Source: Streptosporangium saharense
GTDB taxonomy: Bacteria > Actinomycetota > Actinomycetes > Streptosporangiales > Streptosporangiaceae
Assembly: GCF_014203715.1 (NCBI RefSeq)
Contig: NZ_JACHJP010000002.1
Location: forward strand, 186,001-250,000
DNA: 64,000 nucleotides
Reading direction: 5' to 3'
The notes beneath the pieces were generated by a model. That model was given only the letters and a program-made list of their open reading frames with translations, had not been told where the DNA came from and did no database searches. A program made the position numbers and the translations under genes. This document shows, one piece after another, positions 1 through 64,000 of the stretch (positions within the stretch are counted from its first letter, which is position 1; each line of letters begins with the position of its first letter).

Positions 1-1365
1 GCGAGCCTCGGCGGCCTGACCGCCTGGACGCTCGGCTCCTCCGGGGCGTTGATCGGCGCCCTGGTCAGCGTCCTGCTGGTGATCAGGCACACCAGGGCCG
101 AGGAGGAGACCGGCAGGCGCGAACTGCTGGCCTCGGGCGTCGTCGGCCGCCACGCCCCGCTGGCCGCCGCGCTCACGGTCGTGCTGGCCGCCAACCTGCT
201 GCTCGGCCTGCTGTCGGTCCCCGGCCTGGTCGGCCAGGGCCTGCCCGTCGGCTCCTCGGTGCTGTTCGGCCTGTCCACCGCCTCGGCGGGCTGGGCGTTC
301 GCGGCGGTCGCCGCTCTCACCGCACAGCTGACCGCAGCGTCGGGTACGGCACGCGGCCTCGCGGTCGCCGTGGGAGGCCTGCTGTTCGCGGTGCGTTCGG
401 TGGCCGACTCCGAGGGCGTCGCCTGGCTCGCGTGGCTGTCGCCGTTCGGCTGGGCCAGGCTGACCAGGCCCTACGCGGGCGACCGGTGGTGGGTGCTGGC
501 GGTGGTCGTGGTGGCCGTCGCCGTGCTGACGGCCGTCGCGTTCGCGCTGTCCACCCGGCGTGACGTGGCCGGTGGCCTGCTACCCGCCCGGCGTGGACCC
601 GCCACGGGCACGATCCGGGGCGCGTACGGCCTGGCCTGGCGGCTGCACCGGAGCGCGCTCGTGGGCTCCGGGATCGGGTTCTGCCTGCTGGGCGCGTTGG
701 TCGGCGTGGCGGCGCACGGGATGGACGCCCAGGTGGACACGCCGCAGTTCCGGGAGCTCGTGGCGACGATCGGGGGTCCTGGGGCGAGCATCTCCGAGGT
801 GTTCTTCACGTTCGTGATGTACGTGCTCAGCCAGCTCGTCACCGCGGTCGCGCTGGTCAGCGCGCTGCGCGCCCGGAGCGAGGAGGCCGCGGGCAGGGCC
901 GAGCTGCTGCTGGCCGCCCCGGTCGGCAGGGTGCGCTGGGCGCTGAGCCACCTGGTGTTCGCCCTGGCGGGCCCGGCGCTGCTGCTGGCCGTGATGGGGG
1001 CGGCGGCGGGGCTCGCCTACGACGGCGGCGCGCTCCGTGTCGCCGGGGCCACGCTGGCCTACCTTCCCGCGGTCTGGACCATGGTCGGGTTCGCGACGCT
1101 GCTCGTCGGCGTGCTTCCCCGGCAGGCGGCGGCGGTGAGCTGGAGCGTGTTCGGCCTGATCATGCTCGTTGACCTGCTGGCGGAGTTCAAACTGGTCGAC
1201 GGTAGCGTCCGGGACCTCTCACCGTTCGTGCACGTGCCGGCGACCCTGCTTGAGGGCGCCTCCGCCGCGGTCGTGCCGCTGCTCGGGCTGACCGCGGTCG
1301 CGGGGGTCCTGGCCGCCGGGGGAGTGGCGCTCCTGCGCCGACGCGACCTGGTTCCCTCCGGCTGA
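1..1365 (+). CDS. ABC-2 type exporter permease (5' end outside window)
   Basis: Membrane subunit of an ABC exporter resembling actinomycete 'polyketide antibiotic exporter' permeases of about 530 residues, so roughly 450 residues are present here. The frame is open from base 1 (A-S-L-G-G-L-T-A-W...), so the TTG at 49 is not the true start. Several hydrophobic segments are visible: one near residues 60-90, one after the soluble R-T-R-P-Y-A-G-D stretch, and a second block with V-L-S-Q-L-V-T-A-V-A-L-V and L-L-A-V-M-G-A-A-A-G-L. The two halves repeat an R-x-E-E-x-x-G-R-x-E-L-L motif (around residues 30 and 290), typical of this internally duplicated family. The ATPase partner should lie upstream, outside the window. 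The substrate cannot be told. Confidence 0.85.
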   Translation, partial: ASLGGLTAWTLGSSGALIGALVSVLLVIRHTRAEEETGRRELLASGVVGRHAPLAAALTVVLAANLLLGLLSVPGLVGQGLPVGSSVLFGLSTASAGWAFAAVAALTAQLTAASGTARGLAVAVGGLLFAVRSVADSEGVAWLAWLSPFGWARLTRPYAGDRWWVLAVVVVAVAVLTAVAFALSTRRDVAGGLLPARRGPATGTIRGAYGLAWRLHRSALVGSGIGFCLLGALVGVAAHGMDAQVDTPQFRELVATIGGPGASISEVFFTFVMYVLSQLVTAVALVSALRARSEEAAGRAELLLAAPVGRVRWALSHLVFALAGPALLLAVMGAAAGLAYDGGALRVAGATLAYLPAVWTMVGFATLLVGVLPRQAAAVSWSVFGLIMLVDLLAEFKLVDGSVRDLSPFVHVPATLLEGASAAVVPLLGLTAVAGVLAAGGVALLRRRDLVPSG

Positions 1366-1398
1366 CCAGTACTTTTACTGATATCGGGATAATGGAGT

Positions 1399-1944
1399 GT
1401 GGAGTTCTTCTGTTACCACCGTGACCGGCCCGGTTCGACGGCGTTGCGCCACGAGCTACTTGAGGAGCACTGGTCCTACATGGACCGGTACGCCACGGAG
1501 ATGATCGCCCGTGGCCCGACCTTCGACGGCGACACCCCGACCGGCAGCGTGCACATCCTCGACCTGCCCGATCCCGCCGCCGCCCGTGCGTTCGTCTTCG
1601 ACGAGCCCGGCTACCAGGCCGGGGCCTACCGGGACATCCTGCTGCGCCGGTGGCGCGACCTGCTGGGGCGCACCATGTGGGACTTCCCCGGCGGCCGGAC
1701 CGGCGGCGACCGTTACCTGGTGCTCGGCCTCGGCTCGGGGGAACCCGCCGACCTCACGGTCCCCACCGGCCGGGACGAGCTGGTCGCCTACGGCCCGCTG
1801 CTGTCCGATGACGGTGACACCTGGCTCGGTACGGCGGCGCTGCTCCGAGCCCCGGACACCGAAACGGCCCGCGCCGTACTGACCCAGGACAGCTACGCCA
1901 CCATCGAAGTACACAACTGGCAGTTCGGCGGCCGCCCCACCTGA
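1399..1944 (+). CDS. YCII-domain protein
   Basis: A 181-residue cytoplasmic protein made of two dimeric alpha-beta barrel-like YCII units. The N-terminal unit carries the family pattern L-L-E-E-H-W-S-Y-M-D, then G-P-T-F-D-G-D and an A-A-A-R-A-F-V-F-D-E-P-Y stretch. The C-terminal half repeats it in weaker form (G-P-L-L-S-D-D-G-D-T-W-L-G, then A-R-A-V-L). The start is GTG at 1399, giving M-E-F-F-C-Y. The Shine-Dalgarno is poor, so an alternative start remains possible. It lies 33 bases after the ABC permease, so it may be co-transcribed. YciI-type proteins are often small accessory enzymes of unclear reaction; no specific function can be assigned. Confidence 0.8.
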   Translation: MEFFCYHRDRPGSTALRHELLEEHWSYMDRYATEMIARGPTFDGDTPTGSVHILDLPDPAAARAFVFDEPGYQAGAYRDILLRRWRDLLGRTMWDFPGGRTGGDRYLVLGLGSGEPADLTVPTGRDELVAYGPLLSDDGDTWLGTAALLRAPDTETARAVLTQDSYATIEVHNWQFGGRPT

Positions 1945-1963
1945 CCGGCCTGGGCCTCGGGGA

Positions 1964-2776
1964 TCAAAGGTGTGCGGTCGCCGTGAAGCTCAGCAGCAGT
2001 TCGCTGATCGTCTCGGGTGCTTCCAGCATGGGGAGGTGCCCGACGCCGGGGAGCAGTTCGACCCGCGCGTTCGGCACCGCGTCGTACCGGTGCGCCGACG
2101 ACGGCTCCCAGCGGGGGTCGGCGGCACCGAAGATCGCCAGCACGGGAACCTTGAGGTCGGTGAGCCGCTCGGGCACACTCCGTTCGGCGATGTACGCGGT
2201 GTTCCGGCGCAGCATCGTCCTCATCACGCGATAGGTGATGCTCCGTACGTCGGCGACCACATCGTCCGGGATGTTCACCGGGCGAGCTGCCGTCGCGCTG
2301 ACCCCCTTGCGGATCATCGCGTCCGAACGCCTCGACCACAGGAGCGGGCCCAACGGCGGGGCCAACAGGGCCCGAAGGATGAGCGGCTGCCGAAGGAGCG
2401 CGTCCGGACTCGGTCCGCTACTGATCAGTGCGAGCGAGTCCACGAGATCCGGACGTCGTTCGGCAAGCGCGGTGGCGACGTAGCCGCCGCTGGAGTGCCC
2501 GGCCACGGCGACATGACGAAGGCCGAGGTCGTCCAGCAGCGCCGCCACCCGGTCCGCCTGCGCGGGCACGTCGTACGGCGGGGCGGGCGGGGACTGGCCG
2601 CAACCCGGGAGATCGACCCGGATGACGTGATGGTGGCCGGCCAGTGCCGGGACCACCGGGCTCCAGAAGCCGCCGGAGGCCCCCGACCCGTGGATGAGCA
2701 GCAACGGCGGTGCCTGCCGTGGACCGTCATGGACCACGTGCATCCCCTGCGAGCGCTCAATGTCGTACTCACTCAT
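1964..2776 (-). CDS. alpha/beta-fold hydrolase
   Basis: A 270-residue alpha/beta hydrolase. It shows the oxyanion motif L-L-L-I-H-G-S-G-A-S-G-G-F-W, the nucleophile elbow G-H-S-S-G-G (Ser near residue 97), an acid region L-A-I-F-G-A-A-D-P-R, and the catalytic histidine in G-V-G-H-L-P-M-L-E-A-P. The ATG at 2776 (M-S-E-Y-D-I-E-R) is chosen because the frame upstream is low-complexity readthrough. The first bases overlap the 3' end of the upstream HAD gene by 8 bases. A 16-base motif shared with the ABC transporter operon lies exactly 35 bases before this ATG, suggesting its own promoter and co-regulation with transport. The substrate is unknown; an ester or amide of a small molecule is the usual type. 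Confidence 0.85.
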   Translation of the reverse strand: MSEYDIERSQGMHVVHDGPRQAPPLLLIHGSGASGGFWSPVVPALAGHHHVIRVDLPGCGQSPPAPPYDVPAQADRVAALLDDLGLRHVAVAGHSSGGYVATALAERRPDLVDSLALISSGPSPDALLRQPLILRALLAPPLGPLLWSRRSDAMIRKGVSATAARPVNIPDDVVADVRSITYRVMRTMLRRNTAYIAERSVPERLTDLKVPVLAIFGAADPRWEPSSAHRYDAVPNARVELLPGVGHLPMLEAPETISELLLSFTATAHL

Positions 2777-3485
2777 GCGGAGAGTCTGCACGGACGGTCG
2801 ACCGCCGGTCTTGGACAAATGTTCCCGTGGGGTCGCGACGCCCCGCGAGCAGTCCCGGGAGGTCGCGCATGTCGTCGAAGACCGTTGTGTTCGGTCCTTC
2901 GAGCCACCGCGCGGGGGTGAGTCCGCCGGTGTATCCAAGGGCGCGCATACCGGCCGCGCGGGCCGCCTGGACGCCGTATTTGCTGTCCTCGACGACGACG
3001 CAGGCCGAAGGGTGGACACCCATCCGCCTGGCGGCGTGCAGGAACAGATCGGGGGCAGGTTTGCCGTGGGCGACCTCACTGGCGCTGAAGATACGGCCTT
3101 CGAAGTACCGGTGGATCCCGGTGCGGCCCAGGGTGCGGCGCATCGTGTCGTGACTGCCACCGGAGGCGACGCAGCTGGGAAGCGTGAGGGCGTCGAGGAC
3201 ATCGAGGATGCCGTCGACCGGGGTGAGTTCGGCATCGACGGCCACGCGGTGGAGATGATCGAATCTCTCCAGCCAGAGCGCGGCCCGGCCCGGACCCAGG
3301 CGGGCGGCGATCCGCTCTCCGTTGGAGACGATCGAGCGGCCGATGAACCCCTCGATCACCTCGGCCTCGGTCAGCGGCCACCCCAGCTCGGCGCCCACGG
3401 CGACATGGAGGCGTACGGCCATGCGTTCGCTGTCGATGAGCACGCCGTCGCAGTCGAAGATGACGAGTTCGATCGGATCGATCAC
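2769..3485 (-). CDS. HAD-superfamily hydrolase (beta-phosphoglucomutase-like)
   Basis: A 238-residue HAD phosphatase of subfamily IA. Motif I is F-D-C-D-G-V-L-I-D-S-E near residue 10 with the nucleophilic Asp. Motif II is C-V-A-S-G-G-S. Motif III has the K-P-A-P-D-L-F lysine, and motif IV is V-V-V-E-D-S-K-Y-G-V. A helical cap lies between motifs I and II. This matches beta-phosphoglucomutase/phosphatase relatives of 215-235 residues. The last 20 or so residues go beyond the usual end and overlap the promoter-like motif of the next gene. It lies just downstream of the ABC pair on the same strand (32-base gap), so it may share their transcript. The substrate is unknown. Confidence 0.85.
   Translation of the reverse strand: MIDPIELVIFDCDGVLIDSERMAVRLHVAVGAELGWPLTEAEVIEGFIGRSIVSNGERIAARLGPGRAALWLERFDHLHRVAVDAELTPVDGILDVLDALTLPSCVASGGSHDTMRRTLGRTGIHRYFEGRIFSASEVAHGKPAPDLFLHAARRMGVHPSACVVVEDSKYGVQAARAAGMRALGYTGGLTPARWLEGPNTTVFDDMRDLPGLLAGRRDPTGTFVQDRRSTVRADSPHE
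2811..2826. promoter_or_regulatory. Shared regulatory motif, copy 1 (upstream of alpha/beta hydrolase)
   Basis: The 16-base sequence TTGGACAAATGTTCCC lies 35 bases before the hydrolase ATG at 2776, preceded by GCCGGT two bases away. The same 16 bases, with the same flank and the same 35-base spacing, precede the ABC operon at 7085. Two exact copies at identical distance imply a common binding site, most simply for the AraC regulator at 7127. This copy also lies inside the 3' end of the HAD gene. Confidence 0.6.
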
Positions 3486-3517
3486 CCGGACAGCGTAGGG
3501 AGGAGCGGCCGCCCGTG

Positions 3518-5239
3518 TCAGCCGCGTCCCTGGGCGGAGGGAGCCATGGAGATGTTCCAGAAGTCGGCGTAGCGGCCGCCGTGGTCGAGCAGTTCGTCGT
3601 GGCCGCCCTCCTCCACGATCCGGCCGCCGTCCAGGAAGACGACCCGGTCGGCGCGTTGGACGGTGCGCATGCGGTGGGCCACCATCACGACAGTCCGGCC
3701 GGCCATCAGGCGTTCGATGCCCTCGTGGACGGCCACCTCGTTGACCGGGTCCAGTGCCGAGGTCACCTCGTCCAGCAGCACGATGGGCGCGTCCTTCAGC
3801 AGCGCCCGCGCGATCGAGACCCGCTGGCGCTCACCACCGGACAGCAGCGTGCCTCCCTCGCCGACGTTGGTCGCCCAGCCGCCGGGCAGGCGCTCGATCA
3901 CCTCGTCCAGCCGGGCCGCGGTCGCCGCGGCCCGTACCTCGACCTCGTCGGCGTCGGGACGACCCAGCCGTACGTTGTCCTCGATCGTGCCGTCGAAGAG
4001 ATAGACGTCCTGGAACACGATGGCGATCCGCGCCGTCAACTCCTCGGTGCTGATCGCGCGCACGTCCACGCCTCCCACGCGCACCGCGCCGGAGTCCACG
4101 TCGTAGAAGCGCGCCAGCAGTTGCAGCAGCGTGCTCTTGCCCGTGCCGGACGGCCCGACGACCGCCAGCCGCTGCCCCTCGGGGACGGTGAGCGACACCT
4201 TGTCGAGCACCGTGCGCTCGCCGTACCGGAAAGTGACGGCGTCGAACTCCAGGCCGTGGTGCGCCGGTTGGATCGGCTCAGGGGGTTCGGGCAGCGGCTC
4301 GGTGCGCAGCACCGTCTCCAGCCTGGCCAGCTCGGAACGCGCGCCACGGAGTTTGCCGCCGATGTCCGACAGCGACAGCAGCGGGTCGGCGCAGCGGGCG
4401 GCCAGCACCAGGATCGCCAGGATCTCCGCCGCGCCGATGCTCCCGCCGAGCGCGAGGTAGGCGCCCAGGGTCAGCAACACGGTGAACATCGCCTGCACCA
4501 CGAGCGTCAGACCGATCATGCCTGGCAAAACCGACAATACGGTACGGCGGGACGCGCGTTGGGCCTCCCGCAGCGAGTCGTCGAGCAGCCGGAAGCGTTC
4601 GCCGGTCCGGCCACCGGCCCGCAGCACCGGCTGTGCCTGGAGGTATTCGATGACGCGCCCGGTGGCCTCGGTGTCACGTTCGTGGCGCTCCGCGTCGGCG
4701 ACGGCCGTCGCGCGTGCCGTCCAGCCCTGGATCACCGCCACGAGGGGTACGGCGAGCGACGCGGCCAGCCCTATCCGCCAGTTGAAGGCGGCCATCACGG
4801 CCACGATGGTCAGGGGCGTGACCAGGGCGGAGATGAACGGCGCCAGCAGATGGGCGGCCACGCCCATGGCTTGCAGGAGGCCACGGCTGGCCAGGATGGA
4901 CACCTCGCCGATGCGACCGGCGTTGTACCAGCCAAGGGGGAGGCGTGCCAGGTGCTCGCCGAGCCGGTGGTACATGCCGCGCAACATGGTGGTTCCGACC
5001 CGCATGCCGGACAGGTCGCTGATGTAGCGCAGCACGGCGTAGAGGGCGACCACGGCCCCGAACGCGGCCAGCCAGGGCACGGCGTCCGCGGGTGTGCCGC
5101 CGAGCAGCGCCCGCAGCACCGGGACCAGCAGCGCGTAGGACAGACCTTCGACCACCGCGGTGATCGTCATCAGGATCACGGTGCGGCGCATCGCCCGGGC
5201 ATACTCGTCTCCGAGCACACGCAGCAGCATTCGGATCAT
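3518..5239 (-). CDS. ABC half-transporter, fused permease-ATPase (YbtQ/IrtB-like)
   Basis: A 573-residue type IV exporter-fold half-transporter. Six membrane segments fill roughly residues 15-300. The ATPase domain follows, with Walker A G-P-S-G-T-G-K-S-T, the Q-loop F-Q-D-V-Y-L-F-D, signature L-S-G-G-E-R-Q-R, Walker B I-V-L-L-D-E-V-T-S-A and the H-loop histidine in V-A-H-R-M. It overlaps the preceding half-transporter by 4 bases, so the two surely form a heterodimer. The pair plus a divergent AraC regulator copies the layout of YbtPQ/YbtA and of mycobacterial IrtAB, which import ferric siderophores despite an exporter fold. Function as siderophore import is inference from layout; drug export is the alternative. 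Confidence 0.88.
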   Translation of the reverse strand: MIRMLLRVLGDEYARAMRRTVILMTITAVVEGLSYALLVPVLRALLGGTPADAVPWLAAFGAVVALYAVLRYISDLSGMRVGTTMLRGMYHRLGEHLARLPLGWYNAGRIGEVSILASRGLLQAMGVAAHLLAPFISALVTPLTIVAVMAAFNWRIGLAASLAVPLVAVIQGWTARATAVADAERHERDTEATGRVIEYLQAQPVLRAGGRTGERFRLLDDSLREAQRASRRTVLSVLPGMIGLTLVVQAMFTVLLTLGAYLALGGSIGAAEILAILVLAARCADPLLSLSDIGGKLRGARSELARLETVLRTEPLPEPPEPIQPAHHGLEFDAVTFRYGERTVLDKVSLTVPEGQRLAVVGPSGTGKSTLLQLLARFYDVDSGAVRVGGVDVRAISTEELTARIAIVFQDVYLFDGTIEDNVRLGRPDADEVEVRAAATAARLDEVIERLPGGWATNVGEGGTLLSGGERQRVSIARALLKDAPIVLLDEVTSALDPVNEVAVHEGIERLMAGRTVVMVAHRMRTVQRADRVVFLDGGRIVEEGGHDELLDHGGRYADFWNISMAPSAQGRG

Positions 5240-7050
5240 CGGGGTTCGTCTCCTCGCGGTGCGCCACCGTGGGTCTCGGCGGATTGATGGGATCGCCAGA
5301 ACGCGGCGAACCTTCCGTCTCGTGTCAGCAGGTCGGCGGGCACGCCGCGTTCGACGATCGCTCCGTCCTCCAGCACCACGACGGTGTCGGCGTCGGCGAC
5401 CGTCTCCAGCCGGTGGGCGATGACCAGGATCGTACGATCACCCTGCAGCGCCGCCAACGCCCGCCGTACCGCCTGCTCGGTCTGTGGGTCGGCGAAGGAG
5501 GTCGCCTCGTCCAGCACCAGGACGGGCGCGTCGGCCAGCAGCGCGCGGGCGATCGAGATCCGCTGCGCCTCGCCTCCGGACAGCTTGGCCTCTTCACCGA
5601 GCACCGTGTCGTATCCGCGCGGCAACCGGAGGACACGATCGTGAATACCGGCCAGCCGGGCGACGCGGACCACGTCGTGGCGACCGGCCCGCGGCACCGC
5701 CAGCGCGATGTTGTCGGCGACCGAGGCGCGCAGCAGACGGACGTCCTGGAAGACGAAGGACACCTGCCGATACAGCTCCCGGTTGTCGATCTCGCGCAGG
5801 TCGACGCCGCCCAGGAGAACCGAGCCGTGGGTGGGGTCGAAGAAGCGCGGCAGGAGTTGCGCCAGCGTGGACTTGCCGCTTCCCGACGGGCCGACGACGG
5901 CGGTGACCGTCCCCGGCTCCAGCACCAGGTCGATGCCGCGCAGTACCTCGTGGCCGGTGTCGTAGGCGAAACGGACCCCGCGCAGTTCCACCCGGTGCCC
6001 CCGTGGCGGACGCGGGTGGGTGGGCTCGGGCAGGGGCCGGACCGCGAGCACGTCCTTGATCCGGTTGACGGCGCGGCCCGCGCTCTGTAGATCGTCGAAG
6101 CCGTGCCCGAGCGCCGCCACCGGAGCGGTCAGCCCCAGCCCGAGCAGCGGGAACGGCAGCAGGTCCGCCGGGGCCAGGCCGCCGGAGATGATCAGCGCCG
6201 TGCCGCCGACCAGCACGACGAGCAGCACGAACGGCGGCGACAGCGCCAGCTGCATCCCGGCGGCGATCACGGACATGCCACGCACCCAGCGGGAGAAGAC
6301 GCTGACGAAGTCGTCGGCGGCCGTCAGGAACGTGCGGTGGGCACGCTCGCCTCCGCCGAACGCCTTGACCACCGAGATGCCCTGCACGAACTCGACGACG
6401 GAACTGGCGATCCGTCCCATGGCCGCGTCGTAGGCCTCCTGCTCGCGCGTCCTGGCGGGCAGCATCAGCAGCGGGACCAGCGCCATCGCCAGCACCACCG
6501 GGATCAGTGTGATCAGTGTGAGCCGCCAGTCGACGGTGAACAGGTAGATCAGCGACACCAGCGGAACCACGAACGCGGCGACGAGTTCACCGGGCGCGTG
6601 GGCGATGAACGGGTGCACGGCGCTCACGTCCTCGCCCACCACCTTGGCCAGCTCGCCGGTGCGGCGCCGGGAGAACCAGCCGATCGGGACGCGTCCCAGC
6701 GACGCGGCCAGCTGTCGGCGGAACGTCAGTTGCACCCGGCCGTCGAGGACATGCCCGATTCCCGACGACGCGGCGGTGAACAGCAGCCGGACGAGCAGGC
6801 CTGCCGCGCCCGCGATCACCACGGTCCAGACGTGATCGTGGTCGACGGGGCCGGGCGCCAGCAGGGCACGGCCCAGTTCGACGACCGCCAGCAGCGGGGC
6901 CAGGCCCGCGAGCGCGCCGACGACCTGCAGGAGCACCACGGCCGTAAAACCCCGCAGATGAGGGCGTAGCAGCCGTGTCATGGAACGCTCGGCCAGCCGG
7001 GTGAGGTCGGTGGTCGTCGTTCTCCGGTCCTCGTCGATCGGAATGGTCAT
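5236..7050 (-). CDS. ABC half-transporter, fused permease-ATPase (YbtP/IrtA-like)
   Basis: A 604-residue partner of the downstream half-transporter. The membrane domain is followed by an ATPase with Walker A G-P-S-G-S-G-K-S-T, F-Q-D-V-R-L-L, signature L-S-G-G-E-A-Q-R, Walker B V-L-V-L-D-E-A-T-S-F-A-D and I-A-H-R-L. The ATG at 7050 (M-T-I-P-I-D-E-D-R-R) is preferred to a TTG at 7092 that would lie inside the regulatory motif. The C-terminal half shows no siderophore-interacting domain, unlike IrtA of mycobacteria. First gene of an operon with the second half-transporter and perhaps the HAD hydrolase. The operator-like motif at 7085-7100 lies 35 bases upstream. Confidence 0.88.
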   Translation of the reverse strand: MTIPIDEDRRTTTTDLTRLAERSMTRLLRPHLRGFTAVVLLQVVGALAGLAPLLAVVELGRALLAPGPVDHDHVWTVVIAGAAGLLVRLLFTAASSGIGHVLDGRVQLTFRRQLAASLGRVPIGWFSRRRTGELAKVVGEDVSAVHPFIAHAPGELVAAFVVPLVSLIYLFTVDWRLTLITLIPVVLAMALVPLLMLPARTREQEAYDAAMGRIASSVVEFVQGISVVKAFGGGERAHRTFLTAADDFVSVFSRWVRGMSVIAAGMQLALSPPFVLLVVLVGGTALIISGGLAPADLLPFPLLGLGLTAPVAALGHGFDDLQSAGRAVNRIKDVLAVRPLPEPTHPRPPRGHRVELRGVRFAYDTGHEVLRGIDLVLEPGTVTAVVGPSGSGKSTLAQLLPRFFDPTHGSVLLGGVDLREIDNRELYRQVSFVFQDVRLLRASVADNIALAVPRAGRHDVVRVARLAGIHDRVLRLPRGYDTVLGEEAKLSGGEAQRISIARALLADAPVLVLDEATSFADPQTEQAVRRALAALQGDRTILVIAHRLETVADADTVVVLEDGAIVERGVPADLLTRDGRFAAFWRSHQSAETHGGAPRGDEPR

Positions 7051-7084
7051 GAGCCCACTGTCGCCGCCGGTGCGCGCCGGTGGA

Positions 7085-7100
7085 TTGGACAAATGTTCCC
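7085..7100. promoter_or_regulatory. Shared regulatory motif, copy 2 (between ABC operon and AraC gene)
   Basis: Second exact copy of TTGGACAAATGTTCCC, again following a GCCGGT, 35 bases from the ABC start codon at 7050 and 27 bases before the AraC start at 7127. Its place in the divergent intergenic region allows control of both directions. Confidence 0.6.
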
Positions 7101-7126
7101 CTCGCTCGGCCCCCTAGCATGGGAGT

Positions 7127-7987
7127 ATGCGGTCCAATGTGCGCAAACGTGACGATCGCGTCGCGTGGGACGTCGCGTCCTCGGTACGGCGCAGCCGGGT
7201 GCCCGGTGTCACCATGGCCGGATTCCGCGACGAGGGCATGGCTCCGGAGGGTCACCGGATGATCCCGCATCCGGCCGTGACGCTGGTTCTGGACCTGGGG
7301 GCCGGTCCGCCCGTCGTCGAGGACGCCACGGGACGGCGGCACCGGGGAAGTCTTGTCGCCGGGCTCGGGCTCGGCGGCGCGGTGTGGGTGCAGGGCCAGA
7401 CCGTCGAGTGTGTTCAGGTGCGGCTGTCTCCCGTGGTCGCCCGCGCGATTCTGGGTGTCGGCCCGGCCGAGCTGGACGGCCATGTGGTGACGCTGGACGA
7501 CCTGTGGGGCAGCCAGGCGTCACGGATCAGCGAGCGGCTGAGCGAGGTCTCCTCCTGGCAGGACCGCTTCGCGTTGGTCGAGGCGCTGTTCGCCCGTCGG
7601 AGTGAGGCGGGGTCGCCGGTCGAGCCTGAGGTGGCCTGGGCCTGGCGCCGCATCGTGGACAGCCGCGGCCTGGTCCAGGTGGAGCGGCTGGCGGCCGAGC
7701 TCGGATGGAGCCGCAAGCGCCTGTGGTCGCGCTTCCACACGCAGATCGGCCTGCCGCCCAAGCGCGCCGCGAAGCTGGTCCGCTTCGACCATGCCGTCCA
7801 CCGCCTGGCCTCGGGGCAGAACGCGGCCGGGGTCGCGGCGGACGGCGGCTATGCCGACCAGTCCCACCTGCATCGGGACATCATGGAGTTCGCCGGGGTG
7901 ACCCCCGTGACCGTGGCCCACGAGCCGTTTCTCGCGGTCGACGACGTCGCCTGGCCCGGCGCCGCCGATCGGGCGCACGTGGCGTAA
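7127..7987 (+). CDS. AraC-family transcriptional regulator
   Basis: A 286-residue regulator. The N-terminal part (to about residue 170) is a ligand-binding or dimerisation region without a clear cupin signature. The C-terminal 100 residues carry the two AraC helix-turn-helix motifs: V-E-R-L-A-A-E-L-G-W-S-R-K-R-L-W-S-R-F, then A-G-V-A-A-D-G-G-Y-A-D-Q-S-H-L-H-R-D-I-M-E-F-A-G-V-T-P. It is divergent from the two half-transporters and is the likely reader of the 16-base motif shared with the hydrolase promoter. By analogy with YbtA the inducer may be an imported metal chelate or the transporter's substrate. That is inference. Confidence 0.88.
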   Translation: MRSNVRKRDDRVAWDVASSVRRSRVPGVTMAGFRDEGMAPEGHRMIPHPAVTLVLDLGAGPPVVEDATGRRHRGSLVAGLGLGGAVWVQGQTVECVQVRLSPVVARAILGVGPAELDGHVVTLDDLWGSQASRISERLSEVSSWQDRFALVEALFARRSEAGSPVEPEVAWAWRRIVDSRGLVQVERLAAELGWSRKRLWSRFHTQIGLPPKRAAKLVRFDHAVHRLASGQNAAGVAADGGYADQSHLHRDIMEFAGVTPVTVAHEPFLAVDDVAWPGAADRAHVA

Positions 7988-8215
7988 CCGCCCCGCGCGA
8001 GGGCACGGCGGTGCGGCCGTCACACAACCATGACACGACGCGAACGAACCGGTGACGCGGCCGGCCGACAGTGGACGAGGTCCGGCCGTCCGCATCAGGG
8101 CGATGCCGTACGGCCCCGGCCCCACGGCGTCGCCCTCGTCAGGCAGGCGAGACGGACCCGCTGGGCCGGAACGTTATGACGAAGCGATCGTGACAAATCA
8201 TGGCAAGGAGAAAGT

Positions 8216-9514
8216 GTGACTGATGACGGGAAGTGGGACCGGCGTTCGCTGTTGCGGGGCGCCGCCGTCCTGACCGGTGCCGCCGCGACCGCGCCGCTGC
8301 TGGGCGGAACGGCCACGGCGCTGGCCGACAGCGGTGACGCCGACGCGCTGTTCAAGGCGGGGAAGTTCGAGCGGGCGGGACGCGCCTACGAGGAGATCCT
8401 GAGGAAGGACCCCGGGAACCTGCGCGCGGCCCGCCAGCGTGGCTATGTCGGACTGCTGTCCAACCGGTTCCCCGAGGCCGAGAAATACCTCAGGCTGGCC
8501 GTCAGCCTGGCGCCCGACGACAAGGAGGCCAACGAACTCCTGGGCGACTGCTACCTCCGGCAGGACAAACTCGCCCTCTCCGTTCCGTGCTGGCGGGCGG
8601 CCGGCGCGGAGGACTACGCCAAGTGGTTCGCGGCGGTCAGCGGCGAGCCGTACCAGATCCATGGAGACGTCGGCCGGGTGCGGTTCCAGCAGATGGACCC
8701 GAGGCCGCTGGTTGAGGCCTCGGTCAACGGGGGACCGGCGAAGCGGTTCACGTTCTACACCGGCGCCCCGAACCTGAGCCTGACCGCGTCGGTGGCCAAG
8801 GAGGCCGGGCTGGTCCCCGTCGTCAGTCAGAAGGCCGACTTCGAGGGCACCCCCATCTGGGTGCACTACGGGGTGCTGGACTCCTTCAGGCTGGGCGGTA
8901 TCGAACTGCGCAACGTCCCCGTCGGCTGGTCGTCGACGGAGTCGGGCGAGGACGTCGACACCGACGGGGACGGCATGATCGGCACGTGGGTCTTCTACCA
9001 CCTGCTGACCACCTTCGACTACGCGGGCCGGCAACTGATCCTGCGCCGCCGTACCCCGGAAGCGGTCAGAAAGGCACGGGCGGGCGTCAAGCCCCTGCCG
9101 ATGTGGCTGTCCCGTGACCACGACGTTCACAGCCTGGGCAGCATCGCCGGTTCCGGCCCACGGGTGGTGGGCGTGAACTTCGGCGGGGTCGGTGAGATCG
9201 CCGCGGGGATGCCGGGGGAGGTGGCCAAGCGCCTGGGGATCCGCGTCGACCACGACCGCCCGATCGAGACGGCCGCCCACAGCCACCCGACCGTCACCTA
9301 TCCCTGCTACCCGAGGGAGATCCGTCTCGGGGACGCCGTCGCCAGGCAGGTCTACTGCGAAGCGGACGTGAACATGCCGGTCAACGTGCCCTGGCCCTTC
9401 GGTCCTGGGTTCGACGGGACGGCCCATTTCGCCCACTGCTTCTTCAAGCCCTACAACATCACCCTCGACTTCACCGACATGAACCTCTACATCGCCCGCG
9501 GCAAGGCCGCCTGA
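8216..9514 (+). CDS. Tat-exported TPR protein with degenerate pepsin-like domain
   Basis: A 432-residue protein. The start GTG at 8216 follows a clean AAGGAG at 8205. The N-terminus holds a twin-arginine signal (D-R-R-S-L-L-R-G-A-A, then an Ala-rich core and A-L-A cleavage), so it is probably extracytoplasmic. Residues 40-130 look like tetratricopeptide repeats (A-L-F-K-A-G-K-F-E-R-A, F-P-E-A-E-K-Y-L-R-L-A). The rest resembles retropepsin/aspartyl-protease-like folds: P-x-x-F-T-F-Y-T-G-A-P-N, then a second strand block near D-G-M-I-G-T-W-V-F. The canonical catalytic D-T-G is Y-T-G here, so proteolysis seems unlikely and a binding role is possible. The 3' end overlaps the convergent TetR gene by 28 bases. 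Confidence 0.7.
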   Translation: MTDDGKWDRRSLLRGAAVLTGAAATAPLLGGTATALADSGDADALFKAGKFERAGRAYEEILRKDPGNLRAARQRGYVGLLSNRFPEAEKYLRLAVSLAPDDKEANELLGDCYLRQDKLALSVPCWRAAGAEDYAKWFAAVSGEPYQIHGDVGRVRFQQMDPRPLVEASVNGGPAKRFTFYTGAPNLSLTASVAKEAGLVPVVSQKADFEGTPIWVHYGVLDSFRLGGIELRNVPVGWSSTESGEDVDTDGDGMIGTWVFYHLLTTFDYAGRQLILRRRTPEAVRKARAGVKPLPMWLSRDHDVHSLGSIAGSGPRVVGVNFGGVGEIAAGMPGEVAKRLGIRVDHDRPIETAAHSHPTVTYPCYPREIRLGDAVARQVYCEADVNMPVNVPWPFGPGFDGTAHFAHCFFKPYNITLDFTDMNLYIARGKAA

Positions 9515-10092
9515 TCAGTCGTGGGTAGAAGGGCGAGAGCGGCCTGGAGGGCGTGGGCGCCGACGTCGGTCGTGCTCTGGTGGGTGGCGACGAGGGTGGC
9601 GCCCTCGGCGAGCATGAGCAACTGGCGTCCGAGGATCTCAGGGCGGGCGGCTCCCGCGCGTTCGGCGATGCCGGTCAGCAGCCGGAGGTAGTGGTCGAGG
9701 TGGCGGGCGGTGATGGCGCGGACTGCCTCGACGTGGTGCTGGGTGGCCGCGTTCAGCATCGCGCAACCACGGAAGACCGGGTCGTCGTACCACTCCTGCA
9801 GGGCGCCGAACAGCGCGGTGAGCTGGTCGTGGGGGTCGTCGCCCGCGTCGGCGACGACGTCGGCCAGCCAGCGCGTCACGTGGTCGCTGCGCTCGACGAG
9901 CATGGCCTCGACCAGTTTGTCCTTGGTGCCGAAGTGCCGGTAGAGCGTCTCCTTGGACACGCCGACACGGGTGCACAGCTCGGCGACACCGACACCGTCG
10001 AGGCCACGCTCATACAGTACGGCGGTCGCCGCCCGCAGGATGGTGGCGCGGGTGCGCTCAGGGTCGATCGTCGAGCCTCTGGGAACCGGCAT
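9487..10092 (-). CDS. TetR-family repressor
   Basis: A 201-residue TetR regulator. The N-terminal HTH (residues about 10-55) reads R-A-T-I-L-R-A-A-T-A-V-L-Y-E-R-G, then V-A-E-L-C-T-R-V-G-V-S-K-E-T-L-Y-R-H-F-G-T-K-D-K-L. The C-terminal domain is helical, with W-Y-D-D-P-V-F-R-G-C-A-M-L-N-A as in TetR_C_33-type proteins. The ATG at 10092 is followed by M-P-V-P-R-G-S. It is divergent from an MFS transporter. The 78-base gap between them carries two identical 18-base operators, so it most likely represses both itself and the transporter. Its ligand is probably a transporter substrate. Confidence 0.9.
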   Translation of the reverse strand: MPVPRGSTIDPERTRATILRAATAVLYERGLDGVGVAELCTRVGVSKETLYRHFGTKDKLVEAMLVERSDHVTRWLADVVADAGDDPHDQLTALFGALQEWYDDPVFRGCAMLNAATQHHVEAVRAITARHLDHYLRLLTGIAERAGAARPEILGRQLLMLAEGATLVATHQSTTDVGAHALQAALALLPTTDQAALPRAM

Positions 10093-10101
10093 ACCCCGAT
10101 G

Positions 10102-10157
10102 GTACCGATCGGTTCGATCAATTGCTAACCTCATGGATCGTACCGATCGGTTCGATC
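10102..10157. promoter_or_regulatory. Duplicated TetR operators
   Basis: The 18-base sequence GTACCGATCGGTTCGATC occurs at 10102-10119 and again at 10140-10157, 38 bases apart. Each holds the perfect palindrome ACCGATCGGT (10104-10113 and 10142-10151). The second copy sits in a near-perfect 22-base palindrome from 10136 to 10157. They fill the intergenic space between the TetR and MFS genes, as expected for autoregulated divergent promoters. Confidence 0.8.
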
Positions 10158-10170
10158 CATGGAGTCCGCA

Positions 10171-11349
10171 ATGCCCTTCGCACCCGGCCATCCGACATGG
10201 CAGGCGGCGCGGCTGGCCCTGGGTACGGCCTCGGCCCTCGGGCTGGCGCGCTTCGCCTACGGGCTGCTGCTGCCCGCCATGCGCGCCGACCTGCACTGGT
10301 CCCTGGGGGAGGCGGGCGCCATGAACACCGCCAACGGGCTGGGCTATCTCCTCGGCGCGCTGGTGACCGCCGCCGTCGTCCGCCGTTTCGGCACCGCCAC
10401 CACCTTCCGCTGGGGCATGGTCCTGGTCGCGGTCGCGCTGGCCGCCACGGCGGTCAGCGAAAGCTATCCGGCACTGCTGGCCGCGCGGACCGTGGCCGGG
10501 GCCGCCGGGGCGGCCGTCTTCGTCACCGGTGGCGTGATCGCCTCACGGCTCGCGGCCCGCGCCGCCTCGGGGGCGCCCGTCACCGTGTACTTCGCGGGCG
10601 CCGGGCTCGGCATCGCCGTCAGCGGCGTCACCATCCCGCTCGTGGCCGACCACTGGCGCCTGGCCTGGGCCGGTCTGGGCCTCGCCGCCGCCGTGGCGGC
10701 GCTGGTCAGTTGGACCGCCGCGAACGTTTCGGGAAAGGAGCCGCCCACGGAGACCGGGCGGGCGCGTGTACGGCCGCTGTTGGGTGTCGCCGTGGCCTAC
10801 CTGCTCTTCGCCACCGGTTACATCACCTACATCACCTTCCTGTCCGCCTATCTCGCCGAGCACCACGCCTCGACGGGACAGGTGGTGCTCACCTGGGCGG
10901 CCCTCGGCCTGGCCGTCGTCGCGGCGCCCGCGCTGTGGAGCCGCCCGACCGCCACCTGGCCGGGCACCCGGGCCCTGGCCGTACTGCTCGGCGCCCTGGC
11001 CTGCGGTGCGGCGCTTCCCCTGGTCGCGCCCGCGCCACCGGTCATCCTCGTCTCGGCGGTCGTCTACGGGGCGACGTTCATGGGGGTCCCCGCCGCCGTC
11101 ACCACGCTCATCAGGTCCGCCACCCCACCGGACGGATGGACCGCGACGCTGTCGGCCTTCACCATCGTGTTCGCCGCGGGCCAGACCGTCGGGCCGTGGC
11201 TCGCCGGGCTGGTCGCCGACCACACCTCGACCGGCGCCACCGTCGCCTGGACCGCGACCCTGTGCGCCGCGGCCGCCCTGATCGCCATGGCGAGTGGACA
11301 GGGTCCGCGCTCGGCAGCGGCCAACCGGCATCGCCGCCAGCCGGGGTGA
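10171..11349 (+). CDS. MFS transporter (YbfB/YjiJ-like)
   Basis: A 392-residue major facilitator with about twelve hydrophobic segments. The opening L-A-L-G-T-A-S-A-L-G-L-A-R-F-A-Y-G-L-L-L-P-A-M is typical of the YbfB/YjiJ group, as is the M-N-T-A-N-G-L-G-Y-L-L-G-A-L second helix. The ATG at 10171 is chosen because GGAG at 10161-10164 gives it a ribosome site; an in-frame ATG at 10159 would abut the operator. It is divergent from and probably repressed by the TetR at 9487-10092. It probably exports a small toxic compound; the substrate is unknown. Confidence 0.88.
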   Translation: MPFAPGHPTWQAARLALGTASALGLARFAYGLLLPAMRADLHWSLGEAGAMNTANGLGYLLGALVTAAVVRRFGTATTFRWGMVLVAVALAATAVSESYPALLAARTVAGAAGAAVFVTGGVIASRLAARAASGAPVTVYFAGAGLGIAVSGVTIPLVADHWRLAWAGLGLAAAVAALVSWTAANVSGKEPPTETGRARVRPLLGVAVAYLLFATGYITYITFLSAYLAEHHASTGQVVLTWAALGLAVVAAPALWSRPTATWPGTRALAVLLGALACGAALPLVAPAPPVILVSAVVYGATFMGVPAAVTTLIRSATPPDGWTATLSAFTIVFAAGQTVGPWLAGLVADHTSTGATVAWTATLCAAAALIAMASGQGPRSAAANRHRRQPG

Positions 11350-11350
11350 C

Positions 11351-12283
11351 TCACGGTGTATGACGGCGCAGCAGGGTCATGCCAAGGGTGACCTGGGCGG
11401 GTTCCAGCGCGGTCTTGCCGTCCTCGATGTCCCACAACGCGTTCTGCAGGATGCGGCCGAGCGTCCACCCGGTCGCCCGCCGCCGGTCCAGGCCGAGCAC
11501 CTCGGTGAGGAGGTCGAAGCGGCGAAGGACCGCGCGGGTCACGTCGCCGGTCGCCACCACCGCCTCCTCCCACCGGCTGTCCAGCGCGGGCCACAGGTCG
11601 AAGCCGGGGTCACCGGCCAGCGGTTCGGGGTCGATGGCCAGCCATGGTTCCCGTCGCCCGGCCAGGACGTTGTCGTAGTGCAGGTCCCAGTGCAGCAGGC
11701 GGTCACCGGATTCGCCGATCAGTTCGGCCACGGCGGACGCGCAGGTGCGTACCAGCCGTCGCTCGGCCGGGTCACGCAACGCCGGCACGGCGCGTGGAAC
11801 CTCGTCCAGCATGGCGGCGGCGATGTCGGCCAGATGCCGCACACCGGGTGGGGCGGGTACCGCGACCAGGCGCGCCATCAGTTCGGCGAGGATCCGCATG
11901 GCGGTGTCGTCGTCGGCCACCGACGACAGCGGCCGGGCCGCGTCCAGTCGTTCCAGCAACATGGTGCCGGTGTCCGGGTCGTGGTCGAGCAGACGCACCA
12001 CACCGTTGCCGTCCCACGCCCGCAGGCCAAGCGCGGCGCTGGCGTTGTCCTCGCTCGCCTGCTGGAATTTCAGCACCGCGGGCTCACCGTCCGCGCGGAT
12101 CACCGGCAGCACGAGCGAGGCCTGGCCGTGCTCCGCGGGGCCGTCCGGCCGCAGAGCCCAGTGGTCCAGGAAGTCCGCGGCCAGCCGGGGCAGTTCGGCG
12201 ATCCAGGCACGGCGGGACGCGTTGCCCTTGCCGTACGCCGCGGCGAACGCGTCGGGGACGTGGACGGGGATCGGCGTGCTCAT
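11351..12283 (-). CDS. Aminoglycoside (streptomycin 6-kinase-like) phosphotransferase
   Basis: A 310-residue kinase of the APH(6)/hydroxyurea phosphotransferase family. It has a nucleotide lysine in A-V-L-K-F-Q, the catalytic loop L-L-H-W-D-L-H-Y-D-N-V-L (Brenner H-x-D-x-x-x-x-N), and the metal-binding D-P-E-P-L-A-G-D-P-G-F-D-L-W. Members phosphorylate the 6-hydroxyl of streptomycin-like aminoglycosides. Family relatives in soil actinomycetes are often of unproven specificity. The ATG at 12283 has AAGGAG nine bases upstream. It stands alone and convergent with the MFS gene. Resistance is possible but not shown by sequence alone. Confidence 0.85.
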   Translation of the reverse strand: MSTPIPVHVPDAFAAAYGKGNASRRAWIAELPRLAADFLDHWALRPDGPAEHGQASLVLPVIRADGEPAVLKFQQASEDNASAALGLRAWDGNGVVRLLDHDPDTGTMLLERLDAARPLSSVADDDTAMRILAELMARLVAVPAPPGVRHLADIAAAMLDEVPRAVPALRDPAERRLVRTCASAVAELIGESGDRLLHWDLHYDNVLAGRREPWLAIDPEPLAGDPGFDLWPALDSRWEEAVVATGDVTRAVLRRFDLLTEVLGLDRRRATGWTLGRILQNALWDIEDGKTALEPAQVTLGMTLLRRHTP

Positions 12284-12527
12284 GCCGGGTATCTCCTTCA
12301 TGAACCAGAACTCGGCGGTGAACGGGGTTCCGAGGCGGTCGTGCCTTGCTGTCCGCGGGTGGCCCGTACGGCCGGAAGATGATCTCCGAAGCGGCCCGCG
12401 CAGAGCCTACCGGCTCGGTCGTGTGCCGCCGGGGTCAGGGAGGCGTCGTGGCGTCCTTCTTCCACCCTGGTCAGCCTCTATCCAATATGTTAACCGTGGT
12501 TCCCGTTTCTTTCAGAGGGGTACGTAC

Positions 12528-13142
12528 GTGGCCGAGTCCGACGAGTTGGAATCCCTCATCTCGCAGGGGCGCAAACATGGGGTGCGCAAGCGGGTCATCC
12601 TGCTGCAGGCGGCCCGGCTCTTCGTGGAGCGTGGTTACGCCGACACCGGGATCGACGACATCGGGGCCGCGGTGGGCATCTCCGGACCCGCGGTCTACCG
12701 GCACTTCCCCGGCAAACAGGCCATCCTCCTCGCCCTGATCGAGTTGTCGCTGGAACGCCTTCGGGAGGGGACGCGAGCCGCGCTGGCCGACCGGGACCGG
12801 GACCCGCGGGAGGCGCTGGTCGCCCTGGTGGACTGGTTCTCCCGGTCGTCCGTCGAGAACCGGAGTCTGACTCTGATCATGCAGGCCGAGCTGCTGTGGC
12901 TGCCGGAGCGGGATCGGCGGCGGCTCAACCGCCAGATGCGGCAGATACGTGAGGAGTGGGTCGGGCTGCTGATCGAGGTACGGCCGGAGCTGTCGGACCT
13001 CGCGGCGCGGATCGCCGTCACCTCCGTCATGGGGATGGTGACGGCGGTGCTCGCCGCCCGGCTGAGCGATGACATCCGGGCGCTGGGCGTGCACCTGCGG
13101 GCCCAGATGCTCGCCGTCCTGCATGTGCCGACTGGATTGTGA
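12528..13142 (+). CDS. TetR-family regulator
   Basis: A 204-residue TetR regulator. The HTH is in K-R-V-I-L-L-Q-A-A-R-L-F-V-E-R-G-Y-A-D-T-G-I-D-D-I-G-A-A-V-G-I-S-G-P-A-V-Y-R-H-F-P-G-K. The C-terminal domain is of the type found in actinobacterial fatty-acid or acyl-CoA responsive repressors (SACE_7040-like); this is a loose resemblance. The GTG at 12528 follows AGAGGGG with a seven-base spacer. The alpha/beta hydrolase at 13266 is the likely partner gene, with an AT-rich inverted repeat in the gap. Confidence 0.87.
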   Translation: MAESDELESLISQGRKHGVRKRVILLQAARLFVERGYADTGIDDIGAAVGISGPAVYRHFPGKQAILLALIELSLERLREGTRAALADRDRDPREALVALVDWFSRSSVENRSLTLIMQAELLWLPERDRRRLNRQMRQIREEWVGLLIEVRPELSDLAARIAVTSVMGMVTAVLAARLSDDIRALGVHLRAQMLAVLHVPTGL

Positions 13143-13156
13143 CGGCTCCGGATCAA

Positions 13157-13186
13157 GCAAAAAGTTAACGTGTATATACTTTTTGC
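13157..13186. promoter_or_regulatory. AT-rich inverted repeat between TetR and hydrolase genes
   Basis: Perfect 9-base arms GCAAAAAGT (13157-13165) and ACTTTTTGC (13178-13186) with a 12-base spacer, in DNA far more AT-rich than its surroundings. The composition fits an operator better than a terminator, since the stem has little GC. It lies 14 bases after the TetR stop and about 80 bases before the hydrolase start. Confidence 0.5.
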
Positions 13187-13265
13187 CATGGGGGGGACGC
13201 TGCGGGAACTCCGTGAGCGCTCGTCCTCGTACGGGATGTCGTAGCGCCAGAACGAGGGACAGAAC

Positions 13266-14129
13266 ATGATGGAACGCATAGTCGAGGCCAACGGGATCCG
13301 TCTGTGGTGCGAGACGTTCGGTGACTCGGCCGACCCCGCGCTGCTGCTCGTGATGGGGCTCGGCGCCCGAGGCGCCACCTGGCCCGACGAGCTCTGCCGC
13401 CTTCTCCAGGAGGGAGGCCGGTACGTCATCCGCTACGACAACCGAGACACCGGGCTGTCCGGCCGTGTGGACTACGAGGCCAACCCGTACACCATGGTCG
13501 ACCTCGCCCAGGACGCGGTCGGCCTGCTCGACGGTCTGGGCATCGCCACGGCGGACGTGGTCGGCGCGTCGATGGGCGGCATGATCGCCCAGGAGATCGC
13601 GCTCGAACACGCCGACCGGCTGCGCAGCCTGACGGTCATCATGTCGAGCGCCGAGCCCCTCGACCCCGCGACCAACACCTTCCGGGGCACCGTACGCGAT
13701 CCACGGCTGGCCGCCTGGGACGCCGAACAGATCGCCAATCCGCCCAGCACCCGGGAGGAGCACGTCGAGTCGCATCTCAAACTGGCACGCATCCTCGCCG
13801 GACGGTTGACGGCGTTCGACGAGGCGGCCACGCGCGCGACCATCGAGCGGGAGATCGAGAACGCCACCGATGCGGGCCACGCCTCGAAGAACCACATCCT
13901 CGCGGCCTTCGCCTCCCGTGACCGTTCCGGGCTTGTCGGCTCGATCACCGCTCCGACCCTGGTGATTCACGGCTCGGACGATCCTATGGCGCCCTTCGCC
14001 CACGGGAAGGCCCTGGCGGCGGCGATCCCCGGCAGCGAGTTCCTGCCCATCGAGGGAATGGGACACGGGTTCCCGCCATCGGTGATTCCTCGGATCTCCG
14101 CCGCGATCCTCCGGCACACCGGGCGATAG
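13266..14129 (+). CDS. alpha/beta hydrolase (RdmC/aclacinomycin methylesterase-like)
   Basis: A 287-residue hydrolase. It has an L-L-L-V-M-G-L-G-A-R-G oxyanion region, a distinctive D-N-R-D-T-G-L-S segment shared with RdmC-type esterases, the nucleophile elbow G-A-S-M-G-G-M-I, the acid in I-H-G-S-D-D-P, and the catalytic His in G-M-G-H-G-F-P. The start is ATG-ATG at 13266/13269 after GAGGGA. The family includes anthracycline methylesterases and many uncharacterised esterases. Its neighbour is a TetR regulator with which it may form a control pair. Confidence 0.85.
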   Translation: MMERIVEANGIRLWCETFGDSADPALLLVMGLGARGATWPDELCRLLQEGGRYVIRYDNRDTGLSGRVDYEANPYTMVDLAQDAVGLLDGLGIATADVVGASMGGMIAQEIALEHADRLRSLTVIMSSAEPLDPATNTFRGTVRDPRLAAWDAEQIANPPSTREEHVESHLKLARILAGRLTAFDEAATRATIEREIENATDAGHASKNHILAAFASRDRSGLVGSITAPTLVIHGSDDPMAPFAHGKALAAAIPGSEFLPIEGMGHGFPPSVIPRISAAILRHTGR

Positions 14130-14361
14130 CCAACAACCGTCAATCGCGGGGAGCCGCGTGCATCCTCGACGTTCTACGCCCGCACTGTTCGGTGCCGCGT
14201 TCCACAGTTCGTGTTCAACGGAGAGAAACGCCCGGCTCGCGGGACGGGGTAAGGCTTTGGGCGAAGCCGGGCACGGCTGATCGGACCGACCCGCCTTTTC
14301 CTCCAGCGCCCCGTTCGGGGTCTTCAGCGGCGCCTTCAGCTCCCGTTTCGGCGGCGGAGGC

Positions 14362-15001
14362 GGTGAGTTCACCACCCCCGCACAGAGCCCGACCGCTCTG
14401 GAGGCCACGAGGCTCACCAAGCGGTATCGGGGCACATGGGCGTTGCGTGACTGCACGCTGTCCGTCCCCGCCGGCCGGGTCATCGCACTCGTTGGACCAA
14501 ATGGCGCGGGCAAATCCACGTTCCCGCATCTGCTCGCCGTCCACCGGATGCTGTCTGGTCCGGCTGAGCTCGCCGACGGGATGGCGGCCCGGATGCCGGT
14601 GATCAGCGACAGCGGCGATGGCGGTGTGCGCGTTGGTGTTCTTCGGACTCCTCAGGGCGCCATCCTCCTACGCGACACCGGAGCGAGCCGTGCAGGCTAC
14701 GGCCACGGACGATCCCGAACCGCATGACTCCCTGCACGTGACGAGCTACTGGATCAACGGAAACGGCGTGAACTACTCCGCTCAGGACAGAGAGCTCGCG
14801 CTCGCCGGCCCCTGCGGGACGGATGTGGCGACCAAGAAGTACGACGAGTGCTCATTCAGTCACGGCTATCGACAGGTCGCCGAATTCCACCCCGCGGACA
14901 GGTTCTGGCAGTTCCAGTGGACCGAAGCGGGAATCCTGCTCATCCCCGCTCTCGCACTGGGCGGTGTCGCCATCCGGCGCACCCTTCAGCCTCGCATCTG
15001 A
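14362..15001 (+). pseudogene. Decayed ABC transporter: ATPase N-terminus joined to permease C-terminus
   Basis: From about 14395 the sequence encodes an ABC ATPase N-terminus: A-L-E-A-T-R-L-T-K-R-Y, then A-L-R-D-C-T-L, then Walker A V-G-P-N-G-A-G-K-S-T. Homology ends near 14560, with no signature motif or Walker B. From 14618, in another frame, comes the end of an ABC-2 permease (127 codons to the stop at 15001). It ends with F-H-P-A-D-R-F-W-Q-F-Q-W-T-E-A-G, followed by one membrane helix; this is the usual tail of the permeases that accompany such ATPases. So an ATPase-permease operon has lost its middle by deletion and is not functional. Confidence 0.6.
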
Positions 15002-15043
15002 AACACCCCAGCACGAACGACGCCTCGGACTTGTAGATCTCGG

Positions 15044-15109
15044 TCATGGCACCGCACCGACGAGCGCCCGCGAAACGGGTGCCCACACGTCCTGTTCCAG
15101 TTCGGCCAT
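15044..15109 (-). other. Possible 21-residue leader ORF with a strong ribosome site
   Basis: An ATG at 15109 follows AAGGAGG (15118-15124) at eight bases, an excellent ribosome site. It encodes 21 residues starting M-A-E-L-E-Q-D-V-W. The stop overlaps the next ATG (15047) as ATGA. The second ORF, 35 codons down to 14940, starts M-T-E-I-Y-K-S-E-A and aligns weakly with lasso-peptide leader spacing. It runs antisense into the dead permease tail, so it is more likely a relic than an active gene. Confidence 0.25.
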
Positions 15110-15182
15110 TGGGACCACCTCCTTGGCGAGAGCGAAGGCCCTGTCGCCTACCGCACTCGGCTGAATACCTTGTTTGGGGTTT

Positions 15183-15524
15183 TCAGCATGGTCGCCGGGG
15201 GCCGAGTTGCCGGGTGAGCATCCAGTGAAAACCCGGTTGGTCCCTGGGGGTGAAGACTCTGGCCCACTCCGCCGACCGGGGCGAATCGTCGAGCAGGTTG
15301 ACCCTGTCCCTTTTCTTTTTGAACTTGATCGGAGCGGTTCTCGTGTCCGGGGATGGATAAACGCCCGCGGGGCCGTCGATCACATAGGCGCATGACGACG
15401 TGGCGGCGTCCGGGAGGACCTCACCGCCCGTGCCGAGGACGAGGATCGTGATCACGATGCCGACGGCGGTGGTCAGTCCGGCGCCGCTCCACCACAGGCG
15501 GACGCGGCGGGACCGCTTCCCCAC
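15183..15524 (-). CDS. Small membrane-anchored SH3-like protein
   Basis: About 113 residues from a GTG at 15524. A basic N-terminus (K-R-S-R-R-V-R-L-W-W) is followed by one membrane helix, T-A-V-G-I-V-I-T-I-L-V-L. The outer domain has the pattern C-A-Y-V-I-D-G-P-A-G-V-Y, then D-R-V-N-L-L, then F-T-P-R-D-Q-P-G-F-H-W-M. I recognise this arrangement from small actinomycete extracellular SH3-like proteins of unknown role. The start is uncertain: the frame stays open upstream, and an alternative acidic N-terminus exists in another frame, so a frameshift is possible. Confidence 0.5.
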   Translation of the reverse strand: MGKRSRRVRLWWSGAGLTTAVGIVITILVLGTGGEVLPDAATSSCAYVIDGPAGVYPSPDTRTAPIKFKKKRDRVNLLDDSPRSAEWARVFTPRDQPGFHWMLTRQLGPRRPC

Positions 15525-15788
15525 GTGTCGTACGGCGGGCCCGGTCCGCCTGTTTCGCCGCTCCGGTCTCCTGCCGCGCGTCCTGATGGACTCTCCTCGG
15601 TCAGGAGGTCCGGTTCGCGGTCGAGATCCTTCTCGGCGCCGAGCGCCTCCGTTGACGGGAGGGCCGGACGCGAGCCGGGGTCCTAGCCTGCCAAGCCGTA
15701 GTTGATCCGGTCCCCGGTGGGTCGCGGTGCGGCCCACCGGGGTCATGTCCAGACCACCGGACCACAGTTCGGAGGCGGCGGTACGGCC

Positions 15789-17108
15789 TCACCCGGGACA
15801 GGTCGCGGGACTCACCTGGCGCAGGCGCTCCCCGATCAGGGCGGCCAGGCGGTCCAGGCCCTGGCCGACCGTCTCCGGGGTGACCTGGCTGAGGGAGAGC
15901 CTGAGCTGCCGTTCGCCGCCGCCGTCCGGGCAGAAGTGCGACATCGGCGTCCAGATGACGCCGTGGTGGCTCGCCGAGTGTTCGAGCAGTTCGTCGTCAA
16001 CCTGGAAGGGGACGGTCACCACGAGGAAGAAGCCGCCCGGCGGGGTGTTCCAGGTGACGCCGTGGCCAGGGGGGAAGCGCTCGGCCAGCCCGTCGAGGAC
16101 GAGCCGCAGGTTCCTGCGGTAGAGAGCGGCCTGTCTGAGGTTGGCCGCGCGCAGGCTGCAGCCGTGCTTGAGCAGGGCACCGCCGATGACGGCCTGGGCG
16201 ATCGGCGAGGTGTTCACCGTCGTCATGCTCTTGATCATCGCCAGCCGGTCGGCCAGGAGCGACCCGTCGGAGATCCGCTGGTCGGCCACGACGTAGCCGA
16301 TCCTGGCGCCGGGCAGGGCGGTCTTGGCGAAGGATCCCAGGTAGACGACCCTCCGCTCGGTGTCCATGGCCTTGAGGGTGGGCAGTGGTTCGCCTCCGCC
16401 GAAGAAGCCGTAGGGGTTGTCCTCAAGCAGGAGGAAGTCCTCCTCCGAGGCCAGGTCCAGCACCTCCTGACGCAGCCGAGGGGGCAGGCTGGCCCCGGTG
16501 GGGTTGGCGGAGTCCGGCACCAGATAGAGGGCGCGGGGCCGCAGCCCACGTGACCTGGCCCGGCCGATCTGGGCGCGCAGGTCGGCCAGGTCCAGCCCCT
16601 CATCCCCGCCGCGCACCGGCCAGACCGGCAGCCCGGTCAGCAGCGCGGCGCCGGTCAGGCCGACGTAGGTGGGGGAGACGGCAAGCAGCACGTCCTGCGG
16701 TGACGTGGCGAGGGCCCGCAGCACCAGGAACATCGCCTCCTGGCAGCCGACGGTCACCACGATCGACTCGGCGGGGACGTGGATGTCCTCGTCGATCCGC
16801 AGGTGCTCGCGGACCAGGTCGTGGATGATCCCCTTTGTCCTGCCGTACTGGAGCAGCAGGCGCCGGGCCTCCTGCTCGGTCAGGCCACGCGCGGTGCGCA
16901 GGTGGTCGTGGAAGACCCCAAGGTATTCGTGGACGTCGGCGACGTCGAAGAAGTCCTCGGCCGGTCGCCCGGCGGCGAAGGAGATCGCCGCCGGGTAGCG
17001 CATCGAGATCTCGTTGAGCAGGTTCATCGCGCTCATGGCCGGGTCGGTCAGCGAGCCGTGCAGGTCGTCCAGGCTCAGGTCGTGTCGGGTCGGTGTCTGT
17101 ACGGTCAT
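15789..17108 (-). CDS. hpgT: 4-hydroxyphenylglycine aminotransferase HpgT
   Basis: A 439-residue class I/II PLP aminotransferase of the HpgT group. It transaminates 4-hydroxyphenylglyoxylate to 4-hydroxyphenylglycine (Hpg), classically with tyrosine as donor, which regenerates 4-hydroxyphenylpyruvate. Visible motifs are S-A-N-P-T-G-A-S near residue 205, E-D-N-P-Y-G-F-F, the PLP lysine in G-S-F-A-K-T-A-L-P-G-A-R-I-G-Y, and a C-terminal R-L-S-L-S. The N-terminal D-P-A-M-S-A-M-N-L-L-N-E-I-S is characteristic of the family. The ATG at 17108 overlaps the hmo stop by four bases (ATGA). It is the last gene of the NRPS operon and supplies module 3. Confidence 0.92.
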   Translation of the reverse strand: MTVQTPTRHDLSLDDLHGSLTDPAMSAMNLLNEISMRYPAAISFAAGRPAEDFFDVADVHEYLGVFHDHLRTARGLTEQEARRLLLQYGRTKGIIHDLVREHLRIDEDIHVPAESIVVTVGCQEAMFLVLRALATSPQDVLLAVSPTYVGLTGAALLTGLPVWPVRGGDEGLDLADLRAQIGRARSRGLRPRALYLVPDSANPTGASLPPRLRQEVLDLASEEDFLLLEDNPYGFFGGGEPLPTLKAMDTERRVVYLGSFAKTALPGARIGYVVADQRISDGSLLADRLAMIKSMTTVNTSPIAQAVIGGALLKHGCSLRAANLRQAALYRRNLRLVLDGLAERFPPGHGVTWNTPPGGFFLVVTVPFQVDDELLEHSASHHGVIWTPMSHFCPDGGGERQLRLSLSQVTPETVGQGLDRLAALIGERLRQVSPATCPG

Positions 17109-18217
17109 GGGGTCTTTCCCGGGAAGTAGGGCATGGAGGCGACCCGCAGACGCGTCGCGGACCGTAGGTCGGGGCAGCCCGCGAGGCCGAGGGCGTTGCG
17201 CAGCTCGGTCTCCAGGAGGGAGAGCACCCGGGCGCAGCCGCTCTCGCCCCCGGCCGCCAGGCCCCAGATCACCGGGCGGCCGAGCAGGACGCCGGAGGCG
17301 CCGAGCGCGAGCGCGGCCAGGATGTCGGAGCCGCTGCGGATGCCGCTGTCGAGGAGCACCTGGAACCGCGCGTCGGGCAGCCCCGCGACCGCCTCGGCCA
17401 CGGCGGGCAGCGCCATGGCGGCGGGGACGGCCTGGTCGAGCTGGCGGCCGCCGTGGTTGGAGACGACCACGGCCCGCGCGCCCTCGGCCGCCGCGCGCAC
17501 GGCGTCCTGGGGGTCGAGCACCCCCTTGAGCACCAGCGGCAGCCGGGTCCGCTCGCGCAGCCAGGCGACGTCGTGCCAGGTGACGGCGGGAGAGAAGAGC
17601 TCGGCCGTGTGCGAGGCGATGGCGGAGGCGTCCTTGGTTCGCCGGTGGGCGCGGCCGGAGGAGCCCTCGTCCAGCAGCGCGGCCCGGACCGTGGGCGGCA
17701 GGGTCATGCCGTTGGCCGCGTCGCGCAGCCGCCGTCCCATGAAGGGCACGTCGACCGTGACGACCAGCGCCTCGACGCCCGCCTCCTCCGCCCGCCGTAC
17801 CAGATCGAGGAGTCTGCCGCGGTCGCGCAGCCAGTAGAGCTGGAACCACAGGACCGCGCCGGTCGCGGCGAGTTCGTCGAGGCCGACGCTGCTCAGCGTG
17901 CCCACGGTGAAGGGCACGCCCGCCGTGGCGGCGGCCCGTGCGGTGGCCAGTTCCCCGTCCGGGTGGAAGAGCCGGTGGTAGGCCACCGGTGCGATCGCCA
18001 CCGGCAGGTTCGCGCCGCTCTCGACGAGCGTCGTCTTGGTGTCGCAGGCCGAGACGTCGGCCAGGACGCGGGGGACCAGGGCGACGCGGTCGAGCGCCGC
18101 CCTGTTGCCCGCGACCGTCCATTCGCGTTCCGCGCCCCCGTCGAGCCAGTCCCAGACAGGGGTGTCCAGTACGGCCCTGGCCTCGGCGGCGAAGTCCGTC
18201 ACGGACAGCCCGGTCAT
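17105..18217 (-). CDS. hmo: 4-hydroxymandelate oxidase Hmo
   Basis: A 370-residue FMN-dependent alpha-hydroxyacid oxidase. It oxidises 4-hydroxymandelate to 4-hydroxyphenylglyoxylate, the second Hpg step. It shows the TIM-barrel pattern: F-Q-L-Y-W-L-R-D-R-G near residue 130, V-T-V-D-V-P-F-M-G-R-R, L-K-G-V-L, the active-site V-S-N-H-G-G-R-Q-L-D, and the phosphate-binding D-S-G-I-R-S-G-S-D and L-G-R-P. Length is usual for glycolate-oxidase relatives. Start ATG at 18217 overlaps the stop of the upstream fusion gene by four bases, and its own stop overlaps hpgT, so the three are translationally coupled. Confidence 0.92.
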   Translation of the reverse strand: MTGLSVTDFAAEARAVLDTPVWDWLDGGAEREWTVAGNRAALDRVALVPRVLADVSACDTKTTLVESGANLPVAIAPVAYHRLFHPDGELATARAAATAGVPFTVGTLSSVGLDELAATGAVLWFQLYWLRDRGRLLDLVRRAEEAGVEALVVTVDVPFMGRRLRDAANGMTLPPTVRAALLDEGSSGRAHRRTKDASAIASHTAELFSPAVTWHDVAWLRERTRLPLVLKGVLDPQDAVRAAAEGARAVVVSNHGGRQLDQAVPAAMALPAVAEAVAGLPDARFQVLLDSGIRSGSDILAALALGASGVLLGRPVIWGLAAGGESGCARVLSLLETELRNALGLAGCPDLRSATRLRVASMPYFPGKTP

Positions 18218-20286
18218 CCCGTGCTCTCCCTGGCGCTGTTGTTCTGCAGTTCGACGGCCTCGTACAGGGCGCGCACGTTGTTGCTGCCGAAGGTCCTGGC
18301 CTTGGCCCGCTCGATCACCTCGTAGAAGAAGGTGCCGCGCGGGTGCTCCGAGCGGGTGAAGATCTGGTAGAGCTGGCCGTCGTGGTCCTGGTCGGCCAGC
18401 AGGTGCAGGTCCTGGAGCTGCCGCACGGAGTGGCGCATCGGGGTGAGCCGGTCGAGCAGCCGGTCGAAGTAGACCTCGGGGGCGCGCAGGAAGGGCACGC
18501 CACGCTCGGCCATCGTGCCGACGGTGACGACGATGTCGCGTGAGTCGAAGGCGACGTGCTGCACCCCGGCGCCGCCGTGGTCGGCGAGGAAGGTGACGAT
18601 CTGGCCGCCCGAGTTCACCGAGAGCGGCTCGATCAGGGTGAAGGTGACGGTCCGGTCGGCGTTCTGCACGACCGTGGAGTCCATGCCGAGCGCGCCGATC
18701 TCGATCCGCTCGGAGAAGATGGTGGAGAAGCCGAAGACCTCGTTGTAGCGGCGGACGGTCTTGTCCAGCTCGCCCAGCGGCAGGCAGATCGCGAAGTGGT
18801 CGATGGTCCGCAGCCCGACCCCGCCGCCTCTGACGGGAAGCGGGTCGGGCAGGCCGGGGATGCGTCCCTCGGGGACGCCGGGGGCGCGTTCGAGGAGGGT
18901 GTGCCCGATGTCGCCGAAGGCGGAGACCGTGGCGGCGACGCATCCCGCGTGCTCGACGGGCCGGGACAGGCCGTCGGCGCCGCGTTCGACCAGCTCGGTG
19001 TAGGTGGCGCCCGCGTCGGCGACCCGCAGCACGATGTCGGCGACGCCGTCCCCGTGCCGCCTCAGGTAGCCCGTCCCCGGATGCGCGGGCGACAGCGGCT
19101 GGGTGAGCAGGACGCGGATGCCGTCCTGGCCGAGCAGCGCGGAGAGCTGCTCCTCGTATCCGGCGCGGGGGCTCGGCGGGATCAGCAGGTCGAAGCCGTA
19201 GCCCGTGGTGAGCCGGTCGATCTGCGAGGCGATGTCCTCGACGTAGAGTTCGATGTGGTCCAGGGTGACGTCAACAGGCATGGTGCTCTCGTTCTTGAGG
19301 GTGGAAAGCGCGGTGACCACCGCGTCGTTGGCCACCTGGTCGCCGACGGCAAGCCGGATGGCCCGCCCCGGGTAGAGCCGGGCGGCCACGCCGTACCGTT
19401 CGAGGGCGGCCCGCGCGAGGTCGAGCCGGGCGGGGTCGCCCGTGGTGATCCACAGGAAGTTGGTACGGCTCGGCGTGACGGACCAGCCGAGGGCGGTCAG
19501 TCTCTGGCGCAGCCGGTCGCGCTGGTGGGAGATCAGCCGGATGCGCTGCCGTACCTCGTCGTCGGCGGCTATGGCGGCCCGGACGGCGGCGAGCTGGAGT
19601 TGGCCCGGGGTGTAGGGGACCTGGTGCGGGGTGACGCGCTCGACGATCCCGGCGTCGGCCATCGCGTAGCCGATCCGCAGCGCGGCCAGGCCGTGTGACT
19701 TGGAGAAGGTGCGCAGGACCACGAGGTTGGGCCAGTCGGCCAGGCGCGTGGCCACCTCGGGGGCGCCCAGGTCGGGGGCGAAGTCCACGTACGCCTCGTC
19801 GAGCAGGATGACCACGGACGACGGGACCAGGGCGAAGAAGGCGGTCAGTTCGTCCCAGGTGTAGACGGTCCCGGTGGGGTTGTGCGGGTTGCACAGGACG
19901 ATCAGCCTGGTCCGCTCGTCGATCCGTTCGGCCATGGCGGTCAGGTCGTGTCTGGCGTCCTCGCCGAGCGGCACGGCGACCGCCTCGGCCTGGGCCATCG
20001 CGCAGAGCATCGGGTAGACGTCGAAGCAGGGGTCGCTGTGGATGACCCTGTCGCCGGGGCTCAGCAGGCCGCGGAACAGGTCGTGCGCGACGCCCGCGGA
20101 GCCGGTGCCGACGAGCACCTCGCCCGGCTGGACGCCCTGCCAGTCGGCGATCGTCCGGGTCAGCGAGGCGGGCCGGAACTCGGGGTAGCGGTTGAGGCCG
20201 TCGATCGCCCGCATCAGCGCGGCACGGACGGAGGGCAACGGGCCGAAGGGGTTCTCGTTCTGCGCCAGGAGGTGTCTCATCGTCAT
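18214..20286 (-). CDS. hmaS: HisC-like aminotransferase fused to 4-hydroxymandelate synthase
   Basis: One open frame of 690 codons with no stop between two enzymes. Residues 1-335 are a HisC/aromatic aminotransferase: N-E-N-P-F-G-P-L, N-P-H-N-P-T-G-T, D-E-A-Y-V-D-F, and the PLP lysine in R-T-F-S-K-S-H-G-L-A-A-L-R-I-G-Y. Residues 336-690 start at an internal Met (ATG at 19281) and are a HmaS of normal length (355). Metal ligands appear in D-H-F-A-I, V-Q-H-V-A-F and F-F-Y-E-V-I-E. HmaS turns 4-hydroxyphenylpyruvate into 4-hydroxymandelate. The aminotransferase could feed it from tyrosine, or serve the methyltransferase product. A weak GAGAG before the internal ATG means separate HmaS synthesis cannot be excluded. 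Confidence 0.85.
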   Translation of the reverse strand: MTMRHLLAQNENPFGPLPSVRAALMRAIDGLNRYPEFRPASLTRTIADWQGVQPGEVLVGTGSAGVAHDLFRGLLSPGDRVIHSDPCFDVYPMLCAMAQAEAVAVPLGEDARHDLTAMAERIDERTRLIVLCNPHNPTGTVYTWDELTAFFALVPSSVVILLDEAYVDFAPDLGAPEVATRLADWPNLVVLRTFSKSHGLAALRIGYAMADAGIVERVTPHQVPYTPGQLQLAAVRAAIAADDEVRQRIRLISHQRDRLRQRLTALGWSVTPSRTNFLWITTGDPARLDLARAALERYGVAARLYPGRAIRLAVGDQVANDAVVTALSTLKNESTMPVDVTLDHIELYVEDIASQIDRLTTGYGFDLLIPPSPRAGYEEQLSALLGQDGIRVLLTQPLSPAHPGTGYLRRHGDGVADIVLRVADAGATYTELVERGADGLSRPVEHAGCVAATVSAFGDIGHTLLERAPGVPEGRIPGLPDPLPVRGGGVGLRTIDHFAICLPLGELDKTVRRYNEVFGFSTIFSERIEIGALGMDSTVVQNADRTVTFTLIEPLSVNSGGQIVTFLADHGGAGVQHVAFDSRDIVVTVGTMAERGVPFLRAPEVYFDRLLDRLTPMRHSVRQLQDLHLLADQDHDGQLYQIFTRSEHPRGTFFYEVIERAKARTFGSNNVRALYEAVELQNNSARESTG

Positions 20287-21311
20287 CACACCACGTCGAG
20301 GACGTAGAGCCAGGAGTGCGGGGTGGCGAACGGTTCGACCCTGGCGATGCGCAGGCCGGCGTCGGTGAAGATCCGGTCGTAGGTGGCCTTGGTGTGCAGG
20401 GGGACGCCCATCATGGCGTGGGCCAGCTCGAACCCGACCGAGAAGATCGGCTGCATGCTCTCGTGGTCGATCCGGTCGCGGAGCATGGTGTCGCCCAGGA
20501 CGAACCTGCGGGCGTTGGGGAAGGCCTCCCGCATCCTCGGCATGATGTCGGCGCGGGTTCCCGGGTTGGCGAGCAGGTCGTGCAGGAGGAAGAAGCTCAT
20601 CACCGTGTCCACCTCGCCGGTGATCTCCAGTTGCCGCTGCCTGTCGAGGACGTCGAGCACGTCGGCCTGGACGGCCTGGACCCGGTCCTGCAGACCGGCC
20701 GAGGCGATGTCGCGCCTGGCCATGAGCGTCGCGGGCTCGCTGATGTCGATGCCCATGCCCCGGGTGCCGGGCCGCTGGGACACGACCCGGCTGACCCTGG
20801 CGCTGTTGCCGCTGCCGAGGTCGGCGATGGTGCCGAAGTCGACGTCGTCGAGCACCTCGTCCAGCAGCGCGGCGAACATGGCCTGGTCGCACTGGGCGGA
20901 GCCGAGCGCGACCATCGCCTCGTCGCGGTGGATGTCGCTCGGGTCGTAGTGGCGTAAGCCGTCCGTGAGCTGCCCTGCGTTGCCGAACACCTCGTTGTAG
21001 CCGCCGACCGCCCAGGTGAAGTAGCCGCGCGAGCGGGCGATCTCCCTTCCGGCCTCGGTGGGGATGTAGACGTCGTCGTCGGCCTTGAGGTAGCCGCAGC
21101 AGGTCGCGGCGCGCAGCAGGGCCAGGGCGCGTCCGTTGTCCGCGTAGTCCTCGGTGTAGAGCCGGTCGCCCCTGCCGATCCGCTCCATCAGGCCGAGCCG
21201 GTCCAGGGCGAAGATCACGTTGGCGGCGATGTAGCCGTTGTAGGCGTCGGCCGGGGCGATCGGGGTCGAAGCCTGGCCGTGCCACTGCTCGGGAATGTCG
21301 TACTTGTTCAT
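20286..21311 (-). CDS. SAM-dependent alpha-keto-acid C-methyltransferase (MppJ-like)
   Basis: A 341-residue class I methyltransferase. The SAM site is I-A-D-L-G-S-G-N-S-A-R-V near residue 165, followed by G-M-G-I-D-I-S. The C-terminal stretch F-P-N-A-R-R-F-V-L-G-D-T, P-I-F-S-V-G-F-E-L-A-H-A-M-M-G-V closely follows MppJ, the phenylpyruvate beta-C-methyltransferase of mannopeptimycin. Relatives make beta-methyl-Phe, 3-methyl-Glu and methylated Leu precursors. It lies between the last NRPS gene (16-base gap) and the aminotransferase fusion (stop and start overlap by one base). A methylated keto acid followed by transamination is therefore likely. The substrate is not determined; aromatic or branched keto acids are the candidates. 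Confidence 0.85.
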   Translation of the reverse strand: MNKYDIPEQWHGQASTPIAPADAYNGYIAANVIFALDRLGLMERIGRGDRLYTEDYADNGRALALLRAATCCGYLKADDDVYIPTEAGREIARSRGYFTWAVGGYNEVFGNAGQLTDGLRHYDPSDIHRDEAMVALGSAQCDQAMFAALLDEVLDDVDFGTIADLGSGNSARVSRVVSQRPGTRGMGIDISEPATLMARRDIASAGLQDRVQAVQADVLDVLDRQRQLEITGEVDTVMSFFLLHDLLANPGTRADIMPRMREAFPNARRFVLGDTMLRDRIDHESMQPIFSVGFELAHAMMGVPLHTKATYDRIFTDAGLRIARVEPFATPHSWLYVLDVV

Positions 21312-21327
21312 GATTTTTCGTCCAATC

Positions 21328-24300
21328 TCAGGAGTTCGGAAACAAACGGAGGTGGGAGTCGAGCACCGGGCCGATGACCGACAGCGCGTCGGCGCCGGTC
21401 ATCTCGCCGTGGGTGACGGGAACGGGGTGGATGTCGAGGCGGCCGGTCACGTGGGGCCGCCAGGCCGCCGGGTCGGGAGCGTCGCCGGGACGGTCCTTCG
21501 CGGCGAGGAAGAAGAGCACGTCGCCGTCATAGGCCCGCTTGGGCCTGTCGGCGGCGAGCGCCAGGTTGGCCAGGAAGACCCCGACGACGCGGGCGACGGC
21601 CTCGCCGCTCAGCCCGGACAGCGGTCCCTGACCGTGCCCGACGAGCGCGGCGTGCTCCTCGGGGGTGCTGGGCCAGGCGGGGATCTCACCGACGGGCTGC
21701 CCGAGGGAGGTGAGGATCGCGGCGAGCAGGGCGGGATCCCTGTCGGAGGGGTGTTCGTCGAGCTCCGGGTAGCCGTCCAGGATCGCGAGCAGCTCGACCC
21801 GCTCGCCCGTGGCCTGGAGTTCGGCGGCGACCGCGTGCGCGACCACCCCGCCGAAGGACCAGCCGAGCAGCGCGTAGGGGCCCTCCGGCTGGACCTGCCT
21901 GATCTGCTCGACGTAGGTCAGGGCCAGCTTCTCCACGCTGGCCGGGTGCAGGGACAGATCGCCCAGGCCGGGCGCCTGGAGCCCGTAGATCGGCCGGTCG
22001 GCGTCGAGGTGTCCGAGCAGGCCGGTGTAGACCCAGCTGATGCCCGCCGCCGGGTGCACGCAGAACAGCGGGTCGCGTGTCCCGCGCGCCCTGATCGGCA
22101 GCAGCACCGGGAAGCTCTCCCGGTTCGGGGAACCGCCGAGCGCGGCCAGCTCGGCCACGGTCGGCGCCTGGAACAGGTCCCGGACCCCGACGTCGAGCCC
22201 GGCCCGAAGCCGGATCTCCGCAACCAGCCTGGCCGCGAGCAGCGAGTGACCGCCCAGGTCGAAGAAGTTGTCGTCGATGCCCACCCGCTCCAGGCCGAGG
22301 ACGTCGGCGAACAGTTCGCAGAGCGCCTCCTCCCGGGGGTCGCGCGGCCCTCTGCCGTCCTCGGCCGCGGCGTATCCGGGGGCGGGCAGCGCCCGCTGGT
22401 CGAGCTTGCCGTTCGGGGTCAGCGGCAGCGCGGCCACGACAACCAGCGCGGCGGGCACCATGTGCTCGGGCAGCGTCCCTGCCAGTACGGCCCGCAGCAC
22501 GGCCACGTCGATCTCCGTACCGGCCCTGGGGACGAGATAGCCGACGAGCCGGTCGTCACGGACGACGACCGCGCTGTGGGCCACGTCCGGCTGGGCGCCG
22601 AGGACCGCGTTGACCTCGCCGAGTTCGATGCGGAAGCCCCGGATCTTGACCTGGTCGTCGATCCTGCCGAGATACTCCAGCTCCCCGTCCCGGTTCCAGC
22701 GGGCCAGGTCGCCGGTGCGGTACATCCGGGTGCCGGGCGGGCCGTAGGGGTCGGCGACGAACCTTTCGGCGGTCAGCGCGGGCCGGTCGTGGTAGCCACG
22801 GGCCAGGCCCTCCCCGGCGACGAACAGCTCACCCGCGACCCCCACGGGGACGGGCCGCAGCGCGGAGTCCAGGACGTGGACGCGCAGGCTGGGGATCGCG
22901 GTCCCGATGAGCGAGCGGCTCTGCCCCTCGGCGGTCGCAGCGTCCAGGGCCCGGTAGGTGACGTGGACCGTGGTCTCGGTGATGCCGTACATGTTGACCA
23001 GCACCGGGGCGTCGTCGGGGTGCCTGCCGTACCAGTCGGCGAGCCTGCCCAGGTCGAGCGCCTCACCGCCGAAGACGACGCCGCGCAGCGCCAGCTCCGT
23101 GCCCGGCTCTTCGGCCTGCATGAGCTGGTAGAAGGCAGCGGGGGTCTGGTTGAGCACGGTGACGCGCTCCCTGGCCAGCAGGGCGAGGAACTCCCTCGGG
23201 GAGCGGCTGACCTCGTACGGCACGACGACAAGGCGCCCGCCGTACAGCAGGGGACCCCACAGCTCCCAGACGGAGAAGTCGAAGGCGCAGGAGTGGAACA
23301 GCGTCCACACGTCGTCGGGGCCGAAGGAGAAGTGGCGCTCGGTCGCGGCCATGAGCTGCACCACGTTGCCGTGCGGGACCACCACGCCCTTGGGCCTGCC
23401 GGTCGAGCCCGAGGTGTAGATGACGTAGGCGGGGTTCTCCCGCACGGGACCGGTCACGGGGCTGGTCGCCGCGTGGCCGCCGAGGTCCACCTCGTCCAGC
23501 AGGACGTACGGTAGCGCGCTCGGCGGCAGTCCGGCCACGGTCGAGGCCGTGCTCACCAGCAGGACCGGGGCCGCGTCGTCGAGGGTGTAGGCGATGCGGT
23601 CGGCCGGGTAGCCGGGGTCGATCGGCACGTAGGCGCCACCCGCCTTGACGACCGCGACGATCGCCACCACCAGCTCCAGCGAGCGCGGCAGCGCCAGGGC
23701 GACCAGCCGCTCGGGGCCGACCCCGCGTTCGACCAGCAGGTTCGCCAGCCGGTTGGCGCGCTCGTCCAGCTCGGCGTAGGTCAGCTCCTCCTCGCCGAAG
23801 GTCAGCGCCACCCGCTCGGGACCGTCGGCCGCCCGCGCCTCGAAGAGGTCCTTCAGCGTGCCCGGGACCGGGGTGAACTCCTGATAGTCCAGCAGGCGCT
23901 CCCGCTCGGCGGGCGTCAGCAGGTCCACCTGGCCGACCCGCAGGCCGGGGTCCGCGGCTACCGCTTCGAGCACCCGGACGAACCGGCCCGCGATCTCCTC
24001 GGCCGTGATCCGGTCGAACAGCTCGGTGGCGTACTCCAGTACCCCGCTCAGCCCGTCGCGCGTCTCGCACAGCCCGAAGGACAGGTCGAACTTGGCGACG
24101 TCGGTCTCCAGCTCCATGACCTTCGCCCGCAGTCCGGGCAGCTCGGGGGCCTCTCCCGTGGTGTCGTGCAGCGTCAGCATCACCTGGAAGAGCGGGTGCC
24201 TGGCCATCGAACGGGCCGGGTTGAGCACCTCGACCAGCCGCTCGAACGGCACGTCCTGGTGACCGTAGGCGTCCAGGTCCAGCGTCCGCACCCGGCCGAC

Positions 24301-25209
24301 CAGCTCGGTGAAGGTCGGGTTCCCCGAGATGTCGGTCCGCAGCACCAGCGTGTTGACGAAGAACCCCACCAGGTCGTCCAGCGCCTCGTCGGTGCGCCCG
24401 GCGATCACGGTGCCGACGGGCAGGTCGGTGCCCGCGCCGAGCCCGCCGAGCAGTACGGCCAGCGCCGCCTGGACCACCATGAACAGGCTGGCGTTCTCCC
24501 GCCTGGCCAGCGCCACGAGGGCCGCGTGCGTCCCGGCGTCGAGCCGCAGCTCGACCGAGTCGCCCCGGTTCGTCGCGACCACCGGCCTTGGCCTGTCGTA
24601 CGGCAGCGCCAGCTCCTCGGGCGCTCCCTCCAGCGCGGTCCGCCAGTGGGAGAGCTGCTCGTCGTGGACGGTGTCGAGGAGTTCCCGCTGCCAGAGGGCG
24701 TAGTCGGCGTACTGCACCGGCAGCGGCGCCCAGCCGGGTGCCTTCCCCTCCAACCGCGCCGCGTAGGCGGTGGCCAGGTCGCGCAGCAGCGCCCCGATGG
24801 ACCAGCCGTCCCCGGCGATGTGGTGCATGACCAGCGCGAGCACGTGCTCCCCACGGCCCAGGACGAGGAGCGAGGCCCGGATCGGCAGCTCGACCGACAG
24901 GTCGAAGACGTGTCCCTGGGCCTGGCCGAGGCACTCGCGCAGGTGCCGTTCGTCCCTGACCTCCCGCACGTGCAGCTCGGGCCGCACCCCGCCCAGCACC
25001 TCCTGGTACGGCACGCCGCCCACGACCGGGAACACCGTGCGCAGCACCTCGTGCCGCTCCACCACGTCGCAGAGCGCCTCCCGCAGGGCGGCCAGGTCGA
25101 GCGGGCCGGAGAGCCGCAGCGCCAGCGGCGAGTTGTAGAGGCCGCCGACGCCCCTCATCTGCTCGATGAACCACAGCCGCGACTGGGCGGGGGAGAGCGG
25201 CACCCGCTC
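21328..25209 (-). other. NRPS module 7 (C-A-T-TE), predicted Thr, release
   Basis: Pocket residues D-F-W-N-V-G-M-V-H-K, one change from the classical Thr code D-F-W-N-I-G-M-V-H-K. The type I thioesterase releases the heptapeptide by hydrolysis or cyclisation; the sequence does not say which. Confidence 0.8.
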
Positions 25210-28200
25210 GGGACGGACGACCGGCAGCAGCAGCGGCCGGACCTCGTCGTGCCCCGCCCGCTCCAGGTGACGGCCGAGCCCGGCCACGTCGGGGTGCTGG
25301 AAGAGCGCCCTGACGGACACCTCGACACCCAGGGCCGTACGGATCCGGCTGACCAGCCTGGTGGCGAGCAGCGAGTGCCCGCCCAGGTCGAAGAAGCCGT
25401 CGTCGATGCCCACCTTCTCGACACCGAGGACCTCGGCGAACAGGCCGCAGAGGATCTCCTCCCGTGGGGTGCGCGGCCCCCGGCCCCCGGCCGTCCCGAA
25501 ATCGGGGTCCGGCAGCGCGCGACGGTCCACCTTGCCGTTGGCCGTGACCGGCAGCGCGTCCAGCACCATGACCGCGGCGGGCACCATGTAGTCCGGCAGC
25601 CTGCTCGCGGCGTAGGCGCGCACCTGCTCGGGACTGCCCTCCCCGGTGACGTAGGCGACCAGCCGGTTCTCCCTGGCCACCACCAGCGCGCGCCGTACCG
25701 ACGCGTGGGCGGCCAGGACCGCCTCGACCTCGGCCAGCTCGACCCGGAAGCCACGGATCTTCACCTGGTCGTCGACGCGGCCCACGAACTCCAGCTCGCC
25801 GGAGGCGTTCCAGCGGACCAGGTCCCCGGTGCGGTACATCCGCTCGCCGGGCGGGCCGTACGGGCAGGCGACGAACCGTTCGGCGGTCAGGCCGGGCTTG
25901 CCGACGTACCCCCGGGACAGACCGGTGCCCGCGATGTACAGCTCGCCCGCGACCCCGGCCGGGACCGGCCGCAGCCCGGCGTCCAGCACGTACACCCTCG
26001 TGTTACGCATCGGACGGCCGAGGGGAACCGTCGCGGGGACCCCGGTCGCTGCGGTCATCGTGTGACAGGTCTTGATGGCCGTCGTCTCCGTCGGGGCATA
26101 CACCGAAATAACGGTTATTTCGGGACATGTGGCCATGAGGTCGCGAACGGCGGCCGGTGACACCACGTCCCCACCCGTCCACACCTGCCGGACCTCGCGG
26201 AAGCTCTCCGGCGACTCCGCGGCCAGCACGCTGAGCAGCCCCGAGGGTGCCTGGACCAGCGTCACCCGGTGCTCGGCGACGGTCCTGGCCAGGGTGTGCG
26301 CGTCCAGCGCGCCCGGCGGCGCCAGCACGATCCGGCCCCCGGTCACCAGCGGAACCCAGACCTCCGTGGTCGAGGCGTCGAACGCGGCCGGGGAGTGCAG
26401 CAGCGTCCGCTCGTGGGCGCCGGTCAGGAACTGCGGGTTGGCCAGCAGATCGACGACGTTGCGGTGGGTGACCCCGACCCCCTTGGGCAGTCCGGTCGAA
26501 CCCGAGGTGTGCATCACGTAGAGCAACTGGTCGGGGTGGATCCGCCGTCCGGGATTGTCCGGTACGGCAAGCGAACCGGTGATCTCCAGGACGGTCCTCA
26601 GCGGGTCCCCCGCGATCGGGTGCCCGACGTGCTCGGTGTCGACCAGGATGAAGCGGGCGTCCGTCGCGTCCAGCACGTGCCGCAGCCGGGGCAGCGGATA
26701 GCGGGGGTCGAGCGGCGCGTAGGTGCCCCCGGCCTTCGCCACGGCCAGGATCGCGGCGACCAGCTCGACACTCCGCTCCATCAGCACCGCGACCGGCTCC
26801 TCGGGGACCAGCCCCCGGTCGAGCAGGGTGTGCGCGATGTGGTTGGCGCGGGCGTTGAGTTCGGCGTAGGTGACCCGGTTCTCGCCAAGGGCCACGGCGA
26901 CCGCGTCCGGGTGGGCGGCGGCCCCGGCCTCGAACAGCTCGTGGACGCAGCGCCCGAAGTCGGTCTCGGCGGCGGTGTCGTTCCGCGTGACCAGCAGCAG
27001 CTCGCGCTCCTCGTCGGAGAGCACGTCGATGGCGCCGATCGCGCGGTCAGGATCGTCGGCGACCGCCTCCAGCACCCGGACCAGCCGCTCGGCCAGGGCC
27101 GCCGCGGTGTCGTGGTCGAAGAGGTCGAGGGCGTAGCCGACCGCCCCGGCCAGGCCGTCCTGGGTCTCGGTGAAGGTGACGTTGAGGTCGAACTGGGCGT
27201 GCGCCTCACCGACCGGCTCCATGGTCCCGCGCAGCCCGGCGAAGTCCAGCTCGGCACGGGTCTGGTTGTCGAAGGTGACGACCGTCTGGAAGAGCGGGTG
27301 CCTGGCGGGCGTGCGGGGCGGGTTGAGGTGCTCGACGAGCCGCTCGAACGGCACGTCCTGGTGCGTGTAGGCGTCCAGGTTGGCCGCCCGCACCCGGCCC
27401 AGAAGCTCACCAAAACTCGGATTCCCCGACAGGTCGGTGCGCAGCACCAGCGTGTTGACGAAGAACCCCACCAGGTCGTCGAGTACCTCGTCGGTGCGGC
27501 CCGCCGTGGGGGTGCCGAGCGGGATGTCGGTCCCGGCGCCCAGGCGGCTGTAGAGGGTGGCGACGGCGGCCTGCAGCAGCATGAACAGGCTCACCTGCCG
27601 CTCCGCCGCGACCCTCACCAGCCGTCCGTGCAACTCGGCATCCACCCTGAACTCGGCGAGATCGCCCCGGTGACTGGGCGCGACGGGCCTCGGCCTGTCG
27701 TACGGCAGCGCCAACTCCTCGGGCATGCCGTCCAGCGCGCTCCGCCAGTGGGCGAGCTGTTCGTCCTGGACCGTGTCGAGCAGGTCGCGCTGCCAGAGGG
27801 CGTAGTCGGCGTACTGCACCGGCAGCGGCGCCCAGCCAGGAGCCTGTCCGGCCAACCGGGCCTGATAGGCGAGGGCCAGGTCGTCGAAGAGCGGCCTCAG
27901 CGACCAGCCGTCCCCGGCGATGTGGTGCAGCAGCAGAACCAACACGTGCTCGTCCCCGTCGCGGGGCAGCAGCCACGCCCGCAGCGGCGGCTCCGCCGAC
28001 AGGTCGAAGGCCCGGCCCACGACCTCCCCAAGCTCACCCGCCAGGTGCAGCTCCGGCCTGACGTCCTCAATCACCTTCTGGTACGGCACGCCGTCAACCG
28101 AGGGGAACACGGTCCGCAGCGCCTCGTGCCTGGCCACCACGTCGGCCAGCGCCTTTTCCAACGCCCCGGCGTCGATGGGGCCGCGTAGCCGTACGGCGAA

Positions 28201-31200
28201 GGGGGTGTTGTAGAGGGCACTTGGCCCTTCGAGCTGTTCGATGAACCACAGGCGTTGCTGGGCGAAGGACAGCGGCACATAGTCGGGCCGGGACAGGGCT
28301 GTGAGTGCGGGCCGTACGGCACCGGCCTGTTCGGTGGACAGGTAGCGCTCAAGGCGGGCCACGTCGGGGTTCTGGAAGAGCGCCCTGATGGGCAGCTCTG
28401 TTTTCAACACGGTGCGGATGCGGCTGACCAGCTTCGTCGCCAGCAGCGAATGCCCACCGAGGTCGAAGAAGCCGTCGTCAACCCCGACCCGCTCGACGCC
28501 GAGGACCTCGGCGAACAGGCCGCAGAGGATCTCCTCGCGCGGGGTACGCGGCTCACGCCCTTCGGTGACCTCGAACTCGGGGGCGGGCAGCGCGCGACGG
28601 TCCATCTTGCCGTTGGCCGTGACCGGCAGGGCCTCCAGGACCACGACCGTCGGCACCATGTAGGCGGGCAGTCTTTCGGCCACGTGCTCACGCACTTCCT
28701 CCGCGGAGGCCTCCCCGACGACGTAGGCGACCAGCCGCCTGTCGCCGGGGCGGTCCTCGCGGACGACCACCAGGGCCTGCCGGACCGAGGGATGATCGTT
28801 GGTCACGGCCTCGATCTCGGCGAGTTCGATCCGGAAGCCCCGGATCTTCACCTGGTCGTCGCTGCGGCCCATGAACTCCAGCTCTCCCGAGGCGGTCCAG
28901 CGGACCAGGTCCCCGGTGCGGTACATCCGCCCGCCGTACGGACAGGCCACGAAGCGTTCCGCGGTCAGCCCCGGCCTGCCGACATAACCCCGCGCCAGAC
29001 CGGCTCCGGCGATGTACAGCTCGCCCGCGACGCCCACCGGGACCGGCTGCAGCGCCTCGTCCAGGACGTAGACCCGCATGTTGTCCAGCGGACGCCCGAT
29101 GAGCACCGAAGGTGAGGACATCCGGTGGCAGGTGGCGAAGGTCGTGGTCTCGGTGGGGCCGTAGCCGTCCACCACGAACACCCCGGGGCAGTGCTCAAGC
29201 ACCCGTCGCACCGCGCCCGGTGAGACCACGTCGCCACCGGTCCACACCTCCCGCACGCTCGCGAAGCACTCCGGGGCCTCCTGCGCGACCAGGGTGAACA
29301 GCCCGGCCGTCAGCCACAGCGCATCAACCTCACCGTCGGCCAGCAACCGCGCGAAGTCAGCCGTAGCGAGCTGTCCCGGAGGAGCCACGACCACCCGGCC
29401 GCCCGACAGCAGCGGCACCCACAGCTCGAACGTCGAGGCGTCGAACGCGGTCGGCGAGTGCAGCAGCACGCTCCCGGCGGTGATCCCGTCGAAGCAGCGG
29501 CTGCGGGCCAGGTCGATCACGTTCCGGTGGGTGACCGTGATGCCCTTCGGCACCCCGGTGGACCCCGAGGTGAACATGATGTAGGCGGCGTTGTCCGGCC
29601 TTGTGGTGTCCGGCACAGGTGGTGCGGATCCAAAGGCGGATGGGGTGATGGTCGTGATCTGCAGGTCGTGAGTGGTGTCGGTGAGCAGGAGGGTCGCTCC
29701 GGCGTCGGTGAGAATCCGCTGAAGCCGTTCGGTGGGTTGTTGCGGGTCGAGAGGCAGGTAGGCGGCTCCGGCCTTGAGGGTGGCGAGGATCGCGATGACC
29801 AAAGTGGGGGAGCGGTCCATGAGGATCGCGACCCTCCGGGCCCCGGTGAGCCGGTGCGCGAGGTGGTCGGCGTGGGCGTCGAGCTCGGCATAGGTGAGCT
29901 GACTGTCACCGGAGACGACGGCCACGGCGTCCGGGGTTTTACAAGCTTGCTCGGCGAACAACCGGTGCAGGGTGCCCACGGTCTGCGGGGCGGCGGTGTC
30001 GTTCCACCCGGTCACCAACAGGTCGCGTTCCTCGTCGGAGAGCACGTCGATGGCCGTGATCGCACGATCGGGGTCGTCGGCGACCGCTCGCAGCACCCGG
30101 ACCAGCCGCTCCGTGAGGGTGATCGCGGTCCCAGGGTCGAACAGGTCGGTGGCGTACTCCAGCAACCCGTTCAGTCCGCCAGGGGTCTCGGTGAAGGCGA
30201 AGGACAGGTCGAACTTCGCGACATCCAGGTCGAAGGGGTACTCCCGGCACTCCAGCCCGGCGAACTCCTGCGGCAGCGGCGTCTGGCTGTCCAGGGTCAC
30301 GGCCGTCTGGAAGAGCGGATGCCTGGCGGGGACGCGCTCGGGATTCAGGTGCTCGACGAGCCGCTCGAACGGCACGTCCTGGTGGGTGTAGGCATCCAGG
30401 TTCGCGGTCCGCACCCGGTCAAGCACCTGTCCGAAGCTCGGGTTCCCGGACAGATCGGTCCGCAGCACCAGCGTGTTGACGAAGAACCCGACCAGGTCGT
30501 TGAGCGCCTCGTCGGTGCGTCCCGCCGTGGGGGTGCCGAGCGGGATGTCCGTCCCGGCCCCCAGGCGGTTGTAGAGGGTCGCCACGGCGGCCTGTAGCAG
30601 CATGAACAGGCTGACCTGCCGCTCGGCCGCGACCCTCACGAGCCGCCCGTGCAGCTCCGCGTCCAGCCCGAAGTCCGCGACCCCGCCCCGGTGGCTGGGC
30701 GCGGCGGGCCTCGGCCTGTCGTACGGCAGCGCCAGCTCCTCGGGCATGTCCTCCAGCGCGGCCTGCCAGTGGGTGAGCTGCTCGTCCTGGAGGCCGCCGA
30801 GCAGGTCCCGCTGCCAGAGGGCGTAGTCGGCGTACTGCACCGGCAGCGGCGCCCAGTCAGGTTCCCCTCCTGCCAGCCGGGCCCGGTAGGCGAAGGCCAG
30901 GTCGTCGAAGAGCGGCCTCAGCGACCAGCCGTCCCCGGCGATGTGGTGCAGCAGCAGAACCAGCACGTGCTCGTCCTCGCCACGGGACAGCAGCCACGCC
31001 CGCACCGGAAGCTCGGCCGAGATGTCGAAGACCCCGAGCGCCAGCTCCTCAACGACCTCCCGCGCCTGCTCGTCACTGTCACAGACCCGCACGTTCAGCC
31101 TCAGCCGGGTCTCACCCAGCACTTTCTGGTACGGCACGCCGTCAACCGAGGGGAAGACGGTCCGCAGCGCCTCGTGCCTGTCCAGCAGGTCACCGAGGGC

Positions 31201-34200
31201 GTCCTCCAACGCCAGGGTGTCGATGGGACCGCGTAGCCGTACGGCGAAAGGCGTGTTGTAGAGGGCACTCGGCCCTTCGAGCTGTTCGATGAACCACAGC
31301 CGTTGCTGGGCGAAGGACAGCGGCACATGGTCGGGCCGGGACAGGGCTGTGAGTGCGGGCCGTACGGCACCGGCCTGTTCGGTGGACAGGTAGCGCTCAA
31401 GCCTGGCCACGTCGGGGTTCTGGAAGAGCGCCCTGATGGGGAGCTCTGTTTTCAACACGGTGCGGATGCGGCTGACCAGCTTCGTCGCCAGCAGCGAGTG
31501 GCCGCCCAGCTCGAAGAAGCCGTCCTCGACGCCGACCTTCTCGACCCCGAGGACCTCGGCGAACAGGCCGCAGAGGATCTCCTCGCGAGGAGTACGCGGC
31601 TCACGCCCATCCGTGCTTCCAAGCTCGGGGGCGGGCAGCGCGCGACGGTCTATCTTGCCGTTGGCCGTGACCGGCAGCGCGTCGAGGACCACGACCACCG
31701 GCACCATGTAGGCGGGCAGCCGCCCGGCCACGTGTTCGCGCACTCCCTGGGGGGTGACGTCGCCGGTGACGTAGGCGACCAGGCGCTTGTCGCCGGGACG
31801 GTCCTCGCGGACGATCACCAGGGTCTGCCGGACCGAGGGGTGGTCTGCGACGACGACCTCGATCTCGCCGGGCTCGATGCGGAAGCCACGGATCTTCACC
31901 TGGTCGTCGGTACGGCCGACGAACTCGATCTCCCCGGAGGTGGTCCAGCGGACCAGGTCCCCGGTGCGGTACATCCGCCCGCCGTACGGGCAGGCGACGA
32001 AGCGTTCCGCGGTCAGGCCGGGTTGACCGACGTACCCCCGCGCCAGCCCGGAACCCGCGAGGTAGAGCTCGCCCGCCACCCTGGCCGGGACAGGCCGCAG
32101 GGCCGTGTCCAGGATGTAGGCCCGCATGTTGTCCATCGGGCCGCCGATCGGCGGGACCGTCTGGTAGGTGAACGGGCGCCGCACCGGCTGGCAGGTGGCG
32201 AAGGTCGTGGTCTCGGTCGGGCCGTACACGTGGACGAACGTCAGGTCTGGGCAGCGTTCGACGGCCCGGCGCATCGCGGTCACCGATCCGGCCTCGCCGC
32301 CGCTCCACACCTCGCGCACCCCCGACAGGGGCCGCGACCCGTGCTCGGCCAGCAGGTTGAACAGCGCCGTGGTGAAGAAGGCCGCCGTGGGGCGCCGCTC
32401 GACCAGCAGCGCGGCCATGGCGTCCAGGTCGAGTTCGCCCGGGGGCGCCACGACCACCTGTCCGCCCGACAGCAGCGGCGCCCACAGCTCGTAGGTCGAG
32501 GCGTCGAAGGCCAGCGGCGAGTGGAGCAGCACCCTGCGGTGCTCCTGCCCGGCGAACCGGCTGTCGACGGCCAGCGCCACCACGTTCCCGTGGGTGACGG
32601 CGACGCCCTTCGGCACCCCGGTGGACCCCGAGGTGAACATGACGTAAGCCAGTTGATCCCGATAAATGGGCATATTTTGCCCAGTAAGACCTGTGTCCGG
32701 TTCGTTGAGCAGGGTCGCGACGTCGAGCACCGTCATGTCGTCCGGGAACGTCACCCGCCGGGCGGTCTCGTCACCCAGGACCAGACTCGCCCCGCTCTGC
32801 CGGAGGATCACCTCGATCCGCGAGGCCGGGTAGCGCGGGTCCAGCGGCACGTACACGCCACCCGCTTTGAGCACCCCCAGGATGGCGGTCACCGCCTCGA
32901 AGGAACGCTCCAGGAAGAGCACCACCGGCGTCTCCCTGGTCACCCCCTCGGCCGTCAGGCGACGTGCCAGCCGTTCGGCACGGGCGTCCAGCTCCGCGTA
33001 GGTCAGCGTCCGGTCGTCCTGGCTGAGCACGACCGCGTCCGGGGTGCGCGCCACCTGCGCGGCAAACAGCTCGGGCAGGCTCCCCCCGGGCACCGGCGCG
33101 GCGGTCTCGTTCCACTCGTCGAGGATCTCGGCCCGCTCCTCCTCGGAGAGCACGTCGATGGCGCCGATCGGCAGGTCCGGGTCATGGGCGACGGCCAGCA
33201 GCACCCGCAGCAGCCGTTCGGTCAGCGTGGTCGCGGTGTGGTGGTCGAACAGGTCGGTGGCGTACTCCAGCAGCCCGTTCAGTCCGTCGGGGGTCTCGGT
33301 GAAGGCGAAGGACAGGTCGAACTTCGCGACGTCCAGGTCGAACGGGTACTCCCGGCACTCCAGCCCGGCGAACTCCTGCGGCAACGGCGTCTGGCTGTCC
33401 AAGGTGACGGCCGTCTGGAAGAGCGGATGCCTGGCCGGGACGCGCTCCGGGTTCAGGTGCTCGACGAGCCGCTCGAACGGCACGTCCTGGTTGGAGTAGG
33501 CGTCCAGGTTGGCCGTCCGCACCCGGCCCAGAAGCTCACCGAAGGTCGGATTCCCCGACAGGTCGGTCCGCAGGACGAGCGTGTTGACGAAGAACCCCAC
33601 CAGGTCGTTGAGCGCCTCGTCCGTGCGGCCCGCGACCGGCGTCCCCAGCGGGATGTCCGTCCCGACCCCCAGGCGGCCGTAGAGGGTCGCCACCGCGGCC
33701 TGCAGCAGCATGAACAGGCTCACCTGCCGCTCGGCCGCGACCCTCACGAGCCGCCCGTGCAGCTCCGAGTCCAGCCCGAACCCCGCCACCCCACCCCGGT
33801 GGCTGAGCACGGCGGGCCTCGGCCTGTCGTACGGCAGCGCCAGCTCCTCGGGCATGTCCTCAAGCGCGCCCTGCCAGGAGGCGAGCTGCTCGTCCTGGAC
33901 GCCGTCGAGCAGGTCCCGCTGCCACAGCACGTAGTCGGCGTACTGCACCGGCAGTGGTTCCTGGACGGGAGCCCGCCCGGCGAGCCGTGCCTCGTAGGCC
34001 GTCTCCAGGTCGTCGAAGAGCGGGCCGACCGACCAGCCGTCGCTGACGATGTGGTGCAGCAGCAGGACCAGGACGTGGTCCTCCTCGCCACGGGACAGCA
34101 GCCACGCCCGCAGCGGAAGCTCGGCCGAGATGTCGAAGACGTGTCCGACCGCCTCCTCGACCGCCCGCCGTAACTCCGCCTCGTCCGCGCAGGTCCGCGC

Positions 34201-34440
34201 CTCAAGCGCCGGGCGGACGCCCGCCTCCCCGATCTCCTGGTACGGCCCGGCGTCGGAGGAGACGAAGACCGTGCGGAGCACCTCGTGCCTGTCCACCAGG
34301 TCACCCAGGGCTTCCGCCAACGCCCCGGCGTCGATCCGGCCGCCGAGCCGCAGCACGAGAGGGGTGTTGTAGAGGGCGCTCGGCCCTTCGAGCTGTTCGA
34401 TGAACCACAGGCGCTGCTGCGCGTAGGAAAGCGGAATCAT
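21328..34440 (-). CDS. Nonribosomal peptide synthetase, C-A-T x4 plus TE (modules 4-7)
   Basis: A 4370-residue synthetase with four C-A-T modules and a type I thioesterase. Condensation active sites (H-H-I-x-x-D-G-W-S) lie near residues 132, 1167, 2174 and 3210. Adenylation A4 motifs (F-D-A-S or F-D-F-S) lie near 648, 1670, 2692 and 3723. Carrier serines in L-G-G-H-S-L lie near 980, 1996, 3021 and 4063. The thioesterase has G-W-S-F-G-G near 4192, an Asp in L-D-G-Y-P-E near 4222 and a late His in T-H-G-E-M. Pocket residues predict Ile/Val, Val, unknown, Thr. It starts directly in a condensation domain, so it accepts a peptide from the upstream synthetase. No epimerisation domain is present. 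ATG at 34440 follows GGAGGAAG and lies 30 bases after the previous stop. Confidence 0.95.
25210..28279 (-). other. NRPS module 6 (C-A-T), substrate unassigned
   Basis: Pocket residues D-A-T-Q-W-G-V-A-I-K match no code I know. The domain also has Y-A-P-T-E-T-T where every other module here has Y-G-P-T-E-T-T or Y-G-I-T-E-T-T. It is a candidate for the beta-methylated residue made by the MppJ-like enzyme. Confidence 0.55.
28280..31339 (-). other. NRPS module 5 (C-A-T), predicted Val; recombinant adenylation domain
   Basis: Pocket residues D-A-F-W-W-G-G-T-F-K, identical to module 2. The first part of the adenylation domain instead matches the Hpg module 3 almost residue for residue, with the switch just after the P-loop motif near 29510-29530. 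Confidence 0.75.
31340..34440 (-). other. NRPS module 4 (C-A-T), predicted Ile/Val-like
   Basis: Pocket residues D-A-Y-F-W-G-V-T-F-K. The pattern is that of branched aliphatic pockets (compare Ile D-A-F-F-x-G-x-T-F-K and Val D-A-F-W-I-G-G-T-F-K). Ile, allo-Ile or Val cannot be separated by eye. Confidence 0.6.
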
Positions 34441-34470
34441 GGTCTTCCTCCGACGGAGAAAACGGGCTGC

Positions 34471-37400
34471 TCAGCGCCTGGGCCGCAACGCGGGCCTGGC
34501 CGGGCCGGACTTGGGGAGTTCGTCGACGACACCGGCGACGGTTGGGGCGTTGAACAGGGAGCGGATCGGCAACTCGGCGCCGAGGACGCTACGGATGCGG
34601 CTGACCAGCTTGGTGGCGAGCAGGGAGTGCCCGCCCAGGTCGAAGAAGCCGTCGTCGATGCCCACCCGCTCCAGGCCGAGGACCTCGGCGAACAGGCCGC
34701 ACAGGATCTCCTCCCGTGGGGTGCGCGGGCCACGGCCACCGGCCGTTCCGAAGTCGGGGGCGGGCAGCGCGCGCCGGTCGACCTTGCCGTTGGCCGTGAC
34801 CGGCAGGGCGTCGAGGGTCACGACCGTCGGCACCATGTAGGCGGGCAGCCGTTCGGCCATGTGTTCGCGGACCTGCTCCGGGGTGGCCTCCCCGACGACG
34901 TAGGCGACCAGTCGTTTGTCACCGGGTTTGTCCTCGCGGGCCACCACGACCGCCTGCCGGACCGAGGGGTGCTCACCGACCACGGCCTCGATCTCGGCGA
35001 GCTCCACCCGGAAGCCACGGATCTTCACCTGGTCGTCGCTGCGGCCGACGAACTCGATCTCTCCCGAGGCGCTCCACCGGACCACGTCCCCGGTGCGGTA
35101 CATCCGCCCGCCGTACGGACAGGCCACGAACCGCTCGGCCGTCAGGGCCGCTCTGCCGACGTAGCCCCGGGCCAGGCCGGTGCCCGCGATGTACAGCTCG
35201 CCCGCCACTCCGGCCGGGACGGGCCGCAGCCCCTCGTCCAGCACGTAGACGCGGGTGTTGTCCATCGGACGCCCGATGGAGAGGCGTCCCGACCCGGTCT
35301 CAAGCTGGGTCACGCAGAGCGTCGTCTCCGTCGGGCCGTACAGGATGCGGATCGTGACGCCGGGGTTGGCCGCGCGCACCCGCCGCACCGCGTTCGGCGA
35401 GACCACGTCACCCCCGGTCAGCACCTCCCGCACCCCCGCGAAGGCGTCGGGATCCTCCTCCGCGATCACCCGGAACAGACCGGCCGTGACGTGGACGTGG
35501 GTGAGGTCATGCTGTCTGACCAGCGAACGAATCCCGGCCGCGTCCATGTTGCCGGGTGGCGCGACGACCACCTGACCACCGGAGAGCAGCGGCACCCACA
35601 GCTCGTAGGTCGAGGCGTCGAAGGCGTGCGGCGCGTGGAACAGGATCCGCTGCCTGTACGGCTGCCGCCAGCACCTGTCCGTCACCAGGTCGATCACGTT
35701 CTGGTGGGTGATCGTGATGCCCTTCGGCACCCCCGTGGACCCCGAGGTGAACATGACATAGGCGGCGTTGTCGGGCCTGGTCGTGTCCGGCACGGGCTCT
35801 GTGGCCTCAGAAACGGCGGTCGGGGTGATGGTCGTGATCTGCAGGTCGTGGACGGTGTCGGTGAGCAGGAGGGTGGCTCCGGCGTCGGTGAGGATCTGCT
35901 GGAGGCGTTCTTTGGGTTGCTGGGGGTCGAGAGGCAGGTAGGCGGCTCCGGCCTTGAGGATGGCGAGGATCGCGATGACCAAGGTGGGGGAGCGGTCCAT
36001 GAGGATCGCGACCCTCCGGGCACCGGTGAGCCGGTGCGCGAGGTGGTTGGCCTGGGCGTCGAGCTCGGCATAGGTGAGCTGACTGTCGCCGGAGACCACG
36101 GCCACGGCGTCAGGGGTCTTAAGGGCCTGTTCGGTGAACAGCTTGTGCAGGGTGCCGACGACCTGGGGGACTGCGGTGTCGTTCCACCCGGTCACCAGCA
36201 GGTCGCGTTCCTCGTCGGAGAGCACGTCGATGGCCGTGATCGCACGATCGGGGTCGTCGGCGATCGTCCGCAGCACCCGGACCAGCCGTTCGGCCAGCGT
36301 TGTCACGGTCCCGTGGTCGAACAGGTCGGTGGCGTACTCGATCATGCCGGTCAGGCCGTCGGCGGTCTCGGCGAAGTTGAAGGCCAGGTCGAACTTCGCG
36401 ACGTCCAGGTCGAAGGGGTACTCCCGGCACTCCAGCCCGGCGAACTCCTCGGGCAGCGGGATCTGCCCGTTCATCGCGATGAGGGTCTGGAAGAGCGGAT
36501 GCCTGGCCGGGACGCGCTCCGGGTTCAGATGCTCGACCAATCGCTCGAACGGCACATCCTGGTGCGTGTAGGCGTCCAGGTTGGCCGCCCGCACCCGGCC
36601 AAGAAGCTCGGTGAAGGTCGGATTCCCCGACAGGTCGGTCCGCAGCACGAGCGTGTTGACGAAGAACCCCACCAGGTCGTTGAGCGCCTCGTCCGTGCGT
36701 CCCGCGGTGGGGGTGCCGAGCGGGATGTCGGTCCCTGCTCCCAGGCGGCTGTAGAGCGTGGACACTGCGGCCTGCAGCAGCATGAACAGGCTGACGTGGT
36801 GCCCGGCGGCCACCCTGGTCAGCCTGGCGTGCAGTTCGGCGTCCACCTGGAACGGCGCGTTCCCACCCCGATGGCTCGCCCGGTCCGGTCTTGGCCTGTC
36901 GTACGGCAGCGCCAGCTCCTCGGGCAGTCCGTCCAGCGCGGCCTGCCAGTGGGCGAGTTGCTCGTCCTGGAGGCCGCCGAGCAGGTCACGCTGCCAGAGG
37001 GCGTAGTCGGCGTACTGCACCGGCAGCGGCGCCCAGTCAGGCATGTCTCCTGCCAGCCGGGCCCGGTAGGCGAAGGCCAGGTCGTCGAAGAAGGGCCTCA
37101 GCGACCAGCCGTCCCCGGCGATGTGGTGCAGCAGCAGGACCAGCACGTGTTCGTCAGCGCCGTGGGACAGCAGCCAGGCCCGCACCGGGATGTCCACGGC
37201 GATGTCGAAGACGTGCTCGACGGAGATGCGCTCAACCGTCGCACGGGCCTCGGCGTCGTCCGCGCAGACACGCGTCTCCAGCACAGGTCGGGCGTCCTCC
37301 ACGACCCGCAGCCGTGGCAGCCCCCCGACCGAGGGGAACGTCGTCCGCAGCGCCTCATGCCTGTTGACCACATCGGTCAGGGCCTTTTCCAGTGCCCCGG

Positions 37401-37529
37401 CGTCTACGGGACCGCGCAGCCGTACGGCGAAAGGAGTGTTGTAGAGGGCGCTCGGTCCCTCCAACTGTTCGATGAACCACAGGCGTTGCTGGGCGAAGGA
37501 CAGCGGGACGTGCTCGGGCCTTTCGAGGG
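34471..37529 (-). other. NRPS module 3 (C-A-T), predicted 4-hydroxyphenylglycine
   Basis: Pocket residues D-A-Y-H-L-G-L-L-C-K match the established Hpg code family (D-[AI]-[YF]-H-L-G-L-L-C-K). The hmaS, hmo and hpgT genes in the same operon supply the substrate, giving two independent lines of support. Confidence 0.85.
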
Positions 37530-40500
37530 TTGTGAGCGCGGGCCGTACGGCACCGGCCTGTTCGGTGGACAGGTAGCGCTCAAGGCGGGCCACGTCGGGG
37601 TTCTGGAAGAGCGCCCTGATGGGCAGCTCTGTTTTCAACACGGCGCGGATGCGGCTGACCAGCTTTGTCGCCAGGAGCGAATGCCCACCGAGGTCGAAGA
37701 AGCCGTCGTCAACGCCGACCTTCTCGACACCGAGGACCTCGGCGAACAGCCCGCACAGGATCTCCTCGCGGGGGGTACGCGGCTCACGTCCTTCGGTGAC
37801 CTCGAACTCGGGGGCGGGCAGCGCGCGACGGTCGATCTTCCCGTTGGCCGTGACCGGCAGGGCCTCCAGGGCCACGACCACCGGCACCATGTAGGCGGGC
37901 AGCCGCTCGGCCACGTGCTCACGCACCTCCTCCGGAGAGGTGTCCCCGACGACGTAGGCGACCAGCCGTTTGTCACCGGGCTGGTCCTCCCGCACCACCA
38001 CGACGGCCTGCCGGACCGTGGCGAGCTCGCCGACCACGGTCTCGACCTCGCCCGGCTCGATCCGGAAGCCCCGGATCTTCACCTGGTCGTCGGCACGGCC
38101 CACGAACTCCAGCTCTCCGGAGGTGGTCCAGCGGACCAGGTCCCCGGTGCGGTACATCCGCCCGCCGTACGGACAGGCCACGAACCGCTCGGCGGTCAGC
38201 CCCGGCCTGCCGACATACCCCCGGGCCAGACCGGAACCCGCGAGGTACAGCTCACCCGCGACGCCTGCCGGGACGGGCTGCAAGGCCGTGTCCAGGACGT
38301 AGACCCGCATGTTGTCCAGCGGACGCCCGATGAGCACCGACGCCGAGGACATCCGGTGGCAGGTCGCGAAGGTCGTGGTCTCGGTGGGGCCGTAGCCGTC
38401 CACCACGACCACCCCGGGACAGCTCTCCAGCACCCGTCGCACCGCACCCGGTGCGACCACGTCACCGCCGGTCCACACCTCCTTCACGGCCGCGAAGCAC
38501 TCCGGTGCTTCCTGCGCGACCAACGTGAACAGCCCGGCCGTCAACCACAGCGCGTCAACCTCACCGTCGGCCAGCAACCGCGCGAAGTCAGCCGTAGCGA
38601 GCTGCCCCGGAGGGGCCACGACCACCCGGCCGCCCGACAGCAGCGGCACCCACAGTTCGAACGTCGAGGCGTCGAAGGCCAGCGGCGAGTGGACCAGCAC
38701 ACTCCCTGAAGTGATGCCGTCGAAGCAGCGGCTGTGGGCCAGGTCGACCACGTTCCGATGGGTGACGGCGACGCCCTTCGGCACCCCCGTCGAGCCCGAG
38801 GTGAACATCAGGTAGGCGCGGTTGTCGGGCAGCACGCGGACGACGGGCCGCGCAGGAACCCGCTCGGCCTCGTGCACCCGGAGGGTCCGCAGCTCCCGGG
38901 TCAGCGGGTGCTCCCGGTGCGCCTCGTCGACCAGCAGCAGCGTGGTGCCGCTGTCGGCCAGCACGCGGTTGAGCCGCTCCAGGGGATACCGGTCGTCGAG
39001 CGGCACGTACAGGCCGCCGCCCCTGAGGATCGCGAGCAGCGCGGTCACCTGGTCGGCGGAGCGGTCCATCAGCAGCGCGACCGGGGTCTCCAAACCCATG
39101 CCCGCGAAGGCCAGCCGGTCGGCCAGTCGTTCGGCCCGCAGGTCGAGTTCCCGGTAGGTCAGCTCCTGGCCGTCGCAGGTCAGGGCGACGGCGTCCGGGG
39201 TGCGTGCCACCTGGGCGGCGAACAGTTCGGGCAGGCTCGCCTCGGGAACCGGGTTCGCGGTGTCGTTCCACCGGTCGAGGATCTCGGTCCGCTCCTCGGG
39301 CGTCAGCACGTCGGCGTGGCCGACCGGCGAGGCCGGGTCGTCCAGCAGGTGGCCGAGCAGCCGCCCGAACCTGCCGAGCAGGGCCGTGGCCGCCTCGTCG
39401 GTGAAGGCCGAGGGCTGGTGGTCGAGCTGCAGGCCGAGCCGTTCGCCGGGGGTGACCGCGAGCAGCAGCGGGTAGTGGGCGCTGTCGGCGTCCTCGACCA
39501 GCGTGACGTCCAGGACGCCCTCGATGCCCAGGGGGCCGCTGTCCGGGTAGTTGCCGTGGACGACGACCGTGTCGAACAGGCCGCCGAGCCCGGCGCAGCG
39601 CTGGATCTCGGCCAGTCCCAGGTGCTGGTGGTCCAGCAGTTCCGCCTGTTCGGCCTGGACCCGGGTGAGCAGCGCCGCCCAGCTCTCCCCGGGGCGGATC
39701 CTGGTCCTGACGGGGACGGTGTCGATCAGCAGGCCGACCATCCGCTCGACGCCGGGGATCTCGTGCGGGCGCCCCGAGACCGTCATGCCGAAGGCCACGT
39801 CACCCCGGCCGGTCAGCCGGGTCAGCAGCACTCCCCAGACCGCCTGGACCACGGTGTTGACGGTCACGCCGTGCCGTCTGGCGAGCCGTACGAGCCGGTC
39901 GGTGGTCTCCGCGGGCAGTTCCGTCCGCAGGCGCCGGGGCAGCTCGGGGACGCCCTGTCCTGGCGCGACCAGCGTGGGCTCCTCGAACCCGGCCAGCGCC
40001 TCGGTCCACGCCCGCCGCGCCGCCTCCCGGTCCTGCCGGTCCACCCAGACCAGATAGTCCCGGTACGGCACCCGGTCCGGCAGCGCGGAGTCGTCGCCGT
40101 GGCTCGCGTACAGGGCCCACAGTTCCTCGGCGAAGATCGGCATGGACCAGCCGTCGAGCAGGATGTGGTGGGCGGAGACGACGAGCCGGTGGTGGCCGGG
40201 TGTATCGCGCAGCAGCAGCCAGCGCACCAGCGGCGGGCGGGACAGGTCGAAGCGGCGGGCGCGCTCCTCCTCGACGATCCGCGCGGCGTGCGCCTCGAAG
40301 TCGTCAACGCCGGACAGGTCGATCTCGGTGAAGGGCGCCCGCACGCCGTCCACGACGACCTGGAACGTCGAGCCGTCCTCGCCCCGGTGGAAGGCGGCAC
40401 GAAGGTTGGGGTGGCGTTCCAGCAGGGCCGTCGCGGCGGCGCGCAGGCCGGGCACGTCGAGGGTGCCGGTCAGGTCGAAGCTGCAGGCGGCGGTGTAGAC

Positions 40501-43500
40501 GTCGGCGGCCCCCAGGTCGTACTCGGAGTGGAAGGCCATGCCGCGCTGTGTCGCGGTGGCGGGCCACACGTCGGCGACGTCGGCGGGCCGGTGCGCCGCG
40601 ACCAGGGCGTCGAGTCCGGCCTGGTCGATCGTGACGAGGGGGAAGTCGGAGGGGGTGTGGGCGTTCGCGGTGCCGCGCCGTACGTGGGCGGCGATGCCGC
40701 GCAGCGCGGCGAACCAGGCCTCGGCCAGCTCGGCGGTCTCCCGCTCGGTGAGCAGTTCGCCCGCCCACGTCCACTCGGCCAGCAGCGTCGGCCCGTGCGG
40801 GGTGTCGAGGGTGAGGGCGTCGAGGCCGAGGGCGTGCGGCAGGGACATGCCGTCCTCGCCACCCTCCCCGACCAGGTCGGCCCCGGCCAGCCACTCCTCG
40901 CCGGTGACGTCGTCCATCGGGAAGCGGCCCAGGTAGTTGAACTCGATCCTCGGTTCCGGGTGCTCGCCGAGGACGGCTCCGGTCTCGGGGTTGAGATATC
41001 TGAGCAGGCCGTAGCCGATGCCGTGGTCGGGGATGGCGCGCAGTTGCTCCTTGACCCGTTTGAGCGCGACGCCGACTCCCGTGCCTCCCCGGGTCACCTC
41101 GGGCCAGGGCACCGCGCCCGGGTCGAGCCGTACCGGGAAGACCGAGGTGAACCAGCCGACCGTCCGCGACAGGTCCACCCCTTCGACGATCTCCTCCCTG
41201 CCGTGCCCCTCGACGGCCACGAGCACGGGCGTCCCAGAGCCGGGGGTACGGCGGGCGCGCCAGTGTCCGAGGGCGAGGGAGAAGGCGGTCAGCAGCACGT
41301 CGTTGACCTGCGCGTGGAAGGCGGCGGGGGCCCGGGTGAGCAGCGGTTCCGTGAGGTCGGGCGGCAGCGCGAGCCGTAGCGAGCCGACGGTCGCGTAGGT
41401 GTCGCGGGCCGGGTCGAAGGCGCGCTCACCGAGCGGTGTCTCCGGCGTCTCCAGGATCTCGGCCCAGAAGGGCAGTTCGGCGATCCGCGTGGCATCCTTG
41501 GCGGCCTCGCCCAGCCGTCGTGCCCAGTGCCTGAAGGAGGTCGGCACCGGTTCCAGGGCCGTTTCCGGTTCGCGCAGCGCCGCGAGCAGGTCGGCCTGGA
41601 GGGTCCGCCAGGACACCCCGTCGATGACCAGGTGGTGGACGACGAGCAGCAGCCGCGTGCCGTACCTCACGGCCTGGACCATGACCCCGGCCTCGGGCCG
41701 TAATCGTGCCGGTGCCTCGCGCGCCGCCGTCGCGTAACCCGACTCGTCGGTCACGACCCGGAGCACGTCCTCGGCGCGCACCGCGCCCTCCGGCTGGACG
41801 TGGAGGCTCCACGGCCGCACGGCCAACGAGGAGGTCCGCGTCCGCAGCACGTCATGCCGGTCCAGTACGGCCCGCAGCGTGGCGGCCAGGTGTTCGTCGG
41901 TGGTTCCCTCGGGGAGGGACAGGCTCATCGACTGGTGGTATCCGTCCAGTGGGCCTTCCTGGGCGGCCAGCCAGGCGATGACGGGGGTCGGCGGCACCTC
42001 GCCGAGGTTCGCGCCCGCCTCCTCCTTCACGACGGGCCGCTCGACCGTCCCGGCGAGCCGCGCCAGGGCCGCCACGCTGCCCGCGGTGAAGACGTCACGC
42101 GGACTGATCCGCAGCCCGGCCCTGCGGGCCTCCGAGACGAGCTGGATCGCGGTGATGGAGTCGCCGCCGAGTTCGAAGAAGGACTCCTCGACCCCCACGT
42201 TCTCCAGGCCGAGGACCCTCCGGTAGAGCTCACAGAGGGTGCCTTCGAGGCCGTCAACGGGTGTGGCCGCGTCGGAACGGCCGAAGACCGGGGCGGGCAG
42301 GGCCCTCCTGTCGATCTTCCCGGCCGTGTTGAGCGGGAAGGAGTCGAGCACGACGATCGCGGCGGGCACCATGTAGTGCGGCAGCCTGCCCGCGCAGTGT
42401 TCGCGCAGCTCGGCGGGGTCGGCCGTGCCGACGACGTAGCCGACGAGGCGTCTGCGGCCAGGCTCGTCCTGCCGGGCCAGCACCACGGCCTGCCGTACGG
42501 CGGAGTGCTCGGTCAGGACCGCCTCGACCTCGCCGGGCTCGATGCGGAAGCCACGGATCTTCACCTGGTCGTCGGCGCGGCCGAGGAAGTCGAGTTGCCC
42601 GTCCGCGCGCAGCCGTACCCTGTCGCCGGTGCGGTACATCCGCTCGCCGGGCTCCCCGAAGGGACAGGCCACGAAGCGTTCCGCCGTCAGGCCCGGCCTG
42701 CCCACGTAACCTCGGGCCAGTCCCGGTCCCGAGACGTACAGCTCGCCCTCGGTCACCGGGCGCAGGGTGGCGTCCAGGACGTGGATTCCGGTGTCCACGC
42801 AGGGCAGGCCGATCGGTGGTTCCTCGTCGCCGGTCAGGGGGCCGCTCATGGTGGCGGTGACCGTGGTCTCGGTGGGGCCGTAGCCGTTGAAGACGGCGCG
42901 CCCGGCACTCCAGCGTGCGACCAGTTCCCGGGGTACGGCCTCGCCGCCGACGACGATCGCGCGCAGGGTGGGCAGCGGCACGTCGGGCAGGGTGGCCAGC
43001 ATCGCCGGGGACAGGTCGGCGTGCGTGACGCCGTACTCGTCGATCAGGGCGGCGAGCTCCTCGCCGACCATCTGGCTCTGCTCGCGCGGCAGCACGAGGG
43101 CGGCGCCGTTGGCGAGGGTGTTGACGATGTCCGAGACGGAGACGTCGAAGCTGAGGGAGGCGCCCTGCAGCACGCGGCTGGTGGCGTCGATGCCGGTCAG
43201 GCCCGCGTGGGTGGCGACCAGGGCGGCGAGCCCGGCGTGGGTGACGGCAACGCCCTTGGGGGTGCCGGTCGAGCCCGAGGTGTAGATGACGTAGGCGGTG
43301 TTGGCCGGGGAGACGGGCCGCAGCGGCGCCGTCTCCTCCGGACCCGTCGGGAGGTCCGCCAGCAGGAGGGGAAGGCCGCAGTCGGGCAGGCCGGGGGCCG
43401 TCTCCGCCGAGGTGAGCACCAGCTTCGCCCCGGAGTCGGCGGCCATGCGCGCGATCCGGTCGGCGGGCAGGGAGGGATCGACCGGCAGCCAGGCCGCCCC

Positions 43501-43749
43501 GGCCTTGGCGATCGCGTAGAGGGCCGTGATGGCCGTGACGGACCTCGGCAGCGCCAGGGCGACGACGTCCTCCGTGCCGACTCCCCGCCCGGCCAGCAGC
43601 CGGGCCAGCCGACCGGCTCTGCGGTCCAGTTCGGCGTAGGTGAGACGGGTTTCCCCCGCCACCAGGGCGACGGCGTCCGGCGTCCTGGTCACCTGCGCCC
43701 CGATCAGCTCCGGCAGCGTCACCGGGGATACACCACCAACCGCGGACAT
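34471..43749 (-). CDS. Nonribosomal peptide synthetase, A-T-E-C-A-T-C-A-T (modules 1-3)
   Basis: A 3092-residue initiating synthetase that starts with an adenylation domain. Order: A1 (A4 motif F-D-V-S-V-S-D near 203), T1 with L-G-G-D-S-I near 530, E with H-H-L-V-I-D-G-V-S near 708 and F-N-Y-L-G-R-F, C2 with H-H-I-L-L-D-G-W-S near 1197, A2 near 1695, T2 near 2021, C3 near 2210, A3 near 2713, T3 near 3040. G-G-D-S in T1 is the form expected before an epimerase, and C2 differs from all others here, as expected of a D-L condensation domain. Predicted substrates are X1 (to D form), Val and Hpg. Start ATG 43749 follows GGAGGG. The end is a carrier domain, handing over to the C-first synthetase downstream. 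Confidence 0.95.
37530..40589 (-). other. NRPS module 2 (C-A-T), predicted Val
   Basis: Pocket residues D-A-F-W-W-G-G-T-F-K, one change from the well-known Val code D-A-F-W-I-G-G-T-F-K. The condensation domain is of the type that follows an epimerase. Confidence 0.75.
40590..43749 (-). other. NRPS module 1 (A-T-E), substrate unassigned, product D-configured
   Basis: Pocket residues read by alignment to the classical ten positions are D-V-S-D-V-G-G-V-T-K. This is not a code I can assign. It shares D-V-S...G.V.K with Trp-type pockets as I remember them, and D-V.D-V-G with Arg-type pockets. The epimerase makes the first residue D. No starter condensation domain precedes it, so the peptide should have a free amino terminus. 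Confidence 0.6.
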
Positions 43750-43780
43750 GCGGTTCCCTCCTTCGGCTTTCCCGCGTGCG

Positions 43781-43996
43781 TCAGCTGTTGTCGTCCATGG
43801 CGGCGATGAGGCTCTTCGGGCGCATGTCGGTCCACGACTCCTCGATGTGGTCGAGGCACTCCTGCCGGGCGGCGTCCCCGAAGACGACCTCCCATCCGGC
43901 CGGGACCGGGCTGAAGGTCGGCCAGAGCGAGTGCTGTCCCTCGTCGTTGACGAGCACGTAGTAGCGGGAGTCCGGGTCCTCGAACGGGTTGGCCAT
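43781..43996 (-). CDS. MbtH-like protein
   Basis: A 71-residue MbtH-family chaperone for adenylation domains. It shows the diagnostic pattern [26 protein letters not shown], then [11 protein letters not shown]. The conserved Trp and Ser residues that contact adenylation domains are present. It lies 31 bases before the initiating NRPS gene, whose adenylation domains probably need it for solubility or activity. It has a clear ribosome site. Confidence 0.95.
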
Positions 43997-44030
43997 GACG
44001 GTGTTTCCTTTCTCGGGCTTTTCAGGGTTT

Positions 44031-44837
44031 TCAGGCGAGGACGAAGAGGAGGTTGGAGCGGGTGGGGCGCCGCGCGGGCGGGGCCTCCAGGCGGGCGAAG
44101 AGGTCGCGGGCCAGTTCGGGCAGGTGCTCGGCGAGGTAGAAGTGGCCGCCGGGGAAGGTCAGGGTGGAGAACGCGCGGGCGGTCGCCCTGGACCAGGCCG
44201 CGACCGACTCCGCCCCGACGCCCCGGTCCTGCGTGCCGTAGTAGGCGTGGACGGGACAGTCCAGCGGGGTCGTTGCCGGTTCGGTGTAGCGGTCGAGCAG
44301 GCGGTAGTCCGCCCGGATCGCCGGCATGATCAGCTCACGCAGTTCCAGGTTGTCGAAGACGCACATGTCGGTTCCGCCGAGCTGTCCGACCCGTGCGATC
44401 AGGGCCTCGTCGTCGGCGTTTCCGAGTCCGAGCCGGGGCGCCAGCCAGGGCGCCGCGCAGCTTGAGGCGAACAGGGTCCTCAGCGTGATCCCGTGCCAGG
44501 CCGCGAGCCGTACCGCCACCTCGTAGGCGACCAGCGAGCCCAGGCTGTGGCCGAAGAAGGCCAGCGGCGCGTCGTCGAAGCGCGCGCAGGCGTTGGCGAT
44601 GGCTCCGGCCAGCTCGTTCATGTCCTCGGCGAAGGGGTCGCAGAGCCGTTCCTCCCGCCCGGGGTAGCGGACCGCGAGGAGCTCGACGCCTTCGGGCAGC
44701 ACCGATTTCCAGGTACGGAAATATCCGGCGGAGCCCCCGGAGTGCGGGAAGCAGACCAGCCTGACGTTCGGCCTGGGGCACGGCTTTATCGCGTGGAACT
44801 GACGCTCGGAGGTCGCGACCGGGTTCGTCGGTGGCAT
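44031..44837 (-). CDS. Type II thioesterase
   Basis: A 268-residue editing thioesterase that removes misprimed or stalled acyl groups from NRPS carrier domains. It has the family start [20 protein letters not shown], the nucleophile [11 protein letters not shown] near residue 110, the acid region around H-A-Y-Y-G-T-Q-D, and His in F-P-G-G-H-F-Y-L. The ATG at 44837 has AAAGGA seven bases upstream; an in-frame ATG at 44873 has no ribosome site. It is the first clear gene of the leftward NRPS operon, 34 bases before mbtH. Confidence 0.92.
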
Positions 44838-45113
44838 GTCGCGTCCTTTCGTCGCTGGAAGGTGGCTTTTCATGGGCGGATCTCAGGGGTCCGCGAGAGG
44901 CTTTTCCGCGCGGTCGGCGGCGGAATGTTCGTCCGGGGAAAGGGGTTCATCCGTGTCAGCCGTCAAAGGGGCGACTTCGGTGACCTGCCGTAATGGCCGG
45001 CCGGAGGAAGAAGAACCATCACAAAGGCCGGGGAGTCAGGAAAAATGGTGAGCAGGGCTCAAAAACTGGCTCGTGCACGTGGCCGGAACAGGCCGCGCGG
45101 GCTCACTGTCAGC
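44838..45113. promoter_or_regulatory. Upstream region of the NRPS operon
   Basis: About 275 bases without a supported gene. This must hold the promoter of the leftward operon that starts with the thioesterase, unless transcription begins farther right. I see no clear -35/-10 pair and no SARP-type repeat here. Short rightward open frames in it (for example from 44993) have no convincing coding character. Confidence 0.35.
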
Positions 45114-45272
45114 TCACTGCCAGCCGGTTCCGCTGTGGACGACCACGAGGGCGGAGCTGGTCGGGGCGGGGAGGTCCGCGGTGCCGACGGCCAGGGCGGC
45201 GAGGGCCGTGAGGGCCGAGGCGGCCAGGAGGATGACGACGCGGGAGGGGAGGGTGCGCAGGGTGTCGACCAT
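45114..45272 (-). CDS. Small membrane or secreted peptide (52 residues)
   Basis: Fifty-two codons from ATG 45272, with AAGGACT eight bases upstream. The N-terminus M-V-D-T-L-R-T-L-P-S-R is followed by one long hydrophobic helix, V-V-I-L-L-A-A-S-A-L-T-A-L-A-A-L-A-V-G, then a short tail P-A-P-T-S-S-A-L-V-V-V-H-S-G-T-G-W-Q. This looks like a signal-anchor or a secreted short peptide. It lies upstream of the type II thioesterase on the same strand. I do not recognise the family. It could be a real cluster gene or a chance hydrophobic ORF. Confidence 0.4.
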   Translation of the reverse strand: MVDTLRTLPSRVVILLAASALTALAALAVGTADLPAPTSSALVVVHSGTGWQ

Positions 45273-45450
45273 GACGAGAGTCCTTGTCGGATCAGAGCCT
45301 CACGGCTCCGGCGGGGCGGTCGGCGCCTCGTCAGGTCGCCTTCCAGGTTTGCTCATCCCGGGGTGTGAGACTTATCTTCATCACCGTTTCCCCTGCTCGG
45401 AAGGGGGTTGAGCTGGCCTGTCTATGCCGTGGCCGGAACCGTTCACCAGT

Positions 45451-45783
45451 TCATCCGGAGAGTTCTCCGGGGCTTTCCCGCTCAAGGAGCAGCTCGTAGA
45501 AGGGCCCGATCAGGGGCGCCTGTGCCGTGACCTGCTCCCACTCCCGCAGTTCGGCGTGGGCGGCCAGCGTGCGGCGCACCACGGCGGCGGCCCGCTCCTC
45601 GGCCTGTTCGAGCCCGTCGGCGCCGAGCACGACCCCGAGCACGGGGTACGGCCTGGCGTGCGGATGGACCGCGACATGCTCGATCCGCTCGTCGGGGACG
45701 GCCGTGGCCAGGATCCGGCCCGCGACGTCGGCGGGCAGGCCGCTTCCGGCCGACGACCTGACCTGCACATGCACGAGGTACAT
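45451..45783 (-). CDS. Small hypothetical protein of the M-Y-L-V-H-V type
   Basis: A 110-residue soluble protein starting M-Y-L-V-H-V-Q-V-R-S at 45783; longer in-frame starts lack support. It contains V-A-G-R-I-L-A-T-A-V, E-H-V-A-V-H-P-H-A-R-P-Y-P-V-L-G-V-V-L, A-E-E-R-A-A-A-V-V-R-R-T-L and a C-terminal F-Y-E-L-L-L. The alternating strand-helix pattern suggests a small ferredoxin-like alpha/beta fold. It resembles short hypothetical proteins I have seen in actinomycete peptide clusters, but no function is known to me. It is divergent from the LuxR-type regulator. Confidence 0.6.
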   Translation of the reverse strand: MYLVHVQVRSSAGSGLPADVAGRILATAVPDERIEHVAVHPHARPYPVLGVVLGADGLEQAEERAAAVVRRTLAAHAELREWEQVTAQAPLIGPFYELLLERESPGELSG

Positions 45784-45813
45784 CGGCGTCCGCTTTCTCG
45801 TCGTCGCGAATTG

Positions 45814-45830
45814 CCACTGACTGCCAGTGG
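45814..45830. promoter_or_regulatory. Inverted repeat in the divergent promoter region
   Basis: CCACTG (45814-45819) and CAGTGG (45825-45830) with a 5-base spacer, in the gap between the small hypothetical gene and the LuxR-type regulator. It is followed by a strongly AT-rich tract (45841-45860). It may be an operator for the regulator next door. Confidence 0.4.
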
Positions 45831-45936
45831 GGAGGTATGTCATAAAAAATTAAAGTTTTTGGCGAATTGAACCTTGCTATCCCGGTTGGGGCTCTGCCAC
45901 GATTCCGATCAACGGCGATGCGTGATCCAAAAGGAA

Positions 45937-46932
45937 ATGCAGGTGCTCACTTCCCTGGGGTTGACTAAGGTCGCTGAGTCTGTCTACCGTGCGATGTTGG
46001 CCCGGCCCAACGATGGCGTCAGCGAACTCGCCGGACGACTCTCGTGCGAAGCGGACGACGTGCGGGCCGCGCTGGACGAGCTGAGTGAACTCGCTCTGAT
46101 CCGCCCCTCCCAGCAGCAGGACGGTCATCTGCACGCGGTCTCTCCCGACATCGGGATGGAGATCCTGCTCAGCAGGCAGCAGGCCGGTCTGATCGCCCAG
46201 CAACAGCGCCTTGAGGAGTCCCGCGCCGCCGCCGCCCGCCTCATCGCCGACCACGCCAGCCTCAGGTCCGAGGCCGGGGGAACCGGGGTCGAGCAGATCG
46301 TCGGCATCGACAACATCCGCGACCGGATCGCGGTGCTCTGCCGTACGGTCTGCAGAGAGATCATGACCTTCGCGCCGGACGGCGCGCAGACGGCGGAGAA
46401 CCTGGAGAGCGCCCGCCCGCAGGACGCCGCGGTGCTGGCCCGGGGAGTACGGCTGCGCATCGTCTATCTCGACAGCCTGCGCAACAACCAGCCGACCGTC
46501 GACTACGCGGATTGGATCGTTCAACGCGGCGCCGAGGTGCGGACCGTGGCGACGCTGCCCAACCGAATGATCATCATGGACCACAGCACCGTCGTCATCG
46601 CGGTCTCCAGCGACAACACCGCCGCCGGGGCGGTCGTCCTGACGGGGGAGGGCACCGTGACCGCCCTGTGCGCGCTGTTCGAGAGCGTGTGGGCGAGCGC
46701 CAGACCCCTGTCCGACGCCGTCCCGATCAACGCGCACGGCCTGTCGCCGCAGGAGCAGAGCGCCCTGGCCCTGCTCGCGGAGGGACACACCGACGAGGCC
46801 ATCGCCAAGCGGCTTGGCGTCTCGCCCAGGACCTCCCGGCGACTGGCCGCCACGCTCATCGAAAGGCTCGGAGCCCGCAGCCGGTTCGAGGCCGGCGTGC
46901 GGGCGGTGCGCCAGGGCTGGCTTGAGCATTAG
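45937..46932 (+). CDS. Cluster-situated TrmB/LuxR-type regulator
   Basis: A 331-residue regulator. The N-terminus is a TrmB-like winged helix (G-L-T-K-V-A-E-S-V-Y-R-A-M-L, V-S-E-L-A-G-R-L). The middle is a sensor-like region with I-V-G-I-D-N-I-R-D-R-I. The C-terminus is a LuxR/GerE helix-turn-helix: L-S-P-Q-E-Q-S-A-L-A-L-L-A-E-G-H-T-D-E-A-I-A-K-R-L-G-V-S-P-R-T-S-R-R. This architecture is common as a pathway-specific activator in actinomycete clusters. A GTG at 45943 has a better spaced ribosome site (AAGGA) than the ATG at 45937, so the true start may be six bases later. Its 3' end overlaps the convergent MFS gene by 4 bases. Confidence 0.85.
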   Translation: MQVLTSLGLTKVAESVYRAMLARPNDGVSELAGRLSCEADDVRAALDELSELALIRPSQQQDGHLHAVSPDIGMEILLSRQQAGLIAQQQRLEESRAAAARLIADHASLRSEAGGTGVEQIVGIDNIRDRIAVLCRTVCREIMTFAPDGAQTAENLESARPQDAAVLARGVRLRIVYLDSLRNNQPTVDYADWIVQRGAEVRTVATLPNRMIIMDHSTVVIAVSSDNTAAGAVVLTGEGTVTALCALFESVWASARPLSDAVPINAHGLSPQEQSALALLAEGHTDEAIAKRLGVSPRTSRRLAATLIERLGARSRFEAGVRAVRQGWLEH

Positions 46933-48188
46933 GCCCCCGACTCCTGTGGTCGCGGCCACCGGGCGGTGCGGATGACCCGCTTGCTCAGGGCGTAGACCCC
47001 GGCGGCCAGGAAGACGCCGCTGACGGCCAGCACCGCGGGGACAGGCCCGGCGTACTCCAGCAGGAGCCCGGCGACGAACGGGCCTAGGGCCGCGCCGACC
47101 GTGAGCATGGTGATGGTCGCGGTGATGGTCCGGCCGCGCAGGGCGTCGTCCACCTGGCGGAAGATCAGGATGTCGACCAGCACCATGGTCGCCGGCAGCG
47201 GCAGCACCGCCAGCGCCAGCACCACGCCGTACCACCAGAAGCCAAGCGGCACGGCCAGCGCCGCGGTGAGCGCGCCGCCCCAGACGTAGAGCCCGATCAG
47301 CAGCGCGCCGGGGCTCAGGTGCCTGTGCAGTAGACCGACCAGCCCGGCCCCGGCCAGCCCGCCGACCGACACGATCGTGAAGGCGAACCCGACCTCGGCC
47401 TCGGAGCCGCCGTTCGCCCTGATCAGGACGACCACCAGCAGGTCGAGCGCGGAGCCGCCGAGGTTGAGCACGCTCAGCGCGATGATCGAGGCGCGCAGCA
47501 CCGGGACGCGCAGCAGCAGCGCCAGCCCGCCCAGCATGCCCCCGCCCGGCTGCGCCCGCCGCTCCCGGCTCGCCTCTTTGTCCCTGGGTACGGCCAGCGC
47601 GCACAGCGCCGAGACGACGTAACCGGCCACGATGCCGACGACGGGCAGGGTGCGGGAGGCCGCGTAGAGCATGCCGCCGAGCGCCGGGCCGAGGATCGAG
47701 GCGCTGTGCGACCTGACCTCCTCCTGCGTCAGCGCGCTGGTCAACTGGGCGGGCGGGACGACGCTGCGGGTGGCGAGCATGCGGGCCCCGCTGGACAGCG
47801 GCTGGGTGAGGCCGGTGACCGCCGCGAGGGCGAGCAGATGGACGACGCCGGGCGTGCCGAAGGTCAGGGCGAGCAGGAGCGTGGCGAAGGCCAGCGCCCG
47901 CACCAGCTCGGAGACGATGAGCAGGGTCCTGCGGTCGTAGCGGTCGAGGATCGCCCCGGCGGGGACGCCCGCCGCGAAGGCGGTCACCCCGGTGACGAGG
48001 CCGTACAGACCGGCGACCATCGCCGAGCTGGTCACCGCGAGCACCAGCACGGGGATGGCGACCAGGGCCATGTTCACCGACATCGCCGCGCCCGCGCCGC
48101 CGACCCACAGGGCCTGGAAGCGCCGGTTACGACGTAACGGCAGATCGGCGGAGTCCGCCTGAGCCTGGGGCGTTTCTGTCACCGTCAT
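46929..48188 (-). CDS. MFS exporter (probable peptide or drug efflux)
   Basis: A 419-residue MFS transporter of the MFS_3/enterobactin-exporter type: F-Q-A-L-W-V-G-G-A-G-A-A-M-S, D-R-Y-D-R-R-T-L-L, about twelve membrane segments, and R-G-R-T-I-T-A-T-I-T-M. The ATG at 48188 (M-T-V-T-E-T-P) is preferred to one at 48215, as GAAGG precedes it. It is divergent from an ArsR-like regulator across an operator-like inverted repeat. As the only exporter inside the cluster it is the natural candidate for export of, and self-resistance to, the NRPS product. Confidence 0.85.
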   Translation of the reverse strand: MTVTETPQAQADSADLPLRRNRRFQALWVGGAGAAMSVNMALVAIPVLVLAVTSSAMVAGLYGLVTGVTAFAAGVPAGAILDRYDRRTLLIVSELVRALAFATLLLALTFGTPGVVHLLALAAVTGLTQPLSSGARMLATRSVVPPAQLTSALTQEEVRSHSASILGPALGGMLYAASRTLPVVGIVAGYVVSALCALAVPRDKEASRERRAQPGGGMLGGLALLLRVPVLRASIIALSVLNLGGSALDLLVVVLIRANGGSEAEVGFAFTIVSVGGLAGAGLVGLLHRHLSPGALLIGLYVWGGALTAALAVPLGFWWYGVVLALAVLPLPATMVLVDILIFRQVDDALRGRTITATITMLTVGAALGPFVAGLLLEYAGPVPAVLAVSGVFLAAGVYALSKRVIRTARWPRPQESGA

Positions 48189-48235
48189 CGTCTTCGCCTT
48201 CGTTCTCGGTGTCATGATCGTTCACATCGTCACAT

Positions 48236-48257
48236 ACATTCATGCTAACGTGAATGT
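48236..48257. promoter_or_regulatory. Operator-like inverted repeat upstream of ArsR-like gene
   Basis: Perfect 7-base arms ACATTCA (48236-48242) and TGAATGT (48251-48257) separated by 8 bases, in an AT-rich intergenic region between the MFS exporter and the ArsR-like regulator. Position and symmetry suit autoregulation by the regulator with control of the exporter. Confidence 0.6.
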
Positions 48258-48298
48258 TGACGGATGCGCTACTGTTACGCAACCAGTGAAGTTGACCG

Positions 48299-48943
48299 GT
48301 GATGGAGCCCGAGATGATGGAAGCCAGCCTGTCCGAGAGCGTGGTCGTCGACGTCCGCAGGATCACCGACCTGGAGACCCTCCGCATGCTCGCGGACCCT
48401 CTGCGCCTGTCGATCCTCGCCGCCTTCCCCAGCGGGGAGCAGGCCGACCCCCTCACGGTCAAGGAGCTGGCCGAACGGCTCGGCGAGAACCAGACGAAGC
48501 TGTACCGGCACATCAAACAGCTCGAAGAGGCCAACCTCATCTACGTCGCGCAGACCAGGGTGGTCTCCGGGATCATCGAGAAGCGCTACCGGCCGACGTA
48601 CCGGAAACTCACCATCGAGAACGACGTGTTCAACCTGGCCCAGGACTCAGAGGACTTCAGCGACACCACCCTGGCGCTGCTCGAATCGGCCCGCGACCGG
48701 CTACGCGCCGACCTGCGCGCGGGCCGCGTCCCCCTCGACCCCCCCGCCTACGGCCCCGACCTCAGCCTCCAGATCAGCAGCGTCCGGGTGAACATGACGC
48801 CGGAGCGATATGTGCGGGTGCGCACCGCGATAACCGAGCTGATAGAGCAGGAGGCCCACAGCGACGAGGGCCCCGGCGTCCTCCCCGTCGTGATGCACGC
48901 CCTCCTCTACCCCACCCTGGAGGAACAGCCGAAGGCCCCGTGA
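48299..48943 (+). CDS. ArsR-like winged-helix regulator
   Basis: A 214-residue regulator with an N-terminal ArsR-type winged helix: L-R-M-L-A-D-P-L-R-L-S-I-L-A-A-F, L-T-V-K-E-L-A-E-R-L-G-E-N-Q-T-K-L-Y-R-H-I-K-Q-L. A longer helical C-terminal part follows, as in HTH_20 proteins. The start is GTG 48299; nearby ATGs (48302, 48314, 48317) are alternatives. It is divergent from the MFS exporter and coupled by a four-base overlap to the hydrolase downstream. Likely represses the exporter until the peptide appears. Confidence 0.85.
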   Translation: MMEPEMMEASLSESVVVDVRRITDLETLRMLADPLRLSILAAFPSGEQADPLTVKELAERLGENQTKLYRHIKQLEEANLIYVAQTRVVSGIIEKRYRPTYRKLTIENDVFNLAQDSEDFSDTTLALLESARDRLRADLRAGRVPLDPPAYGPDLSLQISSVRVNMTPERYVRVRTAITELIEQEAHSDEGPGVLPVVMHALLYPTLEEQPKAP

Positions 48944-49764
48944 GCGTGGAGCTCACCATGCCCAGCGGTGGGGGAGCGGTCGGCGTCCTCGTCCTGTCCG
49001 GCTCCAGCGGGCGGATCGAGACGGAACGGTCACGTCTACTGGCCCGGCAGGGCGCCGTCGCACTGCCGATCCGCTGGTTCGGCGGCCCCGGCCAGCCAGA
49101 GGGGATCTGCGAGATCCCGCTGGAGACCTTCGGCGACGCGGTGGACCTCCTCCTGGACACCGGGGTACGGCACATCGGCATCCTCGGGGTCTCCAAGGGC
49201 GCCGAGGCCGCGCTGCTCTTCGCCGGACTCGACCCCCGCGTCGACGCGGTGGTCGCGCTCTCGCCCACCTCGCTCGTCTGGGCGAACGTCGGACTCGGTG
49301 TCGATGGGCGCACCCACCCGTACCGGTCCTCGTGGACCTGGCGGGGTGAACCGGTGCCGTTCGTGCCCTACGACGACACCTGGGTCCCGGCCGAGCCGGA
49401 GGGGTCTCCGGTGGCCTACCGGCGGCTCTACGAGCGCAGCCGTACGAGATTCGCCGCGGAGGCGGAGGCCGCGACGATCCCCGTCGAGCGGATCGACGGC
49501 GACCTCCTGCTCGTGGCGGGCGCGGACGACCGGATGTGGCCGTCACTCACCTTCGCCGAGGAACTGGCCGCCCGCCGCATGGCGGCAGGACGTCCGGTCC
49601 GTGTCGTCAGCCACCCGGAAGCGGGCCACCGCCCCCGCCTGCCCGAAGAGTCGCCCGCCCCGGTCTCGCCCCACCGTCTGTACGGAGGCTCCCCGGCCGC
49701 GGACGCCGCCCTGGGAGCGGCGGCATGGCCGTACATCCTCAGGACGCTTCGGCTAACGCCGTGA
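48940..49764 (+). CDS. BAAT/acyl-CoA thioester hydrolase-like protein
   Basis: A 274-residue alpha/beta hydrolase of the BAAT C-terminal type. The nucleophile sits in G-V-S-K-G-A-E-A-A-L, the typical G-x-S-K-G form. The acid is in V-A-G-A-D-D-R-M-W and the catalytic His in P-E-A-G-H-R-P. BAAT relatives transfer or hydrolyse acyl groups from CoA thioesters, and bacterial members are mostly uncharacterised. GTG 48940 overlaps the ArsR stop (GTGA). Within the NRPS cluster it could edit, deacylate or inactivate the product; this is inference. Confidence 0.8.
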   Translation: MSVELTMPSGGGAVGVLVLSGSSGRIETERSRLLARQGAVALPIRWFGGPGQPEGICEIPLETFGDAVDLLLDTGVRHIGILGVSKGAEAALLFAGLDPRVDAVVALSPTSLVWANVGLGVDGRTHPYRSSWTWRGEPVPFVPYDDTWVPAEPEGSPVAYRRLYERSRTRFAAEAEAATIPVERIDGDLLLVAGADDRMWPSLTFAEELAARRMAAGRPVRVVSHPEAGHRPRLPEESPAPVSPHRLYGGSPAADAALGAAAWPYILRTLRLTP

Positions 49765-49765
49765 C

Positions 49766-49981
49766 CCGCGGTTCCGGGGCGAGGTGGACGCCGGTGACGT
49801 CGGTGGCCAGGTGCTTGCCGCGGGCCTGATCGACGAGGTGCGCATGGACGTCGTACCCGTCGTGTTCGGGTCCGGCAAGCGCTACTTCGGGTCGGTGCAC
49901 GCGCAGCACCTGTTGGAGGATCCTGACGTGGCGATTCAGGGCGACCGGGTGCTTCACCTGCGCTGCCGGGTGCGCCGCTGA
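49766..49981 (+). pseudogene. Dihydrofolate reductase/RibD C-terminal fragment
   Basis: About 70 codons match the end of RibD_C-type reductases: G-D-V-G-G-Q-V-L-A-A-G-L-I-D-E-V, V-V-P-V-V-F-G-S-G-K-R-Y-F-G, L-L-E-D-P-D-V-A-I-Q-G-D-R-V-L-H-L. The N-terminal two thirds, including the cofactor site, are missing; the frame begins two bases after the hydrolase stop. It is a truncated remnant and marks a likely recombination boundary at the right edge of the NRPS cluster. Confidence 0.75.
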
Positions 49982-50315
49982 CCGATCTGAGCGGGTACGC
50001 GAAGAAGTCCACCGTGAACGGTGACACGAGGTCGGGCCTCCGGGTCCCTGGTCGGGCAGCCGATCAGTAGAACCGGGTGAACTCAATCGCGCGTACCCGG
50101 CTGTGCGATTCTTACCGACAGCCCCGGCTCCGCCCGTGTCCGGCACAGGCGATCCGTAGCGCGGACCGGGCCGACGTCCGTGCGTTCGGCTTCGGAAACC
50201 GACACCTGCTCACCGGTCGGGAACGGTGGGGAATCCCGGGCACGAGACGCGGGGGAGCTGTGGGATCGTGGAGGCTTTGACACCACGTCCTGCCCGCCGT
50301 ACTCAGGGATTTGTC
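49982..50315. other. Intergenic region before the SARP gene
   Basis: 334 bases with no supported gene. It holds a small palindrome CACCGT-GA-ACGGTG (50010-50023) and a pair of 10-base inverted arms CGGGTACGCG (49992-50001) and CGCGTACCCG (50090-50099). The SARP promoter must be in the last 200 bases. No SARP-type heptamer repeats are seen here. Confidence 0.4.
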
Positions 50316-52925
50316 ATGAAATTTCGGATTATGGGGGCATTGTCGATACATGACGGCGCCGAGGATCGTACCCCCACCGCGCCGAAGCACCGTGACCTGC
50401 TGGCGATGTTCGTGCTCAACGCCCGCCGCCCGCTCACCGTCGAGCGGCTGCGACAGCTGCTGTGGCCGCTGGAGGAGGGCGACCGGTCGGACTCGCTGAT
50501 CCGCGGCTACGTCGGCCGACTCAGGCAGCTGATCGGCAAGGACGTCATCACCACCGTGTCCGGCACGTACACGCTGGCCGTCAACGACGACCAGCTCGAC
50601 GTCGGTCGCTTCCGCCGACTCGTGCATGAGGGGCTGTCCGGGCGTGACGGAGGGAAGCTGCGGGAGGCGCTGGACCTGTGGCGCGGGCCGGTCCTGGCGG
50701 ACGTGGACCCTGACGCGAGGCGCTGGGCCGAGACCGGGCGGCTGCGCGAGGAGCTCGAAGAGCTTCGATTACTCGCCCTTGAGCGCCGGATCGAGCTCGA
50801 CCTGGACGCGGGCCGACACCGCGAGCTGCTGTCCGAGGTGCGGGGGCTGGTCGAGCGGCACCCGCTCTGGCAGCGTTTCCGCGGCCAGCTCATGCTGGCG
50901 CTCTATCGCAGCGGGCGGCGCGTGGAGGCGCTGGCCGCGTACACGGCGCTGCGCGCCGAACTCGACGGGCACGCCGTCGAGCCCGATCCCGAGCTGCAGC
51001 TGCTCCATCACCGCATGCTGCACGACGATGTCATGCTGCACGTCTCCGCGGGCCCACCGGTGCTGTTGCCTCGGGACGTCACCCACTTCACCGGCCGCGC
51101 CGACCTGCTCGATCAGGTGTTGTCCGGCCTGGTCGTCGTGCACGGCCAGGGCGGGGTGGGCAAGTCGGCGCTCGCCGTACACGCCGCCTGGCGGCACAGG
51201 GAAAGCTTCCCCGACGGGATCCTGTACGCGGACCTGCGCGAGTCCACCCGGCCCGGCGCGATCCTGGAGGACTTCCTGCGCTGGCTCGGCTGCCCGGCCC
51301 AGGGGATACCGGCGTCGGAGGGCCAGCGGCAGCGGCTGCTGCGCACCTACACCGCCAACCGCCGCATGCTCGTCGTGCTGGACGACGTCACCGACGAGTC
51401 CCAGGTACGGCCGCTGCTCACCTCGTGCCCCACCGTGATCACCAGCCGGTCGGCGCTTGGCGGCCTGACCGGTGCCGTACGGCTGCCGCTGGGCGTCCTG
51501 GACGACGACGAGGCCCGTGACCTGCTCGTCAAACTCATCGGCGAGGAACGGGCCGACGACGGCGGGGTGCGGGAGCTGATGCGGTTCTGCGGCGGACTGC
51601 CCATCGCGTTGCGCATCGCCGGATCCCGCCTGGCCACCAGACCGGGCTGGACGCCCGGTTACCTCGCGAGCCTGCTTGAGGACGAGCGCGGACGGCTGGA
51701 CCGCCTCCACTCGGGCGACCAGACGGTCCGCAGCGTGTACGCGGTCGGCTACGAGGGCCTGCCCGCGTCGGCGCGCCGCATGGTGCGGCTGCTGGGCGCG
51801 CTCTCGGCCCCCGACGTCGCCGACTGGGCCGCCCAGGTCTTCGGCGACCAGGCCGACGCGCTCGTGGACGCCGGTCTGCTGGAGGCGCACACCGTGGATG
51901 TGGCGGGCCAGGTCCGCTACCGCATGCACGACCTGACCCGGCTCTACGCCCGCGAGCGGCTGGTGGAGGAGGAGGGCGTGCATGCCGTACGGGATGCGCT
52001 CGCGCGGCTCCAGGTCGTCGTGACCGCCCGGGTGCAGGCGTCCCGGTTCCCGCTGGTCTCCGGTGAGCCGACCATGCGCGGCTTCGTGACCAGGGACATC
52101 AAGGAGTCGGTCGAGTGGCTCGTCGCCGAGCGCGCGTTCCTCGCCGCCCTCGTCGGCGACCTGTACGGCGCCGGCCTCGACGAGGGCGCGTGGCGGCTCG
52201 CGCACCTGCTGGGCCCGTTCCTGGAACGGCGGCGCTTCCTGGACGACTGGCGGCCGGTCGCCGAGACCGGCCTCGCGGCGGCGCGGCGCACGGGTGACGC
52301 CCGCGCCGAGGCCCTGCTCCTGCGCGACCAGGGCGACCTGTGCCGGGCCGAGGGCCGGTGGGCGGAGGCGCTGGAGCTGCTCACCCGGGCGCTCGGTATG
52401 TCCAGCGGCAGGGAAGCCGCGCAGGTCCGGCGCAGGATCGGCCAGGTTCACCTGGAACAGGGCCGTCTGGACGAGGCGGAACGCCAGCTCGCCTCCTCCC
52501 TGCACGCCTTCGGCGGCGGGAGGACCGGCGCCGAGGCGCAGCAGGCGCTTGGCGCGGTGCTGCGGCGGGCCGGTCGCCCCGACGAGGCGGCCGACAGGCT
52601 CGCCGCCGCCGCGGGCTTCTTCGACGCTCTGGGCGACAGGCACCGGCACGCCGACACCCTGCTGGAGCTGGCCGCGGCACGGCTGGCGCAGCGGCGGGTG
52701 CCCGACGCCAGGGACTGCGCGCAGCGGGCCAGGTCCATCGCCGTACGGCTCGGCGACCGGCTGCTGGACGCGCACGCGCTGCTGGAGCTGGCCCGGGTCA
52801 ACCGGGCCGAGGGCGACCGCGACACGGCGCGCAAGCTGGCCGAGGACGCGTTCAAGATCTTCGACGGCATCGCCGACGAACCCGGCAGGGCGACCGCGCT
52901 GAAACTCCTCACCACCCTGCTCTGA
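50316..52925 (+). CDS. AfsR-like SARP / NB-ARC / TPR transcriptional activator
   Basis: An 869-residue activator. Residues 1-95 are the OmpR-type winged helix (F-R-I-M-G-A-L-S, R-L-R-Q-L-L-W-P, G-Y-V-G-R-L-R). Residues 95-240 form the bacterial activation domain (L-D-V-G-R-F-R-R-L, A-L-D-L-W-R-G-P, R-R-V-E-A-L-A-A-Y). Next is an NB-ARC ATPase: P-loop G-Q-G-G-V-G-K-S-A near 285, L-V-V-L-D-D-V, C-G-G-L-P-I-A-L-R. The last 250 residues are TPR-like helices. ATG 50316 (M-K-F-R-I-M-G) is chosen because homology starts there. Codon 152 is TTA (50769-50771), so synthesis may depend on the bldA tRNA. Three 11-base repeats just after the gene are a likely binding site. Confidence 0.92.
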   Translation: MKFRIMGALSIHDGAEDRTPTAPKHRDLLAMFVLNARRPLTVERLRQLLWPLEEGDRSDSLIRGYVGRLRQLIGKDVITTVSGTYTLAVNDDQLDVGRFRRLVHEGLSGRDGGKLREALDLWRGPVLADVDPDARRWAETGRLREELEELRLLALERRIELDLDAGRHRELLSEVRGLVERHPLWQRFRGQLMLALYRSGRRVEALAAYTALRAELDGHAVEPDPELQLLHHRMLHDDVMLHVSAGPPVLLPRDVTHFTGRADLLDQVLSGLVVVHGQGGVGKSALAVHAAWRHRESFPDGILYADLRESTRPGAILEDFLRWLGCPAQGIPASEGQRQRLLRTYTANRRMLVVLDDVTDESQVRPLLTSCPTVITSRSALGGLTGAVRLPLGVLDDDEARDLLVKLIGEERADDGGVRELMRFCGGLPIALRIAGSRLATRPGWTPGYLASLLEDERGRLDRLHSGDQTVRSVYAVGYEGLPASARRMVRLLGALSAPDVADWAAQVFGDQADALVDAGLLEAHTVDVAGQVRYRMHDLTRLYARERLVEEEGVHAVRDALARLQVVVTARVQASRFPLVSGEPTMRGFVTRDIKESVEWLVAERAFLAALVGDLYGAGLDEGAWRLAHLLGPFLERRRFLDDWRPVAETGLAAARRTGDARAEALLLRDQGDLCRAEGRWAEALELLTRALGMSSGREAAQVRRRIGQVHLEQGRLDEAERQLASSLHAFGGGRTGAEAQQALGAVLRRAGRPDEAADRLAAAAGFFDALGDRHRHADTLLELAAARLAQRRVPDARDCAQRARSIAVRLGDRLLDAHALLELARVNRAEGDRDTARKLAEDAFKIFDGIADEPGRATALKLLTTLL

Positions 52926-52926
52926 C

Positions 52927-52973
52927 GGCTCAACATCGCCTCAACACGGCCTCAACATCACCCGCGTTAGCTT
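52927..52973 (+). promoter_or_regulatory. SARP box: three 11-bp-spaced repeats plus -10
   Basis: GGCTCAACATC, GCCTCAACACG and GCCTCAACATC run head to tail from 52927 to 52959, putting the heptamer CTCAACA at 52929, 52940 and 52951. SARP proteins bind such direct repeats at 11-base spacing, with the last one about 8 bases before the -10. Here TAGCTT (52968-52973) starts 8 bases after the last 11-mer. The box lies between the SARP gene and the secreted protein gene. Confidence 0.75.
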
Positions 52974-53015
52974 CCTCTCGTCAGTCCAACGGACACATGA
53001 GAGAGGAAGCTCACG

Positions 53016-53522
53016 ATGACGTTCATCACCTTCCGCACCTCGATCGCCGCCCTGGCTGTCGCCGGGGCCGCGACGACCGGGCTCGTCGCCGCTCCTGCCG
53101 GTGCGACCGCTTCGGGGGCGACCTCGGCGTCCGCGATGGCGTCTGCCTCCGGCTCCTGCGGCGCGGGTGGCGCGTACATCAACTTCGCCGCGCACTACCA
53201 CAACAGCAGCCGGTACCACGTCTTCACCAAGTTCGCCTGGACGATCGCCGGGGGCGGCGTGGGCAACAAGAACAACGTCGAGTTCCGGGTGAAGCACGAC
53301 AACCGCCTTGGCCACGACCCGATCTACTGGACCTGGAGGTCCCCGGACAACATCCGCAAGGGGTACTCCGAGGTCAACTCCGGCACGCGCAACGGCGGGA
53401 ACCCGGTCCCGAGGAGCGGCATCAGGGTGCCGAAGAACAAGGCGGCGTACGTGGAGTTCAAGGCCGTCTTCGACAAGAGGGGCACCGACCCGCGCTGCAC
53501 GGGTCACACGCGCAACGTCTGA
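53016..53522 (+). CDS. Small secreted protein
   Basis: A 168-residue protein with a clear signal peptide: F-R-T-S-I-A-A-L-A-V-A-G-A-A-T-T-G-L-V-A-A-P-A-G-A. The mature part starts near S-G-S-C-G-A-G-G-A-Y-I-N-F and contains many Asn, Lys and aromatic residues plus one late cysteine (D-P-R-C-T-G-H), so one disulphide with the first Cys is likely. It is predicted extracellular and mostly beta. The ribosome site GAGAGGAAG precedes ATG 53016. The SARP box in its promoter suggests direct activation by the upstream AfsR-like protein. Family not recognised. Confidence 0.8.
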   Translation: MTFITFRTSIAALAVAGAATTGLVAAPAGATASGATSASAMASASGSCGAGGAYINFAAHYHNSSRYHVFTKFAWTIAGGGVGNKNNVEFRVKHDNRLGHDPIYWTWRSPDNIRKGYSEVNSGTRNGGNPVPRSGIRVPKNKAAYVEFKAVFDKRGTDPRCTGHTRNV

Positions 53523-53537
53523 TTCCGGTAGCTGAGG

Positions 53538-53567
53538 CGGGGCCGTGTCCTCCGGGGCGCGGCCCCG
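53538..53567 (+). terminator. Hairpin terminator after secreted protein gene
   Basis: Perfect 8-base GC-rich arms CGGGGCCG (53538-53545) and CGGCCCCG (53560-53567) with a 14-base loop, 15 bases past the stop. No U-tract follows, as is common in actinomycetes. Confidence 0.55.
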
Positions 53568-53587
53568 TCCGGTCGAGGGAGGTTCTC

Positions 53588-54628
53588 ATGAGTCGTCGTC
53601 GCGTGGCGCTCGCCGGACTCATGGTCGCGGCGGTTCTCACCGGTGGCTGTGCCGCCGTAGAGCCAACTCGTCCGTCCGCCCAGCCGCCGCCCACCCCGAT
53701 GATCGTCGCGGTCTCGTCCGACGGTGTGGTGGTGGCGGACCCCGGCAGCGGATCGTACCGGGGCTACTCCTCGCGCGGGGAACCGCGCTGGACGGACCGG
53801 GAGGCGTACCGCCAGGGCGCGGAGGTCGTCTGCGCGGCGCGCTGCCCCGACGCCGTGCTGTCCGCGCCCGCGGGTGACGTGCCGACCTGGCGGCGGCCGA
53901 TGGGTCACGCCGCGCTGGGGGGTGCCGAGGGGAAGCGGGTGCTCAGCGTACGGGGGCCTTCGGACGCCGTGCTGGCCGAAGGCGGCTGGCTCACCCTGCT
54001 CAGGGAGGGCGTGAAACGAACGCGGATCCCGATCCCCGGTGCGGCGGGGCTCCTCTGGGTTGAGGACCCGGCGCGGTCGGCCGCCCTCATCGCGTACGAC
54101 GACCCGGACGTCGCGGGGGCCGACATCCGCTGGTTCCGGCGCGACCGGCACGGCTGGCGGCCGACCGGACGCACGGTGCCCGCGGCGGGCGTGTGGGGGG
54201 CCTGCCTGGCGGACGGCGGCGATCTGACCGTGCTCACCGGTCCCGGCGCGCGGATGCTGGTGAACGGCCGCACGGTGCCGCTCCGGACCGACCTGAAGGT
54301 CGCCGCGGAGTGCGCGGCGGGCCGGGACGGCGCGGTCGTGCTGGACCGCTGGGTGGACGAGCGGGGCGTACGGCACACGGCCGTCCGGGGCGTCGGTGTG
54401 GACGGGCGTCAGACCTGGGCCAGGGAACTCGCCACCGAGGTGACGGTCGCCGCGGAGCCGGACGGTCGCCGGTTCGTGTTGGTCCACGACGGGACGGCGG
54501 AGATCGTCGACGCGCGGGGCCGTACGACATCACGGTTCGGCGGGGTGGTGGCCGCCGCGTTCGCGAGGAAGGGAGAGCTCATCACATTGGACGCGGGAGC
54601 ACGGCCTGGACGCCTCGAACTTGGTTGA
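53588..54628 (+). CDS. Putative lipoprotein, beta-propeller-like
   Basis: A 346-residue protein with a lipoprotein signal: M-S-R-R-R-V-A-L-A-G-L-M-V-A-A-V, then lipobox L-T-G-G-C at residues 17-21. The mature part has repeating V-x-x-G/D-turn-x-W units (R-W-T-D-R-E, T-W-R-R-P, I-R-W-F-R-R-D, Q-T-W-A-R-E-L), suggesting a WD40/PQQ-like propeller without catalytic signature. ATG 53588 follows GGGAGG. It is membrane-anchored outside the cell and lies 22 bases before the Ser/Thr kinase, so it may form an operon with it and act in sensing. No family name recognised. Confidence 0.7.
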   Translation: MSRRRVALAGLMVAAVLTGGCAAVEPTRPSAQPPPTPMIVAVSSDGVVVADPGSGSYRGYSSRGEPRWTDREAYRQGAEVVCAARCPDAVLSAPAGDVPTWRRPMGHAALGGAEGKRVLSVRGPSDAVLAEGGWLTLLREGVKRTRIPIPGAAGLLWVEDPARSAALIAYDDPDVAGADIRWFRRDRHGWRPTGRTVPAAGVWGACLADGGDLTVLTGPGARMLVNGRTVPLRTDLKVAAECAAGRDGAVVLDRWVDERGVRHTAVRGVGVDGRQTWARELATEVTVAAEPDGRRFVLVHDGTAEIVDARGRTTSRFGGVVAAAFARKGELITLDAGARPGRLELG

Positions 54629-54650
54629 GTGGATCAGTACCGTATGGGGC

Positions 54651-56402
54651 ATGGTTGCCCCTCTCGCTCCTGAGGATCCTCCGCGTCTGGGTGAGTTCGA
54701 GCTGCTGGGCCGACTCGGGGATGGCGGTCAGGGAATCGTCTACCTGGCCCGCGATCCCGTTGGGCAGCGGGTGGCGGTGAAGGTGCTGCTCAGGACCGAC
54801 GCCGAGGCCCGCGCCCGGCTGGCCCGCGAGCTGGCGGCGGTGGAGAGCGTGGCGCCCTTCTGCACCGCTCGCGTGCTCACGGCCGTGCCGGACGGGCCGC
54901 GGCCGTACGTGGTGAGCGAGTTCGTGGACGGGCCGACGCTGGCGGAACGGGTGCACGAGCGCGGCCCCCTGCACGGCGGCGAGCTGGACCGGCTGGCCGT
55001 CGGCACCACGACGGCCCTGGCCGCCATCCACGCGGCCGGTGTCGTGCACCGCGACTTCAAACCGAACAACGTGCTGCTCGGCCCGGATGGTCCCCGGGTT
55101 GTCGACTTCGGCATCGCCCGCGCGGACGGCGTCACCACCATGACCAGCGGACTCATCGGCACCCCCGCCTACCTCGCGCCCGAACAGCTTGGCGGCGCCC
55201 CCGCCTCACCCGCCTCGGACGTCTTCGCCTGGGCGAGCACCATGGTCTTCGCCGCCACCGGCGTCTCCCCGTTCGCCGGCGCGGGCCTCGCGGAGGTGCT
55301 GAACCGCATCGTCACCCACGAACCGGACCTGTCGGCGGTCCCGCCGCCGCTGCGCGACCTGGTCGCCGCCGCCCTGGAGAAGGACCCCTCGCACCGGCCG
55401 ACGGCGGGCGAGCTGCTGTCCCGCCTGATCGACCCGGTCTCCGGTGGCCGTGACCGCTCGATCGCGGAACTCACCAGCCTGGGCAGCCGCCTCGCCGCCG
55501 AACCGGACACCACGGCCCCGCCCTCCTCACGGGCCCCAGGGCCCGTCGGGTGGACCGCCGGGCGGGGCCGCCGTACCGCGCTCGTCGTGGCTGCGCTGGT
55601 CGCGGTCGCGGTTGGGGCGCTCACCTGGTTACGGCCGTTCGGCGGGACGGGGTCCCAGGCGTCCTCAGGCACCGGTGAGCCAGGCTCCCCATCGTCGTCC
55701 CCGTCGTCCTCACCGTCGGGTTCGGGGGAGGTCTCGCCCAGCGGGGTCCCGGACGGGGGGCCGCAGGTGTCCGACAGGTTCGGGCGCACGGTCAGCACCG
55801 GATTCGGTACGACGGACGAGAGACGCCACTGGTCGGTCGGCGTTCCGGCGAGCGGCTACTCGGTGGACGGCGAGAAGGGCCGGATCACGATGCTCCCCGG
55901 AGCCAGCTCCGCCGCGTATCTGGACGGGGTGAAGGAGACCGGGACCGACCTCGGCTTCACCTTCGCCAGCGACAAGCCCCCCACCAATGGCGGGATCTAC
56001 GTGTCCGCCGTGGGGCGCAGGGTCCCGACGGTGGGGAGTTACCGGGCGCACGTGAGCCTGCGGCCCACCGGCAAGGTCCTGTTCCAGCTCATCCGCACCG
56101 AGGCGGGCCGCGGTGAGATCGACCTCGCACAGCCACTGGGGGTCACCGAGCTGACAGCGGCCGTGGGGGTCGCGATGCGGGTACGCGTCCAGGTCACCGG
56201 CACGTCGCCGACCACGATCCGCGGCAAGGTCTGGGCCGTCGGCGCGGCCGAGCCGGACTGGCTGCTCTCCGTCACGGACACGACCCCCGGGCTCCAGGTC
56301 CCGGGTGGGGCCGGTATCGCGACCTTCTTGTCTCGTAAGACCACCGAAGCCCCCGTCACGGTGACCGTGGACGACTTCGCCCTGACCGCGACACCGGGAT
56401 GA
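54651..56402 (+). CDS. Membrane Ser/Thr protein kinase (PknB/AfsK-type)
   Basis: A 583-residue receptor kinase. Kinase motifs: G-R-L-G-D-G-G-Q-G-I-V-Y, the ATP lysine in V-A-V-K-V-L-L, catalytic V-H-R-D-F-K-P-N-N-V, D-F-G-I-A, and G-T-P-A-Y-L-A-P-E-Q. Residues about 308-328 are a single membrane helix (A-L-V-V-A-A-L-V-A-V-A-V-G-A-L), followed by a Ser/Pro-rich linker and a 200-residue extracellular beta-rich domain similar in style to concanavalin-like sensors. All catalytic residues are present. In Streptomyces AfsK phosphorylates AfsR; the closeness to an AfsR-like gene here makes a similar pair possible. ATG 54651 is used; the ribosome site is weak. Confidence 0.88.
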   Translation: MVAPLAPEDPPRLGEFELLGRLGDGGQGIVYLARDPVGQRVAVKVLLRTDAEARARLARELAAVESVAPFCTARVLTAVPDGPRPYVVSEFVDGPTLAERVHERGPLHGGELDRLAVGTTTALAAIHAAGVVHRDFKPNNVLLGPDGPRVVDFGIARADGVTTMTSGLIGTPAYLAPEQLGGAPASPASDVFAWASTMVFAATGVSPFAGAGLAEVLNRIVTHEPDLSAVPPPLRDLVAAALEKDPSHRPTAGELLSRLIDPVSGGRDRSIAELTSLGSRLAAEPDTTAPPSSRAPGPVGWTAGRGRRTALVVAALVAVAVGALTWLRPFGGTGSQASSGTGEPGSPSSSPSSSPSGSGEVSPSGVPDGGPQVSDRFGRTVSTGFGTTDERRHWSVGVPASGYSVDGEKGRITMLPGASSAAYLDGVKETGTDLGFTFASDKPPTNGGIYVSAVGRRVPTVGSYRAHVSLRPTGKVLFQLIRTEAGRGEIDLAQPLGVTELTAAVGVAMRVRVQVTGTSPTTIRGKVWAVGAAEPDWLLSVTDTTPGLQVPGGAGIATFLSRKTTEAPVTVTVDDFALTATPG

Positions 56403-56553
56403 CCTCCTGGAACGCGACCAGGCGTCGACGGGCTTGGCGAGACCGACGCGGGATCGCCTCAGACCCAAGCAACGATGAACAAGCCTGAATTCTGAACATC
56501 GCCAAGGCACAGTACGGGCACCCTGGGCTTCGACCGTCTCGCGAACTCATTCG

Positions 56554-56838
56554 GTGCGGTTCGGGCCCGACACGCTGTGGCTGCGACTCCACACCGACGA
56601 CCTGGACGCGGCGGCGGGCAGGCTCGCCGCCATCGGTATCCACCCGTGCGACGAGGTGGAACCCCTGGAGAACCTCGATTCCAGAAGCCACCGAATCGAG
56701 AACCCGGCCGGTTTCGTGCATCTGCTCGTGGCCCTCGGCGATCGCCCCGGTCGAACGGCGTGCAACCGCGACCCGCTCGTGACGTCGGGTTCGGCGAGGC
56801 GGCGTTCCAGAACCGGATCGTCCGGAGGGGACGGGTGA
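56554..56838 (+). pseudogene. Truncated glyoxalase/VOC-domain fragment
   Basis: The first 55 codons match the C-terminal half of a VOC metalloenzyme-like domain: L-W-L-R-L-H-T-D-D-L-D-A-A-A-G-R-L-A-A-I-G-I, C-D-E-V-E-P-L, H-R-I-E-N-P-A-G-F-V-H-L-L. No matching N-terminal half lies upstream, and the rest (from about 56740) is unstructured Arg/Ser-rich. It is most likely a relic. The 150 bases before it (56403-56553) hold nothing I can identify. Confidence 0.5.
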
Positions 56839-56842
56839 CAGG

Positions 56843-57730
56843 ATGGCCGCCATGCCCTACGACCCCGCCCCCGCCCCTGCCCGTGAGGAGTTCCTCGGTC
56901 TTCTGGACCACCTCGACGCCACAGACCGCCACACCCGGCCTTCCGGCCACGTGCTCACCGGTCTCAACGACCTCGATTCACTCACCCTCGGCCTGGAGCC
57001 CGGCACCCTGACCGTCGTGGCCTCCCGTCCCGGCGTGGGAAGCACGACGCTGCTGCTCGCCTTCTGCCGGGGCATGGCCCTCGTCCGCGACACCTCCACC
57101 CTGCTGGTCAGCTACGAGGCCTCCCGCCGCGATCTGCTCACCCGCATCGTCTCGACCGAGGCTCGCGTCGTCTACTACGCGCTGCGCTCCGGTCACCTGA
57201 CCGACGACGACCGGGCCAAGCTCGCCCGCGTGGTGCCCCGCCTCGCCGAGGCCCCCCTGCACCTGGCCGCCCCGGCCGACTGGACCCTGAGCGAGCTGGG
57301 CGAGCACATCACCCGCGCCTGCGCCACCGGTGAGTCCGCGGTCCGCGTGGTCGCCGTCGACGGCCTGCGCCACATCCGCCCCGACGTGCGCGGCGACACT
57401 CAGGAACGCGAGACCACCGAGATCGTCCAGACCCTCAAGGCACTCGCCGTACGGCTGGACATCCCCATCGTCGTCACCACCGACCTCGACCTCCCGCCCG
57501 GCGCGGATCCCCGGCAGCCGCCGAACCTGTACACCGACCTGTGCGGCGCCGTCGCCCGCGCCGCCGACCTCGTCATCCTGGTGCACCGCGAGGACGCGGA
57601 CGGGCGTGACTCCCCCCGCGCGGGGGAGGCCGACCTGATCGTGGCCAAACACCGAAGCGGTCCCGTGGCCACGGTGACCGTGGCCTTCCAGGGCCACTAC
57701 AGCCGCTTCGTGGACATGAGAACCGACTGA
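56843..57730 (+). CDS. DnaB-helicase-C-like RecA-fold ATPase with degenerate P-loop
   Basis: A 295-residue protein matching only the C-terminal ATPase of replicative helicase DnaB. It opens with L-T-G-L-N-D-L-D-S-L-T-L-G-L-E-P-G-T-L-T-V-V-A-S-R-P-G, continues with S-Y-E-A-S-R-R-D-L-L-T-R (DnaB S-L-E-M-x-x-x-Q-L), a Walker B-like V-V-A-V-D-G-L-R, and ends with V-A-K-H-R-S-G-P-V. The P-loop reads P-G-V-G-S-T-T: the invariant Lys is Ser. ATP hydrolysis is therefore doubtful. The N-terminal DnaG-interaction domain is absent, so it is not the replicative helicase. Its role is unknown. Confidence 0.78.
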   Translation: MAAMPYDPAPAPAREEFLGLLDHLDATDRHTRPSGHVLTGLNDLDSLTLGLEPGTLTVVASRPGVGSTTLLLAFCRGMALVRDTSTLLVSYEASRRDLLTRIVSTEARVVYYALRSGHLTDDDRAKLARVVPRLAEAPLHLAAPADWTLSELGEHITRACATGESAVRVVAVDGLRHIRPDVRGDTQERETTEIVQTLKALAVRLDIPIVVTTDLDLPPGADPRQPPNLYTDLCGAVARAADLVILVHREDADGRDSPRAGEADLIVAKHRSGPVATVTVAFQGHYSRFVDMRTD

Positions 57731-57744
57731 CCCTGGATCAGGGT
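57730..57744. terminator. Short hairpin between convergent genes
   Basis: ACCCTG-GAT-CAGGGT at the convergent stop codons of the DnaB-like gene and the leftward operon. It could serve both directions but the 6-base stem is weak. Confidence 0.35.
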
Positions 57745-58373
57745 TCCGTGCGCCGGTCGATGCCGAGGGTGGCGATGAGGTCCTCGTGGAGCTCGAACCA
57801 GACACGGTGGCAGGAATCGACGTCGGTGCGGTCGACCCAGGAACCCTCCCCGGCCCTGGCGCGTGCCAGGGCCGTACCGAATCGTCTGTCGTATCCCCGG
57901 AACCGGGTGAGGACGTTCCCGAGCCGGTCCACGAGCGGTGTCAGCGCACGGCCGATGCTGGCGAGCTCGGACAGGACTCCGTCGTCCCAGGTGGGATCGG
58001 AGTGGTCGTTGACGGCGAGCCGGTCGTCGGCGGTCGGCCGGAGCTGCCAGTCGGTGCACGCCTGCAGCAGGAGGGCGTTCAGCCCGAGGAACACGCGGTG
58101 GACGTCACGGACCTCGTCGGCCCCGCCGACGTGCGCGAGCTCTGCCGCGAGCTGACGCTCGTTCTCGGCCTTGCCCGCCTCGGTCAGCGACCAGCCGCCG
58201 GTGTCGGCGAAGGTGCTGTACGCGACCCAGCCACGTGCCTCGGCGTCGTGCAGCGCCTTCTCCGTCTCGGCCACGCCGAGCCCGTACCGGCGAGCGAGGA
58301 CGGGGGTGTCCGCATATCCGGTGACGCGTACGGCGTGCAGGACCAGGAGGTCGGACGCGGAGTCCCGTGTCAC
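57738..58373 (-). CDS. Hypothetical winged-helix-like protein
   Basis: A 211-residue protein. Residues 1-75 look like a marginal winged helix: A-S-D-L-L-V-L-H-A-V-R-V-T-G-Y-A-D-T-P-V-L-A-R-R-Y-G-L, E-T-E-K-A-L-H-D-A-E-A-R-G-W-V, G-G-W-S-L-T-E-A-G-K. The C-terminal helical domain has W-Q-L-R-P-T, D-H-S-D-P-T-W-D, L-T-R-F-R-G-Y-D-R-R-F and W-V-D-R-T-D. GTG 58373 overlaps the stop of the upstream HTH gene (GTGA), so the two are coupled. I have seen this protein type beside PEP-synthase-like genes in actinomycetes. It probably regulates or partners the divergent genes. Confidence 0.65.
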   Translation of the reverse strand: MTRDSASDLLVLHAVRVTGYADTPVLARRYGLGVAETEKALHDAEARGWVAYSTFADTGGWSLTEAGKAENERQLAAELAHVGGADEVRDVHRVFLGLNALLLQACTDWQLRPTADDRLAVNDHSDPTWDDGVLSELASIGRALTPLVDRLGNVLTRFRGYDRRFGTALARARAGEGSWVDRTDVDSCHRVWFELHEDLIATLGIDRRTEP

Positions 58374-58753
58374 GAGTCGGCCTCCTGCCGGGTCGTCAGG
58401 CGGGTGTAGTGCTGCTGGCACGCCTGCGGGGAGTTGAACCCCATCGCGTGCGCCATCTGCGCCCAGGTCAGTCCCGCGCTCCGGGCGGTGAACAGCAGGG
58501 CGGATTCGAGCCCCTCCACCTCGGCGCGTGCGGCGTGCAGGAGGGCGAGTGCGCTCAGGATGTCCTCCGGGTCCAGGTCGGCGTAGCGCCAGACGGCGAA
58601 CTGCACGAGGTCCACCGCTGACGGCGGGGCCGGCGGGGGCCGCCATGGGCGGGCGTCGAGCGCGTCCGCGCCCAGGTTCAGCAGGCGCTCCCGCGCGTCC
58701 TGCTCACGCCGGGCCTGGAGCTGGTCGGCGTCCGAGGTGTGCTTGCGAGACAT
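58370..58753 (-). CDS. Small helix-turn-helix protein
   Basis: A 127-residue protein whose C-terminal end is a helix-turn-helix of the type G-L-T-W-A-Q-M-A-H-A-M-G-F-N-S-P-Q-A-C-Q-Q-H-Y-T-R-L. The middle, D-L-V-Q-F-A-V-W-R-Y-A-D-L-D-P-E-D-I-L-S-A-L, is a helical dimer-like part. ATG 58753 (M-S-R-K-H-T) is used; 58762 is an alternative. It is divergent from the PEP-synthase-like gene over a 57-base region with a palindrome that it may bind. Confidence 0.75.
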   Translation of the reverse strand: MSRKHTSDADQLQARREQDARERLLNLGADALDARPWRPPPAPPSAVDLVQFAVWRYADLDPEDILSALALLHAARAEVEGLESALLFTARSAGLTWAQMAHAMGFNSPQACQQHYTRLTTRQEADS

Positions 58754-58771
58754 GCGACCCATGCTGCACAA

Positions 58772-58793
58772 TCAACAAAATGTTGTCAACAAA
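58772..58793. promoter_or_regulatory. Palindrome in the divergent HTH / PEP-synthase-like promoter region
   Basis: TGTTGTCAACA (58781-58791) is an 11-base palindrome. TCAACAAA also occurs as a direct repeat at 58772-58779 and 58786-58793. The AT-rich region separates the HTH gene from the PEP-synthase-like gene and is a likely operator for the HTH protein. Confidence 0.55.
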
Positions 58794-58810
58794 CCATTGA
58801 AAGGAGGCCG

Positions 58811-59965
58811 ATGATCGTACCCCTGGCGGAGGCCACGGCCGACACCTGCGGGGGCAAGGCCGGTGCGCTCGGCACGCTGCTGCGCGCGGGCCTGCCGGTC
58901 CCCGACGGCTTCGTCCTCCCGTTCGCCGCCTACCTGGACGCCACCGTGCTCATCGAACTGGGCGGCGTGCTCGACGAGCTCGGCGATCCGCCCGTTGCGG
59001 TGAGGTCGTCGGCGTCGAACGAGGACACCGCCCAGGCGTCGGCGGCCGGGCAGTACGACAGCTTCCTCGCCGTACGCGGGATCGACGCGGTGGCCGACGC
59101 CGTACGCGCCTGCTGGGCCTCACTGCTGTCGCCGCGCGCCGTCGGCCACCGCGCCGATCCCGTGATGGCCGTCATCGTCCAGCGCCACCTGGACGCCGAG
59201 GTCTCCGGAGTCATGTTCACCCCCGCGAGCCCGGACAACACGACCGAGATCGAGGCCTCCTGGGGCCTCGGCCCCAGCGTCGTCGGCGGGACGGTCACCC
59301 CCGACGCCTACCGCGTCTCCAAGGACGGATCGACAACGCACACCATCGCCGACAAACAAACCCGTCTCGACCGGTACGGCACGCGGCTCGTCGTCCGTGA
59401 CGTGCCCGAGCACGCCCGGCGCCAACCCGCGATCGACGACGCGACCGCCACGCGGCTCGCCGAACTGGGCAGGGAGATCGCCGCCCTGCTCGGCGGCCCG
59501 CAGGACATCGAGTGGGCGATCACCGACGGCCGCGTCTGGGTGCTGCAGGCGCGACCCGTCACCGCCGCGCTCCCACGGCCCTCCGCTCTCTCGACCACCC
59601 CACCGGCCGCGCTCACCGGAACACCGGGCAGTCACGGAACCGCTACCGGCACCGCGAGGGTCGTCCGCGGTCCCGCCGACTTCGCCCGCGTGCGCCCCGG
59701 CGACATCCTGGTCTGCCCCTTCACCGACCCCGCCTGGACGCCGCTGCTGCGCGTCGTCTCCGGCGTCGTCACCGAGACCGGAGGCGTGCTCTCCCACGCG
59801 GCGATCGTCGCCAGGGAGCACGCCATCCCCGCCGTCCTCGGCGTTCCTGACGCGACGAGCAGGCTTCGCGACGACACCGTCATCACCGTCGACGGCACCG
59901 CGGGCACCGTTATGACGCCCTCACGATCGGAAGGAGACGGGAGCCGCATTCCCGGACACCGATGA
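58811..59965 (+). CDS. Mini PEP-synthase-like phosphotransferase (ATP-grasp + phosphohistidine domain)
   Basis: A 384-residue protein with a PPDK-type ATP-grasp domain (residues 1-285: G-G-K-A-G-A-L-G-T-L, P-V-P-D-G-F-V, V-R-S-S-A-S-N-E-D, E-V-S-G-V-M-F-T, V-L-Q-A-R-P-V). A swivelling phosphohistidine domain follows (T-E-T-G-G-V-L-S-H-A-A-I-V-A-R-E, His near 328). The large C-terminal PEP/pyruvate domain of PEP synthase is missing, as is the substrate domain of rifampicin phosphotransferase. It is thus much shorter than both. ATG 58811 has AAGGAGG. It overlaps by four bases a histidine phosphatase gene. A phosphotransfer to a small molecule is likely; the acceptor is unknown. Confidence 0.82.
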   Translation: MIVPLAEATADTCGGKAGALGTLLRAGLPVPDGFVLPFAAYLDATVLIELGGVLDELGDPPVAVRSSASNEDTAQASAAGQYDSFLAVRGIDAVADAVRACWASLLSPRAVGHRADPVMAVIVQRHLDAEVSGVMFTPASPDNTTEIEASWGLGPSVVGGTVTPDAYRVSKDGSTTHTIADKQTRLDRYGTRLVVRDVPEHARRQPAIDDATATRLAELGREIAALLGGPQDIEWAITDGRVWVLQARPVTAALPRPSALSTTPPAALTGTPGSHGTATGTARVVRGPADFARVRPGDILVCPFTDPAWTPLLRVVSGVVTETGGVLSHAAIVAREHAIPAVLGVPDATSRLRDDTVITVDGTAGTVMTPSRSEGDGSRIPGHR

Positions 59966-60564
59966 CAACACGAGTCCTCTATCTGACGCGCCACGGCGAG
60001 GCCGACGCGTTCGGGAACCTCACCGACGCCGGACACCGGCAGGCGAGCCTGCTGGGTGAACGGCTCGCGGGCGTGCCCATCGACACCGTGTGGCACTCTC
60101 CGCTGCCCCGCGCCGAGGCGAGCGCGCGCGAGACCGCCCGGCACCTGCCGAACGTGCCCGTGCTCAAGGCCGCAGAACTCGTCGACCACGTGCCCTACGT
60201 CCCCGGCGCCGCGGAAACGCCCCCGTCCTGGGTCGGCTTCTTCGACGGCTACGACGCCGCCGAGGCGGCATCGGGCCAGAGGCTCGCCGAGGCCCTGGTC
60301 GCCCGGTTCGCGAGGACTCCAGAGCCGGGCCAACCCGACCTACACGAGGTCCTGGTGACGCACGCCTACCCGATCGCGTGGCTGGTACGGCACGCGATGG
60401 ACGCGCCGCCATCCCGGTGGCTCGGACTGAACAGCGCCAACACCGCGCTGACGGTCATCGACTACCGCGGGAATCTGCCTCCCACAATCGTGATGTTCAA
60501 CGACATGAGCCACCTCCCACCCGCCCTCCGATGGACCGGCTTCCCCAAACACGCCAGACCGTGA
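59962..60564 (+). CDS. Histidine phosphatase family protein
   Basis: A 200-residue phosphoglycerate-mutase-like phosphatase. The N-terminal catalytic motif is L-T-R-H-G-E-A-D (phosphorylated His near residue 10), with a second His in V-L-V-T-H-A-Y-P-I-A-W. Length is usual. ATG 59962 overlaps the PEP-synthase-like stop (ATGA), indicating a functional link: possibly removing the phosphate that the upstream enzyme adds, or acting on a common intermediate. The substrate is unknown. Confidence 0.87.
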   Translation: MTTRVLYLTRHGEADAFGNLTDAGHRQASLLGERLAGVPIDTVWHSPLPRAEASARETARHLPNVPVLKAAELVDHVPYVPGAAETPPSWVGFFDGYDAAEAASGQRLAEALVARFARTPEPGQPDLHEVLVTHAYPIAWLVRHAMDAPPSRWLGLNSANTALTVIDYRGNLPPTIVMFNDMSHLPPALRWTGFPKHARP

Positions 60565-60570
60565 GAGACG

Positions 60571-61029
60571 TCAAGGCCGGGCAGGCTCCTGGACCTTCCG
60601 CACATGGGTGGTTCCGGCGTCGAGGCGGGTGCCGTCGGCGCCGGTCGGCGCGAGTTCCGGCACGGGGTGGCCGTGCCGGTCGACAAGGGTCGAGTGGGCC
60701 TCACCGGGGGAGAAGGCGTGGCGCTCTCCCCACTGGCGCAGGGTGAGGATGACCGGGAAGAGGTCGCGACCGGCGTCGGTGAGCACGTACTCCTGCCGAC
60801 GGCCCGACGACGCGGTGCGCTGGGCGAGAAGTCCGTGGCTGGTGAGCCTGCGGAGCCGGTCGGTGAGGATGTTGCGGGCGATTCCGGTGCGTCGCTGGAA
60901 CTCGGTGAACGACCGCGCCCCGTCCATCGCGTCGCGGATGACGAGAAGGCTCCACCTGTCGCCGACGAGGTCGAGCGTGCGGGCAACGGGACAGTGAGGG
61001 TCGGTCCAGTCGAGCTCCGGATCGCGCAT
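60571..61029 (-). CDS. HxlR-family regulator
   Basis: A 152-residue HxlR winged-helix regulator: C-P-V-A-R-T-L-D-L-V-G-D-R-W-S-L-L-V-I-R-D, F-T-E-F-Q-R-R-T-G-I-A-R-N-I-L-T-D-R-L-R-R-L, E-Y-V-L-T-D-A-G-R-D-L. The Cys near residue 14 is the redox-sensing position of this family. The ATG at 61029 has GGGAGG eight bases upstream. It is divergent from an MFS transporter, with a long inverted repeat between them; it likely controls that transporter. Confidence 0.88.
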   Translation of the reverse strand: MRDPELDWTDPHCPVARTLDLVGDRWSLLVIRDAMDGARSFTEFQRRTGIARNILTDRLRRLTSHGLLAQRTASSGRRQEYVLTDAGRDLFPVILTLRQWGERHAFSPGEAHSTLVDRHGHPVPELAPTGADGTRLDAGTTHVRKVQEPARP

Positions 61030-61051
61030 GGCGAGCACCTCCCGATGAGTT

Positions 61052-61098
61052 GCAGATTGAAACCATTATGCCCTACGGTCAAATTGGTTGCGATCTGC
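61052..61098. promoter_or_regulatory. HxlR operator-like inverted repeat
   Basis: GCAGATTGAAACCA (61052-61065) and the reverse complement of 61085-61098 (GCAGATCGCAACCA) agree at 12 of 14 positions, with a 19-base spacer. It sits in the gap between the HxlR and MFS genes. Confidence 0.6.
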
Positions 61099-61120
61099 TA
61101 CTGATTGGGGTTGGGGTGCG

Positions 61121-62422
61121 ATGAACGGGTGGCGGCGGTTGCTGCTCGCGATGGTGTGCGGGGTCGCTGTGGCGAGCGTCTACGCCGCGCAACCGGTTCT
61201 GGAACCGATGGGACACGACCTCGGCGTGTCGGCGGAACTCACCGGGTGGATCGTCGCGACCGGTCAGATCGGCTATCTGGCGGGGCTGGTGCTGCTGGTG
61301 CCACTCGGCGACGTGGTCGACAGGCGTCGGCTCATCGCCGTGCACCTGGCGCTCACCGCGGTGGGCATGGTCCTGACGGCCTCGGCGTCAGTCGCGTGGG
61401 TGGCGTTCGCGGGGCTCGCGGCGGCCGGGGTGTTCGCGGTCGTGGTGCAGACCACGGTGGCCTACGCCGCGTCGGTCTCACCACCCGCCGAACGCGGAAG
61501 GAACATCGGTGTCGTGACCTCGGGTGTCGTGGTCGGCATCCTGGGCGCGCGGGTCGTCACCGGCACGCTCACCGAGATGTGGGGCTGGCGGAGCGTCTAC
61601 GCCGTGCTCGCGGTGCTGTCACTCGGGCTCGCGGCCCTCGTCCTCGTCGCGCTGCCACCGGAGGAGCGTCCCACCCGGCCTGCGGGATACGGGCGGGCCG
61701 TCGGCTCACTCGGCGGACTGTTCGGGCAGCGCGGCTTCCTGACACGCGGGCTCGTCGCGTTCTTCCTGTTCGCGTCGTTCGGAACCCTGTGGAGCGGGCT
61801 GGCCCTGCCGCTGACGGCCGCGCCGTGGCGGCTGGGCGAGAGCCAGATCGGGCTGTTCGGCATCGCCGGACTCGCCGGCGCCCTCGGCGCGGCACGCGCG
61901 GGACGGTGGGCGGACGCGGGCCGGACGGCCCCGGTCACCGCTCTCGCGCTCGTCCTGCTCATCGCCTCGTGGGCGGCGATCGCACAGCTACCGTGGTCGC
62001 TGTGGCTGCTCGCCGCCGGAATCGTGGCCCTCGACTTCGCGGTCCAGGCCGTGCACGTGAGCAACCAGCACCTGCTCACCGCCGCGTATCCGGGTCGGAC
62101 CAGCGGCGTCATCGGCGGCTACATGGTCTTCTACTCGTTCGGCTCCGCCCTCGGCGCGGCCACGACCACCGCCGTCTTCACCGCCCACGGCTGGGTGGGT
62201 TCCAGCCTTCTCGGGGCCGGATTCGCGGCCTGCGCGCTGGCCGTCTGGGCGGGCCTCCAACCGGGGAAACCGCGACGCGATGAGGCCCCTCGACCGAGAT
62301 TCGATCAAGGGGCCTCATCCACGGGTGGTCGAGTGTGGATCAGCAGATGGAGTGGACGGCGTCGACCCCACCCAGGCCACGGTCGGGCACTGAGACCTCG
62401 CCACCGTTGGGCGGCACGGTGA
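61121..62422 (+). CDS. MFS transporter (YnfM/arabinose-efflux-like)
   Basis: A 433-residue MFS transporter: A-S-V-Y-A-A-Q-P-V-L-E-P-M, G-Q-I-G-Y-L-A-G-L, D-R-R-R-L-I, W-G-W-R-S-V-Y-A-V-L, about twelve membrane helices. The last normal helix ends near L-A-V-W-A-G-L-Q-P-G-K (about residue 385). The following 40 or so Arg-rich residues run through a strong hairpin (62279-62319) and overlap the convergent I36 gene, so the usual stop seems to have been lost. ATG 61121 (M-N-G-W-R-R) is preferred to upstream GTG/ATG candidates. Regulated by the adjacent HxlR protein. Confidence 0.85.
   Translation: MNGWRRLLLAMVCGVAVASVYAAQPVLEPMGHDLGVSAELTGWIVATGQIGYLAGLVLLVPLGDVVDRRRLIAVHLALTAVGMVLTASASVAWVAFAGLAAAGVFAVVVQTTVAYAASVSPPAERGRNIGVVTSGVVVGILGARVVTGTLTEMWGWRSVYAVLAVLSLGLAALVLVALPPEERPTRPAGYGRAVGSLGGLFGQRGFLTRGLVAFFLFASFGTLWSGLALPLTAAPWRLGESQIGLFGIAGLAGALGAARAGRWADAGRTAPVTALALVLLIASWAAIAQLPWSLWLLAAGIVALDFAVQAVHVSNQHLLTAAYPGRTSGVIGGYMVFYSFGSALGAATTTAVFTAHGWVGSSLLGAGFAACALAVWAGLQPGKPRRDEAPRPRFDQGASSTGGRVWISRWSGRRRPHPGHGRALRPRHRWAAR
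62279..62319. terminator. Strong hairpin, bidirectional terminator
   Basis: Perfect 12-base arms GATGAGGCCCCT (62279-62290) and AGGGGCCTCATC (62308-62319) with a 17-base loop. It lies between the MFS core coding region and the convergent secreted inhibitor gene, and inside the frame of the MFS tail extension. Confidence 0.75.
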
Positions 62423-62735
62423 CGATGTGCTCCCACCGGTTCTCTCCGGCGAGCCAGTTGGCCAGGTTGACCCGGTAGGCGGTGTTGTTGACGGCGGCGC
62501 GGGTCTTGTCGCTGTATCCCTGGGCGCCGATGTTGTTGAACCAGCACCCCTCGGGAAGGGTGAGGAAGCGCCTGCCCGCGCCGTCGAACAGGCAGACACT
62601 GTCGTTGGAGCAGTTCAGGTTGGAAGCCGCGTTCACGGCCGCCTGGGCGGGCACGGCGCCCGCCGTGAAGGCGGCGGCCAGAACCACGGCACCGGTCAGC
62701 GCCAACCGCGCGACACCGGCGGACACACTGGTCAT
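62340..62735 (-). CDS. Secreted peptidase inhibitor family I36-like protein
   Basis: A 131-residue secreted protein. Signal peptide: V-A-R-L-A-L-T-G-A-V-V-L-A-A-A-F-T-A-G-A, cleavage near A-Q-A. The mature part has the I36 (SMPI-type) beta/gamma-crystallin pattern: C-S-N-D-S-V-C-L-F-D, W-F-N-N-I-G, N-N-T-A-Y, H-I-V-T-V-P-P, ending in C. Four cysteines suggest two disulphides. Family members inhibit metalloproteases, though many are untested. ATG 62735 follows GGGAGAG. Convergent with the MFS gene. Confidence 0.82.
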   Translation of the reverse strand: MTSVSAGVARLALTGAVVLAAAFTAGAVPAQAAVNAASNLNCSNDSVCLFDGAGRRFLTLPEGCWFNNIGAQGYSDKTRAAVNNTAYRVNLANWLAGENRWEHIVTVPPNGGEVSVPDRGLGGVDAVHSIC

Positions 62736-63429
62736 TCTCACGATCTCTCCCGGCAGGTCGAAGGTGGAGTGAACCCGTGATGCCGGACATAGCCTCCCGG
62801 TCATCACTTTGGGTGATCGAGCGACTTCATGGTGTCAGCGCCGCCGATCCCGCGCCACTCTTTTTCCAGGTCGCCCTAGCCTGGCCTTCGTCTGGCGCAC
62901 TTCGAGTGAGACCCCGCTCATCCGCGCATTCGCCAGGGCGGCCACAGACATCCAGCGACCGGCGGGGAGCGACGCGGACGGCGTCTCCGTACCAGGAGAG
63001 CCGACGCGGCGAGCGCATACCGTGATCCATCCCGGTTCCCACCGGCTGATCAGACGCGAGACCGTCACCGCGAGGAGTTTGCCCGGGTCACAAATGGCGT
63101 AGAAGGCGGTGATCCTCGCCGTCGACGGTCCCGATCGGGAAGACCCCTGTGGGAAACCGTGCCGTGGACCTTTGAGCAGGTCGTGGATGTCAACGCCGCG
63201 CTGGAGGACGACCTCTACTCTCGGAACTTCCGGAACATGACCGCTTACCGGGCGTTCGAGCCGAAGTTGTTCTGACACCGGGTACGGCACGCCGTCGACA
63301 GTGCCTGGAACGATCCATATGCGAGCCCTCGGCGAGGCGGCCTACCATCCCGGGGTCTGGGGCGCCGCCGCGAGACCACGGCAGCGGACGCGGCGGCCCC
63401 ATCGCCCATCCGGAGACCAGAGGAGCGAC
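62736..63429. other. Gene-poor stretch with a small relic
   Basis: About 690 bases. The only coding-like piece is rightward from 63159 to 63275 (V-P-W-T-F-E-Q-V-V-D-V-N-A-A-L-E-D-D and on to E-P-K-L-F). It looks like the C-terminus of a larger protein with no upstream part. I do not recognise the family. Other open frames here, such as a leftward one at 62835-63290, lack normal composition or start sites. Confidence 0.4.
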
Positions 63430-64000
63430 GTGACGATTTTAGTGACGGGGGCGACCGGCAACATCGGTCGGCATGTGGTGCGGGGGCTGGTCGGCGCGGG
63501 CCAGCGGGTGCGCGCCATGGTCCGCGATCCACGAGCGGCCAGGACACGCCTGCCCGAGGGCGTCGAGCTGGTCCAGGGGGATTTCACCCGTCCCGAAACC
63601 TGGCCGGACGCGCTGCGGTCGGTCGAGCGGGTCTACCTGTTCCCGTACGCCCATGACCTCGGATTCGTGGAGAAGGCCGCGGCGGCGGGTGTGCGCAGGT
63701 TCGTGACGCACTCGGCCGCCGCGGCGGGGTTCGCCCCGTCCGACGACCCGAGCGCGCTTGGCCGTCATCTGGAGGAGGAACGGCGGGCCCATCGTGGGCT
63801 TGAGCTGGAAGTCGAGGCCACCGGCAGGGAGTGGACACACATCCGCCCGGGGCTGCTCGCCGTACGCGCCCTCGGTTGGGCGGACCGGATCCGCACGGAG
63901 CGGACGGTGCGCGAGCCGTACGCCACCTCGGGGTATCCGCTGGTTCACGAGGCGGACGTGGCCGAGGTCGCGGTGGCCGCGCTGTTGACCGACGAGCATC
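63430..64000 (+). CDS. NmrA-like NAD(P)-binding oxidoreductase (3' end outside window)
   Basis: The first 190 codons of an NmrA/atypical SDR protein. It opens I-L-V-T-G-A-T-G-N-I-G-R-H-V-V with the Rossmann G-x-x-G-x-x-G, then V-R-A-M-V-R-D-P, Q-G-D-F, and T-H-S-A-A-A in place of the usual Ser-Tyr region. It ends near V-H-E-A-D-V-A-E-V-A. These proteins are redox sensors or reductases acting on quinones and similar small molecules. GTG 63430 follows GAGGAG. The fourth codon is TTA (63439-63441), a rare codon that could put it under bldA control. Confidence 0.85.
   Translation, partial: MTILVTGATGNIGRHVVRGLVGAGQRVRAMVRDPRAARTRLPEGVELVQGDFTRPETWPDALRSVERVYLFPYAHDLGFVEKAAAAGVRRFVTHSAAAAGFAPSDDPSALGRHLEEERRAHRGLELEVEATGREWTHIRPGLLAVRALGWADRIRTERTVREPYATSGYPLVHEADVAEVAVAALLTDEH

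Follow-up and report, generated by a model that had tools for sequence, protein, structure and literature searches.

A seven-module synthetase operon of Streptosporangium saharense with hydroxyphenylglycine supply genes and a predicted beta-methylated residue

Gene organization of the locus

The window, which is the whole 64,000-nucleotide stretch of Streptosporangium saharense DNA that we analyzed, contains one row of minus-strand genes running from position 44873 down to position 15789. The row encodes a type II thioesterase, an MbtH-like protein, two NRPSs, a methyltransferase, an aminotransferase and three enzymes for the rare amino acid hydroxyphenylglycine (Hpg); two further genes lie beside it.

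45874..46932, plus strand: LuxR-type (GerE) regulator, a possible pathway regulator beside the row (Pfam GerE, 3e-07)
46929..48215, minus strand: MFS exporter, a possible export gene beside the row (Pfam MFS_1, 1.1e-19)
44031..44873, minus strand: type II (editing) thioesterase, heading the row, 34 nt ahead of the MbtH gene (Pfam Thioesterase, 3.1e-43)
43781..43996, minus strand: MbtH-like protein, 71 aa, A-domain chaperone (Pfam MbtH, 6e-29)
34471..43749, minus strand: NRPS A, 3092 aa, A-T-E-C-A-T-C-A-T, with modules 1 (X1, epimerised), 2 (Val) and 3 (Hpg)
21328..34440, minus strand: NRPS B, 4370 aa, (C-A-T)x4-TE, with modules 4 (Val/Ile), 5 (Val), 6 (X6) and 7 (Thr) and a releasing thioesterase
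20286..21311, minus strand: SAM methyltransferase, 341 aa, by sequence an MppJ-like 2-oxo acid beta-methyltransferase
19282..20286, minus strand: aminotransferase of class I, HisC-like and aromatic, making up the N-terminal half of a 690-codon frame
18214..19281, minus strand: 4-hydroxymandelate synthase (HmaS), encoded as the C-terminal half of that frame
17105..18217, minus strand: 4-hydroxymandelate oxidase (Hmo), with ATG and stop confirmed
15789..17108, minus strand: hydroxyphenylglycine aminotransferase (HpgT), 439 aa

Pfam matches and motif order give NRPS A three A domains, three C-type domains (one of which is the E domain) and three carrier domains, whereas NRPS B has four C, four A and four carrier domains and one thioesterase. 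Both proteins are thus modular, with C, A and carrier domains and a releasing thioesterase at the end of the line, and the two collinear leftward synthetases of the preliminary description were borne out; module assignments rest on the Pfam domains, the motif order and the pocket codes. The assembly line has a single E motif, so that only residue 1 is epimerised. With Pfam E-values from 0 to 6e-29, chance matches are of no concern for the synthetases, the MbtH-like protein and the thioesterases.

The row is tightly packed. Down the row, the intergenic gaps are 34, 31, 30, 16, -1, -1 and -4 nt, and the aminotransferase-HmaS frame overlaps Hmo by 4 nt when Hmo starts at the ATG at 18217. Together with the Pfam and PDB matches, these gaps of -4 to 34 nt uphold the earlier placing of the MbtH, type II thioesterase and Hpg genes in one operon. 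Two longer frames were rejected as fusions: the frame at 15789-18122 (Hmo-HpgT) and the frame at 18214-21285 (with the methyltransferase) each open with a read-through stretch of more than 300 codons that lies outside the gene. The MFS exporter has no match above 60 bits inside the sister gene rows.

Hpg supply genes and the aminotransferase-HmaS fusion

The aminotransferase and HmaS form one 690-codon frame (18214-20286, minus strand) with no stop between the halves. The aminotransferase half matches Pfam Aminotran_1_2 (2.3e-58), and its best PDB match is 4r2n, a putative phenylalanine aminotransferase (3.9e-56); the best PDB match of the HmaS half is PCZA361.1 (2r5v, 8.4e-87). The fusion recurs as a single 696 aa protein (P0121) in another Streptosporangium. 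In this search 8000 candidates were scored and proteins of 0.55-1.75 times 690 aa were admitted, a size filter that leaves unfused single enzymes mostly outside.

Hmo matches Pfam FMN_dh (5.9e-123) and a solved 4-hydroxymandelate oxidase (5zzp, 9.5e-109). HpgT matches Pfam Aminotran_1_2 (1.8e-25); in the PDB it matches class I aminotransferases under other names, so the name HpgT follows from position and company, the match itself giving the fold. Homologues 72-74% identical to it come after Hmo in the six sister clusters with Hpg genes. The cluster thus holds HmaS, Hmo and HpgT as well as an Hpg-type pocket (DAYHLGLLCK). In the predicted route, the aminotransferase half of the fusion would deaminate Tyr to 4-hydroxyphenylpyruvate and pass this to the HmaS half, after which Hmo and then HpgT would yield Hpg for module 3.

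Like the Hpg pathway of glycopeptide antibiotics, the row has all three enzymes, HmaS being nearest to PCZA361.1 and Hmo to the solved 4-hydroxymandelate oxidase. Different from that pathway, HmaS is fused to an aminotransferase. In dalbaheptide clusters there are several E domains, the thioesterase is preceded by an extra C-like X domain, and P450 enzymes carry out cross-linking. A dalbaheptide glycopeptide antibiotic was rejected as the product, since the locus has one E motif, no additional C-type domain precedes its thioesterase, and no gene of the row belongs to a P450 family.

Adenylation pockets and the predicted peptide

Pocket codes were extracted from an alignment of the A domains. 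They are DVSDVGGVTK (module 1, X1), DAFWWGGTFK (modules 2 and 5, Val), DAYHLGLLCK (module 3, Hpg), DAYFWGVTFK (module 4, Val/Ile), DATQWGVAIK (module 6, X6) and DFWNVGMVHK (module 7, Thr). Two of the A domains bear on the argument below.

42181..43716, minus strand: module 1 adenylation domain, DVSDVGGVTK; a DVSD pocket is present in every family cluster in which module 1 was read
25396..26943, minus strand: module 6 adenylation domain, DATQWGVAIK, the candidate taker of the methyltransferase product

A table in the available part of PMC9113097 assigns DFWNVGMVHK to Thr, DAYWWGGTFK and DAYFWGVTFK to Val, and DIYHLGLLCK to Hpg, the last differing from the module 3 code by one residue. Because DAYFWGVTFK is a Val code in this table, Val is favoured at residue 4, the position for which one branched-aliphatic pocket had been proposed. 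DAFWWGGTFK is absent from the available text of that paper, where the nearest codes, DAYWWGGTFK and DAFWLGGTFK, are each assigned to Val. The codes read by eye in the preliminary description (Val twice, Hpg and Thr) equal the alignment-read ones wherever they were given, and its order D-X1-Val-Hpg-(Ile/Val)-Val-X6-Thr is upheld as the collinear reading of the domains, the pockets and the codes in that table. Searches of solved structures with the module 1 and module 6 A domains gave general NRPS matches only.

The methyltransferase

The best PDB match of the methyltransferase is MppJ (1.8e-32, 116 bits), aligned nearly over the full length (residues 14-324 of 341). The metal- and 2-oxo acid-binding residues of MppJ, which we take to be W99, R127, H243, D244 and H295, align with W, R, H, D and H, and these are kept in all 18 sequences compared (the query and its 17 closest homologues). 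In sequence family and in the aligned active-site residues the protein resembles MppJ, the phenylpyruvate beta-methyltransferase of mannopeptimycin; JomM of jomthonic acid is an enzyme of the same kind. The relation to MppJ is remote, at 116 bits across about 310 residues, and the position of MppJ Ser104 is occupied by Tyr. An assignment as 2-ketoarginine methyltransferase (NCBIfam TIGR04543) was rejected, with 71.7 bits against a cut-off of 425. The earlier suggestion of a beta-methyltransferase is backed by the MppJ match and the active-site conservation.

Sister clusters

Sister clusters are found in Streptosporangium, Kitasatospora and Streptomyces, in heptapeptide and pentapeptide forms, and those read all carry the identical X6 pocket, DATQWGVAIK. 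Kitasatospora aureofaciens ATCC 10762 and Streptomyces sp. CBMA123 have the same seven-module order, with identical Hpg, X6 and Thr pockets and a similar X1 pocket (DVSDIGSVIK); the methyltransferase (65-66%, tblastn), aminotransferase, HmaS, Hmo and HpgT are all present. Different from the window, their aminotransferase and HmaS are apart, not fused, and module 4 has the code DAYWWGGTFK. An MFS-like frame (named by eye) separates the aminotransferase from HmaS in K. aureofaciens and also in Streptomyces sp. CB02056.

The clusters of Streptomyces sp. MJM8645 and CB02056 share X1, Val, Hpg and X6 in the order X1-Val-Hpg-X6-Phe/Tyr; compared to the window they have two modules fewer, and the last pocket is of Phe/Tyr type, not Thr. 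The partial loci of LS1784 and CBMA156, grouped with this pentapeptide form, share X6 and the tailoring genes. In genome G273 the order is X1-Val-X6-X6-Tyr, a copy of X6 replacing the Hpg pocket. Here the methyltransferase and aminotransferase genes are side by side, and no HmaS, Hmo or HpgT match was found within the 60 kb read. More distant relatives of HpgT (50%) and HmaS (46%) occur elsewhere in this genome, so the absence of Hpg genes applies to the cluster only.

Linking X6 to the methyltransferase

Among the A domains read, DATQWGVAIK is confined to genomes with this methyltransferase. In a module 6 search of 394 genomes, 7 of the 30 A-domain loci read among the matches listed carry it, and these lie in the seven genomes whose methyltransferase is 65-70% identical to that of the window. 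The other 23 loci have other codes, including the exact Val code DAYWWGGTFK in 10. Because the genome searches scored the best 5 or 8 candidates in each genome, additional copies of a code may be missed. Nine of the best 120 of 2508 protein-search matches bear the X1 or X6 code, including the window's own and that of CBMA123. Methyltransferases 38-58% identical sit beside quite different genes, as read in 8 of 14 such genomes; none of the A domains recognised near them in these 8 has the X1 or X6 code.

Co-occurrence alone cannot choose between X1 and X6, because X1 is as constantly present as X6. The methyltransferase product could instead be the first residue of the same peptide, such as a basic or indole amino acid with a beta-methyl group, X6 being an ordinary residue in an unusual pocket. 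The constant DVSD pocket fits such a reading, as does the Asp found at position 278 of the module 1 pocket, opposite which a basic side chain or one bearing NH could lie, and so does the weak match to the 2-ketoarginine methyltransferase model. However, MppJ is a far closer match to the methyltransferase than the solved structure of a 2-ketoarginine methyltransferase is (22 bits). Moreover, the X1-like pocket DVADVGVVVK occurs in three genomes (G279, G290 and G174), all without a methyltransferase match at 1e-60, which points the methyltransferase to X6 rather than X1; this search gave codes for 28 of 30 loci among the matches listed (all except L102 and L105). We consider the assignment to residue 1 unlikely.

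We infer that X6 is the beta-methylated residue, and it is probably aromatic, as judged from sequence. When the window's A domains were placed in a midpoint-rooted tree with those from five sister clusters, the X6 domains fell into a single clade (0.974) that branches with Val and Hpg domains. DATQWGVAIK is unlike the family's Phe/Tyr pockets (DAWTVAAVCK, DAATAAAVCK and DASTVAAVCK) and groups with Val-type domains, which counts against an aromatic X6. The MppJ-like enzyme would methylate the beta position of an aromatic 2-oxo acid, either phenylpyruvate or 4-hydroxyphenylpyruvate; the aminotransferase would turn the product back into an amino acid, and module 6 would load it as X6. The thioesterase would then release the chain from Thr7 in cyclic or linear form. 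With Arg taken as X1, beta-methylTyr as X6 and Val at residue 4, the calculated [M+H]+ would be 881.488 for a cyclic and 899.499 for a linear product.

Alternatively, the aminotransferase may serve Hpg supply only (Tyr to 4-hydroxyphenylpyruvate), with the methyltransferase acting later on the carrier-bound or released peptide. The reading frame shared by the aminotransferase and HmaS would suit this, but G273 keeps the aminotransferase by the methyltransferase with neither Hpg genes nor an Hpg pocket in its cluster, and the substrate of MppJ is free phenylpyruvate, not phenylalanine or the finished aglycone (available part of PMC6117699). Late methylation is accordingly improbable to us.

Interpretation

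On balance, we lean towards the row being a complete-looking biosynthetic operon for the predicted heptapeptide D-X1-Val-Hpg-Val(Ile)-Val-X6-Thr, with its own Hpg supply and X6 as a beta-methylated residue. As the preliminary description had remarked, no described peptide of this order came to light: paper searches, mostly outside subscription journals, found neither it nor a sister-cluster product. They gave no match for Hpg peptides of Kitasatospora or Streptosporangium and none for beta-methylarginine synthetases; among the pocket codes, DAYFWGVTF alone was found, in PMC9113097, and the available parts of PMC13194151 and PMC4787774 hold no similar peptide. K. aureofaciens ATCC 10762 is a well-studied strain, but given these searches for the product and the X1 and X6 codes, and the generic source names among the best 120 of 2508 protein-search matches, there is little chance that the family corresponds to a cluster described before, be it in MIBiG or in a subscription journal.

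More tentatively, the clusters may represent a new hepta- and pentapeptide family. In it, an A domain of Val type (now DATQWGVAIK) would have come to accept an aromatic amino acid with a beta-methyl group, supplied by a single aminotransferase that, within the fused aminotransferase-HmaS, also begins the route to Hpg; in one Kitasatospora, Hpg would have been naturally swapped for X6. If true, this would add an Hpg peptide family found in several cultured strains, so that the product can be sought directly, and would assign a new adenylation code. The fusion would then provide the first half of the Hpg pathway in compact form, and the natural A-domain swap, with the matching precursor genes absent from the cluster, would be useful for engineering. 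The fusion, the sister clusters and the association of the X6 pocket with the methyltransferase are additions to the preliminary description. With close relatives in other soil bacteria, the row is an ordinary kind of system.

Organization of the synthetases and the operon

The cluster is built around two synthetase frames, whose domains were assigned from Pfam matches and motif order:

34471-43749, leftward: NRPS A, modules 1-3, A-T-E-C-A-T-C-A-T
21328-34440, leftward: NRPS B, modules 4-7, (C-A-T)x4-TE

The domains and their order agree with the preliminary description of a seven-module NRPS split between two leftward synthetases. MbtH and a type II thioesterase (Pfam) are located upstream of the two genes; an MppJ-like methyltransferase (20286-21311, leftward), an aminotransferase and the hydroxyphenylglycine (Hpg) supply enzymes HmaS, Hmo and HpgT follow downstream. 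Because neighbours in this row are separated by at most 34 nt or overlap, the genes likely form one operon; a sigma-70 consensus scan of 44000-47000 gave no site. The window (G000:C2:186001-250000) belongs to a genome of 8.5 Mb, in which 53 condensation-domain matches over several contigs mark further NRPS clusters; one such match, on contig C8, has an internal TGA.

Substrate codes of the adenylation domains

From module 1 to module 7, the aligned ten-letter codes are DVSDVGGVTK, DAFWWGGTFK, DAYHLGLLCK, DAYFWGVTFK, DAFWWGGTFK, DATQWGVAIK and DFWNVGMVHK, and the pockets previously read by eye proved accurate. PMC9113097 assigns DFWNVGMVHK to Thr, DAYWWGGTFK and DAYFWGVTFK to Val, and DIYHLGLLCK to Hpg; DAYFWGVTFK is given there for proteins named in brackets after LpmD, LpmD itself being DAYFWGVCFK. 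Based on these assignments, residues 2, 3, 4, 5 and 7 are predicted by code to be Val, Hpg, Val (possibly Ile), Val and Thr. No printed code for the pocket of residue 1 (X1) or residue 6 (X6) was found in the literature searched; that literature, which excluded MIBiG, supplements and most subscription journals, also gave no described match for the product or for the X1 and X6 codes. The cluster is an orphan of an already known kind.

Aminotransferase-HmaS fusion

Both listed frames 15789-18122 and 18214-21285 exceed their genes. The first ∼340 codons of the former are read-through, HpgT starting at 17108; the latter overlaps the methyltransferase, and its true product starts at the ATG at 20286, which overlaps the methyltransferase stop (TGATG). 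From this ATG, 335 aminotransferase codons run into 355 HmaS codons without intervening stop, giving a single 690-aa protein (18214-20286). In a protein search whose length limits exclude most unfused enzymes, the sole match at E<=1e-80 came from Streptosporangium sp. NPDC020145; this protein, 696 aa long, carries the same fusion and is 91% identical over the full length. HmaS could still be translated separately, from an internal start at 19281.

Function of the methyltransferase

The best solved relative of the methyltransferase is MppJ (1.8e-32, 116 bits); the remaining solved methyltransferases score at most 39 bits, and the 2-ketoarginine enzyme 22 bits. Residues aligned with MppJ W99, R127, H243, D244 and H295, numbered with an assumed tag offset of 20, are identical in all 18 sequences compared. 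Different from MppJ, the S104 position is Tyr in 18 of 18. According to PMC6117699 and PMC11496134, phenylpyruvate is the substrate methylated by MppJ, and beta-methylPhe is formed in a subsequent aminotransferase step. Given the likeness to MppJ, and an aminotransferase whose closest solved match is a putative phenylalanine aminotransferase, the methyltransferase product would be a beta-methyl aromatic 2-oxo acid.

Sister clusters

A methyltransferase of Streptosporangium algeriense shares 96% identity with that of the window, which makes Streptosporangium the most probable host genus. Within this genus, a search at E<=1e-40 matched the enzyme in one of 16 genomes, that of the window itself; at E<=1e-60, it was matched in 21 of 394 genomes of the K. 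aureofaciens family, seven of them at 65-70% identity. A search of genome contigs located homologues at 64-68% identity at six loci, all in records of Streptomyces and Kitasatospora. Synthetases like those of the window occur, among the matches listed in a protein search, in S. saharense and Streptosporangium sp. NPDC020072 and NPDC051022.

The heptapeptide order is common to the window, K. aureofaciens ATCC 10762 and Streptomyces sp. CBMA123. MJM8645 and CB02056 have X1-Val-Hpg-X6-Phe/Tyr, and at the LS1784 and CBMA156 loci only the X6-Phe/Tyr-TE part is visible. Among the best 120 of 2508 proteins, nine (the window's own included) carry the X1 or X6 code. Six carry the X6 code, and in all six X6 directly precedes Thr and the thioesterase. 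Since one of these six, P0135, reads Val-Hpg-X6-Thr, positions 4 and 5 are, as judged by code, variable across the family.

Residue fed by the methyltransferase

X1 and X6 are both present in every cluster whose relevant modules were read. Among the domains read, the X6 pocket occurs only alongside this methyltransferase (7 of 30 loci, plus a second domain in Kitasatospora genome G273), whereas X1-like DVADVGVVVK pockets occur in genomes without a close methyltransferase; X6 is therefore favoured over X1 as the putative recipient of the methylated unit. The link between pocket and methyltransferase is strong but not exhaustive, the underlying genome searches having scored 5 to 8 candidates per genome. 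The main weakness of assigning the unit to X6 is that its code is unlike those for Phe or Tyr within this cluster family. In the tree, the X6 clade (support 0.974) groups with Val and Hpg domains, which suggests that the X6 domain was re-tuned from Val/Hpg stock.

In the clusters at L124-L129 (genomes G174, G279 and G290), an X1-like DVADVGVVVK module is accompanied by Ser-like and Gly-like modules and by a free-standing activating enzyme with the code DLLQVTVDSK or DLLQITVDSK.

Probable replacement of Hpg by X6 in G273

The G273 cluster (L046-L048) has the order X1-Val-X6-X6-Tyr. Methyltransferase, aminotransferase and MbtH are present in the 60 kb read, within which HmaS, Hmo and HpgT had no match above 60 bits; this absence is limited to the cluster, since distant HpgT (50%) and HmaS (46%) relatives lie elsewhere in the genome. 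The two X6 domains are sisters in the tree (support 0.999), which suggests that an X6 adenylation domain was copied over the Hpg one. This apparent natural Hpg-to-X6 swap, the X6 pocket code, which lacks an assignment, and the fused aminotransferase-HmaS are three features worth testing.

Other genes in the window

Outside the operon, the following were observed:

3518-7092, leftward: ABC exporter gene pair, MsbA/HepA-like
8216-9514: TPR protein with an attached aspartyl-protease-like domain; by eye, its start resembles a Tat signal
13266-14129: alpha/beta hydrolase, macrolide esterase-like, under curated cut-offs
48299-49764: ArsR-like regulator, then a BAAT_C-type hydrolase domain
50226-52925: AfsR-like SARP regulator, 899 aa, under the AfsR cut-off
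56843-57730: 295-aa protein consisting of a DnaB-type helicase C-terminal domain
58739-59965: short 408-aa protein with pyruvate phosphate dikinase N-terminal and PEP-utiliser domains
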